In this document: positions 1 through 64,000 of the stretch, piece by piece
Position numbering within the stretch: position 1 is the stretch's first letter
Layout of the letters: every line of letters starts with the position of its first letter
Assembly: GCF_020034665.1 (NCBI RefSeq)
Contig: NZ_JAIQDI010000001.1
Coordinates: forward strand, 2,170,001 to 2,234,000
DNA: 64,000 bases
Source of the DNA: Niabella beijingensis
GTDB taxonomy: Bacteria > Bacteroidota > Bacteroidia > Chitinophagales > Chitinophagaceae
Direction: 5' to 3'
The notes under the pieces: generated by a model
What the model was told of the DNA's origin: nothing
The model's input: the letters and a program-made list of their open reading frames with translations, nothing else
Databases searched by the model: none
Position numbers and translations under genes: made by a program

Positions 1-1597
1 CCGTACCCGCAGCAGCCTCTTCAATCACACCATTTTCAAGCGCTTTATGGTATGCGGCCTCACTGCCGGCTTTCTGCTGCCAGTAGTTCTTTACATAAGT
101 GTCATAGTCCTCCGCGCTTCCGCTCCATTTTAACAGGGAGGTCTGGAAAGGGCGGGTCTTGAATAAGGGGAAGATCGTGGGCTGGATAAAGCTGTAAACA
201 CCGGTTTTAGGCTCAGCATCACCCCAGCTTTCCAGATAATGGGGAGCAGGCAGTATGTATTTACACAGTTCAGTGGTCTCATCCATACGATAACCAAAAG
301 AAACCGTGGTTTTTATTTTTGCTAATGCACTGGCAAAACGTTTGCCGTCAAAATGATCGTATACAGGGTTGGCCTCATAGATCAGCAGGGCACCCACCTG
401 ACCTGCTTCCATCTGAACCAGCAGGTCGGCAAATTCTTTGTCGGTTCCTTTGCGGGACTGATCTGCTCTGGACCAGTCGATTGTAGTACCATAAGCGCCG
501 ATGGCATTGTTGATGGCATTTACCACCAGCTGAATGTTCACATCATTGCTTCCGCAAACCACCAATCCCTTGCCAGCAGCGGCTTTCAGCTCATTTGCCA
601 CTTTGGTGATCCCTGCAGTCAGTTTGGAATCGGCGATGGCAGGGGCTGTAACGCCACCTCCCAGCGCGGCCAGCAGCGCCAGCGCCACGGCTCCGGTCTG
701 TGAAGGGCGGTGTGTAAACCGCTCATCCGCATTGGACCCTGTTAAGCTAAGGAAGGATTCAAACTGGTAATGCTTGCTCATTACCGGGTTCTTTTCATCG
801 ATCCTTCTGCCTTTGGCATAGCCTGCTGCATTTTCTTCGCTGCTCAGCCAGGTACCCAGGAAGTCCGCACCAAGGCTCACAATAACTGCAGCCTGGTCAA
901 ATTTATAAGAAGGTATTTTCCGTCCAAAGCCGGATGCTTCGTTGGCCAGAAGGATACCATTATAACTTACCGCGTCGTATTGTACGTGGCGGATCCGGGG
1001 ATTCTTCGCAATGATATCGAGTGTAGAGGGAGAGTTAATGGTACTGGTCAGCAACACAATGGAGCCGGCAGCAGCCAGATCGGCAGCAATAGCCTTATCC
1101 AGCACATCATACATGCTTTCCTCAAATTTGTCGCCTACTTTCCGCTGGGGAAAACGCAGACGATGCATATCATAAAGATCCAGTACAGAAGCCTGCACCC
1201 GGGCCGAGGTTCCGCCGTTGGTTGCAGAAAGATAATCGTTCCCTTCTATTTTGATCGGACGTCCGTCCCGCACTTTGGCAATAACCGGAACCGCATCCCC
1301 ACCCTGTGTATACGTAGTGGCATAATATTTTGCTTCTCCCGGAACCAGGTTGTCCGGTTTGTTCCCGTAAGGGATCGCTTCCCGGACCTTTGTGTTACAG
1401 CTGGCTGCAAGTGTGGCAGCAGCAGTGCTGAAACCCAGATATTTTAAGAAATCCCTCCTGGGTGCTTTGGCATCCAGTAATCCTTTACTGTCAAAATCTT
1501 CAAAAGGGAGTTCATCACGAAACTCATCCTGAACCCGCTTTTGAAACTTTTCGGAATCATTTAACTCGCCGAAACCCTGCCAGTATTTATTGCTCAT
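1..1597 (-). CDS. actB: Alternative Complex III subunit ActB (molybdopterin-oxidoreductase-like/iron-sulfur), 3' part outside window
   Basis: First 532 residues of a large protein whose remainder lies beyond the window edge. It belongs to Alternative Complex III, the membrane quinol oxidase that replaces cytochrome bc1 in many Bacteroidota. The N-terminus MSNKYWQGFGEL is followed by a twin-arginine segment (PRRDFLKYLGF, residues 46-55), a short hydrophobic stretch and Cys67, as expected for a Tat-exported, possibly lipid-anchored subunit. The region after it matches the MopB-like half of ActB, which in the family no longer binds a molybdenum cofactor; the 4Fe-4S ferredoxin half should follow outside the window. 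It lies 106 bases after actA on the same strand, consistent with one act operon. Start chosen at the ATG that opens this conserved N-terminus. Confidence 0.88.
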   Translation of the reverse strand, partial: MSNKYWQGFGELNDSEKFQKRVQDEFRDELPFEDFDSKGLLDAKAPRRDFLKYLGFSTAAATLAASCNTKVREAIPYGNKPDNLVPGEAKYYATTYTQGGDAVPVIAKVRDGRPIKIEGNDYLSATNGGTSARVQASVLDLYDMHRLRFPQRKVGDKFEESMYDVLDKAIAADLAAAGSIVLLTSTINSPSTLDIIAKNPRIRHVQYDAVSYNGILLANEASGFGRKIPSYKFDQAAVIVSLGADFLGTWLSSEENAAGYAKGRRIDEKNPVMSKHYQFESFLSLTGSNADERFTHRPSQTGAVALALLAALGGGVTAPAIADSKLTAGITKVANELKAAAGKGLVVCGSNDVNIQLVVNAINNAIGAYGTTIDWSRADQSRKGTDKEFADLLVQMEAGQVGALLIYEANPVYDHFDGKRFASALAKIKTTVSFGYRMDETTELCKYILPAPHYLESWGDAEPKTGVYSFIQPTIFPLFKTRPFQTSLLKWSGSAEDYDTYVKNYWQQKAGSEAAYHKALENGVIEEAAAGT

Positions 1598-1703
1598 TTA
1601 TCTCTGTTTGAAAATTTGAAAATTTGAAGACCTGCCTCTGGTAAATTTGAAAACGGATTTGATAATTGCTACTGGTTTTCAAACCACGCAGACCGGCACA
1701 TTA

Positions 1704-2993
1704 CTAATAGTGACATTTCTGGCACTCCAGACCACCAATATCCTTCACAGTCACACTGTCCATTTTACCCGATTTGATGTCGTTATGGAATTTTTCGTAA
1801 ATGCTGTAAAACTGGTTACCGCTGGTAGAATCCACGTTAAAGTTCACCTTGGTCTGACGGTGACAGTTCACACACCATCCCATGCTCAGCTCGGCGAACT
1901 GGTGCACCTCATCCATCTGGGTGATCTCACCATGACAGGTCTGGCACTGTACATTACCCACCCTTACGTGCTGGCTGTGGTTAAAGTACACATGATCAGG
2001 AAGGTTGTGGATCTTTACCCAGTCGATCGGTTTTGCTTTATTGGGATCCCATGCATCGGGGTTTTGAGGGTCGAAACCGGCGTACTGGTACAATTTTGCG
2101 ATCTCAGCGCTGCCATCAATGGGATTACCCTGTTTGTCTTTCAACTCGGGGCCGTTATATTTCTGAATCGTCTTGTGACAGTTCATACATACATTCACAG
2201 AAGGAATCGCGGCGGTTTTGCTTTCCCATGCATTTCCGTGACAGTACAAACAGTTGATCTGATTGATACCTGCGTGTACTTTGTGCGAATAGAAGATCGG
2301 CTGCCGTGGCTCATAATTTTTCTGCCGGTTCATATTGATCATCGCCTTTGTAGTAAAGTATCCGCCAATGATGAACAACAGGATGGCCGTGGTAGCCAGG
2401 TACATTTTATTTTGCAGGAAGGGAATACCATCAGGTGTTTTCTTTCCTTCCGTATCGTCGGAGATCTTTTTAAGATTTTTGTTTACAAAGATCAGGATCA
2501 ATGCCGCCAGGGCCAGGATCAGGGTAATGACACCATATAATAAAGGGTGCTGACTGGTATCTTCCCCGCTTTTTTCGCCACCCGCAGCAGGTGTACCTTT
2601 TGCCGCATCCAGCTTGCCGCTTCCTTTTTCGTCAATGTATTTTAAGATCGCATCTATTTGGGGATCAGTAAGATCAGGGAAGGTCTGCATCGCTGTGGGT
2701 TTCAGTTTGGAAACCTCAACGGCCTTGGGATAGCCGGAAGCGATCAGCTTCTGGTTATTCCGGATCCACTCGTGCAGTTTACCCTTGTCTTCCCACTGGC
2801 CTTCAATTCCAAACAGGGGCGGACCGGTCATATCAGTCTTCATATCACCGGAGTGACAGCTCTGACATTTGCTGATAAACAGTTGTTTACCATCGTTAGC
2901 GTCCTGGGCGAAAAGTGTATTAAACCATGAAAGAGTGAAAAGCGTTAGTATAATTAAGAAGAATCGGTTAATTATATGCTTAGAAATAGTCAT
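1704..2993 (-). CDS. actA: Alternative Complex III multihaem cytochrome c (ActA fused to an ActE-like monohaem domain)
   Basis: 429-residue membrane-anchored c-type cytochrome that passes electrons out of the quinol-oxidising complex. A signal or anchor segment (residues 8-29) precedes a monohaem cytochrome c domain with CQSCH at 43-47 and a probable Met102 axial ligand. Two hydrophobic helices follow (about 153-170 and 199-213). The C-terminal part has five more CxxCH motifs: CLYCH 248-252, CMNCH 269-273, CQTCH 350-354, CVNCH 374-378 and CQKCH 424-428. The total is six haem sites, against five in the classical ActA, so the extra N-terminal domain looks like a fused ActE-type subunit. First gene of the act operon as seen here, with a matching promoter upstream. 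Confidence 0.9.
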   Translation of the reverse strand: MTISKHIINRFFLIILTLFTLSWFNTLFAQDANDGKQLFISKCQSCHSGDMKTDMTGPPLFGIEGQWEDKGKLHEWIRNNQKLIASGYPKAVEVSKLKPTAMQTFPDLTDPQIDAILKYIDEKGSGKLDAAKGTPAAGGEKSGEDTSQHPLLYGVITLILALAALILIFVNKNLKKISDDTEGKKTPDGIPFLQNKMYLATTAILLFIIGGYFTTKAMINMNRQKNYEPRQPIFYSHKVHAGINQINCLYCHGNAWESKTAAIPSVNVCMNCHKTIQKYNGPELKDKQGNPIDGSAEIAKLYQYAGFDPQNPDAWDPNKAKPIDWVKIHNLPDHVYFNHSQHVRVGNVQCQTCHGEITQMDEVHQFAELSMGWCVNCHRQTKVNFNVDSTSGNQFYSIYEKFHNDIKSGKMDSVTVKDIGGLECQKCHY

Positions 2994-3039
2994 AAACGCA
3001 TTAAATCTAAAAATGTGGATAAATGTCTCTGATCAACTG

Positions 3040-3069
3040 CAAAAATAAGGGTCGTGCTTAACAAAACAA
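3040..3069 (-). promoter_or_regulatory. Candidate Bacteroidota promoter of the act operon
   Basis: Read on the minus strand, TTG (3069-3067) is followed after 19 bases by TATTTTTG (3047-3040), matching the Bacteroidota housekeeping pattern TTG-N19-21-TAnnTTTG. Transcription would begin about 40 bases before the actA start. The rest of 2994-3395 holds no convincing gene; its purN-proximal half has no clear TAnnTTTG on the plus strand. Confidence 0.45.
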
Positions 3070-3395
3070 CAACATTTTATAAATTTTTTAAACCCGCTAC
3101 CAGACTGTGTTTCAGCCGATTTTCAGGTTGATTTTTTTCATTTGAAAAAATCTTTGTCATTAAAAAGTCATCCATCCGACAGCACCCCGAGTTGTTCACA
3201 TCCCGATATTTTAGCATTATTATTGACCCGGGTCAATTTTATCCTATTTTCATACAAACGGTTGTAAATGAATTCAAACCAGGATCCGGGGATGGGTTCC
3301 GGAATTTTCCCGGTTTCTGCGGGCGGAGCAGAATTATTCTTTCCCGGTTTTTTGGTGAACTCGGTAAATTGTAAAATCTTTGATTTACAAATAAT

Positions 3396-3971
3396 ATGAA
3401 AAAAAAGATCGCCATTTTTGCCAGCGGGGCCGGCTCTAATGCCCAAAAACTTATTGACCATTTCCGAAGTCATGCATTTGCTTCCGTTTCCCTGATCGTT
3501 TGCAATAAACCCGGAGCCGGTGTTACTAAAATTGCTGCGGCCGAGGGCATTGAACTGCTTCTTATCGACCGGAACCAGCTGCAATCGGGCGATTTTCCGG
3601 CATTATTGCTCGAAAAAGAGATCGATTTTATCATTTTGGCTGGTTTTTTACTAAAAATCCCCGTTTCACTCATCGGGGCCTTTCCCCGGCATATTATTAA
3701 TATACATCCTGCGCTTTTGCCCAAATACGGAGGAAAAGGCATGTATGGCCAGTTTGTGCATACCGCCGTAATTGAAGCGCGGGAAAAAGAGAGCGGCATC
3801 ACCATTCATTTTGTGGATGAACAGTATGATCATGGGGCCACCATTTTCCAGGCCACCTGCCCGGTTTCAAAATCCGACACACCGGAATCACTGGCACAGA
3901 AAGTCCATTTCCTGGAGCACCAGCACTTTGCTCCGGTGGTGGAACGGCTGATCCTGAAGGACTTTCCATAG
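3396..3971 (+). CDS. purN: Phosphoribosylglycinamide formyltransferase
   Basis: 191-residue cytoplasmic enzyme of de novo purine synthesis; it transfers a formyl group from 10-formyltetrahydrofolate to glycinamide ribonucleotide. The N-terminal phosphate-binding strand and loop reads IAIFASGAGSN (5-15). The active-site segment NIHPALLPKYGGKGMYG (102-118) contains the expected Asn102 and His104, and VDEQYDHG (140-147) supplies the conserved aspartate. Length is normal for PurN. It stands alone here between the divergent act operon and a secreted protein gene, with no other pur gene in the window. Confidence 0.95.
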   Translation: MKKKIAIFASGAGSNAQKLIDHFRSHAFASVSLIVCNKPGAGVTKIAAAEGIELLLIDRNQLQSGDFPALLLEKEIDFIILAGFLLKIPVSLIGAFPRHIINIHPALLPKYGGKGMYGQFVHTAVIEAREKESGITIHFVDEQYDHGATIFQATCPVSKSDTPESLAQKVHFLEHQHFAPVVERLILKDFP

Positions 3972-4073
3972 CCGGAATGCTGTACTTTACCATAGTTTTT
4001 GCAAATTCTTTTATTGCTTTGTCGTCGAACAGAGGGTCGGAATCAACCACCGTACCATTCCAAGTATCAAGCG

Positions 4074-4850
4074 TTGAACTTAATTAAATCCATATTTGTT
4101 GCCGGGATCCTGTTCCTGATCCTTCCCCGCGCTGCCGCCCAGGTTCAGATCAAGGGAAATGTTTATGACAGCATCGGCCGGACTCCCGTACCGCTGGTTT
4201 CGGTGCTCAGCAGCTCCGGCGCGGGCACGATGACCGGAGTAGACGGCAGTTATTCCCTGCTGGTGCATCCAAAAGACTCCATTTGGTTCAGTTACCTGAA
4301 CAAACCCACACGAAAATTTCCGGTAGCCACTATTTCCACGCCCTATGCTTTTGATATTTCGCTGCGCATCAGCATTCCGGACCTCCCGGAAGTGCGGGTA
4401 AAGAACCGCGACTACCACCTGGACTCCCTGGAGAACCGCGAGAACTACCGTAAATATTTCGATTTCCAGAAACCGGGACTTTCCACCATGTCTGTAAGTG
4501 ATGGATTTGGTGCAGCCTTTGACCTGGATGAGATCGTTAATGCATTCCGCTTCCGCCGGACAAAAAAATTAACCCGTTTCCGCGACAAGCTTATAGCAGA
4601 CGAACAGGAAGGCTATGTGCGCTACCGCTTCAGTAAAGCGCTGATCCGCCGGATCACCGGAATGACGGACGACAGTCTTATCAATGATTTCATTACCATT
4701 TACCAGCCCGGTTATTATTTTACCACCAGGGTAAATGATTATACGTTCCATGAGTACATAAAGAAATCCTATGAGCGGTTCCGGATAGGATTGCCACCGC
4801 CGCCCCTGTGGAAAGAAGGCGCTACCGGTGATGAAGGAATCCGGTACTAG
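4074..4850 (+). CDS. Secreted carboxypeptidase-regulatory-like domain protein
   Basis: Protein of about 258 residues if read from a TTG codon at 4074. That start places a signal peptide (LIKSIFVAGILFLILPRAAAQ) immediately at the N-terminus; no ATG exists in frame before the mature domain, and an upstream in-frame TTG at 3999 would add a charged, unlikely leader. After the signal the sequence has the beta-sandwich pattern VQIKGNVYDSIGRTPV...GVDGSYSLLV of the CarboxypepD_reg-like family, common on Bacteroidota surface proteins. The C-terminal half (DSLENRENYRKYFDFQKPG onward) is charged and unassigned but is often found with this domain. It ends in a Pro-rich tail. The role is unknown; a periplasmic or surface location is inferred. 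Confidence 0.7.
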   Translation: MNLIKSIFVAGILFLILPRAAAQVQIKGNVYDSIGRTPVPLVSVLSSSGAGTMTGVDGSYSLLVHPKDSIWFSYLNKPTRKFPVATISTPYAFDISLRISIPDLPEVRVKNRDYHLDSLENRENYRKYFDFQKPGLSTMSVSDGFGAAFDLDEIVNAFRFRRTKKLTRFRDKLIADEQEGYVRYRFSKALIRRITGMTDDSLINDFITIYQPGYYFTTRVNDYTFHEYIKKSYERFRIGLPPPPLWKEGATGDEGIRY

Positions 4851-5075
4851 TATTAAGTAAAGGGTGGAATATCAAAAGTAAAATGTAAACTCCTCACAGT
4901 TATCTTTCTCCTTCTTACGATGCTATATGCTACTTTAAAAATTAACACCCTGCCAGCCGGTCTTCAACTATTTTAAACCCCACACTATCAGAGGATTTAC
5001 AAATTTGAGCACGAATACGATCAATAAATAATCTTTTAGTAAAAAAGGAATGATCCGGAAGCCTTCCGTTCCGTT

Positions 5076-5083
5076 TATCTTTG
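5076..5083 (+). promoter_or_regulatory. Candidate -7 element upstream of the ECF sigma gene
   Basis: TATCTTTG fits TAnnTTTG and lies 46 bases before the sigma factor start. No TTG is found at the usual -33 distance, so this is a partial match only. The rest of the 278-base gap 4851-5128 shows no gene or strong terminator. Confidence 0.3.
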
Positions 5084-5128
5084 ATGCGGGAAACCTGACT
5101 TTAGATTAAACTTGTAAGTTTTGGCCAC

Positions 5129-5662
5129 ATGCTGCTAATTGACTCATGGTATATTGATTTCAAAGCCAAGTTACAGGCCATTGCCTGTCATTTCGGCTAT
5201 GCTGCGCAGGAGGCAGAAGATATTGTTCATCAGTTCTTCCTGGACCTGTTGCAAAAGCAGCTTACGGATGAGATAAAAAATCCTGAAGCTTATGTGGTTA
5301 CCGCATTTAAAAGAAAGCTGATCGACCTGCACCGGACACAACAGCGTAAGGGGAACCTGCAGGCCATCGAGTCTTTCCATATCCCTTCCACACAGGAGAT
5401 CATCGAAAAGCTGGAAACAGACGAAGCCCTGATCCAGCATATTGCAGCAGCATACAAGAAACTGCCGGCCCGTCTGCGCCGTGTGATCTATATGAAATAT
5501 TACCAGGGTTATTCCACCGAAAAAATTGTGGAGCTGACCGGATTTACCCACCAGACGGTTTATAACAATCTCTCCAAAGGCATACAGCAATTGCGTCAAA
5601 ACCTGCAAAAGGATAATATACTTGCCAAGTTGGCCAGTGTTCTTTTGTCCTTTGTTCCATAA
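5129..5662 (+). CDS. ECF-type RNA polymerase sigma factor (FecI-like)
   Basis: 177-residue sigma-70 family factor. Region 2 covers about residues 8-75, with the AEDIVHQFFLDLL segment and YVVTAFKRKLIDLHR typical of region 2.3/2.4. Region 4 covers about 105-160, with LPARLRRVIYMKYYQGYSTEKIVELTG and the recognition helix THQTVYNNLSKGIQQLR. It is followed 69 bases later by a FecR-type anti-sigma factor and then by a SusC receptor with an STN domain, the classical cell-surface signalling arrangement: the receptor senses its ligand, FecR relays, and the sigma factor turns on the susC/susD genes. The signal is unknown, although the adjacent phospholipase C suggests a phospholipid-derived compound (inference). 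Confidence 0.92.
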   Translation: MLLIDSWYIDFKAKLQAIACHFGYAAQEAEDIVHQFFLDLLQKQLTDEIKNPEAYVVTAFKRKLIDLHRTQQRKGNLQAIESFHIPSTQEIIEKLETDEALIQHIAAAYKKLPARLRRVIYMKYYQGYSTEKIVELTGFTHQTVYNNLSKGIQQLRQNLQKDNILAKLASVLLSFVP

Positions 5663-5731
5663 AAAAATATTAAAAAAAGCGGTTAGATTTCTTCAGACCT
5701 GGCGTCTATAACAGAAACAGGTCCTGCGAAC

Positions 5732-6832
5732 ATGACGTATACCGTTGAAGAGCTTGTCATTAACGACTCCTTTATTGCATACTGCACCGGGCAGGATCCG
5801 GAGCAGGCCGCTTTCTGGAACGACTACCTGTCCCGTCATCCGGAAGCGCTGCTGACGCTGGAAGAGGCCCGCAAGCTGGTGCTGGGACTAAAATTCATGC
5901 TGCAGAAAAAACAAAATGAATTATCCGCCAATGATGATTCGTCGGCGCATGCGCTTTATGTTGTTCCTGATCAGCCGGCGCCGGACCCCAAAGAGAAAAC
6001 CATCGCCGGCCGGTCTTACCGAAAAAGGCGGATCGCGATCGCTGCAGCCGTCACCTTGCTGCTGGGCAGCGGCGCATTCTATCTTTACAACCGCCCGCAA
6101 CGGCCTGTGCCTCCTGTGGCATCCGTTACCACAACAGCGCCTCATTCGGGGGATGCGGTTTTATCCCGGCAGGGTGAGCTCCGGACCATTGTACTCCCCG
6201 ACAGCACCAAAGTAACGCTGAATGCCGGCTCCCGGCTGCAGATCTCGGAAACATTCGGTGTTAAAGACCGGAATGTATTCCTTACAGGAGAAGCTTTGTT
6301 TAATGTGGCGCATAACAAACTGCTTCCGTTTATCGTACATGTTGCCAAATACAAGATAAAGGCGGTGGGAACCAAATTCAATGTGAAAGCCTATTCCAAC
6401 GACCGGTTCAGTGAAACCTCCCTGCTGGAAGGCAAGGTACAGATCCTGCTCACCCGGGGTAATAGCGACATGATCTATAAGACCCTTGAGGTGAACCAGA
6501 AATTTGTTTTGAACACCTCAGACAGCACAGGGCGCAGCATACGGGAAAAGCCGGAGGTCATCCCTTTATCCTACCACGATGCGGATCAGAATATCGAAAC
6601 GGCATGGGTGGATGACCTCCTGATCTTTGAGAACCAGCCGCTTTCTGAAATCAGGAATATACTGGAGCGTAAATACAATGTAACGATCACTATTGCCAGC
6701 GACAACGTTGCCCATTATCCATATACGGGAACGTTCCAACATGAAGAAATTGACGAAGTACTAAAAGCACTTCAACTGTCCTACCCCTTCCTTTATAAAA
6801 AAGAAGGGAATCATATCACGCTATATAAATGA
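5732..6832 (+). CDS. FecR-family anti-sigma factor
   Basis: 366-residue single-pass inner-membrane protein. The cytoplasmic N-terminus (1-95), which would bind the sigma factor, is followed by basic residues SYRKRR and one membrane helix (about 101-119). The periplasmic part has the FecR domain (about 138-235: ELRTIVLPDSTKVTLNAGS, GEALFNVAH, VGTKFNVKAY) and a C-terminal DUF4974-type domain (about 285-366: ENQPLSEIRNILERKYNV, YTGTFQHEEIDEVLKAL). This is the standard Bacteroidota anti-sigma architecture. It transmits the state of the downstream SusC STN domain to the upstream sigma factor. All parts are present and intact. Confidence 0.93.
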   Translation: MTYTVEELVINDSFIAYCTGQDPEQAAFWNDYLSRHPEALLTLEEARKLVLGLKFMLQKKQNELSANDDSSAHALYVVPDQPAPDPKEKTIAGRSYRKRRIAIAAAVTLLLGSGAFYLYNRPQRPVPPVASVTTTAPHSGDAVLSRQGELRTIVLPDSTKVTLNAGSRLQISETFGVKDRNVFLTGEALFNVAHNKLLPFIVHVAKYKIKAVGTKFNVKAYSNDRFSETSLLEGKVQILLTRGNSDMIYKTLEVNQKFVLNTSDSTGRSIREKPEVIPLSYHDADQNIETAWVDDLLIFENQPLSEIRNILERKYNVTITIASDNVAHYPYTGTFQHEEIDEVLKALQLSYPFLYKKEGNHITLYK

Positions 6833-6867
6833 TAAAAATGCAGCAGTAACATCACAGCAGTAAAAAA

Positions 6868-6928
6868 GGGAGAAACGGATTGCGGCCATTTCCCCCTCAT
6901 AATAAATGGAAGGAGCTAAAGCCTTCCA
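6868..6928 (+). promoter_or_regulatory. Leader hairpins between fecR and susC
   Basis: Two potential stems occupy the 124-base fecR-susC gap. The first pairs AGGGAGAAA (about 6868-6876) with TTTCCCCCT, with one mismatch. The second is a perfect 7-bp stem TGGAAGG (6907-6913)/CCTTCCA (6922-6928) with an 8-base loop, ending 28 bases before the susC ATG. They could attenuate read-through from fecR or protect the susC message, since susC usually needs far more transcript than fecR. No T-tract strong enough for a sure terminator. Confidence 0.35.
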
Positions 6929-6956
6929 CTGTTTAATAATAAACTAAAATAAAAGT

Positions 6957-9900
6957 ATGAAAAAAAGTGCTTACTTGAGTGAGCGGCCCCGGCGGCTGCT
7001 CAAAAAACTGTTGTTTATGAAATTATGTCTAGCCCTGCTGTTTGCCACGGCATCACAGGTTGCGGCTCATACCGGATTTGGTCAGGAGGCGGTCTCGTTA
7101 CAACTGGAGAATGCCCGACTTTCCACGATCTTAAAAACCATCCAGAAGAAGACCGATTACCGGTTTGTATTCAGCAATAAACTAGTTGATGACATCGGCC
7201 TGGTAAATATAAAGGTACAGAATACACCCGTGCTTTCGCTGCTGCCCCGGATCCTTACCGGAACCGGGCTGGAGTACCAGCGGCTGAGCGAAAACCTGAT
7301 CGTGATCCGCGAAAAGGCAAACATCAAAAAAAACATCCTGGTAAAGGGTGTGGTCACCAACCCGTCCGGTGCGCCGGTTTCCGGAGCTACCGTCTCCTCC
7401 AATAAAGGCAAGGCCACCATTACCAATGATAAGGGGGAATACAGTATTGAAGTGGATGAATTTGATGAACTCACTTTCAGTTATGTCGGCTATACTTCCC
7501 AGGTAATAAAAGTAAACGGACAGCAAACCATCAATGTGGTTTTTGAAGAGGCCAACCGGGCGATGGAAGAGGTTGTGGTAACCGCCCTGGGTATCAAACG
7601 CCAGGAAAAAGCACTGGGTTATGCTACGCAGAAGGTGGGGGGTACAGCTTTGCAGACAGTAAAAGGTGTGGATGTGGGTACCTCCCTTACAGGCATGGTT
7701 TCGGGTCTTACCATTAAAAACTCGACTGAGTTCAACGCCCGTCCTGCACTTGAAATGCGCGGGGAGACTCCCTTGTTGGTGATCGATGGGGTGCCCTATG
7801 GTAACATGACCCTTCGCGATATACCCACGGATGATATTGAAAGCATCGATATGCTGAAAGGGCCTACCGCAGCGGCCCTGTATGGAAACAGAGGCGCCAA
7901 CGGTGCAGTAATGATCACCACTAAAAAAGGAAAGGGGAAAGGCTTGTCTGTCGATATTAACAGTAACAATATGATGGCTGCGGGATTTATTGCCATTCCG
8001 GAGATCCAGACATCCTATGGACATGGTCTTAACGGAAGACTTGATGATGACTATGTGTGGGGGCCTAAACTGGATATAGGAAAGGACACATTACAATGGA
8101 ACCCTGTCTCCAAACAGATGGAGGTGATGCCCTTAGTATCAAGCGGTAAACGTAACCTGCAAAATTTTATGCAGACAGGTATTATCAGCAATAATAACAT
8201 CAGCGTTACACAAAGCGGCGATAACGGATTTTTCCGTGCAGGCCTTAACTATATCTATAATAAAGGGCAATGGCCAAATGCCACATTGAAGGTTATCAAT
8301 TACACGATGACAGGTCAATTGAAAATAGGCGACAAGTTTGACATGGAAAGTCATATGGGCTATACACGTCAAACCGCACCTCAGGTATGGGGACAGGGAT
8401 ATGGCCCTCAGGGATACCTGTATCAGCTGCTGATGTGGACCGGACCGGATTACGATATCCGGCAATACAAGGATTACTGGGTAAACCCGGATCAGAAACA
8501 GAACTGGCTCTACAATGCCTGGTATGACAATCCGTATCTGATCGCTAATGAAAAACTACAGGGCATAGATAATAATAAATTAAACGCCAGTCTTACAGCA
8601 AACTACAGATTCACAAAGAATCTTAAGCTGATGCTCCGCTCCGGCTACGACTATTATAAAAATGAATTAACCGTTCGCAACCCTGCAGGCATCAATTCTA
8701 CCAGAGGAAGTTCAATCGGTAAATTCAAACCCGATGTTGACGGAAGTCCGAGTGGAAATTTCAGCTGGGACTGGAACGGAGCCGGTCTATTCGGACAGGA
8801 TCAAACCTGGGGTTTCAGCACAAATAACGATCTGATCTTAACCTATAATACTAAAATCGGGAAGTTCGGTATTGATGTCCTGGGCGGGGGAAGTATTTAT
8901 TATTTCATCGACAGGGAACAGGGTGCAAAAACAGCCAATGGACTGAACGTACCGGGCTGGTACTCCCTGGCCAATGCCACACCTTCCACTGCTCCCGGCG
9001 TTAATTCCATTACCAATAACTTCTCAACCTGGCAATCCCAGGTGAACAGTCTGTATGGAAAGGCCACTTTTTCATATGGCAACGGCGTCTTTCTGGATGT
9101 TACCGGCCGTAATGACTGGAGCTCTACCCAACAGGAATCAGAACGTTCCTATTTTTATCCATCACTTGCAAGCAGCATTATCCTTTCCGAATATCTGCGT
9201 CTGCCGCAATGGGTCAGCATGTGGAAAGTAAGAGGCTCATGGACGATTGATAAAAAACCTGCCGGCATCTATAGTAACAATCTTACTTATACACCCGGAA
9301 CATCATTTGGGTTGGTTACCTCCAGCTATCCAAACAACCTGCTGGATGATAACCTGAAGCCTTCTACCGCCCGTACCTGGGAAATTGGTACTGCTGCTTA
9401 TTTCTTCAAAAACCGGTTGCATCTGGATGTAGCTTATTTCGATAAATACTACTATAATCAGCAGGTGTCCGTTCCCATCTCAAACTCATCCGGATTTTCT
9501 TCCATACTTTTAAATACGTTGGAAACCTATGCACGCAGAGGATTGGAAATTACCCTGGATGGAACTGTGATCAGGAATAGGAAATTCACCTGGAATTCTC
9601 TGATCAACTATTCATACAACCACAAATACTATGTTCAACTGGATCCGGTTTATTCTGATGATAATCTCTGGACAAAAGTGGGAAAACGGCTTGATGCTTA
9701 TATTGCCAATGACTGGACAAGAGACCCCGCTGGAAATATTGTAAACGTAGGTGGTAAACCGCAACGAAACCCCTTCGGCAGTCAGATCGGATACGGAGAT
9801 CCGGATTTTTCCTTTGGGTTTATCAATAATTTCACTCTTGGCAACTTCATTTTTGGTCTTAATATAGATGGAAGGATCGGCGGACTGATGTACGATTATA

Positions 9901-10364
9901 TCTGGGATAAGATGTTTGACACCGGTACCAATCCTGAAACTGACAATGAATATCGGTACAATCAGGTAGTAAATGGTGATAACAGCTTTGTCGCTCCCGG
10001 CGTTAAAATCGTTTCGGGGACTGTAAGCTATGATAAATACGGTAACGTGCTCAGCGATACCAGGCAGTATGCTCCCAACGATGTAGCGATAGGTTACCAG
10101 GCTTATGCCAGGTCATTAACATCCACTATTCATGGTGTGATGAGCGAATCATTTGTAAAACTGAGGCAGCTGTCTATTGGTTATAACCTCCCTGCATCTG
10201 TTTTGAAACATGCAGGAGGTATAAAATCGGCCGCTGTTTCTGTAACAGGGCAAAACCTGTTATTGCTGACCAAGTTTAAATTCTCAGACCCGGATGTTGA
10301 CACAGAAAACCTGAATGCGCCTTCGCAACGTATGGTAGGTATTAACATAAAACTAGGCCTGTAA
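6957..10364 (+). CDS. SusC/RagA outer-membrane TonB-dependent transporter with STN signalling domain
   Basis: 1135-residue outer-membrane receptor. After a long N-region and signal (cleavage near residue 38-43) comes an STN domain (about 46-117: LQLENARLSTILKTIQKKT...IVIREK) that would contact FecR. A carboxypeptidase-regulatory-like domain (about 128-200) is followed by a TonB-box-like EEVVVTALG and the plug (VIDGVPYG, DIESIDMLKGPTAAALYG, GANGAVMITTKKG). The 22-strand barrel fills the rest, ending in a C-terminal GINIKLGL strand. It is the ligand-gated transporter of the preceding FecI/FecR pair and works with the SusD lipoprotein 36 bases downstream. The substrate cannot be read from sequence. 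Confidence 0.95.
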   Translation: MKKSAYLSERPRRLLKKLLFMKLCLALLFATASQVAAHTGFGQEAVSLQLENARLSTILKTIQKKTDYRFVFSNKLVDDIGLVNIKVQNTPVLSLLPRILTGTGLEYQRLSENLIVIREKANIKKNILVKGVVTNPSGAPVSGATVSSNKGKATITNDKGEYSIEVDEFDELTFSYVGYTSQVIKVNGQQTINVVFEEANRAMEEVVVTALGIKRQEKALGYATQKVGGTALQTVKGVDVGTSLTGMVSGLTIKNSTEFNARPALEMRGETPLLVIDGVPYGNMTLRDIPTDDIESIDMLKGPTAAALYGNRGANGAVMITTKKGKGKGLSVDINSNNMMAAGFIAIPEIQTSYGHGLNGRLDDDYVWGPKLDIGKDTLQWNPVSKQMEVMPLVSSGKRNLQNFMQTGIISNNNISVTQSGDNGFFRAGLNYIYNKGQWPNATLKVINYTMTGQLKIGDKFDMESHMGYTRQTAPQVWGQGYGPQGYLYQLLMWTGPDYDIRQYKDYWVNPDQKQNWLYNAWYDNPYLIANEKLQGIDNNKLNASLTANYRFTKNLKLMLRSGYDYYKNELTVRNPAGINSTRGSSIGKFKPDVDGSPSGNFSWDWNGAGLFGQDQTWGFSTNNDLILTYNTKIGKFGIDVLGGGSIYYFIDREQGAKTANGLNVPGWYSLANATPSTAPGVNSITNNFSTWQSQVNSLYGKATFSYGNGVFLDVTGRNDWSSTQQESERSYFYPSLASSIILSEYLRLPQWVSMWKVRGSWTIDKKPAGIYSNNLTYTPGTSFGLVTSSYPNNLLDDNLKPSTARTWEIGTAAYFFKNRLHLDVAYFDKYYYNQQVSVPISNSSGFSSILLNTLETYARRGLEITLDGTVIRNRKFTWNSLINYSYNHKYYVQLDPVYSDDNLWTKVGKRLDAYIANDWTRDPAGNIVNVGGKPQRNPFGSQIGYGDPDFSFGFINNFTLGNFIFGLNIDGRIGGLMYDYIWDKMFDTGTNPETDNEYRYNQVVNGDNSFVAPGVKIVSGTVSYDKYGNVLSDTRQYAPNDVAIGYQAYARSLTSTIHGVMSESFVKLRQLSIGYNLPASVLKHAGGIKSAAVSVTGQNLLLLTKFKFSDPDVDTENLNAPSQRMVGINIKLGL

Positions 10365-10400
10365 TTAAAGCCCTTTTATAACATATTTTAAACTAATAAT

Positions 10401-11945
10401 ATGAATTTTAGAATATATAAGTATACAATCGCACTTACAGCCCTGGTTGTGCTAAGTTGTACAAAAAAATTTGATTCCATCAATACCAATCCGGATAAGT
10501 CTACAACAGCCAGGGCCGACTGGCTGGCCACTGCTATCATTTCCTCTTCCACTTACGGCGATATCAGCAGTCAAAAAGGATTTATGCAGCCGCTTATGCT
10601 TGCAAAGTACATTTTGTGGACGGAACTCCAGGAAAGCTATCAATACAACTCCATCGGACAAACGGGGGCCTGGGAGCGTTACAATGTTTTGAGAAATATT
10701 GACCCCATGCTGCAATATGCCGCATCAGATCCAGAAACCTATCCGTCATACAGGGGGCTGGCGCATTTTATAAGAGCCTGGCAGTTTTATCAGTTAACCA
10801 TGCAGGTAGGTGACATACCCTACTCGGAAGCGGTACAGGGAAAATCAGAAAAAAATCTTAAACCTAAATACGATAATCAGAAGGATGTATTTAAAGGTAT
10901 TTTAAATGAACTGGACTCTGCCAATCTGCTTTTTAGTACAGGAAAAGATTTCAGCGGAGATTTTATTTACAAAGGCAGTGTGGATCAATGGCGCAGACTA
11001 ACCAATACCTTTGCGCTTTATGTTTTAATAAACCTGCATAAAAAAACAGCTGACGCAGATTTAAATGTGGTGGACCGGTTTAAGGACATTGTTACCAATC
11101 GTCCGCTGATGCGGGATTATAAAGACAATTTTGCAGTTACGTATATCAATTCCGCAAATTATTGTTATCCCTGGAGCAGTACTCCCGTTCAAAAAAATCA
11201 GTTCACTATTTATCCTATGATCTCTACAACATTGATCGACCTCTTAAAAACCCATAACGACAGGAGATTGTTTTATTATGCAGAACCGGCGGCCTCTGCG
11301 ATAAAAGCAGGGTTAACCGCCAATAACTTTAATGCCTATATCGGTGTGGAGCCTTCTGACCCTTACTCCAGCACTACTTCAGCGCACTCTGCAGGCACCT
11401 TCTCAGACGTGAACAAACGATACGTTGACTTATACAACGCAGAGCCTGTAAGCCTTCTCAACTATTGGGATCTTCAGTTTATACTGGCCGAAGCCACAGT
11501 AAGAGGTTGGATCTCTGGAACTCCTGCCCAGAATTATTACACTGCCGGTATACAAAGTTCTATGAACTTCCTGGTGAACTTTACCCCGGCAACCTATAAT
11601 CACGGAATGGAAATGGATGCGATCTATATTAATAGTTATCCGGCAACAGTAGCTCTTACCGGTAATCAGGATAACCAGCTCAGACAGATCATTACCCAGA
11701 AATATATTGCTGGATTTCTTCATGGTGCAGACTACAATGCCTGGTATGAGTTCAGAAGAACAGGATATCCCCAGTTTAAATTAAATACCAATACCAATTT
11801 AAATACTCCCAATACCCAGTTCCCCGTAAGATGGAAGTATCCCCAGGTAGAGTTGAATAATAACGGAGACAACTACAAAGCAGCCATTCAATCGCAATAC
11901 GGTGGGAATGATGATGTGAACCAGGTAATGTGGCTCTTAAAATAA
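10401..11945 (+). CDS. SusD/RagB-family nutrient-binding lipoprotein
   Basis: 514-residue outer-membrane lipoprotein with a type II signal peptide ending in LVVLSC (Cys20). The following segment KKFDSINTNPDKST and the helical repeats belong to the SusD-like branch in which INTNPDK is conserved near the N-terminus. The family forms a lid over the SusC barrel and captures ligand. It is paired with the preceding susC with a 36-base gap, and the C-terminal region (FLHGADYNAWYEFRRTGYPQF) has the usual SusD aromatic core. Ligand not predictable. Confidence 0.93.
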   Translation: MNFRIYKYTIALTALVVLSCTKKFDSINTNPDKSTTARADWLATAIISSSTYGDISSQKGFMQPLMLAKYILWTELQESYQYNSIGQTGAWERYNVLRNIDPMLQYAASDPETYPSYRGLAHFIRAWQFYQLTMQVGDIPYSEAVQGKSEKNLKPKYDNQKDVFKGILNELDSANLLFSTGKDFSGDFIYKGSVDQWRRLTNTFALYVLINLHKKTADADLNVVDRFKDIVTNRPLMRDYKDNFAVTYINSANYCYPWSSTPVQKNQFTIYPMISTTLIDLLKTHNDRRLFYYAEPAASAIKAGLTANNFNAYIGVEPSDPYSSTTSAHSAGTFSDVNKRYVDLYNAEPVSLLNYWDLQFILAEATVRGWISGTPAQNYYTAGIQSSMNFLVNFTPATYNHGMEMDAIYINSYPATVALTGNQDNQLRQIITQKYIAGFLHGADYNAWYEFRRTGYPQFKLNTNTNLNTPNTQFPVRWKYPQVELNNNGDNYKAAIQSQYGGNDDVNQVMWLLK

Positions 11946-12009
11946 GGAGATGCGGGCGATCACTTAACTAAACCCGGTTATTAGTTACCGTTTAAATAAC
12001 AGCATTTTG

Positions 12010-12062
12010 AAACCCGGCAGGAATTTTTTATCGTTGCAGTAAATAAGATTCCTGTTGGGTTT
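12010..12062 (+). terminator. Possible hairpin terminator after susD
   Basis: A 15-base left arm (12010-12024, AAACCCGGCAGGAAT) pairs with a right arm at 12048-12062 (ATTCCTGTTGGGTTT). In RNA the two differing positions form G-U pairs, so the stem is uninterrupted. The loop is 23 bases and the following T-run is short, so either termination or mRNA 3'-end protection is plausible. Confidence 0.4.
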
Positions 12063-12128
12063 GCTGCTTATGCAAAAGCAGTACATTTAGCGAAATGCAA
12101 TACCGAATCTTAAAAATTTTTATACGCA

Positions 12129-14666
12129 ATGCCCATTGATTTTTCAAGAAGAGATTTTTTAAAAAAGACCAGCCTGCTGGCAGGTGGCGCCGGTGTTTTT
12201 GCAGCCCTTCCGGCCTCTATCCAAAAGGCGATGGCCATCAACCCGGCCAGCGGCTCTACTTTTGAAGATGCCGAACACATTGTGCTCCTGATGCAGGAGA
12301 ACCGTTCTTTCGATCATTGTTTCGGTGCCCTGAAAGGGGTGCGCGGCTTTAATGATCCCCGTACGCTGAAGCTGGCAAACGGCAACCCCGTATGGGCACA
12401 AACCGATAAGAACAATGCCACCTACCTGCCGTTCCGGCTGGACATGCAGCAAACAAAAATAACCTGGATGGGCGGACTGCCGCATAGCTGGAAAGACCAG
12501 GTAGACGCCCGCAATAACGGGCAATACGATCAGTGGCTGATCGCTAAAACAACCGGCTACCCCGGGTTTGAGGGCAAGCCCATGACCCTGGGATATTACA
12601 ACCGGGAAGACATCCCGTTCAACTATGCTTTTGCAGATGCCTTCACCGTTTGTGATCAGCATTTCTGCTCTTCCCTCACCGGCACCACCCCCAACCGCCT
12701 GTACTTCTGGTCGGGCACTCTCCGGAAGGATGGAAAAGCCGGAAGCCCCGCACTGGTAAGGAACAGCGAATCGGATTATAGTGCTGAAAGCGACTGGAAA
12801 ACAATGCCGGAACTCTTGCAGGAGAACGGACTCTCCTGGAAGGTCTATCAGAACGAACTCAGCCTGCCTTCCGGCCTGGAAGAGGAAGCCGATGCCTGGT
12901 TAAGCAATTTTACCGACAACCCGCTGGAATGGTTTACCCGGTTCCGGGTACGCCGCTCCCGTAAATATGAACAGTACCTGGTGAACCGGCTGGAAGCCTA
13001 TGAAAAAAGTCTGGCTGAACTGGAGCAGCGCACAACAGAACAACCCGACGATCAAAAGGCCAAACGGGCGCTGAACGGACTGCGGGAACGGAAGAAACGC
13101 TATATTGCTGAACTCGAGCGCTGCCGGAAGGAACTGGCGGAGACCCTGAGCGCGGATGAACAGGCCCTGCACGACCATGCCTTTACCACCAACGAGTTTG
13201 ATCCCGCCTATCATGATACCGAAGAGATCGAGTATGATGATCACGGAACAAAGCGCCGGATGCGGGTGCCCAAATCAGACGTGCTGGCCAATTTCAGGAA
13301 AGATGTAAAAGAAGGAAAGATGCCCGCAGTTTCCTGGCTGGTGGCACCACAGTATTTCTCCGATCATCCTTCAGCGCCCTGGTTCGGCGCCTGGTATGTT
13401 TCTGAAGTACTGGATATACTTACCCATAACGAGGAGGTTTGGAAAAAGACCATTTTCATCCTCACTTATGATGAAAATGACGGCTACTTCGATCATGTAC
13501 CGCCGTTCACGGCACCGGATTACCGGAACCCCGCTACCGGAGCCGTTTCTGCCGGGATCAAAAACACCGACAAGGAATTCGTTACCATGGATGACGAGAT
13601 CCGCCTGAAGGGGATCACAAAAGACAATGCGCGGGAAGGCCCGATCGGTCTGGGTTACCGCGTGCCGTTTGTGGTTGCCAGTCCCTGGTCGCGCGGCGGG
13701 TATGTGAACTCTCAGGTTTTTGATCATACATCGGTGGTGCAGTTCATTGAAAACTTTGCATCCCGTAAAACGGGGAAAAAACTGCAGTTGCCCCATTTGT
13801 CGGAATGGCGCCGTGCCATCTGCGGGGATCTTTCTTCCGTGTTCCGTCCTTATAAGGGCGAACCGGTAAAACAACCGCAGTTCCTGGAGCGGAACGCTTA
13901 CCTCCAACGGATCGATGAAGCGCGCTACCGGCCGCTTCCACAGGGCATCCGGCCGCTGACGCCGGAGGAACTCCGGGCGATCCGCACCAACCCCGGAACG
14001 ACAAAAAATTATTTTAAACAGGAAAAAGGCATCAAACCCTCCAATGCCCTGCCTTATGAATTGTATGCAGATGCCAGTCTGGACAGGGAGCAGCAATCCA
14101 TCCGGCTGGTTATGAAAGCCGCCACAACGGTTTTCAAAGAACGATCCATGGGCAGCCCCTTCTCTGTATATGCCCGCCTGCCTTATACGGACTCCGGTAA
14201 TAAACGGGTGATCAACCGGAACTGGTCTTTTGCCGTAGCAGCCGGGGAGCAACTGGTTTATGATATACCACTCGCCGGTTTTGAAAGTGACACTTATCAC
14301 CTCGAACTCTTTGGCCCCAATGGCTTTTACAGGGAACTGAGCGGGAAAGCCAGTGAATCCGGTCCTTTGGTTGAATGCACTTATACTTTTGGCCGTGGAA
14401 AACGATACGGGCAGGTACAGCTGCTGATTCGCAACAGCACATCAGGTCCGCAATACGTCCGCATCCGGGATAATAGCTACGGCCAAAAAGAGCTGTCCCG
14501 GACCATTGCTCCTCATGCAGCCGTGAGCCTCACGCTGCTGCTGGAAAAAAGTTTCGGTTGGTACGACTTTTCGGTACTGCCAAAATCCGGTAACCATTTC
14601 GGGCATCGTTTTGCCGGCCGTGTGGAGTCCGGCAACGACTCCTACACCGATCCCTTGCTTTCCTGA
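12129..14666 (+). CDS. Phosphocholine-type phospholipase C, Tat-exported
   Basis: 845-residue secreted phosphoesterase of the bacterial phospholipase C/acid phosphatase AcpA superfamily. The Tat signal SRRDFLKK (6-13) precedes a hydrophobic stretch. The active-site start IVLLMQENRSFDH (51-63) and the segment SLTGTTPNRLYFWSG with the nucleophilic-Thr context are intact, as is YDENDGYFDHVPPF. A lysine/glutamate-rich helical insert (about 285-345) is charged and may be a coiled coil. The C-terminal third (about 650-845) resembles the two small beta domains (DUF756 type) of phosphocholine-specific enzymes. Expected activity is cleavage of phosphatidylcholine or sphingomyelin to release phosphocholine. 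It follows susD by 183 bases on the same strand and may be controlled by the same sigma factor (inference). Confidence 0.9.
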   Translation: MPIDFSRRDFLKKTSLLAGGAGVFAALPASIQKAMAINPASGSTFEDAEHIVLLMQENRSFDHCFGALKGVRGFNDPRTLKLANGNPVWAQTDKNNATYLPFRLDMQQTKITWMGGLPHSWKDQVDARNNGQYDQWLIAKTTGYPGFEGKPMTLGYYNREDIPFNYAFADAFTVCDQHFCSSLTGTTPNRLYFWSGTLRKDGKAGSPALVRNSESDYSAESDWKTMPELLQENGLSWKVYQNELSLPSGLEEEADAWLSNFTDNPLEWFTRFRVRRSRKYEQYLVNRLEAYEKSLAELEQRTTEQPDDQKAKRALNGLRERKKRYIAELERCRKELAETLSADEQALHDHAFTTNEFDPAYHDTEEIEYDDHGTKRRMRVPKSDVLANFRKDVKEGKMPAVSWLVAPQYFSDHPSAPWFGAWYVSEVLDILTHNEEVWKKTIFILTYDENDGYFDHVPPFTAPDYRNPATGAVSAGIKNTDKEFVTMDDEIRLKGITKDNAREGPIGLGYRVPFVVASPWSRGGYVNSQVFDHTSVVQFIENFASRKTGKKLQLPHLSEWRRAICGDLSSVFRPYKGEPVKQPQFLERNAYLQRIDEARYRPLPQGIRPLTPEELRAIRTNPGTTKNYFKQEKGIKPSNALPYELYADASLDREQQSIRLVMKAATTVFKERSMGSPFSVYARLPYTDSGNKRVINRNWSFAVAAGEQLVYDIPLAGFESDTYHLELFGPNGFYRELSGKASESGPLVECTYTFGRGKRYGQVQLLIRNSTSGPQYVRIRDNSYGQKELSRTIAPHAAVSLTLLLEKSFGWYDFSVLPKSGNHFGHRFAGRVESGNDSYTDPLLS

Positions 14667-14690
14667 AGCAGACAGGCATACTCTTATTCA

Positions 14691-14726
14691 AAACACCGGT
14701 AACTTCGTGATTACCGGTGTTTTTTT
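14691..14726 (+). terminator. Strong rho-independent terminator
   Basis: Perfect 12-bp stem AAACACCGGTAA (14691-14702)/TTACCGGTGTTT (14711-14722), 8-base loop, and a T-run through 14726. It closes the phospholipase C transcript. It ends only 13 bases before the ATG of the next gene on the same strand. Confidence 0.85.
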
Positions 14727-14739
14727 GTATTTTAACATC

Positions 14740-16317
14740 ATGTTGAATAAAATATTACTGCTTGCGGCGCTGACCGGTACTGCTCCGGCACGGGCACAAT
14801 CTTCCTGTGATGTACTTATCCGGAACGGAAAGATCATCAACGGCACCGGCAACAACTGGTTTTACGGAGACATTGCGGTAGATAAAGGAAAGATCCGGGC
14901 CATCGGCAAGAACCTGCCCTACACCGGCGCCACGGAGATATCCGCTTCCGGTCTGGTTGTAGCGCCGGGTTTTATCGACGTACATACCCATATAGAAGGC
15001 GATGAGGACAAAGATCCGCTGGCGCACAGTTTTATATATGATGGTGTGACCACTGTAGTAGCGGGCAACTGCGGCTCCTCCAACCTCAATATCGGCCGGT
15101 ATTTCCACTGGCTGGATTCCTTGAAACTTTCCATTAATGTGGCCACACTTATCGGTCATAACGATGTACGAAGAGCCGTTATGGGACGTGCCAACCGGCC
15201 CCCCGCGCCCGGCGAACAGGCACAAATGGAAGCGTTGGTGGAACGCGCCATGAAAGAAGGTGCGGTTGGTTTGTCTACCGGCCTTATCTACATTCCGGGT
15301 ACCTATTCAAAATCCGACGAGATCATCGCGCTGGCAAAAGTGGCTGCGAAGTACAATGGGGTTTATGCCACGCATATGCGGAGTGAAGGGAACAATGTGG
15401 CAGAGGCCATCAGGGAAACATTGCAGATCGGCCGCGAGGCCCATATACCGGTAGAGATCTCCCATTTTAAACTCAGCGGGCAGCAGAACTGGGGCCGGAG
15501 CAAAGAGACCGTTGCCCTGGTAGAGCAGGCACGCAAAGAAGGCATTGACGTGACCATCGATCAGTACCCTTATACCGCCAGCAGTACCTCCATCAGCACC
15601 CTGCTCCCCAGCGAGGTGCTGGCCGACGGCCAGGACAGTATCCGTGCGCGGCTGCAACGACCGGACGTGGTGAAATATGTAGTCAATGATATGCTGAAAA
15701 GTCTGAAGCAACGGAAACTGAAGCACTTCAGCTATGCAGTAGTGGCTTATTATAAACCGGATACCAGCTATAACGGGAAAAGTATCGAGGAGATCAATTT
15801 GATGAAGGGCCGCCGGCATAAAGCCCGGGAGGAAGCGCTTACGGTTATCGACATCATGATGAACGGCGGGGCCAGTGCTGTTTTTCACGGCATGAGCGAA
15901 GAAGATGTAAAATACATTATGAAATATCCGTACAACACGTTTGCAAGTGATGCTTCCATCCGCATTATGAACGAGGGCATGCCGCATCCCCGCGGCTATG
16001 GTACCAATGCAAGGGTGCTGGCCAAATATGTGCGTAATGAAAAAGTGCTTTCACTTGAAGAGGCCATCCGGCGGATGACATCACTGCCGGCACAAAAATT
16101 CAACCTCTCCGGCCGTGGTCTGCTTAAAGAAGGAATGGCTGCGGATATTGTCATTTTTGATCCGGAAAAGGTACAGGACCTTGCTACGTTTGAAAAGCCG
16201 CATGCTTATTCCAAAGGTTTTGAATATGTGCTGGTGAATGGGCAGGTGACAGTAAGCAAGGAGCTGCATACAGGTATAAGGGCAGGAAAGGCGCTGCGGA
16301 ATGCACCAGAATTTTAA
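14740..16317 (+). CDS. Secreted N-acyl-D-amino-acid deacylase (D-aminoacylase) family amidohydrolase
   Basis: 525-residue metal-dependent amidohydrolase with a signal peptide (MLNKILLLAALTGTAPARAQ). Metal ligands of the D-aminoacylase family are all visible: HTH at 82-84 in GFIDVHTHIEGDED, Cys111 in AGNCGSS, His in YATHMRSEG and in VEISHFKLSG, and the catalytic Asp in FASDASIRIMNEG. The family removes acyl groups from N-acyl-D-amino acids; related members act as dihydroorotase-like or D-glutamate deacylases, so the exact substrate is open. The ATG at 14740 was chosen because the signal peptide begins there; an upstream in-frame start would run into the phospholipase gene and the terminator hairpin. 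Export to the periplasm suggests salvage of D-amino-acid peptides or lipids. Confidence 0.88.
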   Translation: MLNKILLLAALTGTAPARAQSSCDVLIRNGKIINGTGNNWFYGDIAVDKGKIRAIGKNLPYTGATEISASGLVVAPGFIDVHTHIEGDEDKDPLAHSFIYDGVTTVVAGNCGSSNLNIGRYFHWLDSLKLSINVATLIGHNDVRRAVMGRANRPPAPGEQAQMEALVERAMKEGAVGLSTGLIYIPGTYSKSDEIIALAKVAAKYNGVYATHMRSEGNNVAEAIRETLQIGREAHIPVEISHFKLSGQQNWGRSKETVALVEQARKEGIDVTIDQYPYTASSTSISTLLPSEVLADGQDSIRARLQRPDVVKYVVNDMLKSLKQRKLKHFSYAVVAYYKPDTSYNGKSIEEINLMKGRRHKAREEALTVIDIMMNGGASAVFHGMSEEDVKYIMKYPYNTFASDASIRIMNEGMPHPRGYGTNARVLAKYVRNEKVLSLEEAIRRMTSLPAQKFNLSGRGLLKEGMAADIVIFDPEKVQDLATFEKPHAYSKGFEYVLVNGQVTVSKELHTGIRAGKALRNAPEF

Positions 16318-16958
16318 GCAACAAAAAATTGGCAGACCCAAAGGACGGTTTATTGCGCTTTGTCATCCTGAGTAAACAATTTGTGTTTCAAAATCAATGA
16401 GGTGATGCTGCTTTTTTTGCGGATCACCCTGACCCGATCGACATCGCATAGGCTTCAAGATAAGAAGACTTTATCCGGCTGAAACACCCTCAGATCTGGT
16501 ACCTCCCTTACAATTTGTCGAATAAAAACAGGCGCAACGCGCCACTCATCTTTATAACCAGTGTGCCTGATGCCCCTCCCAGCCGCAGCGCGGCGATAAC
16601 CTGCTGCACGGCGCCTGTACAGCTTCACGCTATGTCCGGTGCGCTGCACCTTAATTGACTGCTATTGCCACTCACTTTAACGGTTAGCGCTGTGTCTCAG
16701 CTTTTAATAGTAAAAATTAACCTGAGCATATGCCATCGCCGACATTTTGTTGCAAACGACTGTTGAGATAGTCCCGTTCCTGTTAAGCTCTTTCAGGCCT
16801 CTTTATTGGTTAAAAATTATTTCAACTTTAGCCGGAAGACGATCCCGGTGTCGTTGTGCATCGCTATCCATTTCAAAAAACACGTCCACACAACAGGATG
16901 TATCGGGACGGCATTACCAAAATATAATTGATACTGGCGGCCGCCGGCAGGGTCCAGA
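16318..16958. other. 641-base intergenic region without a recognisable gene
   Basis: It separates the D-aminoacylase gene from the convergent end of the 11-gene operon. The left part has TTTGTCATCCTGAG near 16360, a string that recurs as a dispersed intergenic repeat in many Bacteroidota. The middle (16515-16650) is markedly GC-rich with short inverted repeats (for example GGCGCAACGCGCC and GGTGCGCTGCACC). Short open frames here have no domain pattern. No clear terminator for either neighbour was found. Confidence 0.5.
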
Positions 16959-18716
16959 CTATTTTATAAATTCAATTTCATAATCCTCCAGCCATTTGGA
17001 GCCTTCAAATCCCCAGGCATCCTTCGTTGGAAGTCTTAACCAGTAAAATACAGTAGCTGCAACGCCGGAATTGGCAAGCTGCATCGACCGCTTGTTGGGA
17101 TCATTTAAAGGCGGAAAGCTGCAAGGCAGTTGCGCAACATTTGCCCAGCTAAAAGCATTCTTCAATATAAAATCTTTATTCACTGCGCCCGGAGCGTGAT
17201 TCAGGAAACGGTCTCCGAAACCATCACTACAAGGCCAGTACCCGGTGAGATTGGCATACTTCGGGTGTTTTTTAATATCAGCCAGGCAAATATTATCCGC
17301 TACTTCTTTCCCGGAAAGCGCTACATTAAAAATACGGACATCGGCCACATTTAAACCGGTATACCATGCAGCATCATCGGCTCTTGCAAACCCCAGTACC
17401 AGCGGGGCTGTGCTTGTGATGGTCCCCCAGCTGGTCATATCCCGCTCATCCTGGAAGATCCCGTCATTATAAAATTTAAACCACTGTTTGCCCGCGCTGT
17501 CCTGCCGGAAAACAATAGAAAGCGTATGCCAGTTAACAGCATCTAAGATGGCCGTTGTGCCGCCCTCGACCTTTGTATTACCTGTACTTGCAGACCTCAC
17601 CACAAAATTGGCGTCATTGGAGCCGGAAGAATAACATACAAATCCTGGATCAGCAGAACCGAGCAAACTTGAACTGCCTTCAAAAGGCCCTTTCTTTGAA
17701 ATAAATGCGGGCCAGTTACCACTCTTTCTTTCTCCTCTTACTTTCAGCTCAATGGTCATTGGACCGGTGCCCGGGTTATACGCATCGGGATCGCTCATCA
17801 CTGCCTTTACAGCTGTATTACCATTACCACTTAAAAAAGCCCCCACATAAGCTCCTTCTTTTGTAAGCTCCAGTGGTTTAAAATTTTCATTATAATAGAT
17901 ACTAAAGGCACCGCTTTCGTCCAGGGAACTTCCGCCATAGCCGTTTCCTGTACCTCCGTGCGTGCTGTTGACAATCACCAGCCACTCTTCTTTCTTATTG
18001 TATTCAGGGCGGGCTTTCAGTGCGGTCATGATCTCATTGATATATCCGTCAATCTTTGTTGCTGCGCTCTTATAGCCTGCATCATCTGCCGAAAAGCCCC
18101 CGGCTTTTCCGGCGATGGCAGGCGAATTAAAGTTCAGCACCATAAATTCCGGGTTGCCGTTCTTTATCCGGCTTAGCGCCGAGTCCTTCACCCCCTGATC
18201 GCCTGCGGCAATTACCTGATCCAGCACTTCCGGTACCAGGCGGTTCACCATCGTATTCCAGGGAGAGATAAAGGAGGTTCGCATATTTCCGTTTGGAGAC
18301 GAAAGGATATAGGAAAAGAAGGACGGATAGTTGGCAGGAGCACCGCCATGAGGATCACCACCCGGAGGCGCTTCATAAATAAACGTACTGTCCTTTACCT
18401 TGTGTTTGATATAAGAGATACCGGTCATCAATGTTTTCCAGGAAGCAGCATCGGTAGTTACATCATCAGATATCCCTTCCCAGGTAAATTTGCTGTGTGC
18501 CAGCAATCCGTTCAGGGCAGGCAGTGCCATCTTCTTGTATTCTGTGGCCACCGCCCCGTCGATGCCGATCAGCAGAACCCTGCGGCTTGCAACACTGGTG
18601 GAGTCAATATCATCCTCGAAATAGGGAGGCGGATCCGCATATTTTTTACACGATAAAAATACCGTTGAAAAAATCGAAATAGTGATCAGCGCGCCGGTTA
18701 TAAATTTCTTTTTCAT
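16959..18716 (-). CDS. LamG-domain lipoprotein with degenerate alkaline-phosphatase/phosphodiesterase fold
   Basis: 585-residue lipoprotein (lipobox ending at Cys23). Residues about 45-290 follow the alkaline-phosphatase/nucleotide-pyrophosphatase fold: RRVLLIGIDGA (first metal Asp53), a WKTLMTG segment, and VLNFNSPA. Key metal-binding pairs are altered: the family SDHG motif reads STHGG (251-255) and the DxxGH motif reads AIAGK (about 200-204). Residues about 305-480 form a LamG/concanavalin-like jelly roll (MTIELKVRGE, WHTLSIVFR, ADVRIFNVALSGKEV). The C-terminus (about 500-585, YWPCSDGFGDRF...) matches a DUF4983-like tail. Last gene of the 11-gene operon, paralogous to the protein two genes upstream. 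A binding role is more likely than catalysis (inference). Confidence 0.78.
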   Translation of the reverse strand: MKKKFITGALITISIFSTVFLSCKKYADPPPYFEDDIDSTSVASRRVLLIGIDGAVATEYKKMALPALNGLLAHSKFTWEGISDDVTTDAASWKTLMTGISYIKHKVKDSTFIYEAPPGGDPHGGAPANYPSFFSYILSSPNGNMRTSFISPWNTMVNRLVPEVLDQVIAAGDQGVKDSALSRIKNGNPEFMVLNFNSPAIAGKAGGFSADDAGYKSAATKIDGYINEIMTALKARPEYNKKEEWLVIVNSTHGGTGNGYGGSSLDESGAFSIYYNENFKPLELTKEGAYVGAFLSGNGNTAVKAVMSDPDAYNPGTGPMTIELKVRGERKSGNWPAFISKKGPFEGSSSLLGSADPGFVCYSSGSNDANFVVRSASTGNTKVEGGTTAILDAVNWHTLSIVFRQDSAGKQWFKFYNDGIFQDERDMTSWGTITSTAPLVLGFARADDAAWYTGLNVADVRIFNVALSGKEVADNICLADIKKHPKYANLTGYWPCSDGFGDRFLNHAPGAVNKDFILKNAFSWANVAQLPCSFPPLNDPNKRSMQLANSGVAATVFYWLRLPTKDAWGFEGSKWLEDYEIEFIK

Positions 18717-18744
18717 TGTATCAATTCAATAATTTATAATTCTT

Positions 18745-20778
18745 TTACTTTAGCCCGTTTAGTTCACTAAGCGCAGAAAATTCATCTCCTCCATAATTAT
18801 CCGCCATTGAAGGAATCGTTATCCGGAAATACCGGGCTGATACATAATTGGGGAAGAACAGGTTTTGCAGCCCCTGGATGTTCTGCAGGGTAAACGGACT
18901 ACTACCCGTTTCGGTCCAGCTGCTACCATCAGAACTCACTTCCACTCTTATATGCTTGACCGGGCGGCTGGTTCCGGATCCGCTCTGCCGCTGTGCTATC
19001 TGAATGCCGATGATCGACTGTACGGATTTCATATCGACGGTGATAACATAGGGCGGCTCTGCTGTACCATCGTACCATTGGGAATGCCAGAAGGTAGTCA
19101 GGTCTCCGTCTAATAATGTAGCCACTTTTCCGTTGGTGCCGCCTTCTCCGACAGCCTCTTCAGAGTTGGCGGTGATCGTCCAGCCGGTCCTTACCAGCGG
19201 TGCATAAAAAAATCCATCCCCGCCGGTACGGCTAATGGGATTATATTCCCATATTTTCTGTCGCATCACGGGGTATTGCGCCATTTTAGCAAGCGAGATA
19301 TTGCTGATGGTGATCCCCCAGGCTTTAAAGAATTCTTTCCAGTCCTGGCGGGTGTACTCGCAAAGGGTTTCATACACAAAATCCCTTTTCTGCTGATCAG
19401 TGGTAGAGATCCGCGCTGCGCGGCGGGCTTTCTTATACAAAGCGGTCATAAAACCCCATCCATCTTCCTGACCCGGGTAACCATAATTTGCGGGCACTTT
19501 ATCGAAGATCTGCAAAAACGGGGTCAGCCTTTTAAAGGGATCACTGATCAACGGATCCGACCCGTCAAAATTCTTGGTGGTGCTGGTGCTGGCAGCGAAG
19601 GCCAGCGCATCGTTGATCTTGGGCAACAGGTCATCCACCGGGAAGGTGTGTTTTGCAGGATAAACGCCCAGACGGCTGGCATTTTTGAAAATAAAAAGGT
19701 TGTTGGTGGTCTCCCCCAGGGAGCTCCAGCTCCAGTATTGCCCCTGCTGATGGTTGTGCCCCAGTTCGTGGAAGGTACCCCAACTGGCGGCATTATTTAT
19801 ATATTCCGGATCGGTCCATTCATCAAACCAGCCATAGCCGTATTGTGCCCTGAAGGGATAACCGGATACACCGCCGGCACCCGGCGGCATGGTAATGTCA
19901 AGCACTGCCCTCCAGGGAAGCAGCGGAGCCTGGTCCACGGCATCTTCTCCTGAAGTAACGGCTTTAAGACCAATCCACTGGTAATAATCGAAATTGATCG
20001 CATCATCCCATTGCTTCATCAGCGCGTCCAGGTTGCTGATATTACGCGTTACGCAAAATTCCCGGGGCACCGTAAAGATGAGGTTATTGCTGCGCAGTTC
20101 CAGCCAGGGAACACAGGAGCTCCGGATCGCGGCCTTCCACTCGGCTTCATTGGTTTGTCCCAATATAAAATCCGGCATTTTAACCACGTTGCTGAACGTG
20201 ATCGGCACCGGGGCATCAAATGATGTATTTGCAATAATATAAACCGGCCCCCCGTAAGGATTGCGCAGGTAATTGCGTCCCGGCGCGAGGCTGTTAGTAG
20301 TAAAGATGACGGGATCGCGCTGGGAGTTCTGCACGGCAGAGGCATCATAGGTCCAGGCACCGATCTGGTACGACAGGGAGCCGACACCGGCCGGTACATC
20401 TATGATCACCAGTTCGCCGGGAGCCGCATATACCCCCGTGCTGAACTGCGGTTCGGGAATCGTACTCATCCGCAGCTGTTCCTTATCTGCCGGGAAGTAC
20501 TTCAGGTTCATGTTCACCGTATAATTCATCAGCCTTGTTTCATCGGTACACACCAGTCCGGGGAATACCCTGGCCTTTGCATAACGGCTGACATCGATCT
20601 TTTTAATACTGGTATCCACGGTTACCGAAGCACCGTCCTTGCCCGAATCCGGGAAGCCGTCCTTGTAACCAAAATCGTAGTTTCGTTTACAACTGAAGAA
20701 AGCAGTCATAATCAAACCAGTCACCAGCAGGTTGTATCTTAATCTCCGGTTCATTTTATTTCTTTTAAATGCGTTCAT
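18745..20778 (-). CDS. M60-family (enhancin/mucinase-type) metallopeptidase with discoidin domain, lipoprotein
   Basis: 677-residue surface lipoprotein (Cys30 from the first Met, or Cys22 if translation starts at Met9). A beta-rich M60 N-domain (about 65-195) precedes the catalytic M60 domain with the zinc motif HELGH at 337-341 and the third ligand Glu356 in SSLGETTNN, so it appears active. The C-terminal about 135 residues form an F5/8 type C (discoidin) carbohydrate-binding module (VATLLDGDLTTFWHSQW...ARYFRITIPS). M60-like enzymes characterised from gut Bacteroides cleave mucin-type O-glycoproteins. Its ATG overlaps the stop of the upstream gene as TAATG, which implies translational coupling. 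Only obvious catalytic protein of the 11-gene operon. Confidence 0.9.
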   Translation of the reverse strand: MNAFKRNKMNRRLRYNLLVTGLIMTAFFSCKRNYDFGYKDGFPDSGKDGASVTVDTSIKKIDVSRYAKARVFPGLVCTDETRLMNYTVNMNLKYFPADKEQLRMSTIPEPQFSTGVYAAPGELVIIDVPAGVGSLSYQIGAWTYDASAVQNSQRDPVIFTTNSLAPGRNYLRNPYGGPVYIIANTSFDAPVPITFSNVVKMPDFILGQTNEAEWKAAIRSSCVPWLELRSNNLIFTVPREFCVTRNISNLDALMKQWDDAINFDYYQWIGLKAVTSGEDAVDQAPLLPWRAVLDITMPPGAGGVSGYPFRAQYGYGWFDEWTDPEYINNAASWGTFHELGHNHQQGQYWSWSSLGETTNNLFIFKNASRLGVYPAKHTFPVDDLLPKINDALAFAASTSTTKNFDGSDPLISDPFKRLTPFLQIFDKVPANYGYPGQEDGWGFMTALYKKARRAARISTTDQQKRDFVYETLCEYTRQDWKEFFKAWGITISNISLAKMAQYPVMRQKIWEYNPISRTGGDGFFYAPLVRTGWTITANSEEAVGEGGTNGKVATLLDGDLTTFWHSQWYDGTAEPPYVITVDMKSVQSIIGIQIAQRQSGSGTSRPVKHIRVEVSSDGSSWTETGSSPFTLQNIQGLQNLFFPNYVSARYFRITIPSMADNYGGDEFSALSELNGLK

Positions 20779-22634
20779 TATAAATTATCAAATGAGCTCA
20801 ACCAGATCCGTCCGTCCAGCTGTGGCGCTGTTACACTGTTAATGCCCACCCATCGCAGTATCTGCAACGGAATATCCTTTGTATTGGGGACCCGTTCAAA
20901 GTAAGCCTCATCAGGAGCAGGACAGATATTATTGCTCGTTTGGGAAAAGGGCTTCCATTGAATACTTCCGCCGTTATTGGCATTTACCAGTGCATTACGG
21001 CCGTTCCCAGTTTCATCAAGTATCGTATTATCAGTTCCGCTGCCGGATGCACCTTCCCAGAAACCAACAAGAGAACTGAAAAAAGGATGACCAACAGGAG
21101 GCCGGCCCGGAAGACAGCTGTATTGATAGATCACATCGGCGGGCAATGTTGCTTTCCAGATCCTGACATCTGCTATACTCATATCCATATAGCTGGTTCC
21201 ACCAAAAATATTATCGTTATATCCGAGCGTAAGCGGCGCCGTGGAGCTGATCCCATCCCCTGCTGATGCAAGTGATAACTGTTGTGTTCCGCTGGCAAGG
21301 CCATCTACATATGCATTTATAGTGATATTGGTGCCATTCTTTGATATGGTAAAGGCCAGCGAATGCCAGATCCCGTCATTGATTGCAGTACTCGTGTTAA
21401 ACTCTGTATTTACCCTCGTACCACTTACAGCACCGTCACTGCGAAACCAAAGCGTTGTATTTGTTCCGTTTCTGAAAATTGACCATCCTGAATTTACACC
21501 ACTGTAATCTCCGTTATAACGGTATCTCGCCTTGGACAAAAATGGCATCCCTCCTGAGTTAGAATAGTTATAAGTACCGTCTGATCTCGGGTTAAGTTTA
21601 ATTCGTGCTTCCATGGTGTAAGGCCCCTGACCTGGATCTAAAACCGACTGGTTGGTTTCTCCTGCTTTATTCTGAACAATTACGTTTGTTCCTCCGCCAC
21701 CGGTGGCAGTATTCGGGTTCCCGTAAAGCCGTACCGCATTCCCTGCATAGGCACCGCTTCCTCTCGTATTCGCCGGTTTTTCCACCAGGCGTGTTGAAAA
21801 ACGCGGATTATAAAAAAGTACATAGGTATTCCGGCGCGCATCGCCGTAGGCTGTAATATCCGATGGAAGCGTGGTGATCAGTCCTCCATCACTGGAAGCT
21901 ACGATGATCAGCCAGTTCTCGTGTGAAAAACCGGGCCTGGAAACAACCGCATCCCGCAGCGCTCCGATATAGGTATCCATCTTCAGTATCGCAGACTGGT
22001 ATTCCGGCACATTGTTATCATATCCGAACTGGTCGCCCGCTTTTTGTATGCCGGTGTATTGTGCTATTACCACATCAGCAGCAGGATTCTTCAGCTCTGC
22101 GAGAGCGGCGGTCTGAATGGCCGCATCGTCAGACAGGGTTTGCGCCACAGCGGCACCCGAAAGTAAATGATCCTTTAAGGCCACGGATGAAACAAAGGCT
22201 GCTGTGCGGATATCCGGTCGCAGCGCTTTCAGCCGGCTTACAAAAGAAGGGTATTGATCCAGGGCACTGCCGGCAAACGAAGTCCCTTTTACCAGGTGTT
22301 TGGTCTGGCTAACCCCGGTGAACATATTGGCCCAGGCATTTTCATTGGTAAAGCTGCTGTCCTTCCGCTCATAATCGCCCAAACCGCTTGTCGTATAAAC
22401 ACCGTTCTCTTCCATACCCCGCAGCACCGGACGTTCTGAGGCCCCGAATGCTTCGCCACGGGCGCCGTCCATGATCACATACAGTACTTTATAACCGGTT
22501 TTAACCGTGTCTTTTCCGGTTACATTATTGCCGAGCGTATCCTTAAACGGTTTGTTGCACGAAAATGTAATCACTGCGACGAGTAACATCGCCATGCCGG
22601 CAAAAAGACCTGAGGTTTTAAAAAATTTATACAT
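20778..22634 (-). CDS. LamG-domain lipoprotein with degenerate alkaline-phosphatase/phosphodiesterase fold (second copy)
   Basis: 618-residue lipoprotein (Cys26). It has the same order as its paralogue downstream: phosphodiesterase-like domain (about 45-280) starting YKVLYVIMDGARG (Asp56) with ENAWANMFTG, then a LamG jelly roll (about 335-500, PYTMEARIKLN, WHSLAFTISKNG, MSIADVRIWKATLP), then a DUF4983-like C-terminus. The metal motifs are again broken: SDHG is replaced by SSDGG (247-251) and DxxGHxxG by QKAGDQFG (197-204). Identity between the copies looks low, so the duplication is old. It is translationally coupled to the M60 peptidase. Function not established; ligand binding at the cell surface is inferred. 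Confidence 0.78.
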   Translation of the reverse strand: MYKFFKTSGLFAGMAMLLVAVITFSCNKPFKDTLGNNVTGKDTVKTGYKVLYVIMDGARGEAFGASERPVLRGMEENGVYTTSGLGDYERKDSSFTNENAWANMFTGVSQTKHLVKGTSFAGSALDQYPSFVSRLKALRPDIRTAAFVSSVALKDHLLSGAAVAQTLSDDAAIQTAALAELKNPAADVVIAQYTGIQKAGDQFGYDNNVPEYQSAILKMDTYIGALRDAVVSRPGFSHENWLIIVASSDGGLITTLPSDITAYGDARRNTYVLFYNPRFSTRLVEKPANTRGSGAYAGNAVRLYGNPNTATGGGGTNVIVQNKAGETNQSVLDPGQGPYTMEARIKLNPRSDGTYNYSNSGGMPFLSKARYRYNGDYSGVNSGWSIFRNGTNTTLWFRSDGAVSGTRVNTEFNTSTAINDGIWHSLAFTISKNGTNITINAYVDGLASGTQQLSLASAGDGISSTAPLTLGYNDNIFGGTSYMDMSIADVRIWKATLPADVIYQYSCLPGRPPVGHPFFSSLVGFWEGASGSGTDNTILDETGNGRNALVNANNGGSIQWKPFSQTSNNICPAPDEAYFERVPNTKDIPLQILRWVGINSVTAPQLDGRIWLSSFDNL

Positions 22635-22661
22635 AATAACTCCTGTAGTTTATGATTCACA

Positions 22662-24308
22662 TTAATTCTGGAACCGTAGTTTCACGATATTCCCCACCTG
22701 CTTTCCATCGAACCGGGTAAAACTGCCCACCATCATTACAAAGCGGATCGTTGGATCGGTGGCGCTCGGATATTCGGTAAATCCGTTTATATAGCCATTG
22801 CAAAAGCCAAGGTTATTATAGCCCACCGCCAGTGTACCATCGGGGTTCAGTACCATAAAGCCGGGCCGTACCACGCCTGCATATTTGTTAAAGGTGCCGG
22901 ATACCAGTATCTTTCCGTCGTCCAGTTGTCCTGCATAATTGGGAATCCCTTCTTCCACGGTACGGAACTTAAAGCTGTTGTCCACGTTTCCATCCTGATC
23001 GATCATTACCACCCCGTTCGCCGGCTGACCATTATAAGTGGTAAAACCTCCGGTCAGCAGGATCTTTCCCGTTTTTTGATTGTAGGTGATGCGATTGATG
23101 CTGCCATTGGCCCCACCAGCGGTAAAAGAAGGATCTCTTCTTCCGGTAGCAGTATCAATGCGTATGATCCGACCGGCTCCCTGGTTCTCAAACGTTGTGA
23201 AACTGCCCGCCAGCAACAGTTTGCCGTTGGCGGTCTGAACGGCATCATAGATCAGGCCATTGGCATTGGTATATCCCTGTACGGGGCGCATGGCCTTGTT
23301 CAGGTTGAACGAAGAATCGATCACTCCATCCTCTTTCATGCGAACCACCTGACTGATCTGCACCCGGTCTATATAAGGTGTTTCCCTGGTGGAGCGCTCA
23401 AAAAGAATGCTTGCATGACTGGTAAAATTACCCACAGCAATGATCCCTGAAGCGGTGTTGAATAATTTCAGGACATTGCCTCCCACGCCTCCGTGAAATA
23501 CAGGCCCGTACTTCTGAGGTTGTTCTCCCTCGCCGGTAATATCAAAAAGTGCCGTGTCCAATGCGCCGTCACTCCTCAGCATGGCCACATTATTGAGCGG
23601 TCCCTGTTCGTTCATCGTGGCAAAGGATCCAGCGATATAAAGCGTTCCCCCTTCACCCTCAAATGCCGTATTTACGGAAGCGCCTCCGCCCAGACCCTGA
23701 ACACCCGTTTTCAGTCTGTTGGCTTCACTCGCAGGTGCTGCACCGTTCTCATCGATCACCGCGATTCCGTTAACCGCTGTTGTGCTGGTTGCTGTAGACT
23801 GGTAATCGGCAAAGGATCCATAGATAAACAATCCGCCGTTGGCACGCCTTAAGATACCGGAGATCTCCCCCCGCATTGGTCCGCCGGTTGCTATGGAAGA
23901 TCCTGTATTAAAAGAAGGATCGATATTCAGTTTACCCCGGATGCTGATCACCGGTCCGAAATAGAACTCACCCCCGATCTCGACGGCACAGGAGCCTGTA
24001 CTGGCGGTAATAGGGATCTTTACGCTTACTTCTTCGGCCGTAACATTCATCACCTCCGCTTCCACCTGGTTGATATAGAACCGGAACTGGCCTTTCTTCC
24101 CCTCAAGCCCGTTCACTTTTACCGTTACAATGGCGCTTTCCGCAACCAGCGCCGGTGTCGGAGAGGCGTCTTCAAATTTCACCAGGGTAGCAGGTGCTTT
24201 CGGATAAAGCGCCTCTTCGCTAACCTTATTTTTATTACAGGAAGAAAAGGCCCCGGAAAAAGCAGCAGCTAAAACGAACCCCCAAACCCATTCTTTTTTA
24301 AATATCAT
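22662..24308 (-). CDS. Lipoprotein with IPT/TIG-like (DUF5008-type) domain and delta-60 repeats
   Basis: 548-residue lipoprotein (Cys24). Residues about 40-135 form an Ig-like domain (SAIVTVKVNGLEGKKGQFRFYINQVEAEV...VKIPITASTGSCAVEI), resembling the IPT/TIG domain labelled DUF5008. Residues about 135-548 hold some six delta-60-type blades of about 55 residues, with repeats such as GKLLLAGSFTTFENQGAGRI, GKILLTGGFTTYNGQPANGV and GKILVSGTFNKYAG, each followed by D-x-SF. This predicts a beta-propeller. It is part of the second SusC-SusD-fasciclin set and is probably a surface glycan- or protein-binding accessory. Confidence 0.75.
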   Translation of the reverse strand: MIFKKEWVWGFVLAAAFSGAFSSCNKNKVSEEALYPKAPATLVKFEDASPTPALVAESAIVTVKVNGLEGKKGQFRFYINQVEAEVMNVTAEEVSVKIPITASTGSCAVEIGGEFYFGPVISIRGKLNIDPSFNTGSSIATGGPMRGEISGILRRANGGLFIYGSFADYQSTATSTTAVNGIAVIDENGAAPASEANRLKTGVQGLGGGASVNTAFEGEGGTLYIAGSFATMNEQGPLNNVAMLRSDGALDTALFDITGEGEQPQKYGPVFHGGVGGNVLKLFNTASGIIAVGNFTSHASILFERSTRETPYIDRVQISQVVRMKEDGVIDSSFNLNKAMRPVQGYTNANGLIYDAVQTANGKLLLAGSFTTFENQGAGRIIRIDTATGRRDPSFTAGGANGSINRITYNQKTGKILLTGGFTTYNGQPANGVVMIDQDGNVDNSFKFRTVEEGIPNYAGQLDDGKILVSGTFNKYAGVVRPGFMVLNPDGTLAVGYNNLGFCNGYINGFTEYPSATDPTIRFVMMVGSFTRFDGKQVGNIVKLRFQN

Positions 24309-24338
24309 TTTATTTCCAATTATTGAAGGTGAATAGTT

Positions 24339-25082
24339 TTATTTGTCGATACCCTGCGACAGCGCGACTTCAAGAAAATTAAACGGATCAAATCCAAAAT
24401 AGTGTGCGGTATATTGTCCTCCGTCGACACTTTCGATGGTATACTGTAGTACATGTATATATCCGTTGGTCGGGTGAATGTTCACGGTAGCCACAGCAGA
24501 TGTGATCCAGGTTGCCGGATCCCGTGCCGAAGAGCGTGAGGGGATATAGGAGATCGCCAGCCAGCGGTAGCCGGCATAAGGAACCCCGCCGCCCGTACCA
24601 TAAACAGCGCCGACATTGATCAGCTGATCATCATAAGAACTGTAGATCTGCCCCGGATACGCTGCAATATTTGCAAAGTCGAGTTGCGGATAATCGGTCA
24701 GTGACCTGGCGCCCTTGAAGAGATAACGGCTCAGCATCTGCCGCCACACGGCGGGCTTTATCTGTTCGATGCGCTCAACATGCGGCAACCCGGCCTGGTC
24801 CAGGTAGAAATTCGCCATCTTAAAAGTGCTGCGGATCGTAGAGTCCGGAGGTGCAAAGAACGTGATCTGCTCTTTTTCAAAAACATCGTTCATACCCGCG
24901 AAGTCGATTACCTTCACGATCGAATCAAAGTACTCCGGCCGCGACTTAAGATATGCAAGCATGGAACCGTTGAACTCGCCTTTATGAACACCGGTATCTT
25001 TAAAATAATCTTTTTTACAGGAGGTTCCTGCCATCAGCAACACCAGCAGCGGCAGCATGAACCATTTAAACTTTTTATACAT
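24339..25082 (-). CDS. Fasciclin-domain lipoprotein
   Basis: 247-residue lipoprotein. The start at 25082 gives MYKKFKWFMLPLLVLLMAGTSC with lipid-carrying Cys22 and lies 14 bases after the susD stop; a longer reading would run back into susD. The fasciclin-like fold is seen in MLAYLKSRPEYFDSIVKVIDFAGM, ITFFAPPDSTI and the closing GYIHVLQYTIESV. Fasciclin domains mediate adhesion and surface protein contacts. Second of two such proteins in this operon, each directly downstream of a SusD. Confidence 0.83.
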   Translation of the reverse strand: MYKKFKWFMLPLLVLLMAGTSCKKDYFKDTGVHKGEFNGSMLAYLKSRPEYFDSIVKVIDFAGMNDVFEKEQITFFAPPDSTIRSTFKMANFYLDQAGLPHVERIEQIKPAVWRQMLSRYLFKGARSLTDYPQLDFANIAAYPGQIYSSYDDQLINVGAVYGTGGGVPYAGYRWLAISYIPSRSSARDPATWITSAVATVNIHPTNGYIHVLQYTIESVDGGQYTAHYFGFDPFNFLEVALSQGIDK

Positions 25083-25096
25083 ATACTTATGCTTTA

Positions 25097-26668
25097 TTAT
25101 TGTTCCCAATACATGTTTAAGGTCATTTGCGGATTCTGTACCAGTGCGGCGCGATCGATCGGCCAGGTCCACGCCCCGCGTTTGAACTGTTCTACAGAAC
25201 AGTGGTAGCTGTATTTGAACCGGGGATCGGTGATCCTTCTGGTACGCACCAGATCAAACCAGTAATGCCCTTCACCAATCAGCTCACGGGCCCGTTCCAG
25301 GAACAACTGATCTTTAAAATCGTCGCCGCTCTCACTTATCGGGTCGGCCACGGCCCTTTTCCTTATGATATTATTTACGATCTCTTTGGCGCTTGCTTCA
25401 TCTCCAAGACCGGAATAAGCTTCCGCCTGCATCAAAAACACATCTGCATACCGGTAGATACACTGGGTGGCATCATTCCGGTTATTAAAATCAATAGAGT
25501 TGGGATCCGCCGTTACCAGGAATTTTTTCATCTGGAAGCTCCGGTTGGCTGCATAGGCTGTGGCCGGGTTGAACCAGAGACTCAGCCGCTGATCATTCAC
25601 TCCTTCGGGATAAAGCGCCCGCATAAAATCAGCGGTATAACTCATATAGGGGATCGATGCTGAAGTAGGCCGGAGCGGATCATATTTTACCTGATCAAAA
25701 AAGTCGCTCCATCCGAATGATTCACCATAGTTCCTGTTCTGCGGTACCCCAAAAAGATTTTCCTTGCTGCGGCCCTTGAATATTTCAATATACCGGTTGA
25801 TCGGCAACAACTCATAGGCCCCACCGTTCTCATTCCGGATCTCGTTGGCCAGGGCAACCACTTCGTTATAATAGGCGGCTGCATTCGGCTGATCAAACCC
25901 GGCCAGCCAGAGATTTATCTCCATCATCAGGGCAATAGCACCCCCGCGCATGCCCCTGATCCCCACATAAAAAGGATCGCTGTAGCTCCACGGCATTCCT
26001 TTATAAGCGGATTTCATATCCGTTATACAGTTTTTCAGTACCTCTACCATGGGCATCCGCTTCAGGGGATCGGAGAAATACGGTTCTGTATAATAGGCCA
26101 CATCCCCGAACTGGCGCACCATAAAGAAATACGCCAGGCAACGGATAAATACAGCTTCCCCGGTGTATTGCGCTTTCAGCTGGTCGGTCATATTCGGATC
26201 AGGAACACCATTGATACGGTCAACCGCGATATTCGCAGCGGCGATCACCCGGTAATAACGATCCCACTGTGTGAACCGCTTGTGATTAAAGATCTCATTC
26301 CAGTTATTACCGCTGTACTGAAAATCCACAAAGCGGCGGATATTATTGGTTGCCAGATCTGCGATATAACCGCGGCCCCAGCCCAGCTCTGTATTCTCCT
26401 TTACCATACCGCCTCTCAGCTCACCGGCAAACGGGAGGTAAGGATATTCATTGTCACCAGCTCCGGCCTGCATGTTCAAACGGGTCACTGCCTCACGGAA
26501 CAGCTCATAATTACCGTTGGTGAATTTTTCCACGTCCTGTACCGTCTGCCAGAAATTATTTCCGGAAAGATCACTGGGCGGATCCACATTCAAAAACTTT
26601 TTACAGCCGGTAACTCCTGCTACCGAAGCGGCTAACAACAGGCTATATATAATTTTTTTCATAATCAT
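25097..26668 (-). CDS. SusD/RagB-family lipoprotein (second pair of the operon)
   Basis: 523-residue outer-membrane lipoprotein, Cys22 after SVAGVTGC; Met3 is an equally good start. The signature KKFLNVDPPSDLSGNNFWQTVQDVEKFTNGNYELFR and the helix AEAYSGLGDEASAKEIVNNIIRKRA, with ELIGEGHYWFDLVRTRR near the C-terminus, identify the RagB/SusD family. It follows its SusC by 17 bases. It should capture ligand for the SusC and hand it over at the outer membrane. Confidence 0.94.
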   Translation of the reverse strand: MIMKKIIYSLLLAASVAGVTGCKKFLNVDPPSDLSGNNFWQTVQDVEKFTNGNYELFREAVTRLNMQAGAGDNEYPYLPFAGELRGGMVKENTELGWGRGYIADLATNNIRRFVDFQYSGNNWNEIFNHKRFTQWDRYYRVIAAANIAVDRINGVPDPNMTDQLKAQYTGEAVFIRCLAYFFMVRQFGDVAYYTEPYFSDPLKRMPMVEVLKNCITDMKSAYKGMPWSYSDPFYVGIRGMRGGAIALMMEINLWLAGFDQPNAAAYYNEVVALANEIRNENGGAYELLPINRYIEIFKGRSKENLFGVPQNRNYGESFGWSDFFDQVKYDPLRPTSASIPYMSYTADFMRALYPEGVNDQRLSLWFNPATAYAANRSFQMKKFLVTADPNSIDFNNRNDATQCIYRYADVFLMQAEAYSGLGDEASAKEIVNNIIRKRAVADPISESGDDFKDQLFLERARELIGEGHYWFDLVRTRRITDPRFKYSYHCSVEQFKRGAWTWPIDRAALVQNPQMTLNMYWEQ

Positions 26669-26685
26669 CGATTAATGTTTTTTGG

Positions 26686-29600
26686 TTAAAACTGAACGCT
26701 TAAACCGAGGGAATACGTACGGGCATTGGGATATCCTTTTGATTTATCACGCCCGAAGCTGGTAACCAATTCAGGATCAGGCCCCGAATACCTGGAAAAA
26801 GTATACACGTTTGCAGCAGTAAGATTTAACCGCGCACTGGTCATACGGAACCGGGTCAAAAACTCCGGGGCAAAGTTGTACGACAAAGTGATCTGACTTA
26901 TCTTCCAGTAGGATCCGTCTTCAAGGAAAAGCGACTGATTGGTACGGAAAGGTTGCAGTGTTCCTGCCCGTCTGAAATCATACGGATTGGGATAAACAGC
27001 GCCTACGGTTCCGCTGGTCTTGTCGCCCGGATTGGCCTTCCAGTAATTGTAGTTTTCAATGGGAGGCACCGCACCACCGGTGAAAATATTAGTGGTATAA
27101 CTGCCCAGTTCTGCAGCTGCTGCTTCATTAAGCAGATCCCTTGCCAATGTATAGTTCACCTGTGTTACCAGCATGAAGTTCTTATACTGTACCGTGGAAT
27201 AGATACCGCCCGTGGCTTTGGGAAAAGGATTTCCGAGCGGCAGCAAATCACGGTCATCGATCACATAGTCGCCGTTTACATCTACCCAGCGGGGATCACC
27301 CCCCTGCATATAAAAGCCCTGGTTTCCCAATTGCATGCGTTTGCCGGTTGCCGGGTTCACCGGTACATCCGCTGTGCTGGCGTAAACACCGTTGTTATAT
27401 AATATCAATGGCGTCAGCTCTCTTCCCAGCCGGTATACAACAGGTATGTTGGTTCCACCATCATTAACCGGAAACACAAACTCTCTTAATCCGCCGGGCA
27501 GCCGTGTTACAACCCGTCTATTGAGCGCCCCGTTGGCACTTATTGTCCACTGTACCGGCCTATCACTCTTAAATACACGAAGGGTAAGCGTCAGCTCATG
27601 TCCGAACTTGGCCAGACTGGTTTCGTTGGTCATCTTCTTAACGAAACCGCTGGTGTTGGGCAGGTTGATCTCCCGGCCTTCATTATCTGCCGTTTCATAA
27701 TAGGTATCATAGTTTACCTCCAGCCGGTTGTCTTCAAACAGTCCCAGCTCCACCCCAAAGTTTGTTTTTGTAGTGGTGAGCGGCAGGAAGGCTATGTTCG
27801 GTACCCGGTTCAGATCGATGAATACGGTGGGATTGTTATTATACTGCTGACCGATGATATATTTACCGTACACATCAAAAATATCTCCCGTAGGTGCAAT
27901 GGTGCGTCCCCAGCTCCCCCTGACTGCACCATAGTTCAGCCAGTCGAGGCCCGACAGGAATTTTTCTTTCTGAAAGTTCCAGCGCGCACTCACAGACGGA
28001 TTCTTCAGGTATCCCGCCGAAGGTCCGTTGGCCGATGTGGCATCCAGGCGGTAGTTAAGGTCGATTACATAACGTTTGTCATAGTTGAACGACAGGTATC
28101 CCAGGTTACCCACGATCCGTTTATCGCTCAGGTTGTCCAGGATCCCTCCTTTCGACAACCTCGGATTATATCCGAAGGATCCTTCGATCTGATCATTGGG
28201 AAATCCTACAAGAATATTTCTTGAAGCCCGGAATCCTTCTGAGCTGATCTCATTTACAGCACCTCCGGAAAGCTGGAACATATCCCCGATCATTTTTACA
28301 AAATCGAGCGAAACCCGGTTGTTGATCACATACCGCCGGTCGGAGTAGGTGATGCCTTCAGAGGAATTGCTATTCAGATAAGAAGGCGTATACATGTCTT
28401 CCGTACTGGAATTAAAATTATAGCTGAAGTTGTTGCGCAATGTAAGGCCCTTTATAAATTCCCATTGCAGATTCAGGGCTCCCAGGATGTTTGCTGATTT
28501 ATTATTACTCCGGATCGCATCAAGATTAAATACTTCTCCCGTACCGGAATAGATCGATGCCGGCATCAGTGTGGAGCTCCGGATCGCATTGTAGAGTTTA
28601 TCCTGGTCCAGTGTGCTGGAACTCCCCGCCTGTTTCTGCCCCAATGTTCCCTGAAGAGATACTTCTGCCAGGAAGTTTTCAACCGGCCAGTAGCGGGCAT
28701 TCATGCTTAATGAATACCTTTTGAAACCGGTGTTGCGGATAATACCTGCCTCCTGGTAATAGTTTACGTTGGTTTTATAGTTGAATGTCTTATCACCCCC
28801 TCTTACCTGTATGGTATGATCCTGGTTGAGCGTGGTACGGAAGAAATATTTCTGCCAGTCTGTAGCATTATTGAAAAAAGGGTTCAGGCTATCCGACAGT
28901 GCCGGGTACCGGTTGATCAGCGCTAAGGCTGATGCCGCCGAAGAGTCATAATCCAGTATTGCCTGTATCCGGCTGAGCCGTTCCTCTTTACCACCGAGGA
29001 TCGGGCGCAGTTTCGGAGGAGTCTTTGCAAAGAACTGGGCTGAGTACGATACGATGGGCACTTTGGACAGACCACGTTTTGTGGTGATAACAATTACGCC
29101 ATATGCGGCACGGGAACCATACTGTGCGGTAGCTGCCGCATCCCGGAGCACATCCACCTTTTCGATATCCTGCGGCGGTATCAATGCAATCGGACTGATA
29201 CCGGGGCCGGCACTCTGGAACCCGTATTCATAACCACTGTTTACATCAATAGGCGTACCATCCACTACAAATAAAGGGGAAGTGGGTCTTAAATAGCCGT
29301 CGGCAGTCATGCTCAAACTGGATGACCCGCGCAGGTTGATCGTTCCCATGCCGCCGGGAGAACCGTTGTTGTTCTGCACATCCAGCCCCGCAACCTTACC
29401 CTGCAGCAATTCCACCACGTTGGATACCGGTACATCCTGTAACACCTTTCCGCTGATAGTGGCACTGGAGCCCGTTGCCGCATCCCGGTTTTTTGTACGG
29501 TATCCTTCCACCCTTATCTCCTGAAGCGAACCCGCACCCGATTGTTCCAGTTCGATATCCAGTACATCGCTGGTATCGGCTGCAGTTACCTTGTATTCCC

Positions 29601-29880
29601 GGACATTGTATCCGGCATGACTGAACAGCAAGCTGGAACCCAGGCTTACCGTAATGGTAAAACCGCCATTCTCATCTGTTTGGGCAACAGGCACCGGCGG
29701 CTTACCCGCAGAGATCGTAACACCAGGTTTTCCTGTTCCCAGATCTTTATCGGTAACCCGCCCTTTCAGGGTGACCTTCGTCTGCCCATATGCGGCGTTC
29801 CAAAACCCAGTTATGAACAATATTCCGATTACCGAAAAAAATAACCTCATTTCAATCGATTTTGATTTTAATAATTTCAT
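26686..29880 (-). CDS. SusC/RagA TonB-dependent transporter (second pair of the operon)
   Basis: 1064-residue outer-membrane transporter. The signal peptide ends near AAYGQ (Met11 is a possible start). The CarboxypepD_reg-like domain (about 36-110: VTLKGRVTDKDLGTGKPGVTI) precedes SLQEIRVEGYRTKN as the TonB-box region. The plug includes VVELLQGKVAGLDVQNNNGSPGG split by NLRGSSSL, FVVDGTPID, and EKVDVLRDAAATAQYGSRAAYGVIVITTKRG. The rest is barrel, ending GLSVQF. There is no STN domain, so it is not tied to a FecR, in contrast to the susC at 6957. Member of the 11-gene operon. Confidence 0.94.
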   Translation of the reverse strand: MKLLKSKSIEMRLFFSVIGILFITGFWNAAYGQTKVTLKGRVTDKDLGTGKPGVTISAGKPPVPVAQTDENGGFTITVSLGSSLLFSHAGYNVREYKVTAADTSDVLDIELEQSGAGSLQEIRVEGYRTKNRDAATGSSATISGKVLQDVPVSNVVELLQGKVAGLDVQNNNGSPGGMGTINLRGSSSLSMTADGYLRPTSPLFVVDGTPIDVNSGYEYGFQSAGPGISPIALIPPQDIEKVDVLRDAAATAQYGSRAAYGVIVITTKRGLSKVPIVSYSAQFFAKTPPKLRPILGGKEERLSRIQAILDYDSSAASALALINRYPALSDSLNPFFNNATDWQKYFFRTTLNQDHTIQVRGGDKTFNYKTNVNYYQEAGIIRNTGFKRYSLSMNARYWPVENFLAEVSLQGTLGQKQAGSSSTLDQDKLYNAIRSSTLMPASIYSGTGEVFNLDAIRSNNKSANILGALNLQWEFIKGLTLRNNFSYNFNSSTEDMYTPSYLNSNSSEGITYSDRRYVINNRVSLDFVKMIGDMFQLSGGAVNEISSEGFRASRNILVGFPNDQIEGSFGYNPRLSKGGILDNLSDKRIVGNLGYLSFNYDKRYVIDLNYRLDATSANGPSAGYLKNPSVSARWNFQKEKFLSGLDWLNYGAVRGSWGRTIAPTGDIFDVYGKYIIGQQYNNNPTVFIDLNRVPNIAFLPLTTTKTNFGVELGLFEDNRLEVNYDTYYETADNEGREINLPNTSGFVKKMTNETSLAKFGHELTLTLRVFKSDRPVQWTISANGALNRRVVTRLPGGLREFVFPVNDGGTNIPVVYRLGRELTPLILYNNGVYASTADVPVNPATGKRMQLGNQGFYMQGGDPRWVDVNGDYVIDDRDLLPLGNPFPKATGGIYSTVQYKNFMLVTQVNYTLARDLLNEAAAAELGSYTTNIFTGGAVPPIENYNYWKANPGDKTSGTVGAVYPNPYDFRRAGTLQPFRTNQSLFLEDGSYWKISQITLSYNFAPEFLTRFRMTSARLNLTAANVYTFSRYSGPDPELVTSFGRDKSKGYPNARTYSLGLSVQF

Positions 29881-29892
29881 GACCGCCAGCTG

Positions 29893-30951
29893 TTACAGAT
29901 CATCCGTTGTTTTAGGTACATCTTTTTTGAATGCAAAAACAATCTCCCAGTCACCGGGATCATATATAGCGAAATTGAGTCCGAAGGATGCATTGATCCG
30001 GGCGCCACCAAACCCGATGCGCGACCAGGTAAAAGCAGCCTTTGCAGTTATACCGTCGGATGTAGTATATTTTGTGGGAATGTTCACCAGCGGAATCGGA
30101 TACGCCACGTCATACTGCACATAGGTATCGGTCTTCTTCATGTTGAAGCCATGCACCAGGTGTTCCCAATCGGTAGTATTAAAGATGGCCGGATCCATCG
30201 GCTGGTATAAGGTATCCAAGAAACGGAAGGTAAGCGTGTTCCTGGTAGACGGATTTGCTTTGCGGATATAAACATCCACATCATCAAAACCCAGGTTGCG
30301 GTTACTGTTTTTAGCTCCGGTTACATTTTCGATAAATGAAATCCCGAAATTTTCCCGTACGGGTTGCCCGGTCAGATTATTGAGATTGGTGGGCAATGTG
30401 GGGATCTCCTTCATGGGCATCAGCTTCAGGTTCCTGAAAAAACGCCGGCCACCGGAGTTGGACAATTCCACATCAAACAGGTACCCGGAATCCGGCTGGG
30501 AAAAAACAAAATCTGATTTGCCGGCACCCCAGAAAGTGATATCTCCTGTATGAGGGCTCATTTCCAGAATGGAATGATATTCCTCTTTGCGTTTGGCTTC
30601 TATTTCTGCTATCGATTTCTCCTCGCCCGTATAGGCGGCCTTCCACGCCTTTACCGGGAACGCATCCGTAAGCTCCGGCGCCGGTTCTCCCGTTCTTCTG
30701 CGTACGTTTATGATTTTAAAGTCCGCGGGATAGGTGGTACTTCCCTGATAAAAGTTATCCGTAAAATAGGTCGTTCTGCCCAGTATGGGTTCGTAGGTAT
30801 CCAGTGTAAACCCGGAATCACCTCCGATGGTATTCCTTTCTTTCGGAACCAGTTTTGTACAAGCAGATAGTGCTACCATAAAACACAGTAACATATAAGC
30901 GGTATTCCTGCTGATGATGCAATACATATCTTTTCTGTTATTGTTGCGCAT
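29893..30951 (-). CDS. DUF5007-like lipoprotein
   Basis: 352-residue lipoprotein with Cys31 in MVALSACTKL; Met9 may be the true start. The pattern NTIGGDSGFTLDTYEPILGRTTYFTDNFYQGSTTYP and the beta-rich body are those of a Bacteroidota family I recall as DUF5007, which tends to sit beside SusC/SusD/fasciclin genes. No catalytic motif. It lies 12 bases after a fasciclin gene and 12 bases before the second susC, linking the two halves of the operon. A surface accessory role is inferred. Confidence 0.7.
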   Translation of the reverse strand: MRNNNRKDMYCIISRNTAYMLLCFMVALSACTKLVPKERNTIGGDSGFTLDTYEPILGRTTYFTDNFYQGSTTYPADFKIINVRRRTGEPAPELTDAFPVKAWKAAYTGEEKSIAEIEAKRKEEYHSILEMSPHTGDITFWGAGKSDFVFSQPDSGYLFDVELSNSGGRRFFRNLKLMPMKEIPTLPTNLNNLTGQPVRENFGISFIENVTGAKNSNRNLGFDDVDVYIRKANPSTRNTLTFRFLDTLYQPMDPAIFNTTDWEHLVHGFNMKKTDTYVQYDVAYPIPLVNIPTKYTTSDGITAKAAFTWSRIGFGGARINASFGLNFAIYDPGDWEIVFAFKKDVPKTTDDL

Positions 30952-30963
30952 TCAATAATATTT

Positions 30964-31665
30964 TTAATCTCTGTTTAATGCCTGTATCAGATCTGTTCCG
31001 AATCCGAAATTGTGCCCGGGATCCAGTACATGCAGGATGGCATTGCTGGTTTTTATGTCCACCGTGTTGGTGTATACCCTTACCCAGTTTACGGCAAATA
31101 CGGATTTCCGCATATCACTGAATAAGATGGCAGACGGTCCGCCACCCAGGAAGCCGGATGCATTGGTGGCACGAAGCTGCAGTTGCATTTTATATTCGTA
31201 CTTCATGGAAGGGAATTCCAGTCCGTCTGCGCGGTCGTACAGTTGCTGTGTGGTAATATGACCGGGAATGATATAGCGGCAAAAGAAGCTGTCCAGGACC
31301 GCCTCATCCATGGTACTGAATGAGACCGCAGGAAGTGCCGGAACGGAATCCCTTCTTGCATCATTGATATTCTTCAATGCGATCGTATAAGAGCGGTTGC
31401 TGGTGGCAAAGACGGTATAGCTGCCGCTACGCAGGGAGTCTGCAACACCGGGAAGCCGGTTAATTACCAGCAGCATAGAATCATATACGCCGGGCTGCGA
31501 CTGCAGGTACTCGATGGCATTGCCGTTAAAGGAACCGGCCGTATTGTTGTACTTCACATAGGTCTGATCCGCTTTCGAACAACCGGCGGTCACTATCAAG
31601 GCGGCCAGTATCCAAACACCAAGAGGGCGGGCGCATGTGCTGATAAACTGAGAATAGATGTTCAT
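30964..31665 (-). CDS. Fasciclin-domain lipoprotein (first set)
   Basis: 233-residue lipoprotein, Cys29 in LIVTAGCSK. Fasciclin elements: AIEYLQSQPGVYDSMLLVINRLPGV, YTVFATSNRSYTIAL, CRYIIPGHITTQQL and closing NAILHVLDPGHNFGFG. It sits 36 bases after a susD and 12 bases before the DUF5007-like gene. Same position relative to its SusC/SusD pair as the fasciclin protein in the second set. Confidence 0.82.
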   Translation of the reverse strand: MNIYSQFISTCARPLGVWILAALIVTAGCSKADQTYVKYNNTAGSFNGNAIEYLQSQPGVYDSMLLVINRLPGVADSLRSGSYTVFATSNRSYTIALKNINDARRDSVPALPAVSFSTMDEAVLDSFFCRYIIPGHITTQQLYDRADGLEFPSMKYEYKMQLQLRATNASGFLGGGPSAILFSDMRKSVFAVNWVRVYTNTVDIKTSNAILHVLDPGHNFGFGTDLIQALNRD

Positions 31666-31701
31666 TGTAATATCGTTATTCGGATGATGAATCTTGATTT
31701 G

Positions 31702-33252
31702 TTATTGCTTCCAGTACGGGTTCTGAACAATATTGGGGTTGGCATTCAGCACCTCCTGGGAAACGGGCCAGTAAATTCCCCCGCGATCGATCAGATCATT
31801 GAAGGCAGGATCATTCCGTTTGATCTTGTTATAACGCACCAGGTCGTACCAACGCCAGCCTTCTCCCAGTAATTCTCTTCTTCTTTCTGCAAAAACCTCG
31901 CTGAGTACATCGGTGGCAGGGCCGTATGTTATCACATCGATGTTCCGGTTGGCGCGGAGTGTGTTCACCTTCTGCAATGCTTCCTCGTTCCGGCCCAGCA
32001 CGGCCAGTGCTTCTGCATTCAGCAGCGTGATCTCCTCCAGCCGGGTAAATACGATAGAAGAATTATACACTGCGAACTGACCGGATCCGCTGCCTCCCGC
32101 TACCACTCTTATTTTTTTGAACACAGGAATAGCAGAGGAGTAATTCTCGAAATACGCTTCCGTCGGCAATCCGTTGTCCGGGTTAAATCCGAACCGCGCG
32201 TCATTGCCGTTGGCACGGGGAAACAATATCGCGATGCTGTCCTTGGGTATATAGATATCGGGCAGTTGCTTCGACATCGGGAATTTGGTCGTATTGGCCA
32301 GTGTCAGCTGCTCGATATGCCCGGAAGTACTGGATTCTCCGCGCTCATAGATAAAATTGAACCCGATCATCTGGTTCCAGCTCACTTCAGAGGTATTAAA
32401 AAGAAATAACTCTCCGGTAAGCTGGTCGGTGGTCACCGTTGTCAGCCGGGCCTTGCTGGCATTGTCCAGTACAAACTGGGAGTAAACAGCTACATCCACA
32501 TAGCTGCCCTGCAATGCTGCGATATGGGCCAAGATGGCGTACGCAGAAAGCTTGCCCAGCAAGGTGTTTTTCCAGTCGGCTGAAGAGTTACCATAATAGA
32601 GCGGAGGGAACACCAGGTCCGGATCGGTTATGGAATACTGGTAAGGCAGCCGCTGGGAGGCTTCCAGCAATTCATTCTTTGCAAAGCTTAACACGGTATT
32701 CTTATCCGTACGCGGCAACGCTTTAAAATCACCTTCACCGGTAGATGTGATAAGCGGAACATCCCCCCAGTTCCTTACCAGCATATAGTAGGCAAATGCA
32801 CGGAGCGAGCGGGCCTGGGCCACATCCAGTTTGTAGTACGATTCGGTATAACGGGTATCCTCCAGGCATCCCTTTACACGGTCTATGAATATATTGGCCG
32901 CATTAATGACAGCATAGAATCTGCGCCAGTCGCTTACACTGCTGATCAACGGGAAAGAGGCATTCAGGTTGCCATTGACCACGGCCCTCAGATCGGGCCG
33001 GCTCACAGCCTGAAAATCGCCGTCCCGCAATTCTCCCAGCACCCAATAGCTGTTATTGTCTGCCAGCGCGGCCCGGAACAGGCCGTAGATGCCGATCAGC
33101 CCCGCCCGCGCATCTTCATACCGGGTCCAGTGGTTTTCCTCAGAGGCCTGCCGGGTGGAAGGCACATCTACCTGTTTGTTACAGGCACTCATCAGCACAG
33201 CCACAAAAACAGCTACAATAAAAGGCACCTGTATATAAAAAATCCGTTTCAT
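31702..33252 (-). CDS. SusD/RagB-family lipoprotein (first pair of the operon)
   Basis: 516-residue outer-membrane lipoprotein, Cys24 in VLMSAC. It carries VDVPSTRQASEENHWTRYEDARAGLIGIYGLF near the N-terminus and the family's C-terminal LGEGWRWYDLVRYNKIKRNDP...YWPVSQEVLNANPNIVQNPYW. It follows its SusC by 38 bases. Ligand unknown. Confidence 0.94.
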   Translation of the reverse strand: MKRIFYIQVPFIVAVFVAVLMSACNKQVDVPSTRQASEENHWTRYEDARAGLIGIYGLFRAALADNNSYWVLGELRDGDFQAVSRPDLRAVVNGNLNASFPLISSVSDWRRFYAVINAANIFIDRVKGCLEDTRYTESYYKLDVAQARSLRAFAYYMLVRNWGDVPLITSTGEGDFKALPRTDKNTVLSFAKNELLEASQRLPYQYSITDPDLVFPPLYYGNSSADWKNTLLGKLSAYAILAHIAALQGSYVDVAVYSQFVLDNASKARLTTVTTDQLTGELFLFNTSEVSWNQMIGFNFIYERGESSTSGHIEQLTLANTTKFPMSKQLPDIYIPKDSIAILFPRANGNDARFGFNPDNGLPTEAYFENYSSAIPVFKKIRVVAGGSGSGQFAVYNSSIVFTRLEEITLLNAEALAVLGRNEEALQKVNTLRANRNIDVITYGPATDVLSEVFAERRRELLGEGWRWYDLVRYNKIKRNDPAFNDLIDRGGIYWPVSQEVLNANPNIVQNPYWKQ

Positions 33253-33290
33253 AAATTATCTTTTGATACTGAGATTTTGAACATTCATTA

Positions 33291-36242
33291 TTAGAAATCA
33301 AGCTTCAAACCAACGATCAGCGACCGGGGAAGCGGTAACCCGTACCCATTGTAGATCCCGTTATAATTCGCCAGTTCGGGGTCGTCGCCTTTAAACGGAG
33401 ACAGTGTTAAAAGATTGGTCCCTGTCAGGTAAATAAGACATCTGTCAAATGTTGTCCTGGTTCCTCCCTTGCTCAGGTCATATCCAATAGAAACCGATCG
33501 GAGTTTCAGATAAGAAGCGTTGTCAAGGAACAGGTCCTGGTCCATTCTGTAAGGCACTACACTGCTCCAGGGATTGTATACCGGATAGCCGGTCAGGTCC
33601 TGTTTTTCTTCCCAGAATGTGATCTCCTTAACCGAGTTGATATTGTTGTTGGCTTCTGTATTAATGAAATCCAGTCTTGAAGAAGCATACTGGTTCAGCA
33701 CCTTCCTGCCCAGGGCGAAATAGCATTGGAAATCCAGCGAAAAATTATGATAGGTGAAATTGCTTCCGAAACCGCCGCTGATTTTCGGCAGGTAATTACC
33801 CTGTATCGTTTTATCATCATCATTGATCACATAGTCCCCGTTAATATCCCGCCAGCGCGGATCACCGGCTTTCAGCGCAACACCTTTGTAGGTGACGGGC
33901 TGATTTGTTGAAGGGTTTACCGGCACTTCAGCATCCGTATTATAAATGCCGTCATTGGTGAGCAACCAGAATCCGTCAACCGGTTTTCCGATTTCAAGCT
34001 TGGTGGCACCTATTGTAACGGTGCGTAGTCCATCGGGTAAGGCAGCCAGTTTATTCTTATTGTAATTCAGGTTGCCGGTGAACCGCCAGCTGAACTGATG
34101 CTTCGCTGCAGGGAACAGGTCCGCTGTTACCGAAAGGTCCACGCCTGTGTTGTTTACCGCAAGACCGCTTTTATAGGCGCCGGTATAGCCCCATTCCAAT
34201 GCTACAGGAACCGGCAGCAGCATGTCTTTATCTGATTTTTTATACACATCCAGCCCTACCTGTACACGGTCTTCGATCAGGCCCAGCCGTATACCTGCGT
34301 TCAGCTGATTGGTATACGCCCATGGTATGCCGTACCCTACCCATCCGGAGGTATAGGGTCTTGACAATCCGCCCAGACCGGCATAGGATCCAAAAGTGGG
34401 TTCATTGGTAAATCCCATATCCACACGGTAGGCCGGTCCTGCATTAAAGCGGTCATCGCTCAGCAGTTTTCCCATATGCCCCCAGGAAGCCGTTACCAGG
34501 AAGGAGCTCAGCTGCTGCGCATCTGCCAGCAACGATTTTTTGAGATTCCACTCGGCACCGGCCGAATAGTTGGTGAACCACCGGTTGTCCGGCTGCATAT
34601 TGGAAGAACCTTCACGGCTCACAACCGCATTTAATTTCAGTACCTCGTTATAAGTGTACACAGCATTCCCGAAAAAGGATACCAGTTTGGAGCTCATCTT
34701 TCCGGGGAAATAATTTACAAGTATCCCGCGGGGAATCAGGTAATCCGCTTTATTCGGATCACCGGTTACTACGTTGATCTTGGTAAAATCATTGGGAGTA
34801 TTGTTGGCATAGGCATAATCATATTTATACACATCGGATACAAAATTCTGTCCTCCTTTTAATGTAAGGGTCCCGGAGCTGCCCACATTAAAATCGTATG
34901 CTACGCTATTGGTAATTACCAGGCGTTGGTTGTATCCGAAATAGTTGGATACAAAGTTGTTTCCTTCCAGCAGGGTAGTAGGCCAGAAAACATCACGGAT
35001 GCCTTCATTGTAATCAAATCCGAGTCTTCCGGCATAAGTAAACTTTTCAAAAGGCTTGGCCGCAATAGCAATGTATCCCCTTACCAGGTTGTTGGTATTC
35101 TTATCAAACGCATTATCGAACTGCGAGAGATACGATCCATACAATGAACTGTTGGGCGTAAGCGGATTGGTGAGATCCGGAATATAGCGTTGTTCCGCAA
35201 GGCGGTCCCGGATGTTGCGGTTGCGGTCCCGCTCCTGCCGGGTATACCCGAGCATACTGGAAACCATCAGCCATTTAATGGGCGCCACATTGATAAAGAA
35301 AGAACCATTATAACGCGTAAAAGAGGTTTTATCCGCCGGGTTGGCATTCTTTGTAAGCCCGCCCATAAAACGGAAATTCGCCCGGTCGGATCCGCCGCTG
35401 AGACTGGCATCCACGTTATAAAGCGGTACATTGTCATAATACAGGTTGGTCCAGTCTGCGGGGCCGTAATAATCCCTATTCGTGGAATCACGCAGGTACG
35501 GCGGATAATTTAACCGGTCCTCCACAGTACCATACCGGTTGTAAAATGTCTGGCGGAACTGATTTTCACGTACGGCATTGGTCGCAAAAACATCGGGTTT
35601 TGCCGCATAACCAAAATAGCTGTTGATGTTGATCTTTCTTTCTCCCGACCGTGCATTTTTTGTGATCACCCAGATAGCGCCATTTGCAGCCATTGAACCC
35701 AGGGATGCCAGTGTTACCGGATCTTTGATCACTTCAATGGACTCAATATCATCCGGGTTCAGACTGGCCAGCAGATTGGTGGCCGGCCCTTCACGGTTGA
35801 AATCATATTTCTGTATTTCATAAATGAACGGGTTGTCCTGGATAACCGGTATTCCGTTTACGAATACAACAGGCTGCTGGTCGAACAACTCTCTTTTGCT
35901 CAGCAGCGGAGATGAGATACCGCGGACAAAGATGTTCTGTTCCGTTCCCGGTTCCCCGCTTGATTCCTGTACATAAACACCTGCGGCATTTCCTTTCAGC
36001 ATCTGCTGCACCGATATATAAGGCTGCCGCTCCAGGTATTTCAGCGGAACTTTATTGATGGAATGCCCGTTGAATGAGGGCGCCACCTGCAGCGGCTCCA
36101 GGCCAGTGGTCGGTATTACCGGTAATGTATCCGGAACATCTGTAACCAGGGAGTCCTGTGCTGCAGCATGAAGGTTAAGGACAATAAACACCCCCAAGAA
36201 ACTCCAGCTTCTTAAATACTTCAAACAATTGTTCACAGCCAT
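33291..36242 (-). CDS. SusC/RagA TonB-dependent transporter lacking the N-terminal regulatory domain (first gene of the operon)
   Basis: 983-residue outer-membrane transporter with a signal peptide ending LHAAAQ (about residue 29). Unlike most SusC proteins it has no CarboxypepD_reg-like domain; about 35 residues of proline/threonine-rich linker lead directly to the plug (VQQMLKGNAAGVYVQESSGEPG, VFVNGIPVIQDNPF, DDIESIEVIKDPVTLASLGS, ANGAIWVITKNA). The barrel is of normal length and ends LIVGLKLDF. It opens the 11-gene operon; the 515-base region upstream holds operator-like sites and a probable long leader. Confidence 0.93.
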   Translation of the reverse strand: MAVNNCLKYLRSWSFLGVFIVLNLHAAAQDSLVTDVPDTLPVIPTTGLEPLQVAPSFNGHSINKVPLKYLERQPYISVQQMLKGNAAGVYVQESSGEPGTEQNIFVRGISSPLLSKRELFDQQPVVFVNGIPVIQDNPFIYEIQKYDFNREGPATNLLASLNPDDIESIEVIKDPVTLASLGSMAANGAIWVITKNARSGERKININSYFGYAAKPDVFATNAVRENQFRQTFYNRYGTVEDRLNYPPYLRDSTNRDYYGPADWTNLYYDNVPLYNVDASLSGGSDRANFRFMGGLTKNANPADKTSFTRYNGSFFINVAPIKWLMVSSMLGYTRQERDRNRNIRDRLAEQRYIPDLTNPLTPNSSLYGSYLSQFDNAFDKNTNNLVRGYIAIAAKPFEKFTYAGRLGFDYNEGIRDVFWPTTLLEGNNFVSNYFGYNQRLVITNSVAYDFNVGSSGTLTLKGGQNFVSDVYKYDYAYANNTPNDFTKINVVTGDPNKADYLIPRGILVNYFPGKMSSKLVSFFGNAVYTYNEVLKLNAVVSREGSSNMQPDNRWFTNYSAGAEWNLKKSLLADAQQLSSFLVTASWGHMGKLLSDDRFNAGPAYRVDMGFTNEPTFGSYAGLGGLSRPYTSGWVGYGIPWAYTNQLNAGIRLGLIEDRVQVGLDVYKKSDKDMLLPVPVALEWGYTGAYKSGLAVNNTGVDLSVTADLFPAAKHQFSWRFTGNLNYNKNKLAALPDGLRTVTIGATKLEIGKPVDGFWLLTNDGIYNTDAEVPVNPSTNQPVTYKGVALKAGDPRWRDINGDYVINDDDKTIQGNYLPKISGGFGSNFTYHNFSLDFQCYFALGRKVLNQYASSRLDFINTEANNNINSVKEITFWEEKQDLTGYPVYNPWSSVVPYRMDQDLFLDNASYLKLRSVSIGYDLSKGGTRTTFDRCLIYLTGTNLLTLSPFKGDDPELANYNGIYNGYGLPLPRSLIVGLKLDF

Positions 36243-36305
36243 TGAAAAAATTAGTTGGTTTCTAAATACTTTTTCCTACAAACGATCAGGCAAAAAACTC
36301 CCCTG

Positions 36306-36327
36306 TCAAAACATTTTCATGTTTTGA
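36306..36327. promoter_or_regulatory. Perfect hairpin/palindrome in the operon leader
   Basis: Two 9-base arms, TCAAAACAT (36306-36314) and ATGTTTTGA (36319-36327), flank a 4-base loop. It lies about 65-85 bases before the first susC ATG, inside the inferred 5' untranslated leader. It may be an RNA structure affecting stability or translation, or a protein-binding palindrome. Confidence 0.4.
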
Positions 36328-36499
36328 AAAACAAGCTATACTTCTTACTAAAAAAAACCGGCGTACTGCTGTCCTTTGGTTCGTTCTCATCGCAACATAC
36401 TCCCGTCTCCGGAACAGTCAATCATTAGTAAAATCAATCTCTCTAGCTTAACTGTTATTGTTTTATTAAATTCCAATAACCAGGGCTAAGATATAGGGA

Positions 36500-36541
36500 C
36501 AAATTGTATAATCAAAGCAAAAATGATGTGCAATCGTTTGT
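36500..36541 (-). promoter_or_regulatory. Candidate promoter of the 11-gene operon with overlapping operator-like site
   Basis: On the minus strand TACAATTTG (36508-36500) resembles the -7 element with one extra spacer base. A TTG (36533-36531) lies 22 bases upstream of it. The TTG is inside GCAATCGTTTGT (36530-36541), which matches the perfect palindrome at 36574-36585 in 10 of 12 positions. The transcript would have a leader of about 250 bases. No other TAnnTTTG on this strand was found in 36243-36499. Confidence 0.3.
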
Positions 36542-36573
36542 GCAATTAAAAATTTAATGTGCCGCTTTTTTAT

Positions 36574-36585
36574 GCAAACGTTTGC
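36574..36585. promoter_or_regulatory. LacI-family-type operator palindrome
   Basis: GCAAACGTTTGC is a perfect 12-base palindrome with the central CG typical of LacI-family operators. A weaker copy lies 44 bases away, centre to centre, close to four helical turns, over the inferred -33 region. No LacI-family gene is in the window. The remaining part of 36586-36757 shows nothing further. Confidence 0.45.
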
Positions 36586-36757
36586 GCTTGCACTTTTTCC
36601 GGATAAACAGTTCTTCCCGCAGCAGCCAGTACCATTAGCAGCGCTGTTTTAGTGCGCTGTACGAGCCGTTTTTTATCCGCCGGTCATTGCATGAATTGCT
36701 TAATCGATTAATAAAGGGAGAAATCGTGCCCTCAAAAAATGAAGCGGTAACTGCAGA

Positions 36758-37339
36758 CTACTTCTTGATGGGCTCTTTGAGCATTTTGCTGAGGAACTCC
36801 GGTGTAATGCCGATATAGGAAGCTACATATTTCTGGGGAAGACAGGTGATGAGAGAAGGATATTGCCGGCAGAAATTCGTGTACCGTTCCTTTGCTGTCA
36901 GACTGAGCGAATCGATCAGGCGGTGCTGGTGGGTGGCGATGGAACGTTCGGAAAGAATCCGGAAGAAACGGTCGAACGATGCGATCTCTTTATACAGCCG
37001 GTCGAGATCGGATTTACTGATTACGATAATTTCACTTTCATCAACGGCATCAATGTTCAGGGACGCGGGTGTTTGTTCCAGCATACTCCGCATATCACTG
37101 ATCCACCAGCCCGGCGGTGCAAACTGAAGAATGTGCTCAAAACCATTTTCATCCACAGAATAGCTTCTCAGGCATCCGTCAATCACAAACACGAGCTGCC
37201 GCTGCACCTCGCCCTCCTGTAAAAAGAACTGCTTTTTTTTGATCCGCTTTACCTGGCAGGTTTCTGCCAGCTTTTCCTCATCCGCCGGGGTCAGCGTAAC
37301 GTGCTTCTTAATATTCTCCAACAGGAACTCTGTAGCCAT
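36758..37339 (-). CDS. Crp/Fnr-family transcriptional regulator
   Basis: 193-residue cytoplasmic regulator. The cyclic-nucleotide-binding-like beta barrel covers about 20-125 (QEGEVQRQLVFVIDGCLRSYSVDENGFEHILQFAPPGWWI). The C-terminal helix-turn-helix is about 145-190 (LTAKERYTNFCRQYP, LPQKYVASYIGITPEFLSKMLK). The Gly-Glu-x-x-Arg-Ser pocket for cAMP is not evident, so the effector is unknown, as for most of this Bacteroidota group. It is on the same strand as, and upstream of, the 11-gene operon but separated by 515 bases; a role in its control is possible but unproven. Confidence 0.88.
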   Translation of the reverse strand: MATEFLLENIKKHVTLTPADEEKLAETCQVKRIKKKQFFLQEGEVQRQLVFVIDGCLRSYSVDENGFEHILQFAPPGWWISDMRSMLEQTPASLNIDAVDESEIIVISKSDLDRLYKEIASFDRFFRILSERSIATHQHRLIDSLSLTAKERYTNFCRQYPSLITCLPQKYVASYIGITPEFLSKMLKEPIKK

Positions 37340-37506
37340 GATCGTATATTTTTATTTACCCGGTAGTAAGGGTTTAAAGTAATTGTATTGCTGCTAATAT
37401 AAGCAGGTGTTTCTGCTGACTGAAACCGGTAACGATACTGTATCATCTTTTATCAGCGCTTCACCCGAAACTTTTCAATATCCACTTCTCATGTTTCACT
37501 GTTCAC

Positions 37507-39489
37507 TCAATAATTCATCAATTCCTCAATGCACTGGTCCAGCCGCTTCTTTGCCAGGAAGTTCTGCTCCAGTTCTTTGTTGAACGGAACCGGTGTGTCC
37601 AGGGAAGCGCACCGCAGCACGGGCGCATCCAGCATATTGAAACAATGCTCCCCGATCCATGCGGCTATTTCTGCTCCCGTTCCCGCAGTAAGTGTGTCCT
37701 CATGTAATACCAGTACTTTTCCGGTGCGTTTCACCGATGCCCGGATCGCGTCATAATCCAGCGGCAACAGGCTGCGCAGGTCCAGTATCTCCAGGGAAAT
37801 TTCCGGGTGCGCCGCGGCATATTCCTCCGCCCAAACCACGCCCATACCATAGGTAATAATCGTAATATCTTCTCCTTTACACACGGTTCTTGCCTTACCA
37901 ATTTCAACCGTGTACATTCCATCGGGCACCGGTCCGCTGCTGCTCCGGTACAATGCCTTGTGCTCAAAAAACAGGACAGGGTTCGGGTCATTGATGGCCG
38001 CGATCAGCAGCCCTTTTGCATCAGCGGGTGTAGCGGGATAAACGACCTTTAAGCCGGGTGTATGCATAAACCAGGCCTCATTGCTCTGGCTGTGGAATGG
38101 CCCCGCCCCCACACCACCGCCGGTGGGCATGCGTATCACCACATCGGCAGATTGTCCCCAGCGGTAATGGATCTTTGCCAGGTTATTAACGATCTGGTTA
38201 AACCCTACGGATACAAAGTCTGCAAACTGCATCTCCACCACCGCCTTCTTTCCTTCCAGGCTCAGGCCCAGTGCAGCCCCCACCACGGCGCTTTCGCAGA
38301 TGGGCGTATTCCGGATGCGGTCCTTCCCAAAAACGGCCAACAGTCCTTCGGTTACCTTGAAGGCACCTCCGTATTCTGCAATGTCCTGCCCCATCAGTAC
38401 CAGGTTTTCATTTTTCTCCAGGCACTGATGCAGGCCGTCCCGCACCGCTTCCACAAACCGCTTTTCCGTTACGGGCATACCGGCAGTTACCGGTATAGCC
38501 GCTGCCGCCGGTTCAGCATAAACCGACCGCAACTCTTCGGCCGTATCAATTACCAGCAGGCTGCCCTTATCAGCGGCCTCCAGTTCTTGCTCTACCTGTT
38601 GTTTTAACAGCTGCCGGGTTTCATTTATTTCCTCTTCTGTAATAAGCTGTTCGCTTAAAAGAAATTCTTCATATTGTTTTACCGGGTCTTTCTGTGCCCA
38701 CAGCGCAAACAATTCTTCCGGAACATATTTGGTACCGCTTGCTTCCTCATGTCCCCGCATGCGGAAGGTCATACATTCCACCAGGTAGGGTTTTTTATAA
38801 CGCAGGCAATATTCCCTTACACCTTTTATGGTATCATAAACCGTAAGAAGGTCATTCCCATCAATGGTAACACCTTCCATGCCGTATCCCCGGGCTTTAT
38901 CGGCCAGCGATATACAGCGGAACTGCTCCTGTACAGGCGTGCTCAATGCATACCCGTTGTTCTCCACCAAAAAAATCACCGGCAGATCCCAGACAGCAGC
39001 TATATTCAGCGCTTCATGAAAATCCCCTTCACTGGTTCCGCCCTCACCGCTAAAGGCCAACGCAACCCGGGGTACATCATCCAGCCGGTAGGCCAGGGCC
39101 ACTCCATCCGCAACCGCCAGCTGTGGCCCCAGGTGAGAGATCATTCCGCAGATATGATGTGCCGTACTTCCAAAATGAAAACTCCGTTCCCGCCCTTTTG
39201 AATACCCTTCCTGCATCCCCTGCCATTGCATAAACAATTGGCTTAACGGCATATTGCGGGCGGTAAATACACCCAGGTTCCGGTGCAGAGGCATGATCCA
39301 TTCATCGGGCTGCATGGCCCGTGTAGCCCCCACTGCTATTGCTTCCTGCCCGATGCCACTGAACCATTTGCTGATCTTTCCCTGACGCAGGAACACCAGC
39401 ATTTTTTCCTCGATCAATCGTGGATAGAGCAATTGCCGGTACAGTTCTGTTAACTGGCCGGCATCCAGACCCTTTCTGTCCGTTGTCAT
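37507..39489 (-). CDS. Fused alpha/beta E1 component of a 2-oxo acid dehydrogenase complex
   Basis: 660-residue thiamine-diphosphate enzyme in which E1 alpha (about 1-320) and E1 beta (about 335-660) are joined. The alpha half has the ThDP motif starting GEG (148-150) and ending NN (177-178), and FHFGSTAHHICGMISHLG. The beta half has LMGQDIAEYGGAFKVTEGL, ICESAVVGAALGLSLEGK and RMPTGGGVGAGPFHSQSNEAW. Such fusions in Bacteroidota are annotated as branched-chain 2-oxoisovalerate or pyruvate dehydrogenase E1; residues alone do not separate these. It decarboxylates the 2-oxo acid and passes the acyl group to E2 lipoyl. No E2 or E3 gene is nearby, so it relies on distant partners. Confidence 0.9.
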   Translation of the reverse strand: MTTDRKGLDAGQLTELYRQLLYPRLIEEKMLVFLRQGKISKWFSGIGQEAIAVGATRAMQPDEWIMPLHRNLGVFTARNMPLSQLFMQWQGMQEGYSKGRERSFHFGSTAHHICGMISHLGPQLAVADGVALAYRLDDVPRVALAFSGEGGTSEGDFHEALNIAAVWDLPVIFLVENNGYALSTPVQEQFRCISLADKARGYGMEGVTIDGNDLLTVYDTIKGVREYCLRYKKPYLVECMTFRMRGHEEASGTKYVPEELFALWAQKDPVKQYEEFLLSEQLITEEEINETRQLLKQQVEQELEAADKGSLLVIDTAEELRSVYAEPAAAAIPVTAGMPVTEKRFVEAVRDGLHQCLEKNENLVLMGQDIAEYGGAFKVTEGLLAVFGKDRIRNTPICESAVVGAALGLSLEGKKAVVEMQFADFVSVGFNQIVNNLAKIHYRWGQSADVVIRMPTGGGVGAGPFHSQSNEAWFMHTPGLKVVYPATPADAKGLLIAAINDPNPVLFFEHKALYRSSSGPVPDGMYTVEIGKARTVCKGEDITIITYGMGVVWAEEYAAAHPEISLEILDLRSLLPLDYDAIRASVKRTGKVLVLHEDTLTAGTGAEIAAWIGEHCFNMLDAPVLRCASLDTPVPFNKELEQNFLAKKRLDQCIEELMNY

Positions 39490-39493
39490 ACTA

Positions 39494-39501
39494 CAAACCT
39501 A
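39494..39501 (-). promoter_or_regulatory. TAGGTTTG element directly before the E1 start
   Basis: A perfect TAnnTTTG on the minus strand ends 4 bases before the ATG at 39489. If used, the message would be leaderless or nearly so. No TTG at -33, so this may be chance. Confidence 0.2.
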
Positions 39502-39677
39502 ATGAATCGCCGCATGTTTTGGTTTGAAAGTTCAAGGTTTTTCCATTCCCGTCCGTCTCTTTTGACTGAAATTAAAACACCAGATACTCGTATAAAACCC
39601 TATTTTTACCCTGACAATGATAAAAAACACTATTGCTGTCTGATCCAGCTTGATTGAAACAGTTTTAAACAGATTGC

Positions 39678-40748
39678 ATGAAGAGAACGATCCTCCTTTT
39701 ATTTTTTCTGAGCGCCGCCGCTCTGGTCTTTTGCCAGGATGTTACTACTCCACAATCACCTTATGATACCAGCTTTTATAAACGGTATAATCACCGGCTG
39801 ACACTGGGACCGCTGCTGATCAAGAAGAACAGTGTCTATTCCACACATGCAAAAGACGGGGAGTTCCCGCTGAAATATTCAACCAACAGCCCTACCCGGC
39901 TCGGTATGACCATCGGGTACGACTGGCTGTCGGTAAGCGGTTCCGTGGGACTGGGTACCCTGGATCCGGATTATAAAAAAGAAAAAGGCAAAACCCGTTC
40001 TGCCAACTTCCAGATGTCTGTAAACGGTCGTTCCCTCCTCGGCGATCTTCATTTTCAGGTGAATAAAGGATTTTATTTACGCGGGCAGCAGGACCCTTCT
40101 TTTGCAGCAGGCGATTATTATGTACGCCCGGACATTAAAACGCAGATTTTTGGTGCCACGTTCCGGAAGATCCTGAACGGAGACCGGTTCTCCATAAAAG
40201 CTCCCTTTGTATACGACAGCTGGCAGCAGCGGTCTGCCGGATCCTTCCTGATCGGCGGGGAATTTATTTACGGGAATGCACAGGGCGACAGCGCATTTGT
40301 ACCGGCCAACCTGTCAACCCATTTCCCGAACGCAACAGTGCGTTATATGCGTTACATCATGTTCGGACCCACCGCCGGCTATGCCCATACATTTGTGGTT
40401 AAAAAGCATCTCTTTTTTACCGGCGTGGTTTCTGTTAACGGGGACGCCGCCCAGACCTTTGAAAAAACGACCACCGGAGAAGAGCGGACACGGTGGTATT
40501 TCAGTCCGAACCTCAGCCTGAGGGGCGCCGCTGGATACAATACGGAAAAGTGGGAGCTCACCGCTTCCATTATCTCCAACCGCTTCTTTATCGGCTCTAA
40601 TGAAAAAGACGCGAATTATCAGAACTATTCCGACCAGTTCCGCTTAGTGTATGTGCGCCGCATCAATGCCGGGAAAACCATTCCTGCAATCATCAACTGG
40701 GGCCGCCGTGCGATCAACAATCTGGGATTCGGATGGGTGCTGGATTAG
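39678..40748 (+). CDS. DUF4421-family secreted/outer-membrane protein
   Basis: 356-residue protein with a signal peptide (MKRTILLLFFLSAAALVFCQ). The mature part has many alternating hydrophobic strands (LTLGPLLIKKN, LGMTIGYDWLSVSGSVGLG, FQMSVNGRSLLGDLHFQVNKGFYL, WELTASIISNRFFIG), consistent with a beta-barrel. The sequence pattern YDTSFYKRYNHRLTLGPLLIKK fits the family I recall as DUF4421. It is monocistronic, divergent from the E1 gene and convergent with the M16 gene. Function unknown. Confidence 0.78.
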   Translation: MKRTILLLFFLSAAALVFCQDVTTPQSPYDTSFYKRYNHRLTLGPLLIKKNSVYSTHAKDGEFPLKYSTNSPTRLGMTIGYDWLSVSGSVGLGTLDPDYKKEKGKTRSANFQMSVNGRSLLGDLHFQVNKGFYLRGQQDPSFAAGDYYVRPDIKTQIFGATFRKILNGDRFSIKAPFVYDSWQQRSAGSFLIGGEFIYGNAQGDSAFVPANLSTHFPNATVRYMRYIMFGPTAGYAHTFVVKKHLFFTGVVSVNGDAAQTFEKTTTGEERTRWYFSPNLSLRGAAGYNTEKWELTASIISNRFFIGSNEKDANYQNYSDQFRLVYVRRINAGKTIPAIINWGRRAINNLGFGWVLD

Positions 40749-40876
40749 TGGTTAGATTACAAAATTGAGATATAAGATGTGGGCGTCCTGATCGTATTAT
40801 CCCATCAGCTGCATTTCGCTTCTCCATTCTCATTTCTTAAAACAGTCCGCCCCGTGTCAATAGCGCCATGATCCGG

Positions 40877-42151
40877 CTACACAACTGTCAGCTCATAAAA
40901 AGCATCCGGGTGCAGGTATTTACCCGCCATTTCCTGAAGGTCACGGGCTGTTATGGCTTTTATATTCTGAATGGATCGCTCGAAAAAATCATTGCTCAGG
41001 TCATTCAGAATAATATTCTTCCAACGGGCTATGATATGGAACGGGCCGTCAAGATCTCCCAGGATCGATCCCATCATAAAGTTCTTCACCAGCAGCAGTT
41101 CCTCCGCATCCACGGGTTCTTCTCTTAAAAGCGCCATTTCCCGGTACACTTCTTCTATTGCCGCGGCACTTACTTCACGACCGGCTTCTGTGGAGATCAT
41201 CCAGCCATTATCATAGCGGTTGTTCAGCAGGTAGCTGTGGATCCCGTAGGTATATCCTTTTTCCTCACGGATATTGGCCATCAGCCGGCTGCCAAAATAC
41301 CCGCCGAACAGTACATTCAACACCTGGCATTTCAGAAAATCGGGATGATGCCGGTTAAAAAACGGGCGGGCGATCCGTATCGAGCCCTGGTTGTTCTTAT
41401 CATCATTGATGACCATATGTTTTTTTTCTGCCGAAGGCAGAATGCTGAAGGTCTTTTTCGCTGCCGCATTATTGGGCAGGTCTCCAAAGTACTGTTCCAG
41501 CAGCTGGTCGATCCGGTCGGGCAGATGGCCGGCAATAAATATTTTAAAACTTCCGTTCCGGTAATATTCGTTATAAAAGCCCAGCAGGTCCTCTCTTGTA
41601 AGCTGGTCAAAATCCTCATGACGGCTGAAACGTCCGTAGGGATGATCTTCCCCGAAAAGGTATACATCGATCAGGCGGCCGGCCACAAAACTGCTTTTCT
41701 TCAGGTTCACATCCAGCTTCTGTTTCATATTCTGCACCGCGATCTCTATTTCTTTTTCGGGCAGGGTGCTGTCTGCAATGACCTCTTTTACGGCGGGCAG
41801 CAATTCTTTTATATGCTTCGAAAGACAGTGAAGGGTAAGGGTGGCCGTTTCGGCATAGCAATTACGGTTCAGATACGCGCCGTAATAATCGAAGTACTCA
41901 TTTAATTCGTAAGCGCTCCTGGCAGACGTCCCGTTTTTTAAAAGATGGTTGGTCATTGCCGCCTGCAGGTTTTTTGTCTCCTGCCAGTTACCGGCATCAA
42001 ACACCCATTCCACCTGTAACACCTCTTCCGTTCCGGCATTCACGGCATAAACCTCCACTCCGTTCTTCAGGATGTATTTCTGATAGGGTTGTAACTGTAA
42101 ATTGAAATTCACTGCGTCCACTATGGGAGGCGCCACGGTTCTGTCCGGCAT
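40877..42151 (-). CDS. M16-family peptidase homologue lacking the zinc motif
   Basis: 424-residue pitrilysin-fold protein without an obvious signal peptide. The N-terminal domain follows the family (YILKNGVEVYAVNAGTEEVLQVEWVFDAGNWQETKN) but the HxxEH zinc motif is replaced by AMTNH at 65-69: the first His is Ala65 and the catalytic Glu is Asn68. The C-terminal substrate-binding domain is kept, including NIREEKGYTYGIHS with the Arg/Tyr pair. This is the pattern of the non-catalytic beta subunit of two-subunit M16B peptidases. No catalytic partner gene lies next to it here. Probably a partner or chaperone-like subunit (inference). Confidence 0.87.
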   Translation of the reverse strand: MPDRTVAPPIVDAVNFNLQLQPYQKYILKNGVEVYAVNAGTEEVLQVEWVFDAGNWQETKNLQAAMTNHLLKNGTSARSAYELNEYFDYYGAYLNRNCYAETATLTLHCLSKHIKELLPAVKEVIADSTLPEKEIEIAVQNMKQKLDVNLKKSSFVAGRLIDVYLFGEDHPYGRFSRHEDFDQLTREDLLGFYNEYYRNGSFKIFIAGHLPDRIDQLLEQYFGDLPNNAAAKKTFSILPSAEKKHMVINDDKNNQGSIRIARPFFNRHHPDFLKCQVLNVLFGGYFGSRLMANIREEKGYTYGIHSYLLNNRYDNGWMISTEAGREVSAAAIEEVYREMALLREEPVDAEELLLVKNFMMGSILGDLDGPFHIIARWKNIILNDLSNDFFERSIQNIKAITARDLQEMAGKYLHPDAFYELTVV

Positions 42152-42313
42152 TATAAAATCCTTTTAGAGCGCAAATATACGGGTGCTGTCGTTGTTGCCG
42201 CGCTGAAATACTGCTGAATTTACCCGCGGCGGACGGACTTCCGGTATACTCCGGCAAAAAAATCAGCAATAAAAAAGGGATCACTACAACGGTAATAATA
42301 TGCCCTCTGTGAT

Positions 42314-42339
42314 AAAAGTCCGGTTATAATCAACCGGGC
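42314..42339 (-). terminator. Probable terminator of ricT
   Basis: On the minus strand GCCCGGTT, a 6-base loop GATTAT, and AACCGGAC (one G-U pair) form an 8-bp stem followed by TTTTAT. It lies about 30 bases after the ricT stop and 160 bases before the M16 start. Confidence 0.5.
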
Positions 42340-42368
42340 AGCATTCACGGCAGCAAACCGGAAAAATC

Positions 42369-43649
42369 CTATCCCTGTTTTTTCCCGTCCTGTTGTTGTT
42401 TGCTCCGGTTGGGTTTATGTTTCTGATGAGGGGGACGGTTGCCTTCTTTTTTCTGCGGTGGCTGCTGTTTTCCACCCTGTTTTGGGTTTGGACCCTGGGC
42501 GCGTGGCTGCCCCTGCTGCTGGTTCCTCTTTTGCTGCCGTTTCTTTTTATCGGCCCGTTCCAGGCTGCGCAGACTGATCTGGCCCACCACATCCACAAAT
42601 TCGGGCTCCACTTCCACGGGTTTGGAACTGGTCACCTCCACCGGCTCCAGTTCTTCCGGGATCACATTCTGGCGGTTCAGTGATTTTATTTTACGAACCC
42701 TGTCTATGGTAAGGGGGTATTGTTTGTTGCTGTCGGGCAGCGAATACCACATCAGGTTTTTAAAGATATCTTTTTTGATCAGCAATGCATTGCCTTTTGC
42801 TACCTGCAACTGGTCGCAGTCATTGGGAAATCCCTGAAGCGCATCCAGGTAGGTGTCCAGCTCATAGTTCAGGCAGCATTTCAGCCGGCCGCACTGGCCG
42901 CTTAATTTGGTTTGATTAATGGAAAGGTTCTGATAACGGGCAACGGTGGTATTGACGGATTTAAAGTCGGTTAACCAGGTAGAGCAGCACAGTTCCCTGC
43001 CACAGCTTCCGATACCGCCTACTTTTCCGGCCTCCTGGCGGGCGCCGATCTGCCGCATTTCCACTTTTACCTTGAACTCCTGGGCATATACTTTGATCAG
43101 TTCCCGGAAATCCACCCGTCCGTCGGCGATATAGAAAAAGGTCGCTTTGCGTCCATCCGCCTGCATTTCCACCTGGCTGATCTTCATGTTCAGGTTCAGC
43201 TGTTTTGCAATGGCCCGGCTGCGGATCACGGCTTCCGGTTCCCGGTTCTTATTGATCCGGCGCTGATCCAGATCGCGTTCTGTAGCCATCCGCAACACCT
43301 TCTTCATATCGGGGTTTTCCTCCTTTACCCCGTATTTTTTCATCTGAAGCCGTACGATCTCGCCTGTCAGCGATATCTCGCCTACATCAAAACCACTTAC
43401 GCCTTCCACGGTAACCAGGTCCCCTTTTTCAAATAACTGGAGGGTCGTATTGCGGAAAAAATCCTTCCGGGTACCTTTACTGAAACTGATCTCCACCACA
43501 TTGCACTGATCCTCTGTATTGGCCATGGGGAGATTACGCAACCAATCGTATGTATTCATCCTGTTGCACCCACCTGTACTGCAGCCACCGTTACTTTTAC
43601 ATCCACTCGGCTTACCGCCGGTGGCCGTACCACAACTTGAACAACCCAT
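42369..43649 (-). CDS. ricT: RicT/YaaT-family protein with PSP1 domain and basic C-terminal tail
   Basis: About 426 residues from the ATG at 43649; an upstream Met would add 23 residues with no family support. The N-terminus is Cys-rich (MGCSSCGTATGG...CKSNGGCSTGGC). The conserved PSP1/RicT core (about 65-320) includes KISQVEMQADGRKATFFY, YIADGRVDFRELIKVYAQEF and the cysteine sites SCGRELCCSTWL and GQCGRLKCCLNYE that in Bacillus RicT take part in iron-sulfur binding and in guiding RNase Y processing. The last about 70 residues are extremely rich in Lys, Gln, Pro and Asn, a disordered, RNA-binding-like tail. It is paired with holB, an arrangement shared with Firmicutes. No ricA or ricF is seen. 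Confidence 0.88.
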   Translation of the reverse strand: MGCSSCGTATGGKPSGCKSNGGCSTGGCNRMNTYDWLRNLPMANTEDQCNVVEISFSKGTRKDFFRNTTLQLFEKGDLVTVEGVSGFDVGEISLTGEIVRLQMKKYGVKEENPDMKKVLRMATERDLDQRRINKNREPEAVIRSRAIAKQLNLNMKISQVEMQADGRKATFFYIADGRVDFRELIKVYAQEFKVKVEMRQIGARQEAGKVGGIGSCGRELCCSTWLTDFKSVNTTVARYQNLSINQTKLSGQCGRLKCCLNYELDTYLDALQGFPNDCDQLQVAKGNALLIKKDIFKNLMWYSLPDSNKQYPLTIDRVRKIKSLNRQNVIPEELEPVEVTSSKPVEVEPEFVDVVGQISLRSLERADKKKRQQKRNQQQGQPRAQGPNPKQGGKQQPPQKKEGNRPPHQKHKPNRSKQQQDGKKQG

Positions 43650-43875
43650 TCTAACTTTTTTATAGGGAGGGTGCTGAGAACTGTGCGCTGCTGATGCAAT
43701 ATTATTATACCAGGCCAAACAATATATTTGGTCTTACCTGTGTGATAACCGGGAGAATTGACCGGTTATGAATATATCTGGTTAATAAACGACAAAAAAC
43801 AAGTTCTTAAAACACACAAAAACCACTACACCCCATTTGTTTTAAAAAATCAATTCCTCCTCATTTCCGGACACC

Positions 43876-45078
43876 TCATTCATTCAAAAATACGATTTTG
43901 TCCTTAATGATATGATAAATTTTAATGGTGAGTGCCATAAACAGCATTTTGCTGTTTGCATTGCGCTCAATATAATAAGCTGCGTTATCCAGTTCATTTA
44001 TAATGGCTTCCTGCTGCTCCATGCGGGTAATTTTGTTGAAACGCGTTGCAAAATCCAGGTCTTTTTCCGGGAATCCTTCTCCCGCCTGTCCAAAAACCTG
44101 GATCTTGACCGCCAGCTGCAGCAGGTGATTGAAATATTGTAAAAACTGTTTTTGTTTTTCCCGGCCCAGTTTGCTGATCTCATCCACCCATTTGGCCTGG
44201 GCCACCGGGCCTGTTTTCATAATCGCATTCAGCCAGTCGCGCAGCAGCTCCTGCCAGTCTTCCTCGGCATGCTGCGCCAGCTGCAGGGCCATATGATAAT
44301 TACCCTGACTTACAGCTGCAATGCGGGCGGCAGTCTCCGGGGACGTGTTATTCCGCTCCAGCAGGGCCGCTTCAATCTCCCTGTCCTCCGGCAGCGGCAC
44401 TTTTATCAGCTGCACCCGGCTCAGGATGGTAGCCAGTATCTGGCTTTCATTTTCAGCAACGAAGAGGAATACCGTATTGGGTGGCGGCTCCTCGATCAGC
44501 TTCAGCAGCTTGTTGCCCTCATTACCAAGGTATTCCGGCAACCACATAATGAGCACTTTATACTCACTCTCAAAGCTTTTAAGGTTCAGTTTTTTTATAA
44601 TGTCATTGCATTCCTGTGCGGTGATATTTCCCTGTTTATTTTCGGCACCAATGAACTGCAGCCAGTCATAGGCATTCCCGTACGGGTATCCTTTTACGAA
44701 TTCCCTCCATTCTGTTATATAATCGGTACTGATGGGAGGTGTTCCTGATTTTTTGGTAACAACAGGATAACTGAAATGAATGTCCGGGTGGGCAAACGCA
44801 GCCGCTTTTACACAGGAGGGACAGGTGCCGCAGGAATCATAAGAGATCGTATCCGGCTCCGGTTCCGGGTCTCCAAAAAGTGAAGGCCCCTGTGACACAG
44901 CAAGCGGGCGGCTGATGCGTTCACAAACAATGTATTGTGCAAAAGCCAATGCCAGTGGCAGGGCACCACTGCCTTCTTTTCCCAAAAATAAGATCGCGTG
45001 CGCCAGCCGGTTCTCCTTCATCAGTTCGGGGAGCTCCTTTTTCAACGAATGCTGGCCGATAACCTCCTTAAACTGCAT
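43876..45078 (-). CDS. holB: DNA polymerase III subunit delta prime
   Basis: 400-residue clamp-loader subunit; start at 45078 (MQFKEVIGQHSLKKELPELM). The N-terminal AAA+ domain has a degenerate P-loop, GKEGSGALP, without the Lys-Thr/Ser, as usual for delta prime, which does not hydrolyse ATP. A zinc-ribbon signature CGTCPSC is present, preceded by an insertion. The sensor region LLKLIEEPPPNTVFLFVAENESQILATILSRVQ and the C-terminal collar helices follow. It is upstream of ricT with a 226-base gap that shows no other gene. Confidence 0.92.
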   Translation of the reverse strand: MQFKEVIGQHSLKKELPELMKENRLAHAILFLGKEGSGALPLALAFAQYIVCERISRPLAVSQGPSLFGDPEPEPDTISYDSCGTCPSCVKAAAFAHPDIHFSYPVVTKKSGTPPISTDYITEWREFVKGYPYGNAYDWLQFIGAENKQGNITAQECNDIIKKLNLKSFESEYKVLIMWLPEYLGNEGNKLLKLIEEPPPNTVFLFVAENESQILATILSRVQLIKVPLPEDREIEAALLERNNTSPETAARIAAVSQGNYHMALQLAQHAEEDWQELLRDWLNAIMKTGPVAQAKWVDEISKLGREKQKQFLQYFNHLLQLAVKIQVFGQAGEGFPEKDLDFATRFNKITRMEQQEAIINELDNAAYYIERNANSKMLFMALTIKIYHIIKDKIVFLNE

Positions 45079-45174
45079 GCGGCAAATGTAGGAAGATAAT
45101 GCCACAGCGACACTGGGGCACAGAATTTTAATGTTCCGGAGGAGTGCGTTGGTAATAGTTATCCGTTACTGTAA

Positions 45175-45197
45175 GAAACCCGGCCGGGTTGGGTTTC
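45175..45197 (-). terminator. Inverted repeat after the small lipoprotein gene
   Basis: GAAACCC (45175-45181) pairs with GGGTTTC (45191-45197). An alternative perfect 14-base palindrome, AACCCGGCCGGGTT (45177-45190), overlaps it. It follows the 45205-45642 gene by 8 bases on the minus strand. The T-run is weak, so it could also be a protein-binding palindrome upstream of holB. Confidence 0.4.
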
Positions 45198-45204
45198 CAA
45201 AATA

Positions 45205-45642
45205 CTACAACTTTATAATGTAGAATCCGCGCGTATCCCTTGATGCTTTAACCCCGCCTGCTTTTAGTTCACCAATATATTCACCGCATTTCCCGTAGAT
45301 CATGTTTACCGTAATGGATACAGAATGTGTATCTGCTTTCAACAGGTACTGGTTATCACCTTTTATGTATGAAAACTGCGGCACAACCATTACTTTAAGT
45401 GTGTCATTTCCCATTATCCCAAACTTAAATTTTTCCTCTTTTTCATTGGTGATGCTTACAGCTGCGGTATCCAACTGCTTGCCGGCAATAAGATCCGCTC
45501 CTGTTTCCGCATGAACAAGCCGTAAGCTCAACTTTGGTGGCGGCAACGCACAGAGTATCATTCCATCATTATCCTTATTTCCCTGTTTGGAGCAGGATAA
45601 TAAGGAGATTACCAATAAAAACAATATGAAAAAGTTTCTCAC
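45205..45642 (-). CDS. Hypothetical lipoprotein
   Basis: 145-residue protein with a clear type II signal peptide (MRNFFILFLLVISLLSC, Cys17). The mature part is a small beta-rich domain (KLSLRLVHAETGADLIAGKQLDTAAVSITNE...KCGEYIGELKAGG). I do not recognise a family with certainty. It stands alone between holB (same strand, downstream) and a divergent rhodanese-fusion gene. Periplasmic or surface location inferred. Confidence 0.75.
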   Translation of the reverse strand: MRNFFILFLLVISLLSCSKQGNKDNDGMILCALPPPKLSLRLVHAETGADLIAGKQLDTAAVSITNEKEEKFKFGIMGNDTLKVMVVPQFSYIKGDNQYLLKADTHSVSITVNMIYGKCGEYIGELKAGGVKASRDTRGFYIIKL

Positions 45643-45815
45643 AAATCAATTTTTCATAAAAACGCTCAAACCAGCTCTTTCGCAACAACAGCATCTGGAA
45701 ACTATTGATTTAAGTTCCTTTTTATACAGCAGGCCAGCTAGTCAGCAACCAAAATCATTTCCTACTGTTTGTATATAGTAGTAAACGCGAACTTTGACCC
45801 GTTAAATCAGTGTGT

Positions 45816-47228
45816 ATGAAAGTTGAGCAGATCTATACCGGATGCCTGGCCCAGGGGGCCTATTATATTTCTTCCAAAGGAGAAGCGGCAATTATTGACC
45901 CGTTACGAGAAGTGCAGCCCTATATCGACCGGGCGGCAAAAGACGGAGTGGTGATCAGATACATATTTGAAACACATTTTCACGCGGATTTTGTAAGCGG
46001 TCATGTTGATCTGGCTGCAAAGACGGGGGCAAAGATCGTTCTGGGCCCAACAGATGCCCATCTCGGGTATGATGCACATATTGCCAGGGATGGCGAAACC
46101 TTTAAAATTGGCGATGCCACCATAAAGGTATTGCACACTCCCGGGCATACCCTTGAAAGTTCGGTTTACCTGCTGACTGACGAAACCGGAAAAGATACGG
46201 CCATTTTCACCGGAGATACCTTATTTATAGGCGACGTAGGACGGCCCGATCTGGCGCAAAAGATATCCGGCGACCTCACAAAGGAAAAACTGGCGGGCTT
46301 TTTATTTGATTCTTTACGCTCCAAGATCCTGCCGTTGCCGGATGAGCTGATCGTGTATCCTGCTCACGGCGCCGGAAGCGCCTGCGGTAAAAATATGAGC
46401 CGGGAAACAACCGATACGCTGGGGCATCAGAAAAAAGTAAATTACGCGCTGAACCCGGAACTGACCCGTGAACAATTCATCACCGCCGTTACTGACGGAT
46501 TAACAGAACCGCCCCAATATTTTCCCCAGAATGTAAAGATGAATATCGAAGGGTATGAAAGTGTTGATGAAGTGTTGGAACGCGGCAACAGGGCGCTCGA
46601 TCCGGATGCTTTTGAAGAAGCCGCCAATCATACGGGAGCCATTATGCTGGACACCCGTGCCCCGCAGGACTTTGCAAAAGGGTTTATTCCCAATTCCATA
46701 AATATTGGTATCGATGGCAGCTTTGCGGTTTGGGTGGGTACCCTTATCCCGGATCTGAAACAGGAGATCTTAATCATTGCAGACGAGGGCCGCGAAGAGG
46801 AAGTAGTTACCCGCCTGGCCCGTGTGGGATACGATTACAGCATTGGCTACCTGGAGGGCGGCATTGAAGCCTGGAAAAAAACGGGGAAGGAAATTGACAG
46901 CATTGAAAGTATAACACCTGAAACACTTGCAGCCGTTCCCGATCCGCTGATACTGGATGTACGTAAGGAAAGCGAGTACCAGGCTGAACATATTGATGGT
47001 GCGGAAAATGTGCCCCTGGATTATATTAACCAGCACATCGCCGCCATCAACCGCAATAAACCGGTTTATATACATTGTGCCGGTGGCTACCGTTCCATGA
47101 TCTTCGCCTCGATTTTAAAAGCGCGGGGGTTCGACAATATTGTTGACATAAATGGTGGTTTCAAGGCCATAAAAGAGGCGGACAAATTTAAGATCACCGA
47201 TTTTGTATGTCCGACATCGAAAAAGTAA
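45816..47228 (+). CDS. Metallo-beta-lactamase-fold persulfide dioxygenase-like protein with two rhodanese domains
   Basis: 470-residue cytoplasmic protein from ATG 45816 (a GTG six bases upstream is possible). The N-terminal metallo-beta-lactamase domain (about 1-230) has ETHFHADFVSGH, LHTPGHTLESS, FTGDTLFIGDVGRPDL and YPAHGAG, the pattern of ETHE1/CstB-type mononuclear iron persulfide dioxygenases. Two rhodanese domains follow (about 265-365 and 375-470). The first lacks a catalytic Cys (IIADEGREEEV), while the second has it in IHCAGGYRS. The family oxidises persulfides and transfers sulfane sulfur, and so protects against sulfide. It stands alone with no CsoR/CstR-type regulator nearby. Confidence 0.9.
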   Translation: MKVEQIYTGCLAQGAYYISSKGEAAIIDPLREVQPYIDRAAKDGVVIRYIFETHFHADFVSGHVDLAAKTGAKIVLGPTDAHLGYDAHIARDGETFKIGDATIKVLHTPGHTLESSVYLLTDETGKDTAIFTGDTLFIGDVGRPDLAQKISGDLTKEKLAGFLFDSLRSKILPLPDELIVYPAHGAGSACGKNMSRETTDTLGHQKKVNYALNPELTREQFITAVTDGLTEPPQYFPQNVKMNIEGYESVDEVLERGNRALDPDAFEEAANHTGAIMLDTRAPQDFAKGFIPNSINIGIDGSFAVWVGTLIPDLKQEILIIADEGREEEVVTRLARVGYDYSIGYLEGGIEAWKKTGKEIDSIESITPETLAAVPDPLILDVRKESEYQAEHIDGAENVPLDYINQHIAAINRNKPVYIHCAGGYRSMIFASILKARGFDNIVDINGGFKAIKEADKFKITDFVCPTSKK

Positions 47229-47250
47229 AAAGGATGCACAGCGGCCTTCT

Positions 47251-47655
47251 TCACTCCGGCAACACGCTGAAGTATTCGTTTACAAATGGCTTCAGCGCTC
47301 TTGTAATATTATCTGCATAAAAGTTGATCAGCAATCCCTGAGGCTTTTGCAGCAGCTTCATATAAGTAAGCAATTGTGCTTCATGAACCGGCAGTAAATG
47401 ATCTACCGTCTTCAGCTCCACAACCACACAATCATTTACCAACAGGTCCAGGCGCAGATCGGTGTCGATTGTTATATTGCCATAAATAACCGGAACCAAA
47501 ACCTGTCGTACAACAACATAATGATTCCGGGCAAGTTCATATTCCAGGCATCGCTGGTAAACACTTTCCAATAAACCGGGTCCCAATTCTTTATGTACGC
47601 TGATTGCGCAACCTGTAATTTCATAGGAAAGCTGCGTGACTTCTTTCTTTGTCAT
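47251..47655 (-). CDS. GxxExxY-family protein
   Basis: 134-residue cytoplasmic protein with the namesake motif GLLESVY at 27-33 after HKELGP. The following strands resemble a PD-(D/E)xK nuclease fold: DLRLDLLVNDCVVVELK places Asp70, Glu80 and Lys82 at the classical D-x9-E-x-K spacing. Function of the family is unknown. Its upstream flank, from 29 bases before the ATG, is a four-unit tandem repeat array, so its promoter must lie inside or across the array. Convergent with the rhodanese-fusion gene, with 22 bases between stops. Confidence 0.88.
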   Translation of the reverse strand: MTKKEVTQLSYEITGCAISVHKELGPGLLESVYQRCLEYELARNHYVVVRQVLVPVIYGNITIDTDLRLDLLVNDCVVVELKTVDHLLPVHEAQLLTYMKLLQKPQGLLINFYADNITRALKPFVNEYFSVLPE

Positions 47656-47683
47656 CGTTAGTATTGTTTATTCATAACGGCTT

Positions 47684-47998
47684 AAAACATTAAGGCGTTA
47701 AGGTCCATTAAGAACTCCTGCAGCTTAATTGTTCTTAACTCCTCAATGGTTCAAAAAAGCTACAAAACATTAAGGCATTAAGGTGCATTAAGAGCTCCTG
47801 CAACTTAACTGTTCTTAACTCCTCAATGGTTCAAAAAAAGCTACAAAACATTAAGGCATTAAGGTCCATTAAGAGCCCCTGCAGCTTAATTATTCTTAAC
47901 TCCTCAATGGTTTAAAAAAGCTACAAAACATTAAGGCATTAAGGTGCATTAAGCACTCCTGCAACTTAACTATCCTTAACTTCTTAATGGTTTAAAAG
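47684..47998. repeat. Tandem array of four ~80-bp units, A-B-A-B order
   Basis: Units begin with AAAACATTAAGG at 47684, 47764, 47845 and 47925 (periods 80, 81, 80), the last one slightly shortened. Each unit contains short direct repeats of ATTAAGG and an imperfect inverted repeat, with left arm elements CATTAAG and right arm elements CTTAAC...CTCAATG. Units 1 and 3 share GTCC and CAGCTTAATT, while units 2 and 4 share GTGC and CAACTTAACT. Units 1 and 2 share GGTTCAAAA, while 3 and 4 share GGTTTAAAA. The pattern implies duplication of a two-unit block. The AT-rich remainder to 48070 holds no gene. Confidence 0.95.
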
Positions 47999-48070
47999 AA
48001 TACCGACAAATATACATTATTTTAAATAATAATATATTTATTTCCGGAGCGTAGGTTCCGGCCGGAAGGT

Positions 48071-49852
48071 TTAGCTGGCCCGTTTGTGCTGCAGCAACAT
48101 GTCCATTGCATGTTCCAGGGTACCGGCTGGAATCACTTCCCCGCCGTTCACAAAAAAGATCTCATCGGCATTTTCGATGGTGTTTAGCCGGTGCGCAATG
48201 ATCACCTTCGTGGTGGTTTCCGGTAATTTTTTCAGAATATCTTCCAGCAGTTGCTCCGTCACCGTATCGATATTGGCGGTAGCTTCATCCAGGATCACGA
48301 TCTGCGGCTTCCGCAATACGGCACGGATAAATGCGATCAGCTGCTTTTGTCCCAGGCTTACGGTATCTGCAGCATTCAGCAGCGGCGTATCGAGCCCCTG
48401 ATCAAACCGGGAAAGCAGCGCTTCCAGTCCTGCTGTACGGATGGCCTGCAACAGCGCTTCATCACTTAACCGCCGCAGTGCGGTGTTCCCATACAGAATA
48501 TTTTCCTTCAGCGTTCCGCTGAACAGGAACGGTTCCTGCAGGATAAACCCGATCTCCCGGGTGCGCTCCTCAGTGGTATAAGAACGGATATCGCGGCCAT
48601 TCAGCAGCACCGCCCCTTCCGTAGGATCATACAGCCGCGCTATCAGGGCAGCCGTTGTACTTTTTCCGCCACCGGTAGGCCCTACCAGCGCATAGGTTTT
48701 GCCGCGCTGCATTTTGAAATTGATAGCATGCAATACCTTCTTGCCATCGGGATACTGAAACGACACATTTTGAAATGCCATTACTATATCACCAGAAGCG
48801 GACCCGGCATTACCGGTTTCGATAACCGGAAGATCAGACCGCAGGGAAAGAATAACGGAGATGCGGTCCCATGCGGCGAGCGCGGTCTGGAAACTGGCCC
48901 ACAACGCTGCCAGCTCACGCAGCGGACGGTAAAAAAGCTGCACATAACTTATAAAGCTGATCAGTAAGCCCAGGGTGAATTGTCCTTCGATGATCAGGTA
49001 GATACCAAAGGCCAGCACGATCAGTTGCGCCAGGTTGGAGAAAAAACCAAAAACCGGAGTAAACAGGTTGTTGGCAATACCTGCGGTTACCGATGTTCTG
49101 TAGTTTTCCGCATTTACTTTTTCAAAGCGCTGCCGGAAATAATCGCGGCGGTTAAAGGCAATGATCGTTTTAAAATTATGAAGTCCTTCCTGGATATCGG
49201 CACTCAACCCACCATTGGCCTTCATGCTGATGGCATTCTTCTTTTTTACCCAGGGCGACACCAGCAAAACAAACAACAGGATAAAAACGGCGGGCACCAA
49301 TGAAGCCACGCCCAGCTTCCAGTGAATCGACAATACAAAGACGGCCACGCCGATCATCGAAAAGATACTGTCCATGAACCGCATCAGCGACTGCGAGAAG
49401 AACTGGTTGACTGTATCGGTATCGTTATTGATCCTGGAGATCAGGTCACCCGAGCGGTTCCTGTTAAAAAAGGCCACCGGCAGTTCCTGCAGTTTATTGA
49501 AGACTTCATTTCTCAGCTGGTACAGCATCCGTTGCCCGATACTCCCCATCAGCTTGGCCTGCAGGTATTCCGTACCGGCCCATACAATATAAATTCCCAG
49601 CAATACCCCGCAATATTGCAGCAGCAGGCCATATTGTTTCTGCAGGATAAAATGATCCACAATATACCCGATCAGGTAGGGCGTCAGCATGGTGATGCCT
49701 GCATTCAGCAGCATAACAAAAGCAGCAATGCCCAGGTTCTTTTTTTCCCCTCTCATGAACCGGAACATCTTACGCAAGGCTGCGCCGGCCGAACTTTTTT
49801 GCTCCTGGTTCAGGTCGTAATTGATCTGCAAACTGGTAGTAGCCTCCTGCAT
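48071..49852 (-). CDS. ABC exporter half-transporter (heterodimer subunit with altered signature motif)
   Basis: 593-residue type IV ABC exporter half. Six membrane helices (about 40-320) precede the nucleotide-binding domain with Walker A GPTGGGKS, Q-loop LQEPFLFSGTLKENI, Walker B IVILDEAT (catalytic Glu kept) and H-loop IIAHRL. The signature motif is degenerate: VSLGQ instead of LSGGQ. The gene starts 3 bases after the stop of the other half-transporter, so the two form a BmrCD/LmrCD/TM287-288-type heterodimer. Expected to export drugs, lipids or peptides; the substrate is unknown. Confidence 0.92.
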   Translation of the reverse strand: MQEATTSLQINYDLNQEQKSSAGAALRKMFRFMRGEKKNLGIAAFVMLLNAGITMLTPYLIGYIVDHFILQKQYGLLLQYCGVLLGIYIVWAGTEYLQAKLMGSIGQRMLYQLRNEVFNKLQELPVAFFNRNRSGDLISRINNDTDTVNQFFSQSLMRFMDSIFSMIGVAVFVLSIHWKLGVASLVPAVFILLFVLLVSPWVKKKNAISMKANGGLSADIQEGLHNFKTIIAFNRRDYFRQRFEKVNAENYRTSVTAGIANNLFTPVFGFFSNLAQLIVLAFGIYLIIEGQFTLGLLISFISYVQLFYRPLRELAALWASFQTALAAWDRISVILSLRSDLPVIETGNAGSASGDIVMAFQNVSFQYPDGKKVLHAINFKMQRGKTYALVGPTGGGKSTTAALIARLYDPTEGAVLLNGRDIRSYTTEERTREIGFILQEPFLFSGTLKENILYGNTALRRLSDEALLQAIRTAGLEALLSRFDQGLDTPLLNAADTVSLGQKQLIAFIRAVLRKPQIVILDEATANIDTVTEQLLEDILKKLPETTTKVIIAHRLNTIENADEIFFVNGGEVIPAGTLEHAMDMLLQHKRAS

Positions 49853-49855
49853 TAT

Positions 49856-51604
49856 TTAAACTTCTGTTGTTTGATAATTATTCAGACTTTGCTGGCTCTG
49901 TAGGATCTGATTGTACTCCGGGTTGGATCGCAGCAATTCCTCATGTGTTCCTTTAGCCACCAGTTCGCCTTCCATCAGCAGCACGATCTGCTCATAGTCC
50001 TTTACAGGCGCCAGGTTCTGGGTGATAGAGATAATGGTGATACCCGGATAATGTTCCGCCACATTTTTCCAGATCCGCTGTTCCGTATTGCGGTCAACGC
50101 GTGCTGTGAATTCATCCAGCAGCAGGATCTTAGGGTTGCCTGCCAGTGCCCGGGCCAGCATGATCCGCTGTTTTTGCCCGCCGGATAAACTCAGTCCGCG
50201 TTCAGAAACCTCCGTATTCAATCCCCGGGGCAGGCCGGCAACAAAATCAGAAAGTTCGGCGGTCTGTATGGCCTTTTCAAGTGCTTCTTCTGTAACAGAA
50301 GCATTGAAGGCAATGTTCTCCCGGAGGCTCATATTAAAGATGATCGCGTCCTGGAATACCAGCCCTACCTGCCGCAACAATATTTCCTGGTTATAGTCAT
50401 CGATCGGAACATCGTCATAATAAATCGTCCCTTCCTGTGGTTTTATTAATGTGGTCAACGCATAAAACAGCTGGGTCTTGCCCGCAGCAGTCGGACCAAT
50501 AACGGCAGTACGCGAACCGGGTTCTACTGTAAACGAAACGCTATCCAGCGCCTTTTTCTCACCGAATGCGATGGTAACCCCTTTCACTTCAATACGGCCA
50601 TCCAGTTGTTTTTCAAAGCTGCCGCCGGTTTCTGTATCAGGCGCGCTCAGTACCTGGTGGATACGGGCATAGGAAGCGGAGGCCCGCGCGATCAGGTTAC
50701 TCATAAACCCGATCAGCAAAATAGGAAAGATCAATATAGCAATATAACTGTTAAACGCAGCAAAAGCTCCCATGGTCATGGTGCCGGTGATCACATAATG
50801 ACCACCTACAGCCACCACTGTCAGAATGGCCAGGTTGGCAGTAAATACGATAACAGGGATCAGGGTCGCAAACAATCTTAAAATAGCAAGCCCCAGGTTT
50901 TTGGCCTCTCCGCTGGCCTCAATAAACTTATTGTATTCCTGGTATTGCGCGTTCAATACACGGATCAGTGCGGCGCCCAGTATCGACTCATTGATCACTT
51001 TATTCAGCCGGTCGATCACTTCCTGCGACCGTTTAAAAAGCGTTTTGATCTTCCGGAATACCAGTATAAATGTTATACCTATAATGGGTATCACTCCCAA
51101 TACCATCAATCCCAGCCGCCAGTTGATGCTCAGCAGCAGCGCCGAAGTACCCACGATCAGTACAATGGAAGAAATAATATTGACAATGGCCTGCGACACA
51201 AAGGTCTTCACCGCATTCACATCCGAAGTAATATTGGTCAGCAGTTTATTGGGGCCGGTTTCCTGGATGAATGCATGTGTCTGCCTTGAAATTTTTGCGG
51301 CCAGCTGTTCCCGCAGATTCCGGGCCACTTTTTCTGACGCGTAGGTCTGTACCAGGCTTTGGAGATAGGTGAGTACCAGGATCAAAACCGATGCACCCGC
51401 AAAATAAATCAACACCCGCCGCAGCTCAAACCGGCTGTGTGAAAAATCATCAATGGCTGTTTGAATAAGTTTGGGAATGACCAGATTGAGTCCGTTGCTT
51501 AAAAGCGCCAGCAGCAGCAACAGAAAAATCAGTCCTCTGTAGGGCTTTAATAGGGCAAACATATTCGGCCTGGCCCCGCGGGCTTTTGTTGCTTCCTGTG
51601 TCAT
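49856..51604 (-). CDS. ABC exporter half-transporter (heterodimer subunit with Gln in the H-loop)
   Basis: 582-residue half-transporter with six membrane helices (about 25-310) and a C-terminal ATPase. Walker A GPTAAGKT, an intact signature LSLSGGQKQR, and Walker B ILLLDEFT are present, but the H-loop histidine is replaced by Gln (SITQNL). This subunit therefore provides the altered Walker A/B/switch face of the degenerate site and the intact signature of the active site. First gene of the two-gene operon; no regulator gene adjoins it. The 210-base upstream region holds the perfect palindrome AATCCGGCCGGATT (51705-51718). Confidence 0.92.
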   Translation of the reverse strand: MTQEATKARGARPNMFALLKPYRGLIFLLLLLALLSNGLNLVIPKLIQTAIDDFSHSRFELRRVLIYFAGASVLILVLTYLQSLVQTYASEKVARNLREQLAAKISRQTHAFIQETGPNKLLTNITSDVNAVKTFVSQAIVNIISSIVLIVGTSALLLSINWRLGLMVLGVIPIIGITFILVFRKIKTLFKRSQEVIDRLNKVINESILGAALIRVLNAQYQEYNKFIEASGEAKNLGLAILRLFATLIPVIVFTANLAILTVVAVGGHYVITGTMTMGAFAAFNSYIAILIFPILLIGFMSNLIARASASYARIHQVLSAPDTETGGSFEKQLDGRIEVKGVTIAFGEKKALDSVSFTVEPGSRTAVIGPTAAGKTQLFYALTTLIKPQEGTIYYDDVPIDDYNQEILLRQVGLVFQDAIIFNMSLRENIAFNASVTEEALEKAIQTAELSDFVAGLPRGLNTEVSERGLSLSGGQKQRIMLARALAGNPKILLLDEFTARVDRNTEQRIWKNVAEHYPGITIISITQNLAPVKDYEQIVLLMEGELVAKGTHEELLRSNPEYNQILQSQQSLNNYQTTEV

Positions 51605-51814
51605 ACTTTTTTACTGACAACGGTATACTATAGACGAAACCGTTTTTACTAAAGACGGACCGGACTTGTTTTTACTTTAAATGAATATAAAAACAGTGTT
51701 CCTGAATCCGGCCGGATTGCGAAGTTAGTTTATCCGGTGCTGAAATGCCGGCGGAATTTACAAATGGAAAAAAAACGTGTGGACCGGGAAACCAAAGCAA
51801 CACATCAGGATCAC

Positions 51815-52846
51815 TTAGTTCCGCACTTCCCTGCGCATAAAAAGATAATATGCCAGGGCAAAGCACAGTAATGTGGCTGCTACCAGGCCACACAGCTGCG
51901 GCCATACGATCAGCAGGCTTTCCCTCAATGGAAGTGGCGAGGGAACAGCGCCCGCCATCTGCTCCATCGACAAGGGGCCAAGACTTCTTACAGACGGCAT
52001 CAGCAATGTGGTGGTACCATCCGCATAAAGCTGACTGGGAGCCAGCCGGAAAAAAGTATTGATCCGGTCGTTATAAGCGGCGATCTCTTCCGGCATCAGC
52101 AGGGCAGGGTCCGGCAAAAAGGCCTTGATCGCCAGGTTGATGACCAGCTGGTAAAAAACGGTAAAAAACAACCAGATGCCAATGGCGGTCAGCGCCGAAG
52201 TGGCCGCCTGTCTGAAAACTACAGAAAGCAGTATGGAAAGATTCAGCCAGAAGCCAATATAAACGATCGTGAGCAGGATAAAACAAAGGATACGTAAAAA
52301 TTCCTGTGGTTCGATCTTAACACCGGTGATAATAAGTCCGCCGCCGATCATCAGCAACGCCAGTGATAAAAAGAGGACGCTGATAACGATAAGGGCCCCG
52401 GTAAACTTTGAAAGCAGCAGGTTGTCCCGGTATACCGGCTGAGCCAGCAACCGGATCAGCGTTCCGTTATTCTGCTCTGCATTCACGGCGTCGAATCCCA
52501 AACCGATGCCCAGTAACGGCCCCAGGAAACCAACAAAAATATGAAAGGGAGGCAGGGTATTATCAGTTATCGTCAATAGCTTCAGGTACAGGAACAACCG
52601 GTCCGGATCCGTTACATTGCCTGTTGCTTTGGATATATTCGACAGGGATACATACATGGAACCAAAAAAGGTAAGCAATACGATTGCCAGTAATACGATG
52701 AACCGCCAGCTGCGTATATGATCGGCAACCTCTTTCCGCACCATTGCAGAAAAAGGCTGCTCCGCAGCGGCCGTTCTATTGCCGGCGTTTCCTGAAAAAA
52801 GACCTTTGAAATAAACCGCTGGACTTTTCATTGGAACTGGTTTCAT
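51815..52846 (-). CDS. ABC-2-type permease
   Basis: 343-residue integral membrane protein with about six to seven helices: an N-terminal helix after KEVADHIRSWRFIVLLAIVLLTFFGSMYV, a large extracytoplasmic loop, a cluster of four or five helices (about 130-260), and a last helix (LCGLVAATLLCFALAYYLF). The segment GFDAVNAEQNNGTLIRLLAQPVYRDNLLLSKF is the conserved cytoplasmic loop of the NatB/ABC-2 family. The reading from 52846 overlaps the ATPase gene by 71 bases; a start at Met35 (52744) would avoid this and begins at the conserved MVRKEVADHIRSW. It acts with the ATPase and NEW3 protein upstream. Confidence 0.85.
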   Translation of the reverse strand: MKPVPMKSPAVYFKGLFSGNAGNRTAAAEQPFSAMVRKEVADHIRSWRFIVLLAIVLLTFFGSMYVSLSNISKATGNVTDPDRLFLYLKLLTITDNTLPPFHIFVGFLGPLLGIGLGFDAVNAEQNNGTLIRLLAQPVYRDNLLLSKFTGALIVISVLFLSLALLMIGGGLIITGVKIEPQEFLRILCFILLTIVYIGFWLNLSILLSVVFRQAATSALTAIGIWLFFTVFYQLVINLAIKAFLPDPALLMPEEIAAYNDRINTFFRLAPSQLYADGTTTLLMPSVRSLGPLSMEQMAGAVPSPLPLRESLLIVWPQLCGLVAATLLCFALAYYLFMRREVRN

Positions 52847-53786
52847 TTAAATTGGTTTCAAAATAACGTTGATAAATTTCATCGAGGCCGTAGGCATGCT
52901 GATGAACACCGGTAATCTCCATTCCCTGTTCAACAAGAAAACGCACAATGGCCGGTGTTCCGTTAACATCGCCGGAAATGCGCAGCAGCCGTTCCTCCAC
53001 AGATACATTTTTTACGTCCGGCTGTTGCAGCAGGGCAGACTTCAATGCAGGTGGTACCGGGTTTTTAACGGTGACCTCCACCAGGAACGGGTCACTGGAA
53101 AACAGGTTGCCCGCCAGTGTTTCGATATTTCCTTCTGCCAGTAATTTTCCTCCTACAAAGATCCCCACCCGGTCGCATACCTGCTGTACCTGGTGCAGGT
53201 GGTGCGATGACAATAATACGGTTAACCCCTGCTGACGGCTTAGCTGTCTTATCAGTGCCAGGAAATCCCTTACACCACTTGGATCAATGCCCAGTGTGGG
53301 TTCATCGAGTATGATCACTTCCGGCTGTTTGATCAGTACATCCGCAAGACCCAGCCGCTGTTTCATCCCTCTTGAAAACACCCCCGTCTTTTTGTGCATG
53401 GCATCCGCCAGGCCTACTTCTTCCAGCATTTCTTTTGCGCGGTCGTGCACCTGCCGCCCCGGAATACCGTTCAGGCGGCCCACATAAATCAAATTTTCCA
53501 GCGCGGTCAGATTGTTATAGAATCCGACGCTGTCCGGCATGTACCCTACTTTCCGTTTAACCGGTATCGGATTTTTTGTGGCATTAAAACCACAAATAGT
53601 AGCGGTACCGGCTGTTGGCTCGGTAAGACCCAGCATCATCAGTATTGTTGTGGATTTACCGGCTCCGTTAGGTCCGAGCAAACCAAAGATCTCCCCTTTG
53701 CTGATTTCAAGATCCAGGTTGTCAACAGCCCTGAGGGATCGATAACATTTGGTCAATCCTTTCAGTTCGATGATTGGAGCTTCCAT
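52776..53786 (-). CDS. ABC transporter ATP-binding protein
   Basis: 336-residue cytoplasmic ATPase. Walker A GPNGAGKS, signature FSRGMKQRLGLADVL, Walker B VIILDEPT and H-loop LLSSHH are all intact. A C-terminal extension (about 225-336) is typical of ABC-2 partners (EITGVHQHAYGLDEIYQRYF). It lies 2 bases after the NEW3-protein gene and overlaps the permease, so the three genes form one unit. Substrate unknown; such systems in Bacteroidota are linked to export or lipoprotein/gliding-type functions (inference, weak). Confidence 0.92.
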   Translation of the reverse strand: MEAPIIELKGLTKCYRSLRAVDNLDLEISKGEIFGLLGPNGAGKSTTILMMLGLTEPTAGTATICGFNATKNPIPVKRKVGYMPDSVGFYNNLTALENLIYVGRLNGIPGRQVHDRAKEMLEEVGLADAMHKKTGVFSRGMKQRLGLADVLIKQPEVIILDEPTLGIDPSGVRDFLALIRQLSRQQGLTVLLSSHHLHQVQQVCDRVGIFVGGKLLAEGNIETLAGNLFSSDPFLVEVTVKNPVPPALKSALLQQPDVKNVSVEERLLRISGDVNGTPAIVRFLVEQGMEITGVHQHAYGLDEIYQRYFETNLNETSSNEKSSGLFQRSFFRKRRQ

Positions 53787-53788
53787 AA

Positions 53789-54646
53789 TTATCTTCTGCC
53801 GTATTTACGAATCAGGTAATAGATCATACCGATGGCCAGCAGGATGACCAGCAACCCGATCCATCCGGAAAGAAAAGACGTTTTTACCGTCATGCGAAAG
53901 GAAGCGCTGGCATTGGCGCTTGCGTTCTTTACATTGAAATTGGTTACATAATCACCGGCAATGGTCTTATCCGGCACTTTTAAGGTTACGGTCACATCCT
54001 TATCCTTGCCCGGCTCCAGCCGGTTTATTTTTGAAGGCTCAAAGGAAGCCTCCCATTGCGATGGGGACTGTGCTGAAAGCTCCAGGTTATCGAGTGCGAT
54101 CGTGCCGCTGTTCCGTACCACCAGGTGCAGGGAGGTGCTGCTGCCCTCTGTTACCTCGTCACTTAAGCGGCCTGTGGGTGTGGTCAGTTCCACTGCATAC
54201 GCACCTTTTACGACTGCTTCGATCGTCAGAACTGAGGTATCCGTGCCCGTAACGGCCTTTAAGGGGATCGTGTATTTTCCCGGCCTTGCTGCCGGTGAAG
54301 GCAATACTTCCACAGAGATGTCCTGTGTTTTGTTAGAGTCGAGCCGGAAGGAAGCCACCTGGCTGCCCTCCACCTTAAAGGCTACGTTCCAGCCGATGGG
54401 GGCTTCGGCCGTTAGCTCATACACCCTGGCCTGACCGGAACTGTTGTGCAATGTTGCATTGTAGCGGAAGGTCTCCGTTACTGCGGCTTCCAGGTTCATC
54501 AGCCTTGCCGTAAAAGCAGCACCGTGCGTGGCTGTGGTCTGCGAAAATGAAGCAGGAGCATAAATAAAAGTTGCAGCTAAAAACAGCAGACAGCGGAACA
54601 TGCTTCTCCTTCCGCTTTTTGAAAGTAGACGTTGTTGTGCTAACAT
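53789..54646 (-). CDS. NEW3-domain membrane-anchored periplasmic protein
   Basis: 285 residues from ATG 54646; Met at 54601 is an alternative, and a longer reading adds an unlikely 45-residue leader. A signal peptide (FRCLLFLAATFIYAPASFSQ) is followed by two Ig-like repeats (about residues 40-135 and 145-250); the second contains the NEW3 pattern TSLHLVVRNSGTIALDNLEL...RLEPGKDKDVTVTLKVP. A C-terminal helix (about 255-280, WIGLLVILLAIGMIYYLI) ends in basic RKYGRR, so it is anchored with its domains outside the cytoplasm. First gene of the NEW3-ATPase-permease unit; probably the extracytoplasmic partner of the transporter. Confidence 0.85.
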   Translation of the reverse strand: MLAQQRLLSKSGRRSMFRCLLFLAATFIYAPASFSQTTATHGAAFTARLMNLEAAVTETFRYNATLHNSSGQARVYELTAEAPIGWNVAFKVEGSQVASFRLDSNKTQDISVEVLPSPAARPGKYTIPLKAVTGTDTSVLTIEAVVKGAYAVELTTPTGRLSDEVTEGSSTSLHLVVRNSGTIALDNLELSAQSPSQWEASFEPSKINRLEPGKDKDVTVTLKVPDKTIAGDYVTNFNVKNASANASASFRMTVKTSFLSGWIGLLVILLAIGMIYYLIRKYGRR

Positions 54647-54857
54647 GACATTAACAAATAATAAAAATTTATTAATAAAATAATAGCGCCTCAAAAACAG
54701 GGATACCCTTCTGAGTGCAAACGTTATTGTGTTCTGATGTAAAAGGTGGAATAAAATTATAAAAAGATTTTTTTCCACCAAAAAATTTACATGAATGGTT
54801 GTTCAACGCTGATGACCGGTCCGGTGTTCCTCCGCGTTGTTCGTCTCCGTTCTTTCA

Positions 54858-55133
54858 TTATAATATTACAACACCGCCGGGCAGACAATAATAACAGCAG
54901 CTTTCTGATACAGTGGTTTTCCGGTTGCCGACGATTGTAACACACATACGATCATTAATGAACTGTTGTAAAATTTCGCCGGCTAGCTTCGTATTCAGGT
55001 CAGAGAATTGCGGTATTATATTTACTGTCTGCAGCATAATACTGTCGTATCCCTGATAATACAGGCTCCCGATCCTGTCAACCGCATCTTCCACGATCGT
55101 TTGCCGATCCATTATATGCGCAGTACTTTCCAT
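54858..55133 (-). CDS. DUF4180-like small protein, apparently shortened
   Basis: 91 residues from ATG 55133 (a TTG at 55148 is possible). The segment AVDRIGSLYYQGYDSIMLQ, NIIPQFSDLNTKLAGEILQQF and INDRMCVTIVGN follows the core of the DUF4180 family as I recall it. The usual N-terminal strands and the C-terminal FIYESNRG-type motif are missing; the sequence instead ends in VSESCCYYCLPGGVVIL. This suggests truncation or decay. It follows the EamA transporter by 34 bases. The 211 bases between it and the NEW3 gene show nothing clear. Confidence 0.5.
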   Translation of the reverse strand: MESTAHIMDRQTIVEDAVDRIGSLYYQGYDSIMLQTVNIIPQFSDLNTKLAGEILQQFINDRMCVTIVGNRKTTVSESCCYYCLPGGVVIL

Positions 55134-55167
55134 CGGCAAGGGGTACAATTTTCTGTAAAATGATCCC

Positions 55168-56073
55168 TCAACCCTTACGGCTGGTTTTACGTTTATCCAG
55201 CTGACTTAATGCCAGACCGGCCAATACCATTATCACACCGGTGATGGTATAGATGCTTACAGGATCATGTACCCAAAGGGCGGCAATAATGATCCCAAAT
55301 ACCGGACAGACAAAAAGCCACAATCCTGCTTTTACAGCATCCTGTTTCAGCAAACCCAGCCAGAGTACCACAGCCCCAATGGAAACGGGGATGGCCAGCC
55401 ACAGCGTTCCGCCCCAGAACTCCCAGGTATAATGATTGGCCGGCGCTTTATAGGTAAACAGCGCTACGGGCAACATCAGCAGTCCCCCGAAAAAGGTCTG
55501 CCATCCGTTGATCACGAACAGATGCAACCCTTTCCAGTTCTGTGACGAAAAATAAATAGTGCCGATCGAGTAAGAAAGCATACTGGCAAGCAACAGCAAA
55601 AGTCCGAGGGGCGTAACCGTAGCTCCACCCAGCAGCGGCCAGGCCACCACCAGAACACCGAGCAGGCAGATACATATTGCCAGTGCGATCGTTCCCGGCA
55701 GGGGCTTTTTTAGAAAAAATACCGAAATAAAACTGATGAACACCGGGCTTACGGCCACCGTCAATGCACCGATACTGGCTGTTACCTGCTGCATGGCAAT
55801 TACATACAATCCCAGGTAAATGGTAATGTTCAGCATACCATAGATGATGAGCGGTTTCCATTCCCCTCGCCGGGGTAAGGGTTTACGCAATACCAGGTGG
55901 GCGATGACCAGCATGATCAGGGATGCCACACCAAAACGCATAACAGCAATCACCAATGGTTGAGAAACCTTTAATGCCACTTTGGTAGCAGTGGACGCCG
56001 ATGACCACAGCACCGCAAACACCAGTCCTGCCAGTGCCCATTTTAAATCGGTATATTTTTTTTCGCCCTCCAC
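55168..56073 (-). CDS. EamA/DMT-family transporter
   Basis: 301-residue inner-membrane protein with ten predicted helices in two EamA repeats (about 10-140 and 150-290). Diagnostic segments are ALAGLVFAVLWSSASTATKVAL, PLVIAVMRFGVASLIML and AALWVHDPVSIYTITGVIMVLAGLALSQ. Members export amino acids or metabolites; the substrate is not predictable. A possible minus-strand TAATTTTG element lies at 56094-56087, just before the start. Divergent from the acetyltransferase gene. Confidence 0.9.
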   Translation of the reverse strand: MEGEKKYTDLKWALAGLVFAVLWSSASTATKVALKVSQPLVIAVMRFGVASLIMLVIAHLVLRKPLPRRGEWKPLIIYGMLNITIYLGLYVIAMQQVTASIGALTVAVSPVFISFISVFFLKKPLPGTIALAICICLLGVLVVAWPLLGGATVTPLGLLLLLASMLSYSIGTIYFSSQNWKGLHLFVINGWQTFFGGLLMLPVALFTYKAPANHYTWEFWGGTLWLAIPVSIGAVVLWLGLLKQDAVKAGLWLFVCPVFGIIIAALWVHDPVSIYTITGVIMVLAGLALSQLDKRKTSRKG

Positions 56074-56194
56074 AGAAACAATCCGGCAAAATTACGGGTT
56101 CTTATAAAATATACAGGAACGGAATCCGGACGCGGAATACATCGACGCTGCGATCCGCATCCAATTCGTTATTTTTATTTAATCAATAACCACT

Positions 56195-56755
56195 ATGGCA
56201 ACAGAAAAAGAAAAGATGCTCGCCGGTGAGCTTTATCTTCCTTCGGATCCGGAGCTCCGGGCACTGAGCGATCAGGCGCACCGGCGCTGCCAGGAATACA
56301 ACCAATGCCCGGCGCTTGATTACGAAAAGAAGGCTGCCTTACTGAAAGCGCTCATCCCCCGCCAGGGAAAAAGCCTCTACATCGAGGGACCTTTTTTTTG
56401 CGACTATGGCATAAACATTGTCATCGGGGATAACGTATTCTTCAATTTCAATTGTACCATTCTCGATACGATGCTGGTTACCATCGGCGATCATTGTATG
56501 TTTGGCCCCGCGGTACAGATCTATACACCACTGCATCCGATGAAAGCGGCAGAACGGAACAGCGGCCGGGAATACGCCCAACCCGTAGTGATCGGCAACA
56601 ATGTGTGGGTGGGCGGCAATGCTACTATTCTGCCGGGTGTACATATTGGAGACAACTGCGTTATCGGCGCCGGAAGTGTTGTCACCCGCAGCATACCCGC
56701 CAATTCCTTTGCTGCCGGTAATCCCGCCCGTGTGATAAAAGTGATCGATCAGTAG
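56195..56755 (+). CDS. Sugar O-acetyltransferase (maltose/galactoside acetyltransferase, LacA/Maa family)
   Basis: 186-residue cytoplasmic left-handed beta-helix enzyme that moves acetyl from acetyl-CoA to a sugar hydroxyl. The N-terminal Mac domain (EKEKMLAGELYLPSDPEL) is followed by hexapeptide repeats (GINIVIGDNVFFNFNCTILD, GNNVWVGGNATILPGVHIGDNCVIGAGSVVT). Catalytic His114 lies in YTPLHPM. The C-terminus GNPARVIKVI is typical. Stand-alone gene, convergent with the DUF5689 gene (16-base gap). Not linked to polysaccharide genes here. Confidence 0.93.
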   Translation: MATEKEKMLAGELYLPSDPELRALSDQAHRRCQEYNQCPALDYEKKAALLKALIPRQGKSLYIEGPFFCDYGINIVIGDNVFFNFNCTILDTMLVTIGDHCMFGPAVQIYTPLHPMKAAERNSGREYAQPVVIGNNVWVGGNATILPGVHIGDNCVIGAGSVVTRSIPANSFAAGNPARVIKVIDQ

Positions 56756-56771
56756 CAGCCCCGGAAGTCCG

Positions 56772-58793
56772 CTATTGCGTGCTTCCCGATATCTCCACAT
56801 CGTCAATACTGAACGTGCCGCCACTGCCCAGTGCATAGAACCCATAAAACCGGAACACCACCGGTTGCCGGAGATCCGTAAATGTTGCACCGGGGCGGAT
56901 GGTGCATCCCTCCTGTCTTGTACTACCCGAGGTATTCTTCACCTGGAAAATAGTGCCCTCCAGGATATGGATATTATTCTGTGGCAACGGCACGGCAGCC
57001 GGCAGATTAGCAGCAAAATGATCCCTTCCCGAGCGCACCGCTACCTGCTGCACTCCTGTTCCTGATCTTTCAAACGTGAACCGTATGGTTGAAATATGGA
57101 GCGCCTTTCCCTCCTCCGGCTGTATTAAGATCTCGTAATACTTCCCTGCATCAAAACCGGTCTGCGGCCAGGAGGTAAATGAAAAACGGCCGCCGGCACT
57201 GGGGTTGGCGCCTACATTCACTGCCCGGAAGGGCGTTAACCGGATATGAGGAATCACCGGAATTGGTGTCGGATCGGTGGTACCGGATTTGGTATGGACC
57301 GATCCAAAGTTAAACACCACGGAGAATACCGTTGCGGGTACAAACCCCGTTACATCTTCGGTATTGCGGATAGAAAATTGTTTTATACTATTATGAACGC
57401 CTGCATAGCCCGTCCAGCGCTGCCTTCCGCCAGGCAGGCGCTGTTGTGCAAATGACGCTTCCTCCCTGGTGAACAGCTCAATGGTACCTGTTGCATCATC
57501 GAGCACATGCGGTTCGCCAAAGACGCCGGCGCCGGCGCCGGCACCAGCGATTGTAATTAATGTGGATGCGATATTGCCGGGATCACCCGGAGGCAGCTCC
57601 AGCGCTGCATTGACCGCCGCGATCGTCCTGACCTCCGGTACTACCACACGCCCGGTGGCAACCGGAACGGGTTTTACAAATCCCTCATGCATTTTAAGCG
57701 TCAGTGTTCCGTTGTCATCCATCAGTGAGTCCTCATCGCTGAGGGTCAAAACGAGTGAATCTCCCGGCAGATAACGGATGGTGTCACCCAGGTGCACCAC
57801 GATGCCCCGGTTGCCGCTTTGCAGCACAACCGATCCTTCCGGATGATTTTTAGCTGCCGCATCTGAAATCACGGTGCCTCCGGTGCGGTACCGGTCCAGT
57901 GCACGGTCCGTGCCGGTATATAATTGCCGGAGTGCTGCGATGGTTAACGGCGCAAGTGGTCCCTGTCCGCACCGGGGCTGACGAAACTGTACATCGGCAG
58001 TATCTCTTATAAAAAGCTGTTGCGTGGTAGTAAACAAACTGTAAATTCCAACGATCATTCCATTGCCTTCGGGAACTTTCAACCCGGCAAAGCCCGCATA
58101 ACTGCTGTTTCTCAACACAACCGTTTTCTTCTGACAATCACGGATCGTAAAATTGACGGCATTTATTTTCTTTAAAGGGTCCGCATAGGTCTTTCCCGTA
58201 TCGGCATCTGAGAACTGGTAGCCGTTCAGCTGCACGAGCATACTCTGCAGCGGGTTTTTGATATCTGTGGAAAGCTGATCCGGCGTGATCTGTTTTGGAA
58301 CCACTTCATTACCGAAGGAGCCCTTAAGGATAAACTGATCAAACTGAACTGCCGGGATCCTGCCCAGGTTCAGATACGCGCCATCGCGAACAGAGTCCAG
58401 CCCCAGCTGAATCGTGCCTCCGTAATCACCCAGCATCATTCCCTGCAGCCTTATAAAAACCCTTCTTCCCGTCGGATAAGAAGTATAAACATTGTTACCA
58501 TCCATTAAAACAGGAATGGCACCGGTCTCATCCTGTATTATGATCTGCTTGTAAAAATTTCCTGTGCGGTCATTGGCAGTTATTACACCGCTGATGATCT
58601 TTTCATCATAAATGGTCTGAAAGATCCCCACACCCTGGTAACGTTCTTTTAACTCTGCGATCGTCATATTCACGGTTACATCTGGATCTGCATTTACCGG
58701 GGGAATATCAAATCTCCGGTTGCAGGATACCATCAGCAGCAGGCTCCAAAATAAAATGATATTTTTTTTTGATACGGCAAGATATGTTTTCAT
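56772..58793 (-). CDS. DUF5689-type lipoprotein with OB-fold-like repeats
   Basis: 673-residue lipoprotein (Cys24 in LLLMVSC). The N-terminal part, about 40-280, follows the family I recall as DUF5689: TIAELKERYQG, ISGVITANDRTGNFYKQIIIQDETGAI split by gaps, VFIRLQGMMLGDYGG. A second OB-like module (about 290-480) repeats the theme. The C-terminal about 150 residues form a beta-sandwich (IDDVEISG end) like the choice-of-anchor domains of secreted proteins. It directly follows a TonB receptor (42 bases), with a secreted nuclease divergent. It probably binds the substrate of that receptor, likely nucleic acid or nucleotides (inference from context). Confidence 0.8.
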   Translation of the reverse strand: MKTYLAVSKKNIILFWSLLLMVSCNRRFDIPPVNADPDVTVNMTIAELKERYQGVGIFQTIYDEKIISGVITANDRTGNFYKQIIIQDETGAIPVLMDGNNVYTSYPTGRRVFIRLQGMMLGDYGGTIQLGLDSVRDGAYLNLGRIPAVQFDQFILKGSFGNEVVPKQITPDQLSTDIKNPLQSMLVQLNGYQFSDADTGKTYADPLKKINAVNFTIRDCQKKTVVLRNSSYAGFAGLKVPEGNGMIVGIYSLFTTTQQLFIRDTADVQFRQPRCGQGPLAPLTIAALRQLYTGTDRALDRYRTGGTVISDAAAKNHPEGSVVLQSGNRGIVVHLGDTIRYLPGDSLVLTLSDEDSLMDDNGTLTLKMHEGFVKPVPVATGRVVVPEVRTIAAVNAALELPPGDPGNIASTLITIAGAGAGAGVFGEPHVLDDATGTIELFTREEASFAQQRLPGGRQRWTGYAGVHNSIKQFSIRNTEDVTGFVPATVFSVVFNFGSVHTKSGTTDPTPIPVIPHIRLTPFRAVNVGANPSAGGRFSFTSWPQTGFDAGKYYEILIQPEEGKALHISTIRFTFERSGTGVQQVAVRSGRDHFAANLPAAVPLPQNNIHILEGTIFQVKNTSGSTRQEGCTIRPGATFTDLRQPVVFRFYGFYALGSGGTFSIDDVEISGSTQ

Positions 58794-58835
58794 GGAATTC
58801 TGTTTTAGTTGTTGAAAAATGGCCGATCCGGTCGT

Positions 58836-61412
58836 TTATTTCATCCGGACCATAACACTTGCGTAGTAGTTCAGTCCGTAAGCGTAATAATATTTGGGAG
58901 GAAACCGGTCCACATCCCGGCTTTCAGCATCAAACCGTAACTGTTCAAATCCTCCGGAACGCATGGTTTGAGTATTCAGTAGATTATTAATGCCGATATT
59001 GAAGACCAGGTAGGCTTGCCTGCGGCGCGGATGACTTCCGTGCAGGCGTTTTGTCCAGCCGCAGAAAAGATCAAGAGTGACCTGTGCCGGTAGCTGTTCC
59101 TGTGCGGTCATCCTGCTGAGGGAGCCTTCTGTTTCCGGGGAGGAAGGATCCGCATCACCTGTTGCCTCCGCAGTTCTCCGGATCGGATTGATGCTCAGCC
59201 AGGAATGATTGAAATAATTTCCCGTAAGACTGACGAACCAGTACCGGGGTGAACGGTAAAAAAGACCAGCACTATAAGCATCCTGCGGTGTGCCGGGTAC
59301 CCGAAAATTTTTCATATACACTACCTGTTCAGCAAGAACAGCGGCGCTATTGTCCACTGTAACAACCGCATTGGGCCGGCTGTTATAATAATACCTCCCC
59401 GTTGCGATGGCAGCGTTAAGGCTCCAGGTGGATGTCAGTTTGATATCTGCCCCTGCCTCTCCGCCAAAATGAACCGTGCCCAGCCCACTCAATGCATAAT
59501 TGACAAAATTCCGGTATTGATCGTGGTAGAAGGTCATTACATCATACGCACCATCAATCGTCGTGTAATATCCGGTCACAGACAGCTTTATACGCGGACT
59601 GTTCCATTTATATCCCGCTTCAAACGACTGTGTGGTTTCGGTCCGGATAGCGCCGCTTTGCAGGGTATTCCGGGTCCGCGGTGAAATGAACACGTTATCG
59701 AACAGGGGTGGTGTTTTATAATATCCGCCATTTATAAAAAAGTAATTCCGGCCATTGTACTTATAGGTAAGTCCTGCCTTCAGGGTAGGGGTTGCGAATT
59801 GCAGCCGTTTTGACGGGCCGTAAGACGCCGCAGGAAAAAGGCCATTGCGGTTGTATCCCTTCCTGTAGAACTGTTCATAATTAAGCCCGCCGGTAAAAAA
59901 GAACTCAAAACGGTTCAGACTGAGCAGCACCTGGGTCCAGGCCCCGAAGCGATGCAGCAGCAGCTGATAATGATACCCATATTGATCCCCTTCCCGCTTC
60001 AGCTGATTGGGATGATCCAGGTCATATTGAGCGGCATCGCGGTTCAACGGAAAATCCCTTTCTGCAAACTGGTTTACATTCAGCCAGAAATCACCGCCAA
60101 GAAGATCTTTGACCTCCTGGTAATATTCACTGGATTGTTTCTGGAAACTGCCGCCTGCTGTCACCGTTATCCGTCCGGAAATCGTTGTTCGGTATACTGA
60201 GCTGGTAATAATGCGCTGCTGCCGGTTCACCCGGTTGGATAAAATATAAAGCGAACGCCGCCCTTCTGCATCATTGCCCGGTATACCTTCAGCATCAGGT
60301 ATTACAACTTTATTATTGCGGTTCACCTCGTAGAGGCGGTGCCAGTTTATCTGCAACCGGTCGGGATCGTTGTGCAACAGCTGCCGGAGATCCGAAGCCC
60401 GGTCCGGTTGTGTGGCAGCATAGTAACCAGGCAGGTAGCGGTAGTAATCCGGACGCGGGTCCGGCGCATTGTACCAGTCAAAGCCGGACAGCCGCTGCTT
60501 TCCGGAGCTATAAGCAAGAGTGGTGATCCAGTTTGAAGTTATGCCGGGTTGATATTCGTGCACAGCCATAATAACCGGCTGAACGGTTTCGGCAATGGCA
60601 GCATTCCGTTTCCTGCCGTTCTGATAGCCCCATGCGGGGTTGTAGAAATTGCTTCCGGCAAGATCCATTGCTTCCTGTACACTGGCCGTCTGACGGCCAC
60701 TTTCTGTTGGTGCTCCAAAGGTAATCAGCGACAACAGCTGCCGGGATCCGATTCTCCTGTCTGCCGCTGCATAATAGCTCGCACTTCTGTAATAAGTGCC
60801 CGGCACATAGCCTTCCGCTGCATAACGGACGCTCCCCATAAAACTATAGGCCCAGCCTTTTTTATTAAACCCCGAGCTGTGTGTCAGCAAGAGACGATGC
60901 CGGTAATTACGGTTGGAAAGCGCGTACCCGGCCATTGTCTGCACCGGTTGTACTCCGGCGCGCATATCGGTATTTGTATTCAGACCCGGCCGACCCGGCG
61001 CAAAGTCGGTAACGCCCGGGCCATATACCTGTTGCCGTACGCGCATCATGTTGGTTAAACCCGACCACAGCCCAAAAGGGATCCTGCCATTATCCGGTCC
61101 TGTAAAGTCCGCATTGTTCAGGTAAACGGCATCCCCGTTATTATAGCCCCTCAGCCGGAAACGCAGGGGCGAAAAATTAAACGCCACAGCCGCCAGGTAA
61201 GGGTCCCTTCCTGCCGAAAGGACCGGGGAAACGGGCGCATTGTTGTCTTCACCGGTATCATCAATCAGCACAACAGGCAGTTCATCCCGGTCTCCGGCGT
61301 TCAGTATTCCGGCGGAATCAACAACAGGCAGGGTATCGGAGGAGGGCAACAGCTGTTGTGTCTTCCCTGAAATGCAGACAAACAGCAGCGTTAGCAATAC
61401 GGCGGCTTTCAT
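58836..61412 (-). CDS. TonB-dependent receptor, non-SusC type
   Basis: 858-residue outer-membrane protein with a short signal peptide (MKAAVLLTLLFVCISGKTQ). A reduced N-terminal plug-like region (about 65-160: FNFSPLRFRLRGYNNGDAVYL split by short gaps) is followed by a barrel with many alternating strands and a typical end LNYYASVMVRMK. There is no CarboxypepD_reg domain and no SusD partner; its partner is the DUF5689 lipoprotein. The set receptor/DUF5689/nuclease recurs in Bacteroidota and fits uptake of DNA breakdown products, often under phosphate shortage (inference). Confidence 0.83.
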   Translation of the reverse strand: MKAAVLLTLLFVCISGKTQQLLPSSDTLPVVDSAGILNAGDRDELPVVLIDDTGEDNNAPVSPVLSAGRDPYLAAVAFNFSPLRFRLRGYNNGDAVYLNNADFTGPDNGRIPFGLWSGLTNMMRVRQQVYGPGVTDFAPGRPGLNTNTDMRAGVQPVQTMAGYALSNRNYRHRLLLTHSSGFNKKGWAYSFMGSVRYAAEGYVPGTYYRSASYYAAADRRIGSRQLLSLITFGAPTESGRQTASVQEAMDLAGSNFYNPAWGYQNGRKRNAAIAETVQPVIMAVHEYQPGITSNWITTLAYSSGKQRLSGFDWYNAPDPRPDYYRYLPGYYAATQPDRASDLRQLLHNDPDRLQINWHRLYEVNRNNKVVIPDAEGIPGNDAEGRRSLYILSNRVNRQQRIITSSVYRTTISGRITVTAGGSFQKQSSEYYQEVKDLLGGDFWLNVNQFAERDFPLNRDAAQYDLDHPNQLKREGDQYGYHYQLLLHRFGAWTQVLLSLNRFEFFFTGGLNYEQFYRKGYNRNGLFPAASYGPSKRLQFATPTLKAGLTYKYNGRNYFFINGGYYKTPPLFDNVFISPRTRNTLQSGAIRTETTQSFEAGYKWNSPRIKLSVTGYYTTIDGAYDVMTFYHDQYRNFVNYALSGLGTVHFGGEAGADIKLTSTWSLNAAIATGRYYYNSRPNAVVTVDNSAAVLAEQVVYMKNFRVPGTPQDAYSAGLFYRSPRYWFVSLTGNYFNHSWLSINPIRRTAEATGDADPSSPETEGSLSRMTAQEQLPAQVTLDLFCGWTKRLHGSHPRRRQAYLVFNIGINNLLNTQTMRSGGFEQLRFDAESRDVDRFPPKYYYAYGLNYYASVMVRMK

Positions 61413-61443
61413 TTGGCATGAGTTTTTTGTAGGTTGTAAAAAC

Positions 61444-61451
61444 CAAATATA
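61444..61451 (-). promoter_or_regulatory. Candidate -7 element of the TonB receptor gene
   Basis: Minus-strand TATATTTG matches TAnnTTTG and lies 31 bases before the receptor ATG in a very AT-rich 93-base divergent spacer. No TTG at the usual -33 distance. On the plus strand, AATTTTTG (61485-61492) is a one-mismatch candidate for the nuclease gene. Confidence 0.35.
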
Positions 61452-61505
61452 CTAAAAACAATGTATATTTATATTTATTAATATAATTTTTGTTAAACAC
61501 ACGCC

Positions 61506-62558
61506 ATGTTAACCATCAGGTGCTTTTTTCTTTTTATAGGGTTTTATCCGTTTTGCAGTTTTCTTTTAAATGCCCAGCCCCGGCCTTATCAGACGGCGGT
61601 TGCAGCTTTTTATAACCTGGAGAACCTGTATGACACCCTTTTCCATGGATCCCATGATGACGCCGCTTTTACGCCGGACGGAGTAAAAGCCTATACAGGC
61701 GCTGTTTTCCGGGAAAAACTATCCCGGCTGGCATCCGTCATTTCCCGCATCGGCACCGACTTTAATCCTGACGGGCCGGCCCTTCTGGGTGTTGCTGAAG
61801 TGGAAAACCAGACCGTTCTGGATGCATTGCTGCAGCATCCTTTTATCGCCTCCCGCGGTTACCGGTCCGTACACTATGACTCCAGGGATGCACGGGGCCT
61901 GGACGTGGCGCTGGTCTATAATCCCCGTTATTTCCGGGTGTTAAAAAGCAGGCCCCTCTATGTAAAGCTGCCGCCGGATGTCAAGGATTTTATATATACC
62001 CGCGATATCCTCTGGGTAACCGGTTTGCTCAATGGTCAGAAGATACAGGTCTTTGTAAACCACTGGCCCAGCCGCTTCGGCGGTGAAAAAAAATCAGCCG
62101 CCGGCCGTATGGCTGCTGCCCTTACACTCAGAAAGATCATTGACACACTGATCCGGTACGATCCCATGACCCGTATCTTGGTTATGGGCGATCTGAATGA
62201 TGAACCTGTCAGCAGCAGCGTTACAAAAGGACTCCGCGCCACATCACATATCGCCGAAATGGAAACGGGTGCACTGTACAACCCCTGGGCACGTTTGTTT
62301 AAGAACGGACAGGGCACACTTGCCTATCAGAATGCCTGGAGTTTGTTTGACCAGATCCTCCTGTCGGAAGCATTCCTGGATCAGCAGCAATCCGGCTTGT
62401 TTTTTTATAAGAATGAGATCTTTAAAACCGCCGAACTCATTGAAAACAGGGGCGCTTATAAAGGATATCCCCTGCGCAGCTATTCCGGTGATGTATACCG
62501 CGGCGGGTACAGCGATCACTTTCCTGTGTATATTGTACTGATTAAAAAAGTACTATAA
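61506..62558 (+). CDS. Secreted endonuclease/exonuclease/phosphatase-family protein
   Basis: 350-residue protein with a signal peptide (MLTIRCFFLFIGFYPFCSFLLNA, cleavage near residue 23). The DNase I-like fold is complete: AFYNLENLYD (34-43), metal-binding AEVEN (97-101), HYDSRDARGLDVALVYN, NHWPSRFGG, MGDLNDEP and the terminal SDHFPVYIVL. Such enzymes cleave phosphodiesters in DNA or RNA, or remove phosphate from small molecules; secretion points to extracellular nucleic-acid use. Divergent from the receptor/DUF5689 pair with a shared AT-rich spacer, implying common control. Confidence 0.9.
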   Translation: MLTIRCFFLFIGFYPFCSFLLNAQPRPYQTAVAAFYNLENLYDTLFHGSHDDAAFTPDGVKAYTGAVFREKLSRLASVISRIGTDFNPDGPALLGVAEVENQTVLDALLQHPFIASRGYRSVHYDSRDARGLDVALVYNPRYFRVLKSRPLYVKLPPDVKDFIYTRDILWVTGLLNGQKIQVFVNHWPSRFGGEKKSAAGRMAAALTLRKIIDTLIRYDPMTRILVMGDLNDEPVSSSVTKGLRATSHIAEMETGALYNPWARLFKNGQGTLAYQNAWSLFDQILLSEAFLDQQQSGLFFYKNEIFKTAELIENRGAYKGYPLRSYSGDVYRGGYSDHFPVYIVLIKKVL

Positions 62559-62612
62559 AAACAACGGTTTAATTGTAAATTTTATAATTATACCGCTATC
62601 TTCAATAACAAA

Positions 62613-62643
62613 TTGGTTTTCCACCCCGCCTGGATTAAATTTG
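62613..62643 (+). promoter_or_regulatory. Promoter of gnd
   Basis: TTG (62613-62615), a 20-base spacer and TAAATTTG (62636-62643) form a complete Bacteroidota promoter. Transcription would start near 62650, leaving a leader of about 50 bases before the gnd ATG. Confidence 0.55.
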
Positions 62644-62699
62644 ACCACTTTTTGATCTTGACTTACAATTTTTAGTTTATATAATAATCTTGCGTAATT

Positions 62700-64000
62700 A
62701 TGAAAGAAGTATCTGACATTGGAGTTATCGGTCTGGCGGTAATGGGCGAAAACCTGATCCTGAATATGGAAAGTAAAGGATTTCATGTAACCGCCTTCAA
62801 CCGCTCGGTAGATAAAGTGGAGCATTTTGTAAACGGTCGTGCCAGGGGGAAAAATATCTATGGAGCTAAATCCATAGAAGACCTGGTAGGTTCATTGAAA
62901 TCGCCGAGAAAAGTAATGCTCATGGTAAAGGCCGGTAAACCTGTGGATGACTTTATCGATCTTCTGATCCCGCATCTCGATAAAGGAGATATCATTATCG
63001 ACGGTGGTAATTCTCATTTTCCCGACACTGAACGCCGTGTAAAATATGTAGAGAGCAAGGGATTGCATTTTATAGGCACCGGCGTTTCCGGTGGTGAGGA
63101 AGGCGCATTGCTGGGCCCCTCCATCATGCCCGGCGGCTCTAAAGAAGCGTGGCCGGCTGTAAAGCCGATCTTCCAGGGTATTGCGGCGAAGGTTGCCGAC
63201 GGTGCTCCCTGCTGCGACTGGGTAGGTACCGGTGGTGCCGGTCATTTTGTGAAAATGGTACACAACGGTATCGAATACGGCGACATGCAGCTGATCAACG
63301 AAGTGTATCATATCATGAAGGACGTGCTGGGGATGTCGGCCGGTGAAATGCACGAAGTATTTAAAGAATGGAACGAAGGCGAGCTGGACAGCTATCTCAT
63401 CGAGATCACGCGCGATATCCTTGCCTATAAAGAAGAAGACGGCACTCCTATTGTTGACCGTATCCTGGATACGGCAGGACAAAAAGGTACCGGTAAATGG
63501 ACCGGGACCGTGGCCCTGGAACTGGGTGTGCCGCTGACACTGATCACCGAATCCGTATTTGCACGCTGTCTTTCCGCATTAAAAGAAGAGCGGGTGGCCG
63601 CTTCAAAAGTATTAACAGCAGGTCCCAAACCATCTTTCAGCGGCGATAAAAAAGCATTTATCGATTACCTGAGGGATGCATTGTATGCGGCCAAAGTGAT
63701 CTCGTATGCACAGGGCTACCAGATGATGAAAGCCGCTGCCAAAGAATACAACTGGGAGCTCAGTTATGGCAATATTGCACTGATGTGGCGCGGCGGATGT
63801 ATCATCCGTTCCCGTTTCCTTGGTAATATCAAAGAAGCGTTTGACAAAAACCCGGATCTGGCCAACCTGTTGCTGGATCCCTATTTTGCCGAAAAGATAC
63901 AGGGATGCCAGGAAGGCCTGCGTACAGTGGCTGCAACAGCCGTACAGAACGGGATACCGGTTCCCTGTCTGGGTGCCGCTATCAGCTTTTACGACGGGTA
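62700..64000 (+). CDS. gnd: 6-phosphogluconate dehydrogenase, 3' end outside window
   Basis: First 433 residues of about 470. The cytoplasmic enzyme oxidatively decarboxylates 6-phosphogluconate to ribulose 5-phosphate with NADP in the pentose phosphate pathway. The Rossmann motif GLAVMGENL (11-19) is followed by IIDGGNSHFPDTERR and GVSGGEEGALLGPSIMPGG. The catalytic segment GTGGAGHFVKMVHNGIEYGD has Lys185, Asn189 and Glu192. The C-terminal helical domain includes MWRGGCIIRSRFL. Intact as far as seen; the next gene is beyond the window. Confidence 0.96.
   Translation, partial: MKEVSDIGVIGLAVMGENLILNMESKGFHVTAFNRSVDKVEHFVNGRARGKNIYGAKSIEDLVGSLKSPRKVMLMVKAGKPVDDFIDLLIPHLDKGDIIIDGGNSHFPDTERRVKYVESKGLHFIGTGVSGGEEGALLGPSIMPGGSKEAWPAVKPIFQGIAAKVADGAPCCDWVGTGGAGHFVKMVHNGIEYGDMQLINEVYHIMKDVLGMSAGEMHEVFKEWNEGELDSYLIEITRDILAYKEEDGTPIVDRILDTAGQKGTGKWTGTVALELGVPLTLITESVFARCLSALKEERVAASKVLTAGPKPSFSGDKKAFIDYLRDALYAAKVISYAQGYQMMKAAAKEYNWELSYGNIALMWRGGCIIRSRFLGNIKEAFDKNPDLANLLLDPYFAEKIQGCQEGLRTVAATAVQNGIPVPCLGAAISFYDG

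Follow-up and report, generated by a model that had tools for sequence, protein, structure and literature searches.

A conserved two-channel SusC/SusD operon core that encodes no glycosidase, in Niabella beijingensis and its relatives

Most SusC/SusD systems are interpreted as importers of polysaccharides. The locus described here raises the question of what a surface operon takes up when it encodes two SusC/SusD pairs and no glycosidase. It lies in a window of 64,000 nucleotides (the whole stretch of DNA that we analysed) from Niabella beijingensis, whose genome comprises 6.59 Mb in three contigs. An earlier note had proposed an operon built around two SusC/SusD sets and an M60 mucinase that captures and cuts a glycosylated protein and imports its glycopeptides. 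We found that the operon differs from known Sus-like systems by a conserved two-channel core that lacks a glycosidase of its own.

Layout of the predicted surface operon

We confirmed 11 minus-strand ORFs at positions 16959–36242, which together form a predicted surface operon:

33291–36242, minus strand: SusC1, a TonB-dependent barrel of 983 aa without an N-terminal CarboxypepD-like domain (NCBIfam TIGR04056, 418 bits; Pfam Plug)
31702–33252, minus strand: SusD1, a lipoprotein of 516 aa (Pfam SusD_RagB; best PDB chain 3hdx)
30964–31665, minus strand: FAS1-like lipoprotein 1, 233 aa, related to FAS1 lipoprotein 2 (Pfam Fasciclin E 0.003, below cut-off)
29893–30951, minus strand: DUF5007 lipoprotein of 352 aa, a probable surface binding protein (Pfam/NCBIfam DUF5007 E 1e-80)
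26686–29880, minus strand: SusC2, a barrel of 1064 aa with a CarboxypepD_reg-like domain (TIGR04056, 559 bits; CarboxypepD_reg slightly below cut-off)
25097–26668, minus strand: SusD2, a lipoprotein of 523 aa (Pfam SusD_RagB; best PDB chain 3iv0)
24339–25082, minus strand: FAS1 lipoprotein 2, about 247 aa, whose predicted fold matches FAS1 structures
22662–24308, minus strand: lipoprotein of 548 aa with a DUF5008/TIG-like domain and a DUF5122 beta-propeller (PF17164 E 1e-28; PF16400 E 3e-4, below cut-off)
20778–22634, minus strand: predicted LamG pseudo-phosphodiesterase 1 (LG1), 618 aa (Laminin_G_3 over cut-off; Phosphodiest and DUF4983 below cut-off)
18745–20778, minus strand: predicted M60 metallopeptidase of 677 aa with a C-terminal F5/8 C domain (PF13402 E 7e-42; PF00754 E 2e-18; HELGH...E intact)
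16959–18716, minus strand: predicted LamG pseudo-phosphodiesterase 2 (LG2), 585 aa (Laminin_G_3; DUF4983 weak)

Consecutive genes are separated by 38, 36, 12, 12, 17, −76, 30, 27, −1 and 28 bases. The 76-base overlap between SusD2 and the second fasciclin gene arises from a GTG start; starting at the ATG at 25082 leaves a gap of about 14 bases. A simple pattern search found lipobox-like signals in nine of the 11 products, the remaining two being SusC1 and SusC2. Pfam and NCBIfam supported SusC, SusD, DUF5007, M60 with M60-like_N and F5/8 C, LamG3 and the DUF5122 repeats, and the matches of the window proteins to DUF5008, Phosphodiest and DUF4983 stayed below the Pfam cut-offs. No STN domain was seen by Pfam in either SusC, and at E 0.001 the 11 products gave no match to families of glycoside hydrolases, lyases or sulfatases. 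The two adjacent SusC/SusD pairs are a defining mark of a PUL (Sus-like); carbohydrate-active enzymes, another such mark, are absent from the 11 genes of the window copy. A linked regulator (HTCS, SusR or ECF/anti-sigma) is likewise absent, the nearest upstream gene, 515 bases off, encoding a cNMP-binding protein. Rfam at its gathering threshold gave no match in the window.

Both fasciclin-like proteins fall below the Pfam Fasciclin cut-off (E 0.003 and 0.009). An AlphaFold2 model of FAS1 lipoprotein 2 (pLDDT 90.5) matched FAS1 domains such as 2vxp, with a TM by target of 0.77, and gives this protein a predicted FAS1 fold. The DUF5007 protein had no match in a PDB sequence search and no confident match by Foldseek; its likeness to the SusE-like surface glycan-binding protein BT4661 is a fold match tied with those to unrelated adhesion domains (cadherin, Rib).

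The two LamG proteins carry remnants of an enzyme. The D-H-G of SDHGG, which we take to be the metal-binding motif of the type I phosphodiesterase/alkaline phosphatase superfamily, is not intact in the window's LG1 or LG2, which read SSDGG and STHGG where a relative with the full motif has SDHGG, so that neither qualifies for this enzyme class. LG1 relatives mostly read SNKG, and 87 of the 88 distinct sequences have lost the motif D. Among 29 distinct LG2 relatives the D is kept in none and the H in 20. The relative with the full motif (L104:15859-17520) scores over the Pfam Phosphodiest cut-off, and the motif loss is therefore not an artefact of the motif chosen. LG1 had no PDB sequence match. 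Judged by their motifs, both LamG proteins are predicted to be pseudo-phosphodiesterases almost throughout the operon family.

Much of what the earlier note had said about the layout therefore held: a minus-strand row of 11 genes with short gaps (at most 38 bases) or overlaps, products that are lipoproteins or outer-membrane proteins throughout (nine with lipobox-like signals, two SusCs), no glycosidase, LamG proteins with degenerate phosphodiesterase sites and, granted the predicted fold of the second fasciclin, a SusC–SusD–fasciclin set that occurs twice with a different accessory lipoprotein each time.

An eight-gene core and a variable tail

The window genome encodes seven M60 genes, three DUF5007 genes and six genes related to FAS1 lipoprotein 2, and all of the DUF5007 and FAS1 genes sit within three operons (the window operon, copy B and copy C). 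Copy B (contig 1, about 1.275–1.294 Mb) has all 11 genes in identical order, at 31–47% identity, and is followed on the same strand, after a gap of 388 bases, by GH2, GH29, a 97-residue ORF and GH20. Copy C, on contig 2, is without the first LamG gene and has a short protein in the second LamG slot. Its first FAS1 protein bears an F5/8 domain, its M60 protein has lost the zinc motif, and the operon continues with a BT_3987-like protein and an NAGPA phosphodiester glycosidase, with a GH20 gene 4.5 kb past its end. The two paralogous operons, including copy B with GH2, GH29 and GH20 behind it, had been missed by the earlier note.

Of 394 genomes in the window's family, 46 have DUF5007 (33 of them, by hand count, with a match above 110 bits); so do 75 of the 201 genomes in the family to which genome G002 belongs and 5 of 395 in a phylum sample. 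A hand count gave 51 DUF5007 loci above 110 bits, of which we examined 46; the five others (G467, G594, G492 and two of G757) carry genus labels in common with examined genomes. The exact order SusC1-SusD1-FAS1-DUF5007-SusC2-SusD2-FAS1-propeller was found in 41 of the 46 loci and in 71 of 80 named loci. Because these sets partly overlap and the 80 are the best among 172 relatives, the two counts are incomplete and not independent of each other. There are 14 exceptions: two loci run off their contigs (L139, L152), four merely have split ORFs (G688, L129, L135, L155), and in the other eight tblastn places the missing or mislabelled slot where it is expected; L203 has split ORFs as well, and its propeller shares one ORF with an M60-like part. 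At the eight weaker DUF5007 loci examined (out of 18), SusC and SusD labels lie near DUF5007 in all eight and a FAS1 label in six, so that these loci look like a half-size module.

These results establish an eight-gene core as the conserved unit, with the M60 gene lying in a variable tail. We dropped chance clustering as an explanation, because the genome holds two further operons, three copies in all, and the eight-gene order is kept in most loci. The core occurs in one to several copies per genome. Among the best 80 of the 172 relatives, named carriers include Niabella, Lacibacter, Flavisolibacter, Arachidicoccus, Pedobacter, Mucilaginibacter, Sphingobacterium, Chitinophaga and Pinibacter, in line with the expectation of related clusters in other Chitinophagaceae and sphingobacteria. 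Niabella aurantiaca DSM 17617 has the nearest named DUF5007 protein among the matches listed (92% identity), a list from which very close records may be missing.

The two channels are distinct. A profile of the SusC2 N-terminal domain matched 107 of 107 proteins labelled SusC2 and 1 of 104 labelled SusC1, and a tree of 54 sampled SusDs split D1 from D2 with full support. Because of this full separation the two-pair arrangement is probably old.

The tail behaves differently. Because named loci usually end inside the M60 gene, counts of M60 and of the tail rest on the 46 loci, of which 35 have an M60 gene and 11 do not. We assembled 38 distinct M60-labelled proteins of at least 500 residues: the 46 loci contributed 34 and the named loci 4, one of these 4 being a separate upstream gene. 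Of the 38, 27 have HExGH...E intact and 11, including the protein of copy C, have lost it. With no M60 in 11 of the 46 loci and no zinc motif in 11 of the 38 proteins, proteolysis is not essential to the operon family, and we dropped the idea of an operon centred on M60, an idea that the earlier note had shared. Six of the 11 M60-less loci have the first LamG gene followed by an F5/8-type match (five loci, one over the cut-off) or a CBM6 domain (one locus), and two of these six also have a BT_3987-like domain over the cut-off. Among the remainder, one has two LamG genes and four have no gene labelled LamG or M60.

Glycosidases lie near some loci. Ten of the 46 loci are followed on their own strand, at a distance of at most 10 kb, by a GH20 gene, where about 0.2 would be expected from 105 matches in some 112 Mb (18 genomes, hand-summed, the ten included). 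They comprise three B-type loci, four C-type loci, G469, G735 and G711, all confirmed by the Pfam GH20 model; since about four lineages are represented, the ten do not count as independent events. GH29 is present in each of the three B-type tails, and another lies 862 bases upstream of G002_a. Neighbours were sought as relatives of 15 reference proteins, with Pfam applied to single downstream genes at some loci, so other glycosidases near the loci may be missed. Across the 46 loci the gene-neighbourhood comparison revealed no conserved neighbourhood that always contains glycosidases.

The promoter region

Two operator-like palindromes lie upstream of SusC1:

36575–36584, no strand assigned: operator-like palindrome CAAACGTTTG, inside GCAAACGTTTGC (36574–36585)
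36531–36540, no strand assigned: second operator-like site CAAACGATTG, 44 bases closer to SusC1

Palindromes of the form CAAWCGWTTG, of a type known from LacI-family operators, occurred in 41 of 102 upstream regions (shuffled mean 0.26, most 2). The shuffles swapped two-base blocks, and the statistics ignore the relatedness of the loci. In the window there are two such sites, both upstream of SusC1, where 0.39 would be expected. No such palindrome lies ahead of SusC1 in copies B and C, and regulation thus seems to differ among the copies. A second pattern, TTG-N17-21-TANNTTTG, was found in 11 of the 102 regions (shuffled mean 3.2, most 7), and TANNTTTG alone in 20 (shuffled mean 28). Scans of the window for sigma-70 promoters (26 against 28.7 expected from shuffles) and terminators (26 against 21.1) gave counts not clearly above expectation.

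Proposed function and its rivals

Considering all these data, we lean somewhat towards the view that the operon is a cell-surface system for the capture, cutting and import of a glycosylated protein or its glycopeptides; a glycosylated protein as target, already suggested in the earlier note, thus stays plausible. The propeller, DUF5007, FAS1 and LamG pseudo-enzyme proteins would hold the substrate at the outer membrane as binding proteins, and the M60 protein would cut its backbone near the glycans. The two SusC/SusD pairs would then admit the fragments, possibly with glycan-rich pieces passing through one pair and peptide-rich pieces through the other, and deglycosylation would follow inside the cell by enzymes encoded elsewhere or, in other copies, a few kb downstream. 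Glycans are taken to be part of the target because of the F5/8 domain on M60, the LamG domains, the F5/8- and CBM6-type tails and the GH20 or GH29 genes beside 11 of 46 loci. The tail and the neighbouring genes may determine what each copy takes up: in several relatives glycoproteins that bear HexNAc and fucose, and in the window copy possibly a plant glycoprotein, such as an arabinogalactan protein (AGP). The target of the window copy is not readable from its neighbours, since no glycosidase adjoins it. We regard as doubtful, taken as a whole, a more elaborate version in which the core is one outer-membrane glycoprotein-capture machine, its former enzymes (the two LamG phosphodiesterases and, in some copies, M60 itself) would now be lectins, and the channels with and without the CarboxypepD-like domain would import different parts of the substrate.

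The window M60 protein keeps HELGH...E at residue 337 within a Pfam M60 domain (PF13402, E 7e-42) and is predicted to have, besides this intact zinc motif, an F5/8 domain of galactose-binding type. Its PDB matches were 9pks (E 3e-9), 9pl8 (E 3e-8) and 7yx8 (E 5e-4). Published reports describe BT4244 and five B. caccae M60 proteins as O-glycopeptidases (PMC11992087; PMC13355702). The window protein shares an M60 domain with HExxH...E with BcM60C, BcM60F and BcM60K of B. caccae and AMUC_0627, although it is distant from them in sequence and its O-glycoprotein substrate is only predicted. In BT4240-50 the M60 protein is reported to work with a SusC/D pair thought to import mucin glycopeptides (PMC11992087). 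The window operon resembles that locus in combining SusC/D with a surface M60 lipoprotein that, like BT4244, bears an F5/8-type (CBM32) domain, but it has two SusC/D pairs rather than one. GH2, GH109, a kinase and an inner-membrane transporter are given for BT4240-50, whereas the 11 window genes include no such enzymes; conversely, the FAS1, DUF5007, propeller and LamG pseudo-enzyme proteins of the window go unmentioned in the account of BT4240-50 consulted (PMC11992087).

The carriers of the core belong mostly to genera of soil, rhizosphere or water bacteria, and a mucin-specific target, as the earlier note's mucinase implied, was dropped on this ground and because the window copy has no set of mucin-type enzymes beside it. 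Among these carriers Rhinopithecimicrobium faecis (L207) is, to judge from its name, an exception.

The closest rival, which we consider unlikely, is uptake of plant arabinogalactan, AGP or pectic side chains by an environmental counterpart of the surface core of BT0262-90, with M60 cutting the AGP backbone or being incidental. The soil and rhizosphere carriers would suit it, and so would the SusDs. The best PDB chain for SusD1 is 3hdx (E 1.4e-137, 463 bits; runner-up 75 bits) and that for SusD2 is 3iv0 (E 1.4e-88, 301 bits; runner-up 88 bits), so both are far nearer to these two than to other solved SusDs. In the tree of sampled SusDs, 3hdx and 3iv0 nest inside the D1 and D2 clades, respectively. 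3hdx has 99% identity to a B. thetaiotaomicron SusD, and 3iv0 agrees at 100%, along 60% of its length, with a protein of 336 residues listed under B. thetaiotaomicron. The earlier note had missed these close B. thetaiotaomicron relatives of both window SusDs. We infer that they are BT0269 and BT0273, a step on which this rival depends. In other Bacteroidales, relatives of 3hdx and of 3iv0 go with longest contigs of equal length (for example, 30100, 62111 and 43878), which suggests linkage, and no relatives of the B. thetaiotaomicron SusD were found in the viral contigs searched.

A published gene list gives BT0269-75 as SusD, hypothetical, DUF5007, SusD, with two RagB/SusD genes, and BT0277-79 as including a carbohydrate-binding protein and an alkaline-phosphatase-family protein (PMC10434189). 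By this list, the segment BT0268-79 of BT0262-90 (PUL5) resembles the window operon in its two SusDs and DUF5007, followed by carbohydrate-binding and alkaline-phosphatase-family proteins, and it probably supplies the nearest solved SusDs. The literature assigns BT0262-90 to arabinogalactan, a BT0267 regulator mutant growing at 78.9% of wild type (PMC3243724), reports that the BT0268 susC promoter responds to arabinogalactan (PMC6874557; PMC5061871) and that BT0263 acts on gum arabic (PMC8377490), and thereby favours this rival. Against it, one source places BT_0270 and BT_0273 in PUL5 with the substrate given as unknown (PMC13088901). The window also differs from BT0262-90 in that no HTCS, PL27 or other arabinogalactan enzyme was found among the 11 genes or the nine neighbours scanned.

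The palindrome GCAAWCGWTTGC occurs at seven places in the genome, and a reversed control at none. One is the window promoter, and two precede GH88 and GH106 genes, by 134 and 167 bases, in a pectin-type locus that also has GH28, GH97, GH127, an arabinofuranosidase and an HTCS, which argues for the arabinogalactan reading. The other four argue against it: two are inside genes (L215, L216), and two lie near GlmS and between guaB and zwf. GH20 and GH29, untypical of arabinogalactan, recur beside relatives, and AGP as the sole target of the family was for this reason demoted to a rival. Both SusDs are nearest to two solved B. thetaiotaomicron SusDs that probably belong to the arabinogalactan locus. 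The clues to the target conflict, with hexosaminidase and fucosidase neighbours on one side and these SusDs and the rare palindrome shared with the pectin-type locus on the other.

It is still less probable that the two SusC/D pairs import peptides released by a surface protease, in the manner of RagAB, with glycans irrelevant. The 11 genes do include an endopeptidase and no glycosidase, and SusC/D peptide import is reported for RagAB and suggested for BT2263-64 (PMC11992087). The F5/8 and LamG domains, the F5/8- and CBM6-type tails and the GH20 or GH29 genes speak against such an importer. What RagAB would share with the window operon is peptide uptake by SusC/SusD. RagAB has one SusC/SusD pair, and we know of no M60, FAS1 or DUF5007 protein in it. 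Adhesion or surface-coat assembly, with FAS1, Ig-like and LamG domains attaching and the SusCs moving coat parts, matches the FAS1 and cadherin-like folds of adhesion proteins and the several 'enzymes' without their motifs (M60s, LamG phosphodiesterases), but it is very improbable given two TonB-dependent SusC/SusD pairs conserved across loci and glycosidases near several of them.

In the open-licence literature, a scope that leaves most subscription journals outside, a single paper mentions SusC, SusD and fasciclin in combination, and a single paper mentions any of DUF5007, DUF5008 and DUF4983. Set against the view of SusC/SusD systems as polysaccharide importers, the operon presents a core of eight genes and two channels that is conserved and encodes no glycosidase. 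As both SusDs have close relatives in B. thetaiotaomicron, a tractable gut organism, a block of unnamed genes is open to functional testing. The apparent drift of M60 and phosphodiesterase domains into pseudo-enzymes of surface complexes would be testable as well.

Genes flanking the operon

Beside the eleven-gene operon in the window lie the following features:

36758-37339, minus strand: gene for a cNMP-binding (Crp/FNR-like) protein, 515 bases upstream of SusC1
5129-16317, plus strand: cluster convergent with the operon, comprising a 177-aa ORF, a FecR anti-sigma factor, a SusC with an STN domain, a SusD-like_2 protein, a phospholipase C-type phosphoesterase and an amidohydrolase

A gene of similar length occupies the place of the cNMP-binding gene in some other Niabella loci (L128, L137 and L168). 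After the operon, G658_b, G739_c and G760_e have genes similar in size to those of the convergent cluster, compared by length only. The rare operator-like palindrome of the window promoter is also found at a pectin-type locus:

L220, L221: HTCS, two SusC/SusD-like pairs, GH127, GH97, GH106, GH28, GH88 and an arabinofuranosidase

Copy number and M60 variants

Genome G760, from the genus of the window, carries five operon copies (L038, L070, L072, L086 and L092). NAGPA phosphodiester glycosidase genes follow operons resembling copy C, the paralogous operon on contig 2 of the window's genome, at 5 of the 46 strong DUF5007 loci (L013:13369-15132 and relatives). At L203:12302-16087, a single 1261-residue ORF joins the DUF5122 beta-propeller protein to an M60-like protein in which the zinc motif is missing. 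The copy C M60 protein has SEIGR where HExGH is expected (G000:C2:746079-746906; L007, L013:9013-11034). It is a predicted pseudo-peptidase within an otherwise nearly full operon.
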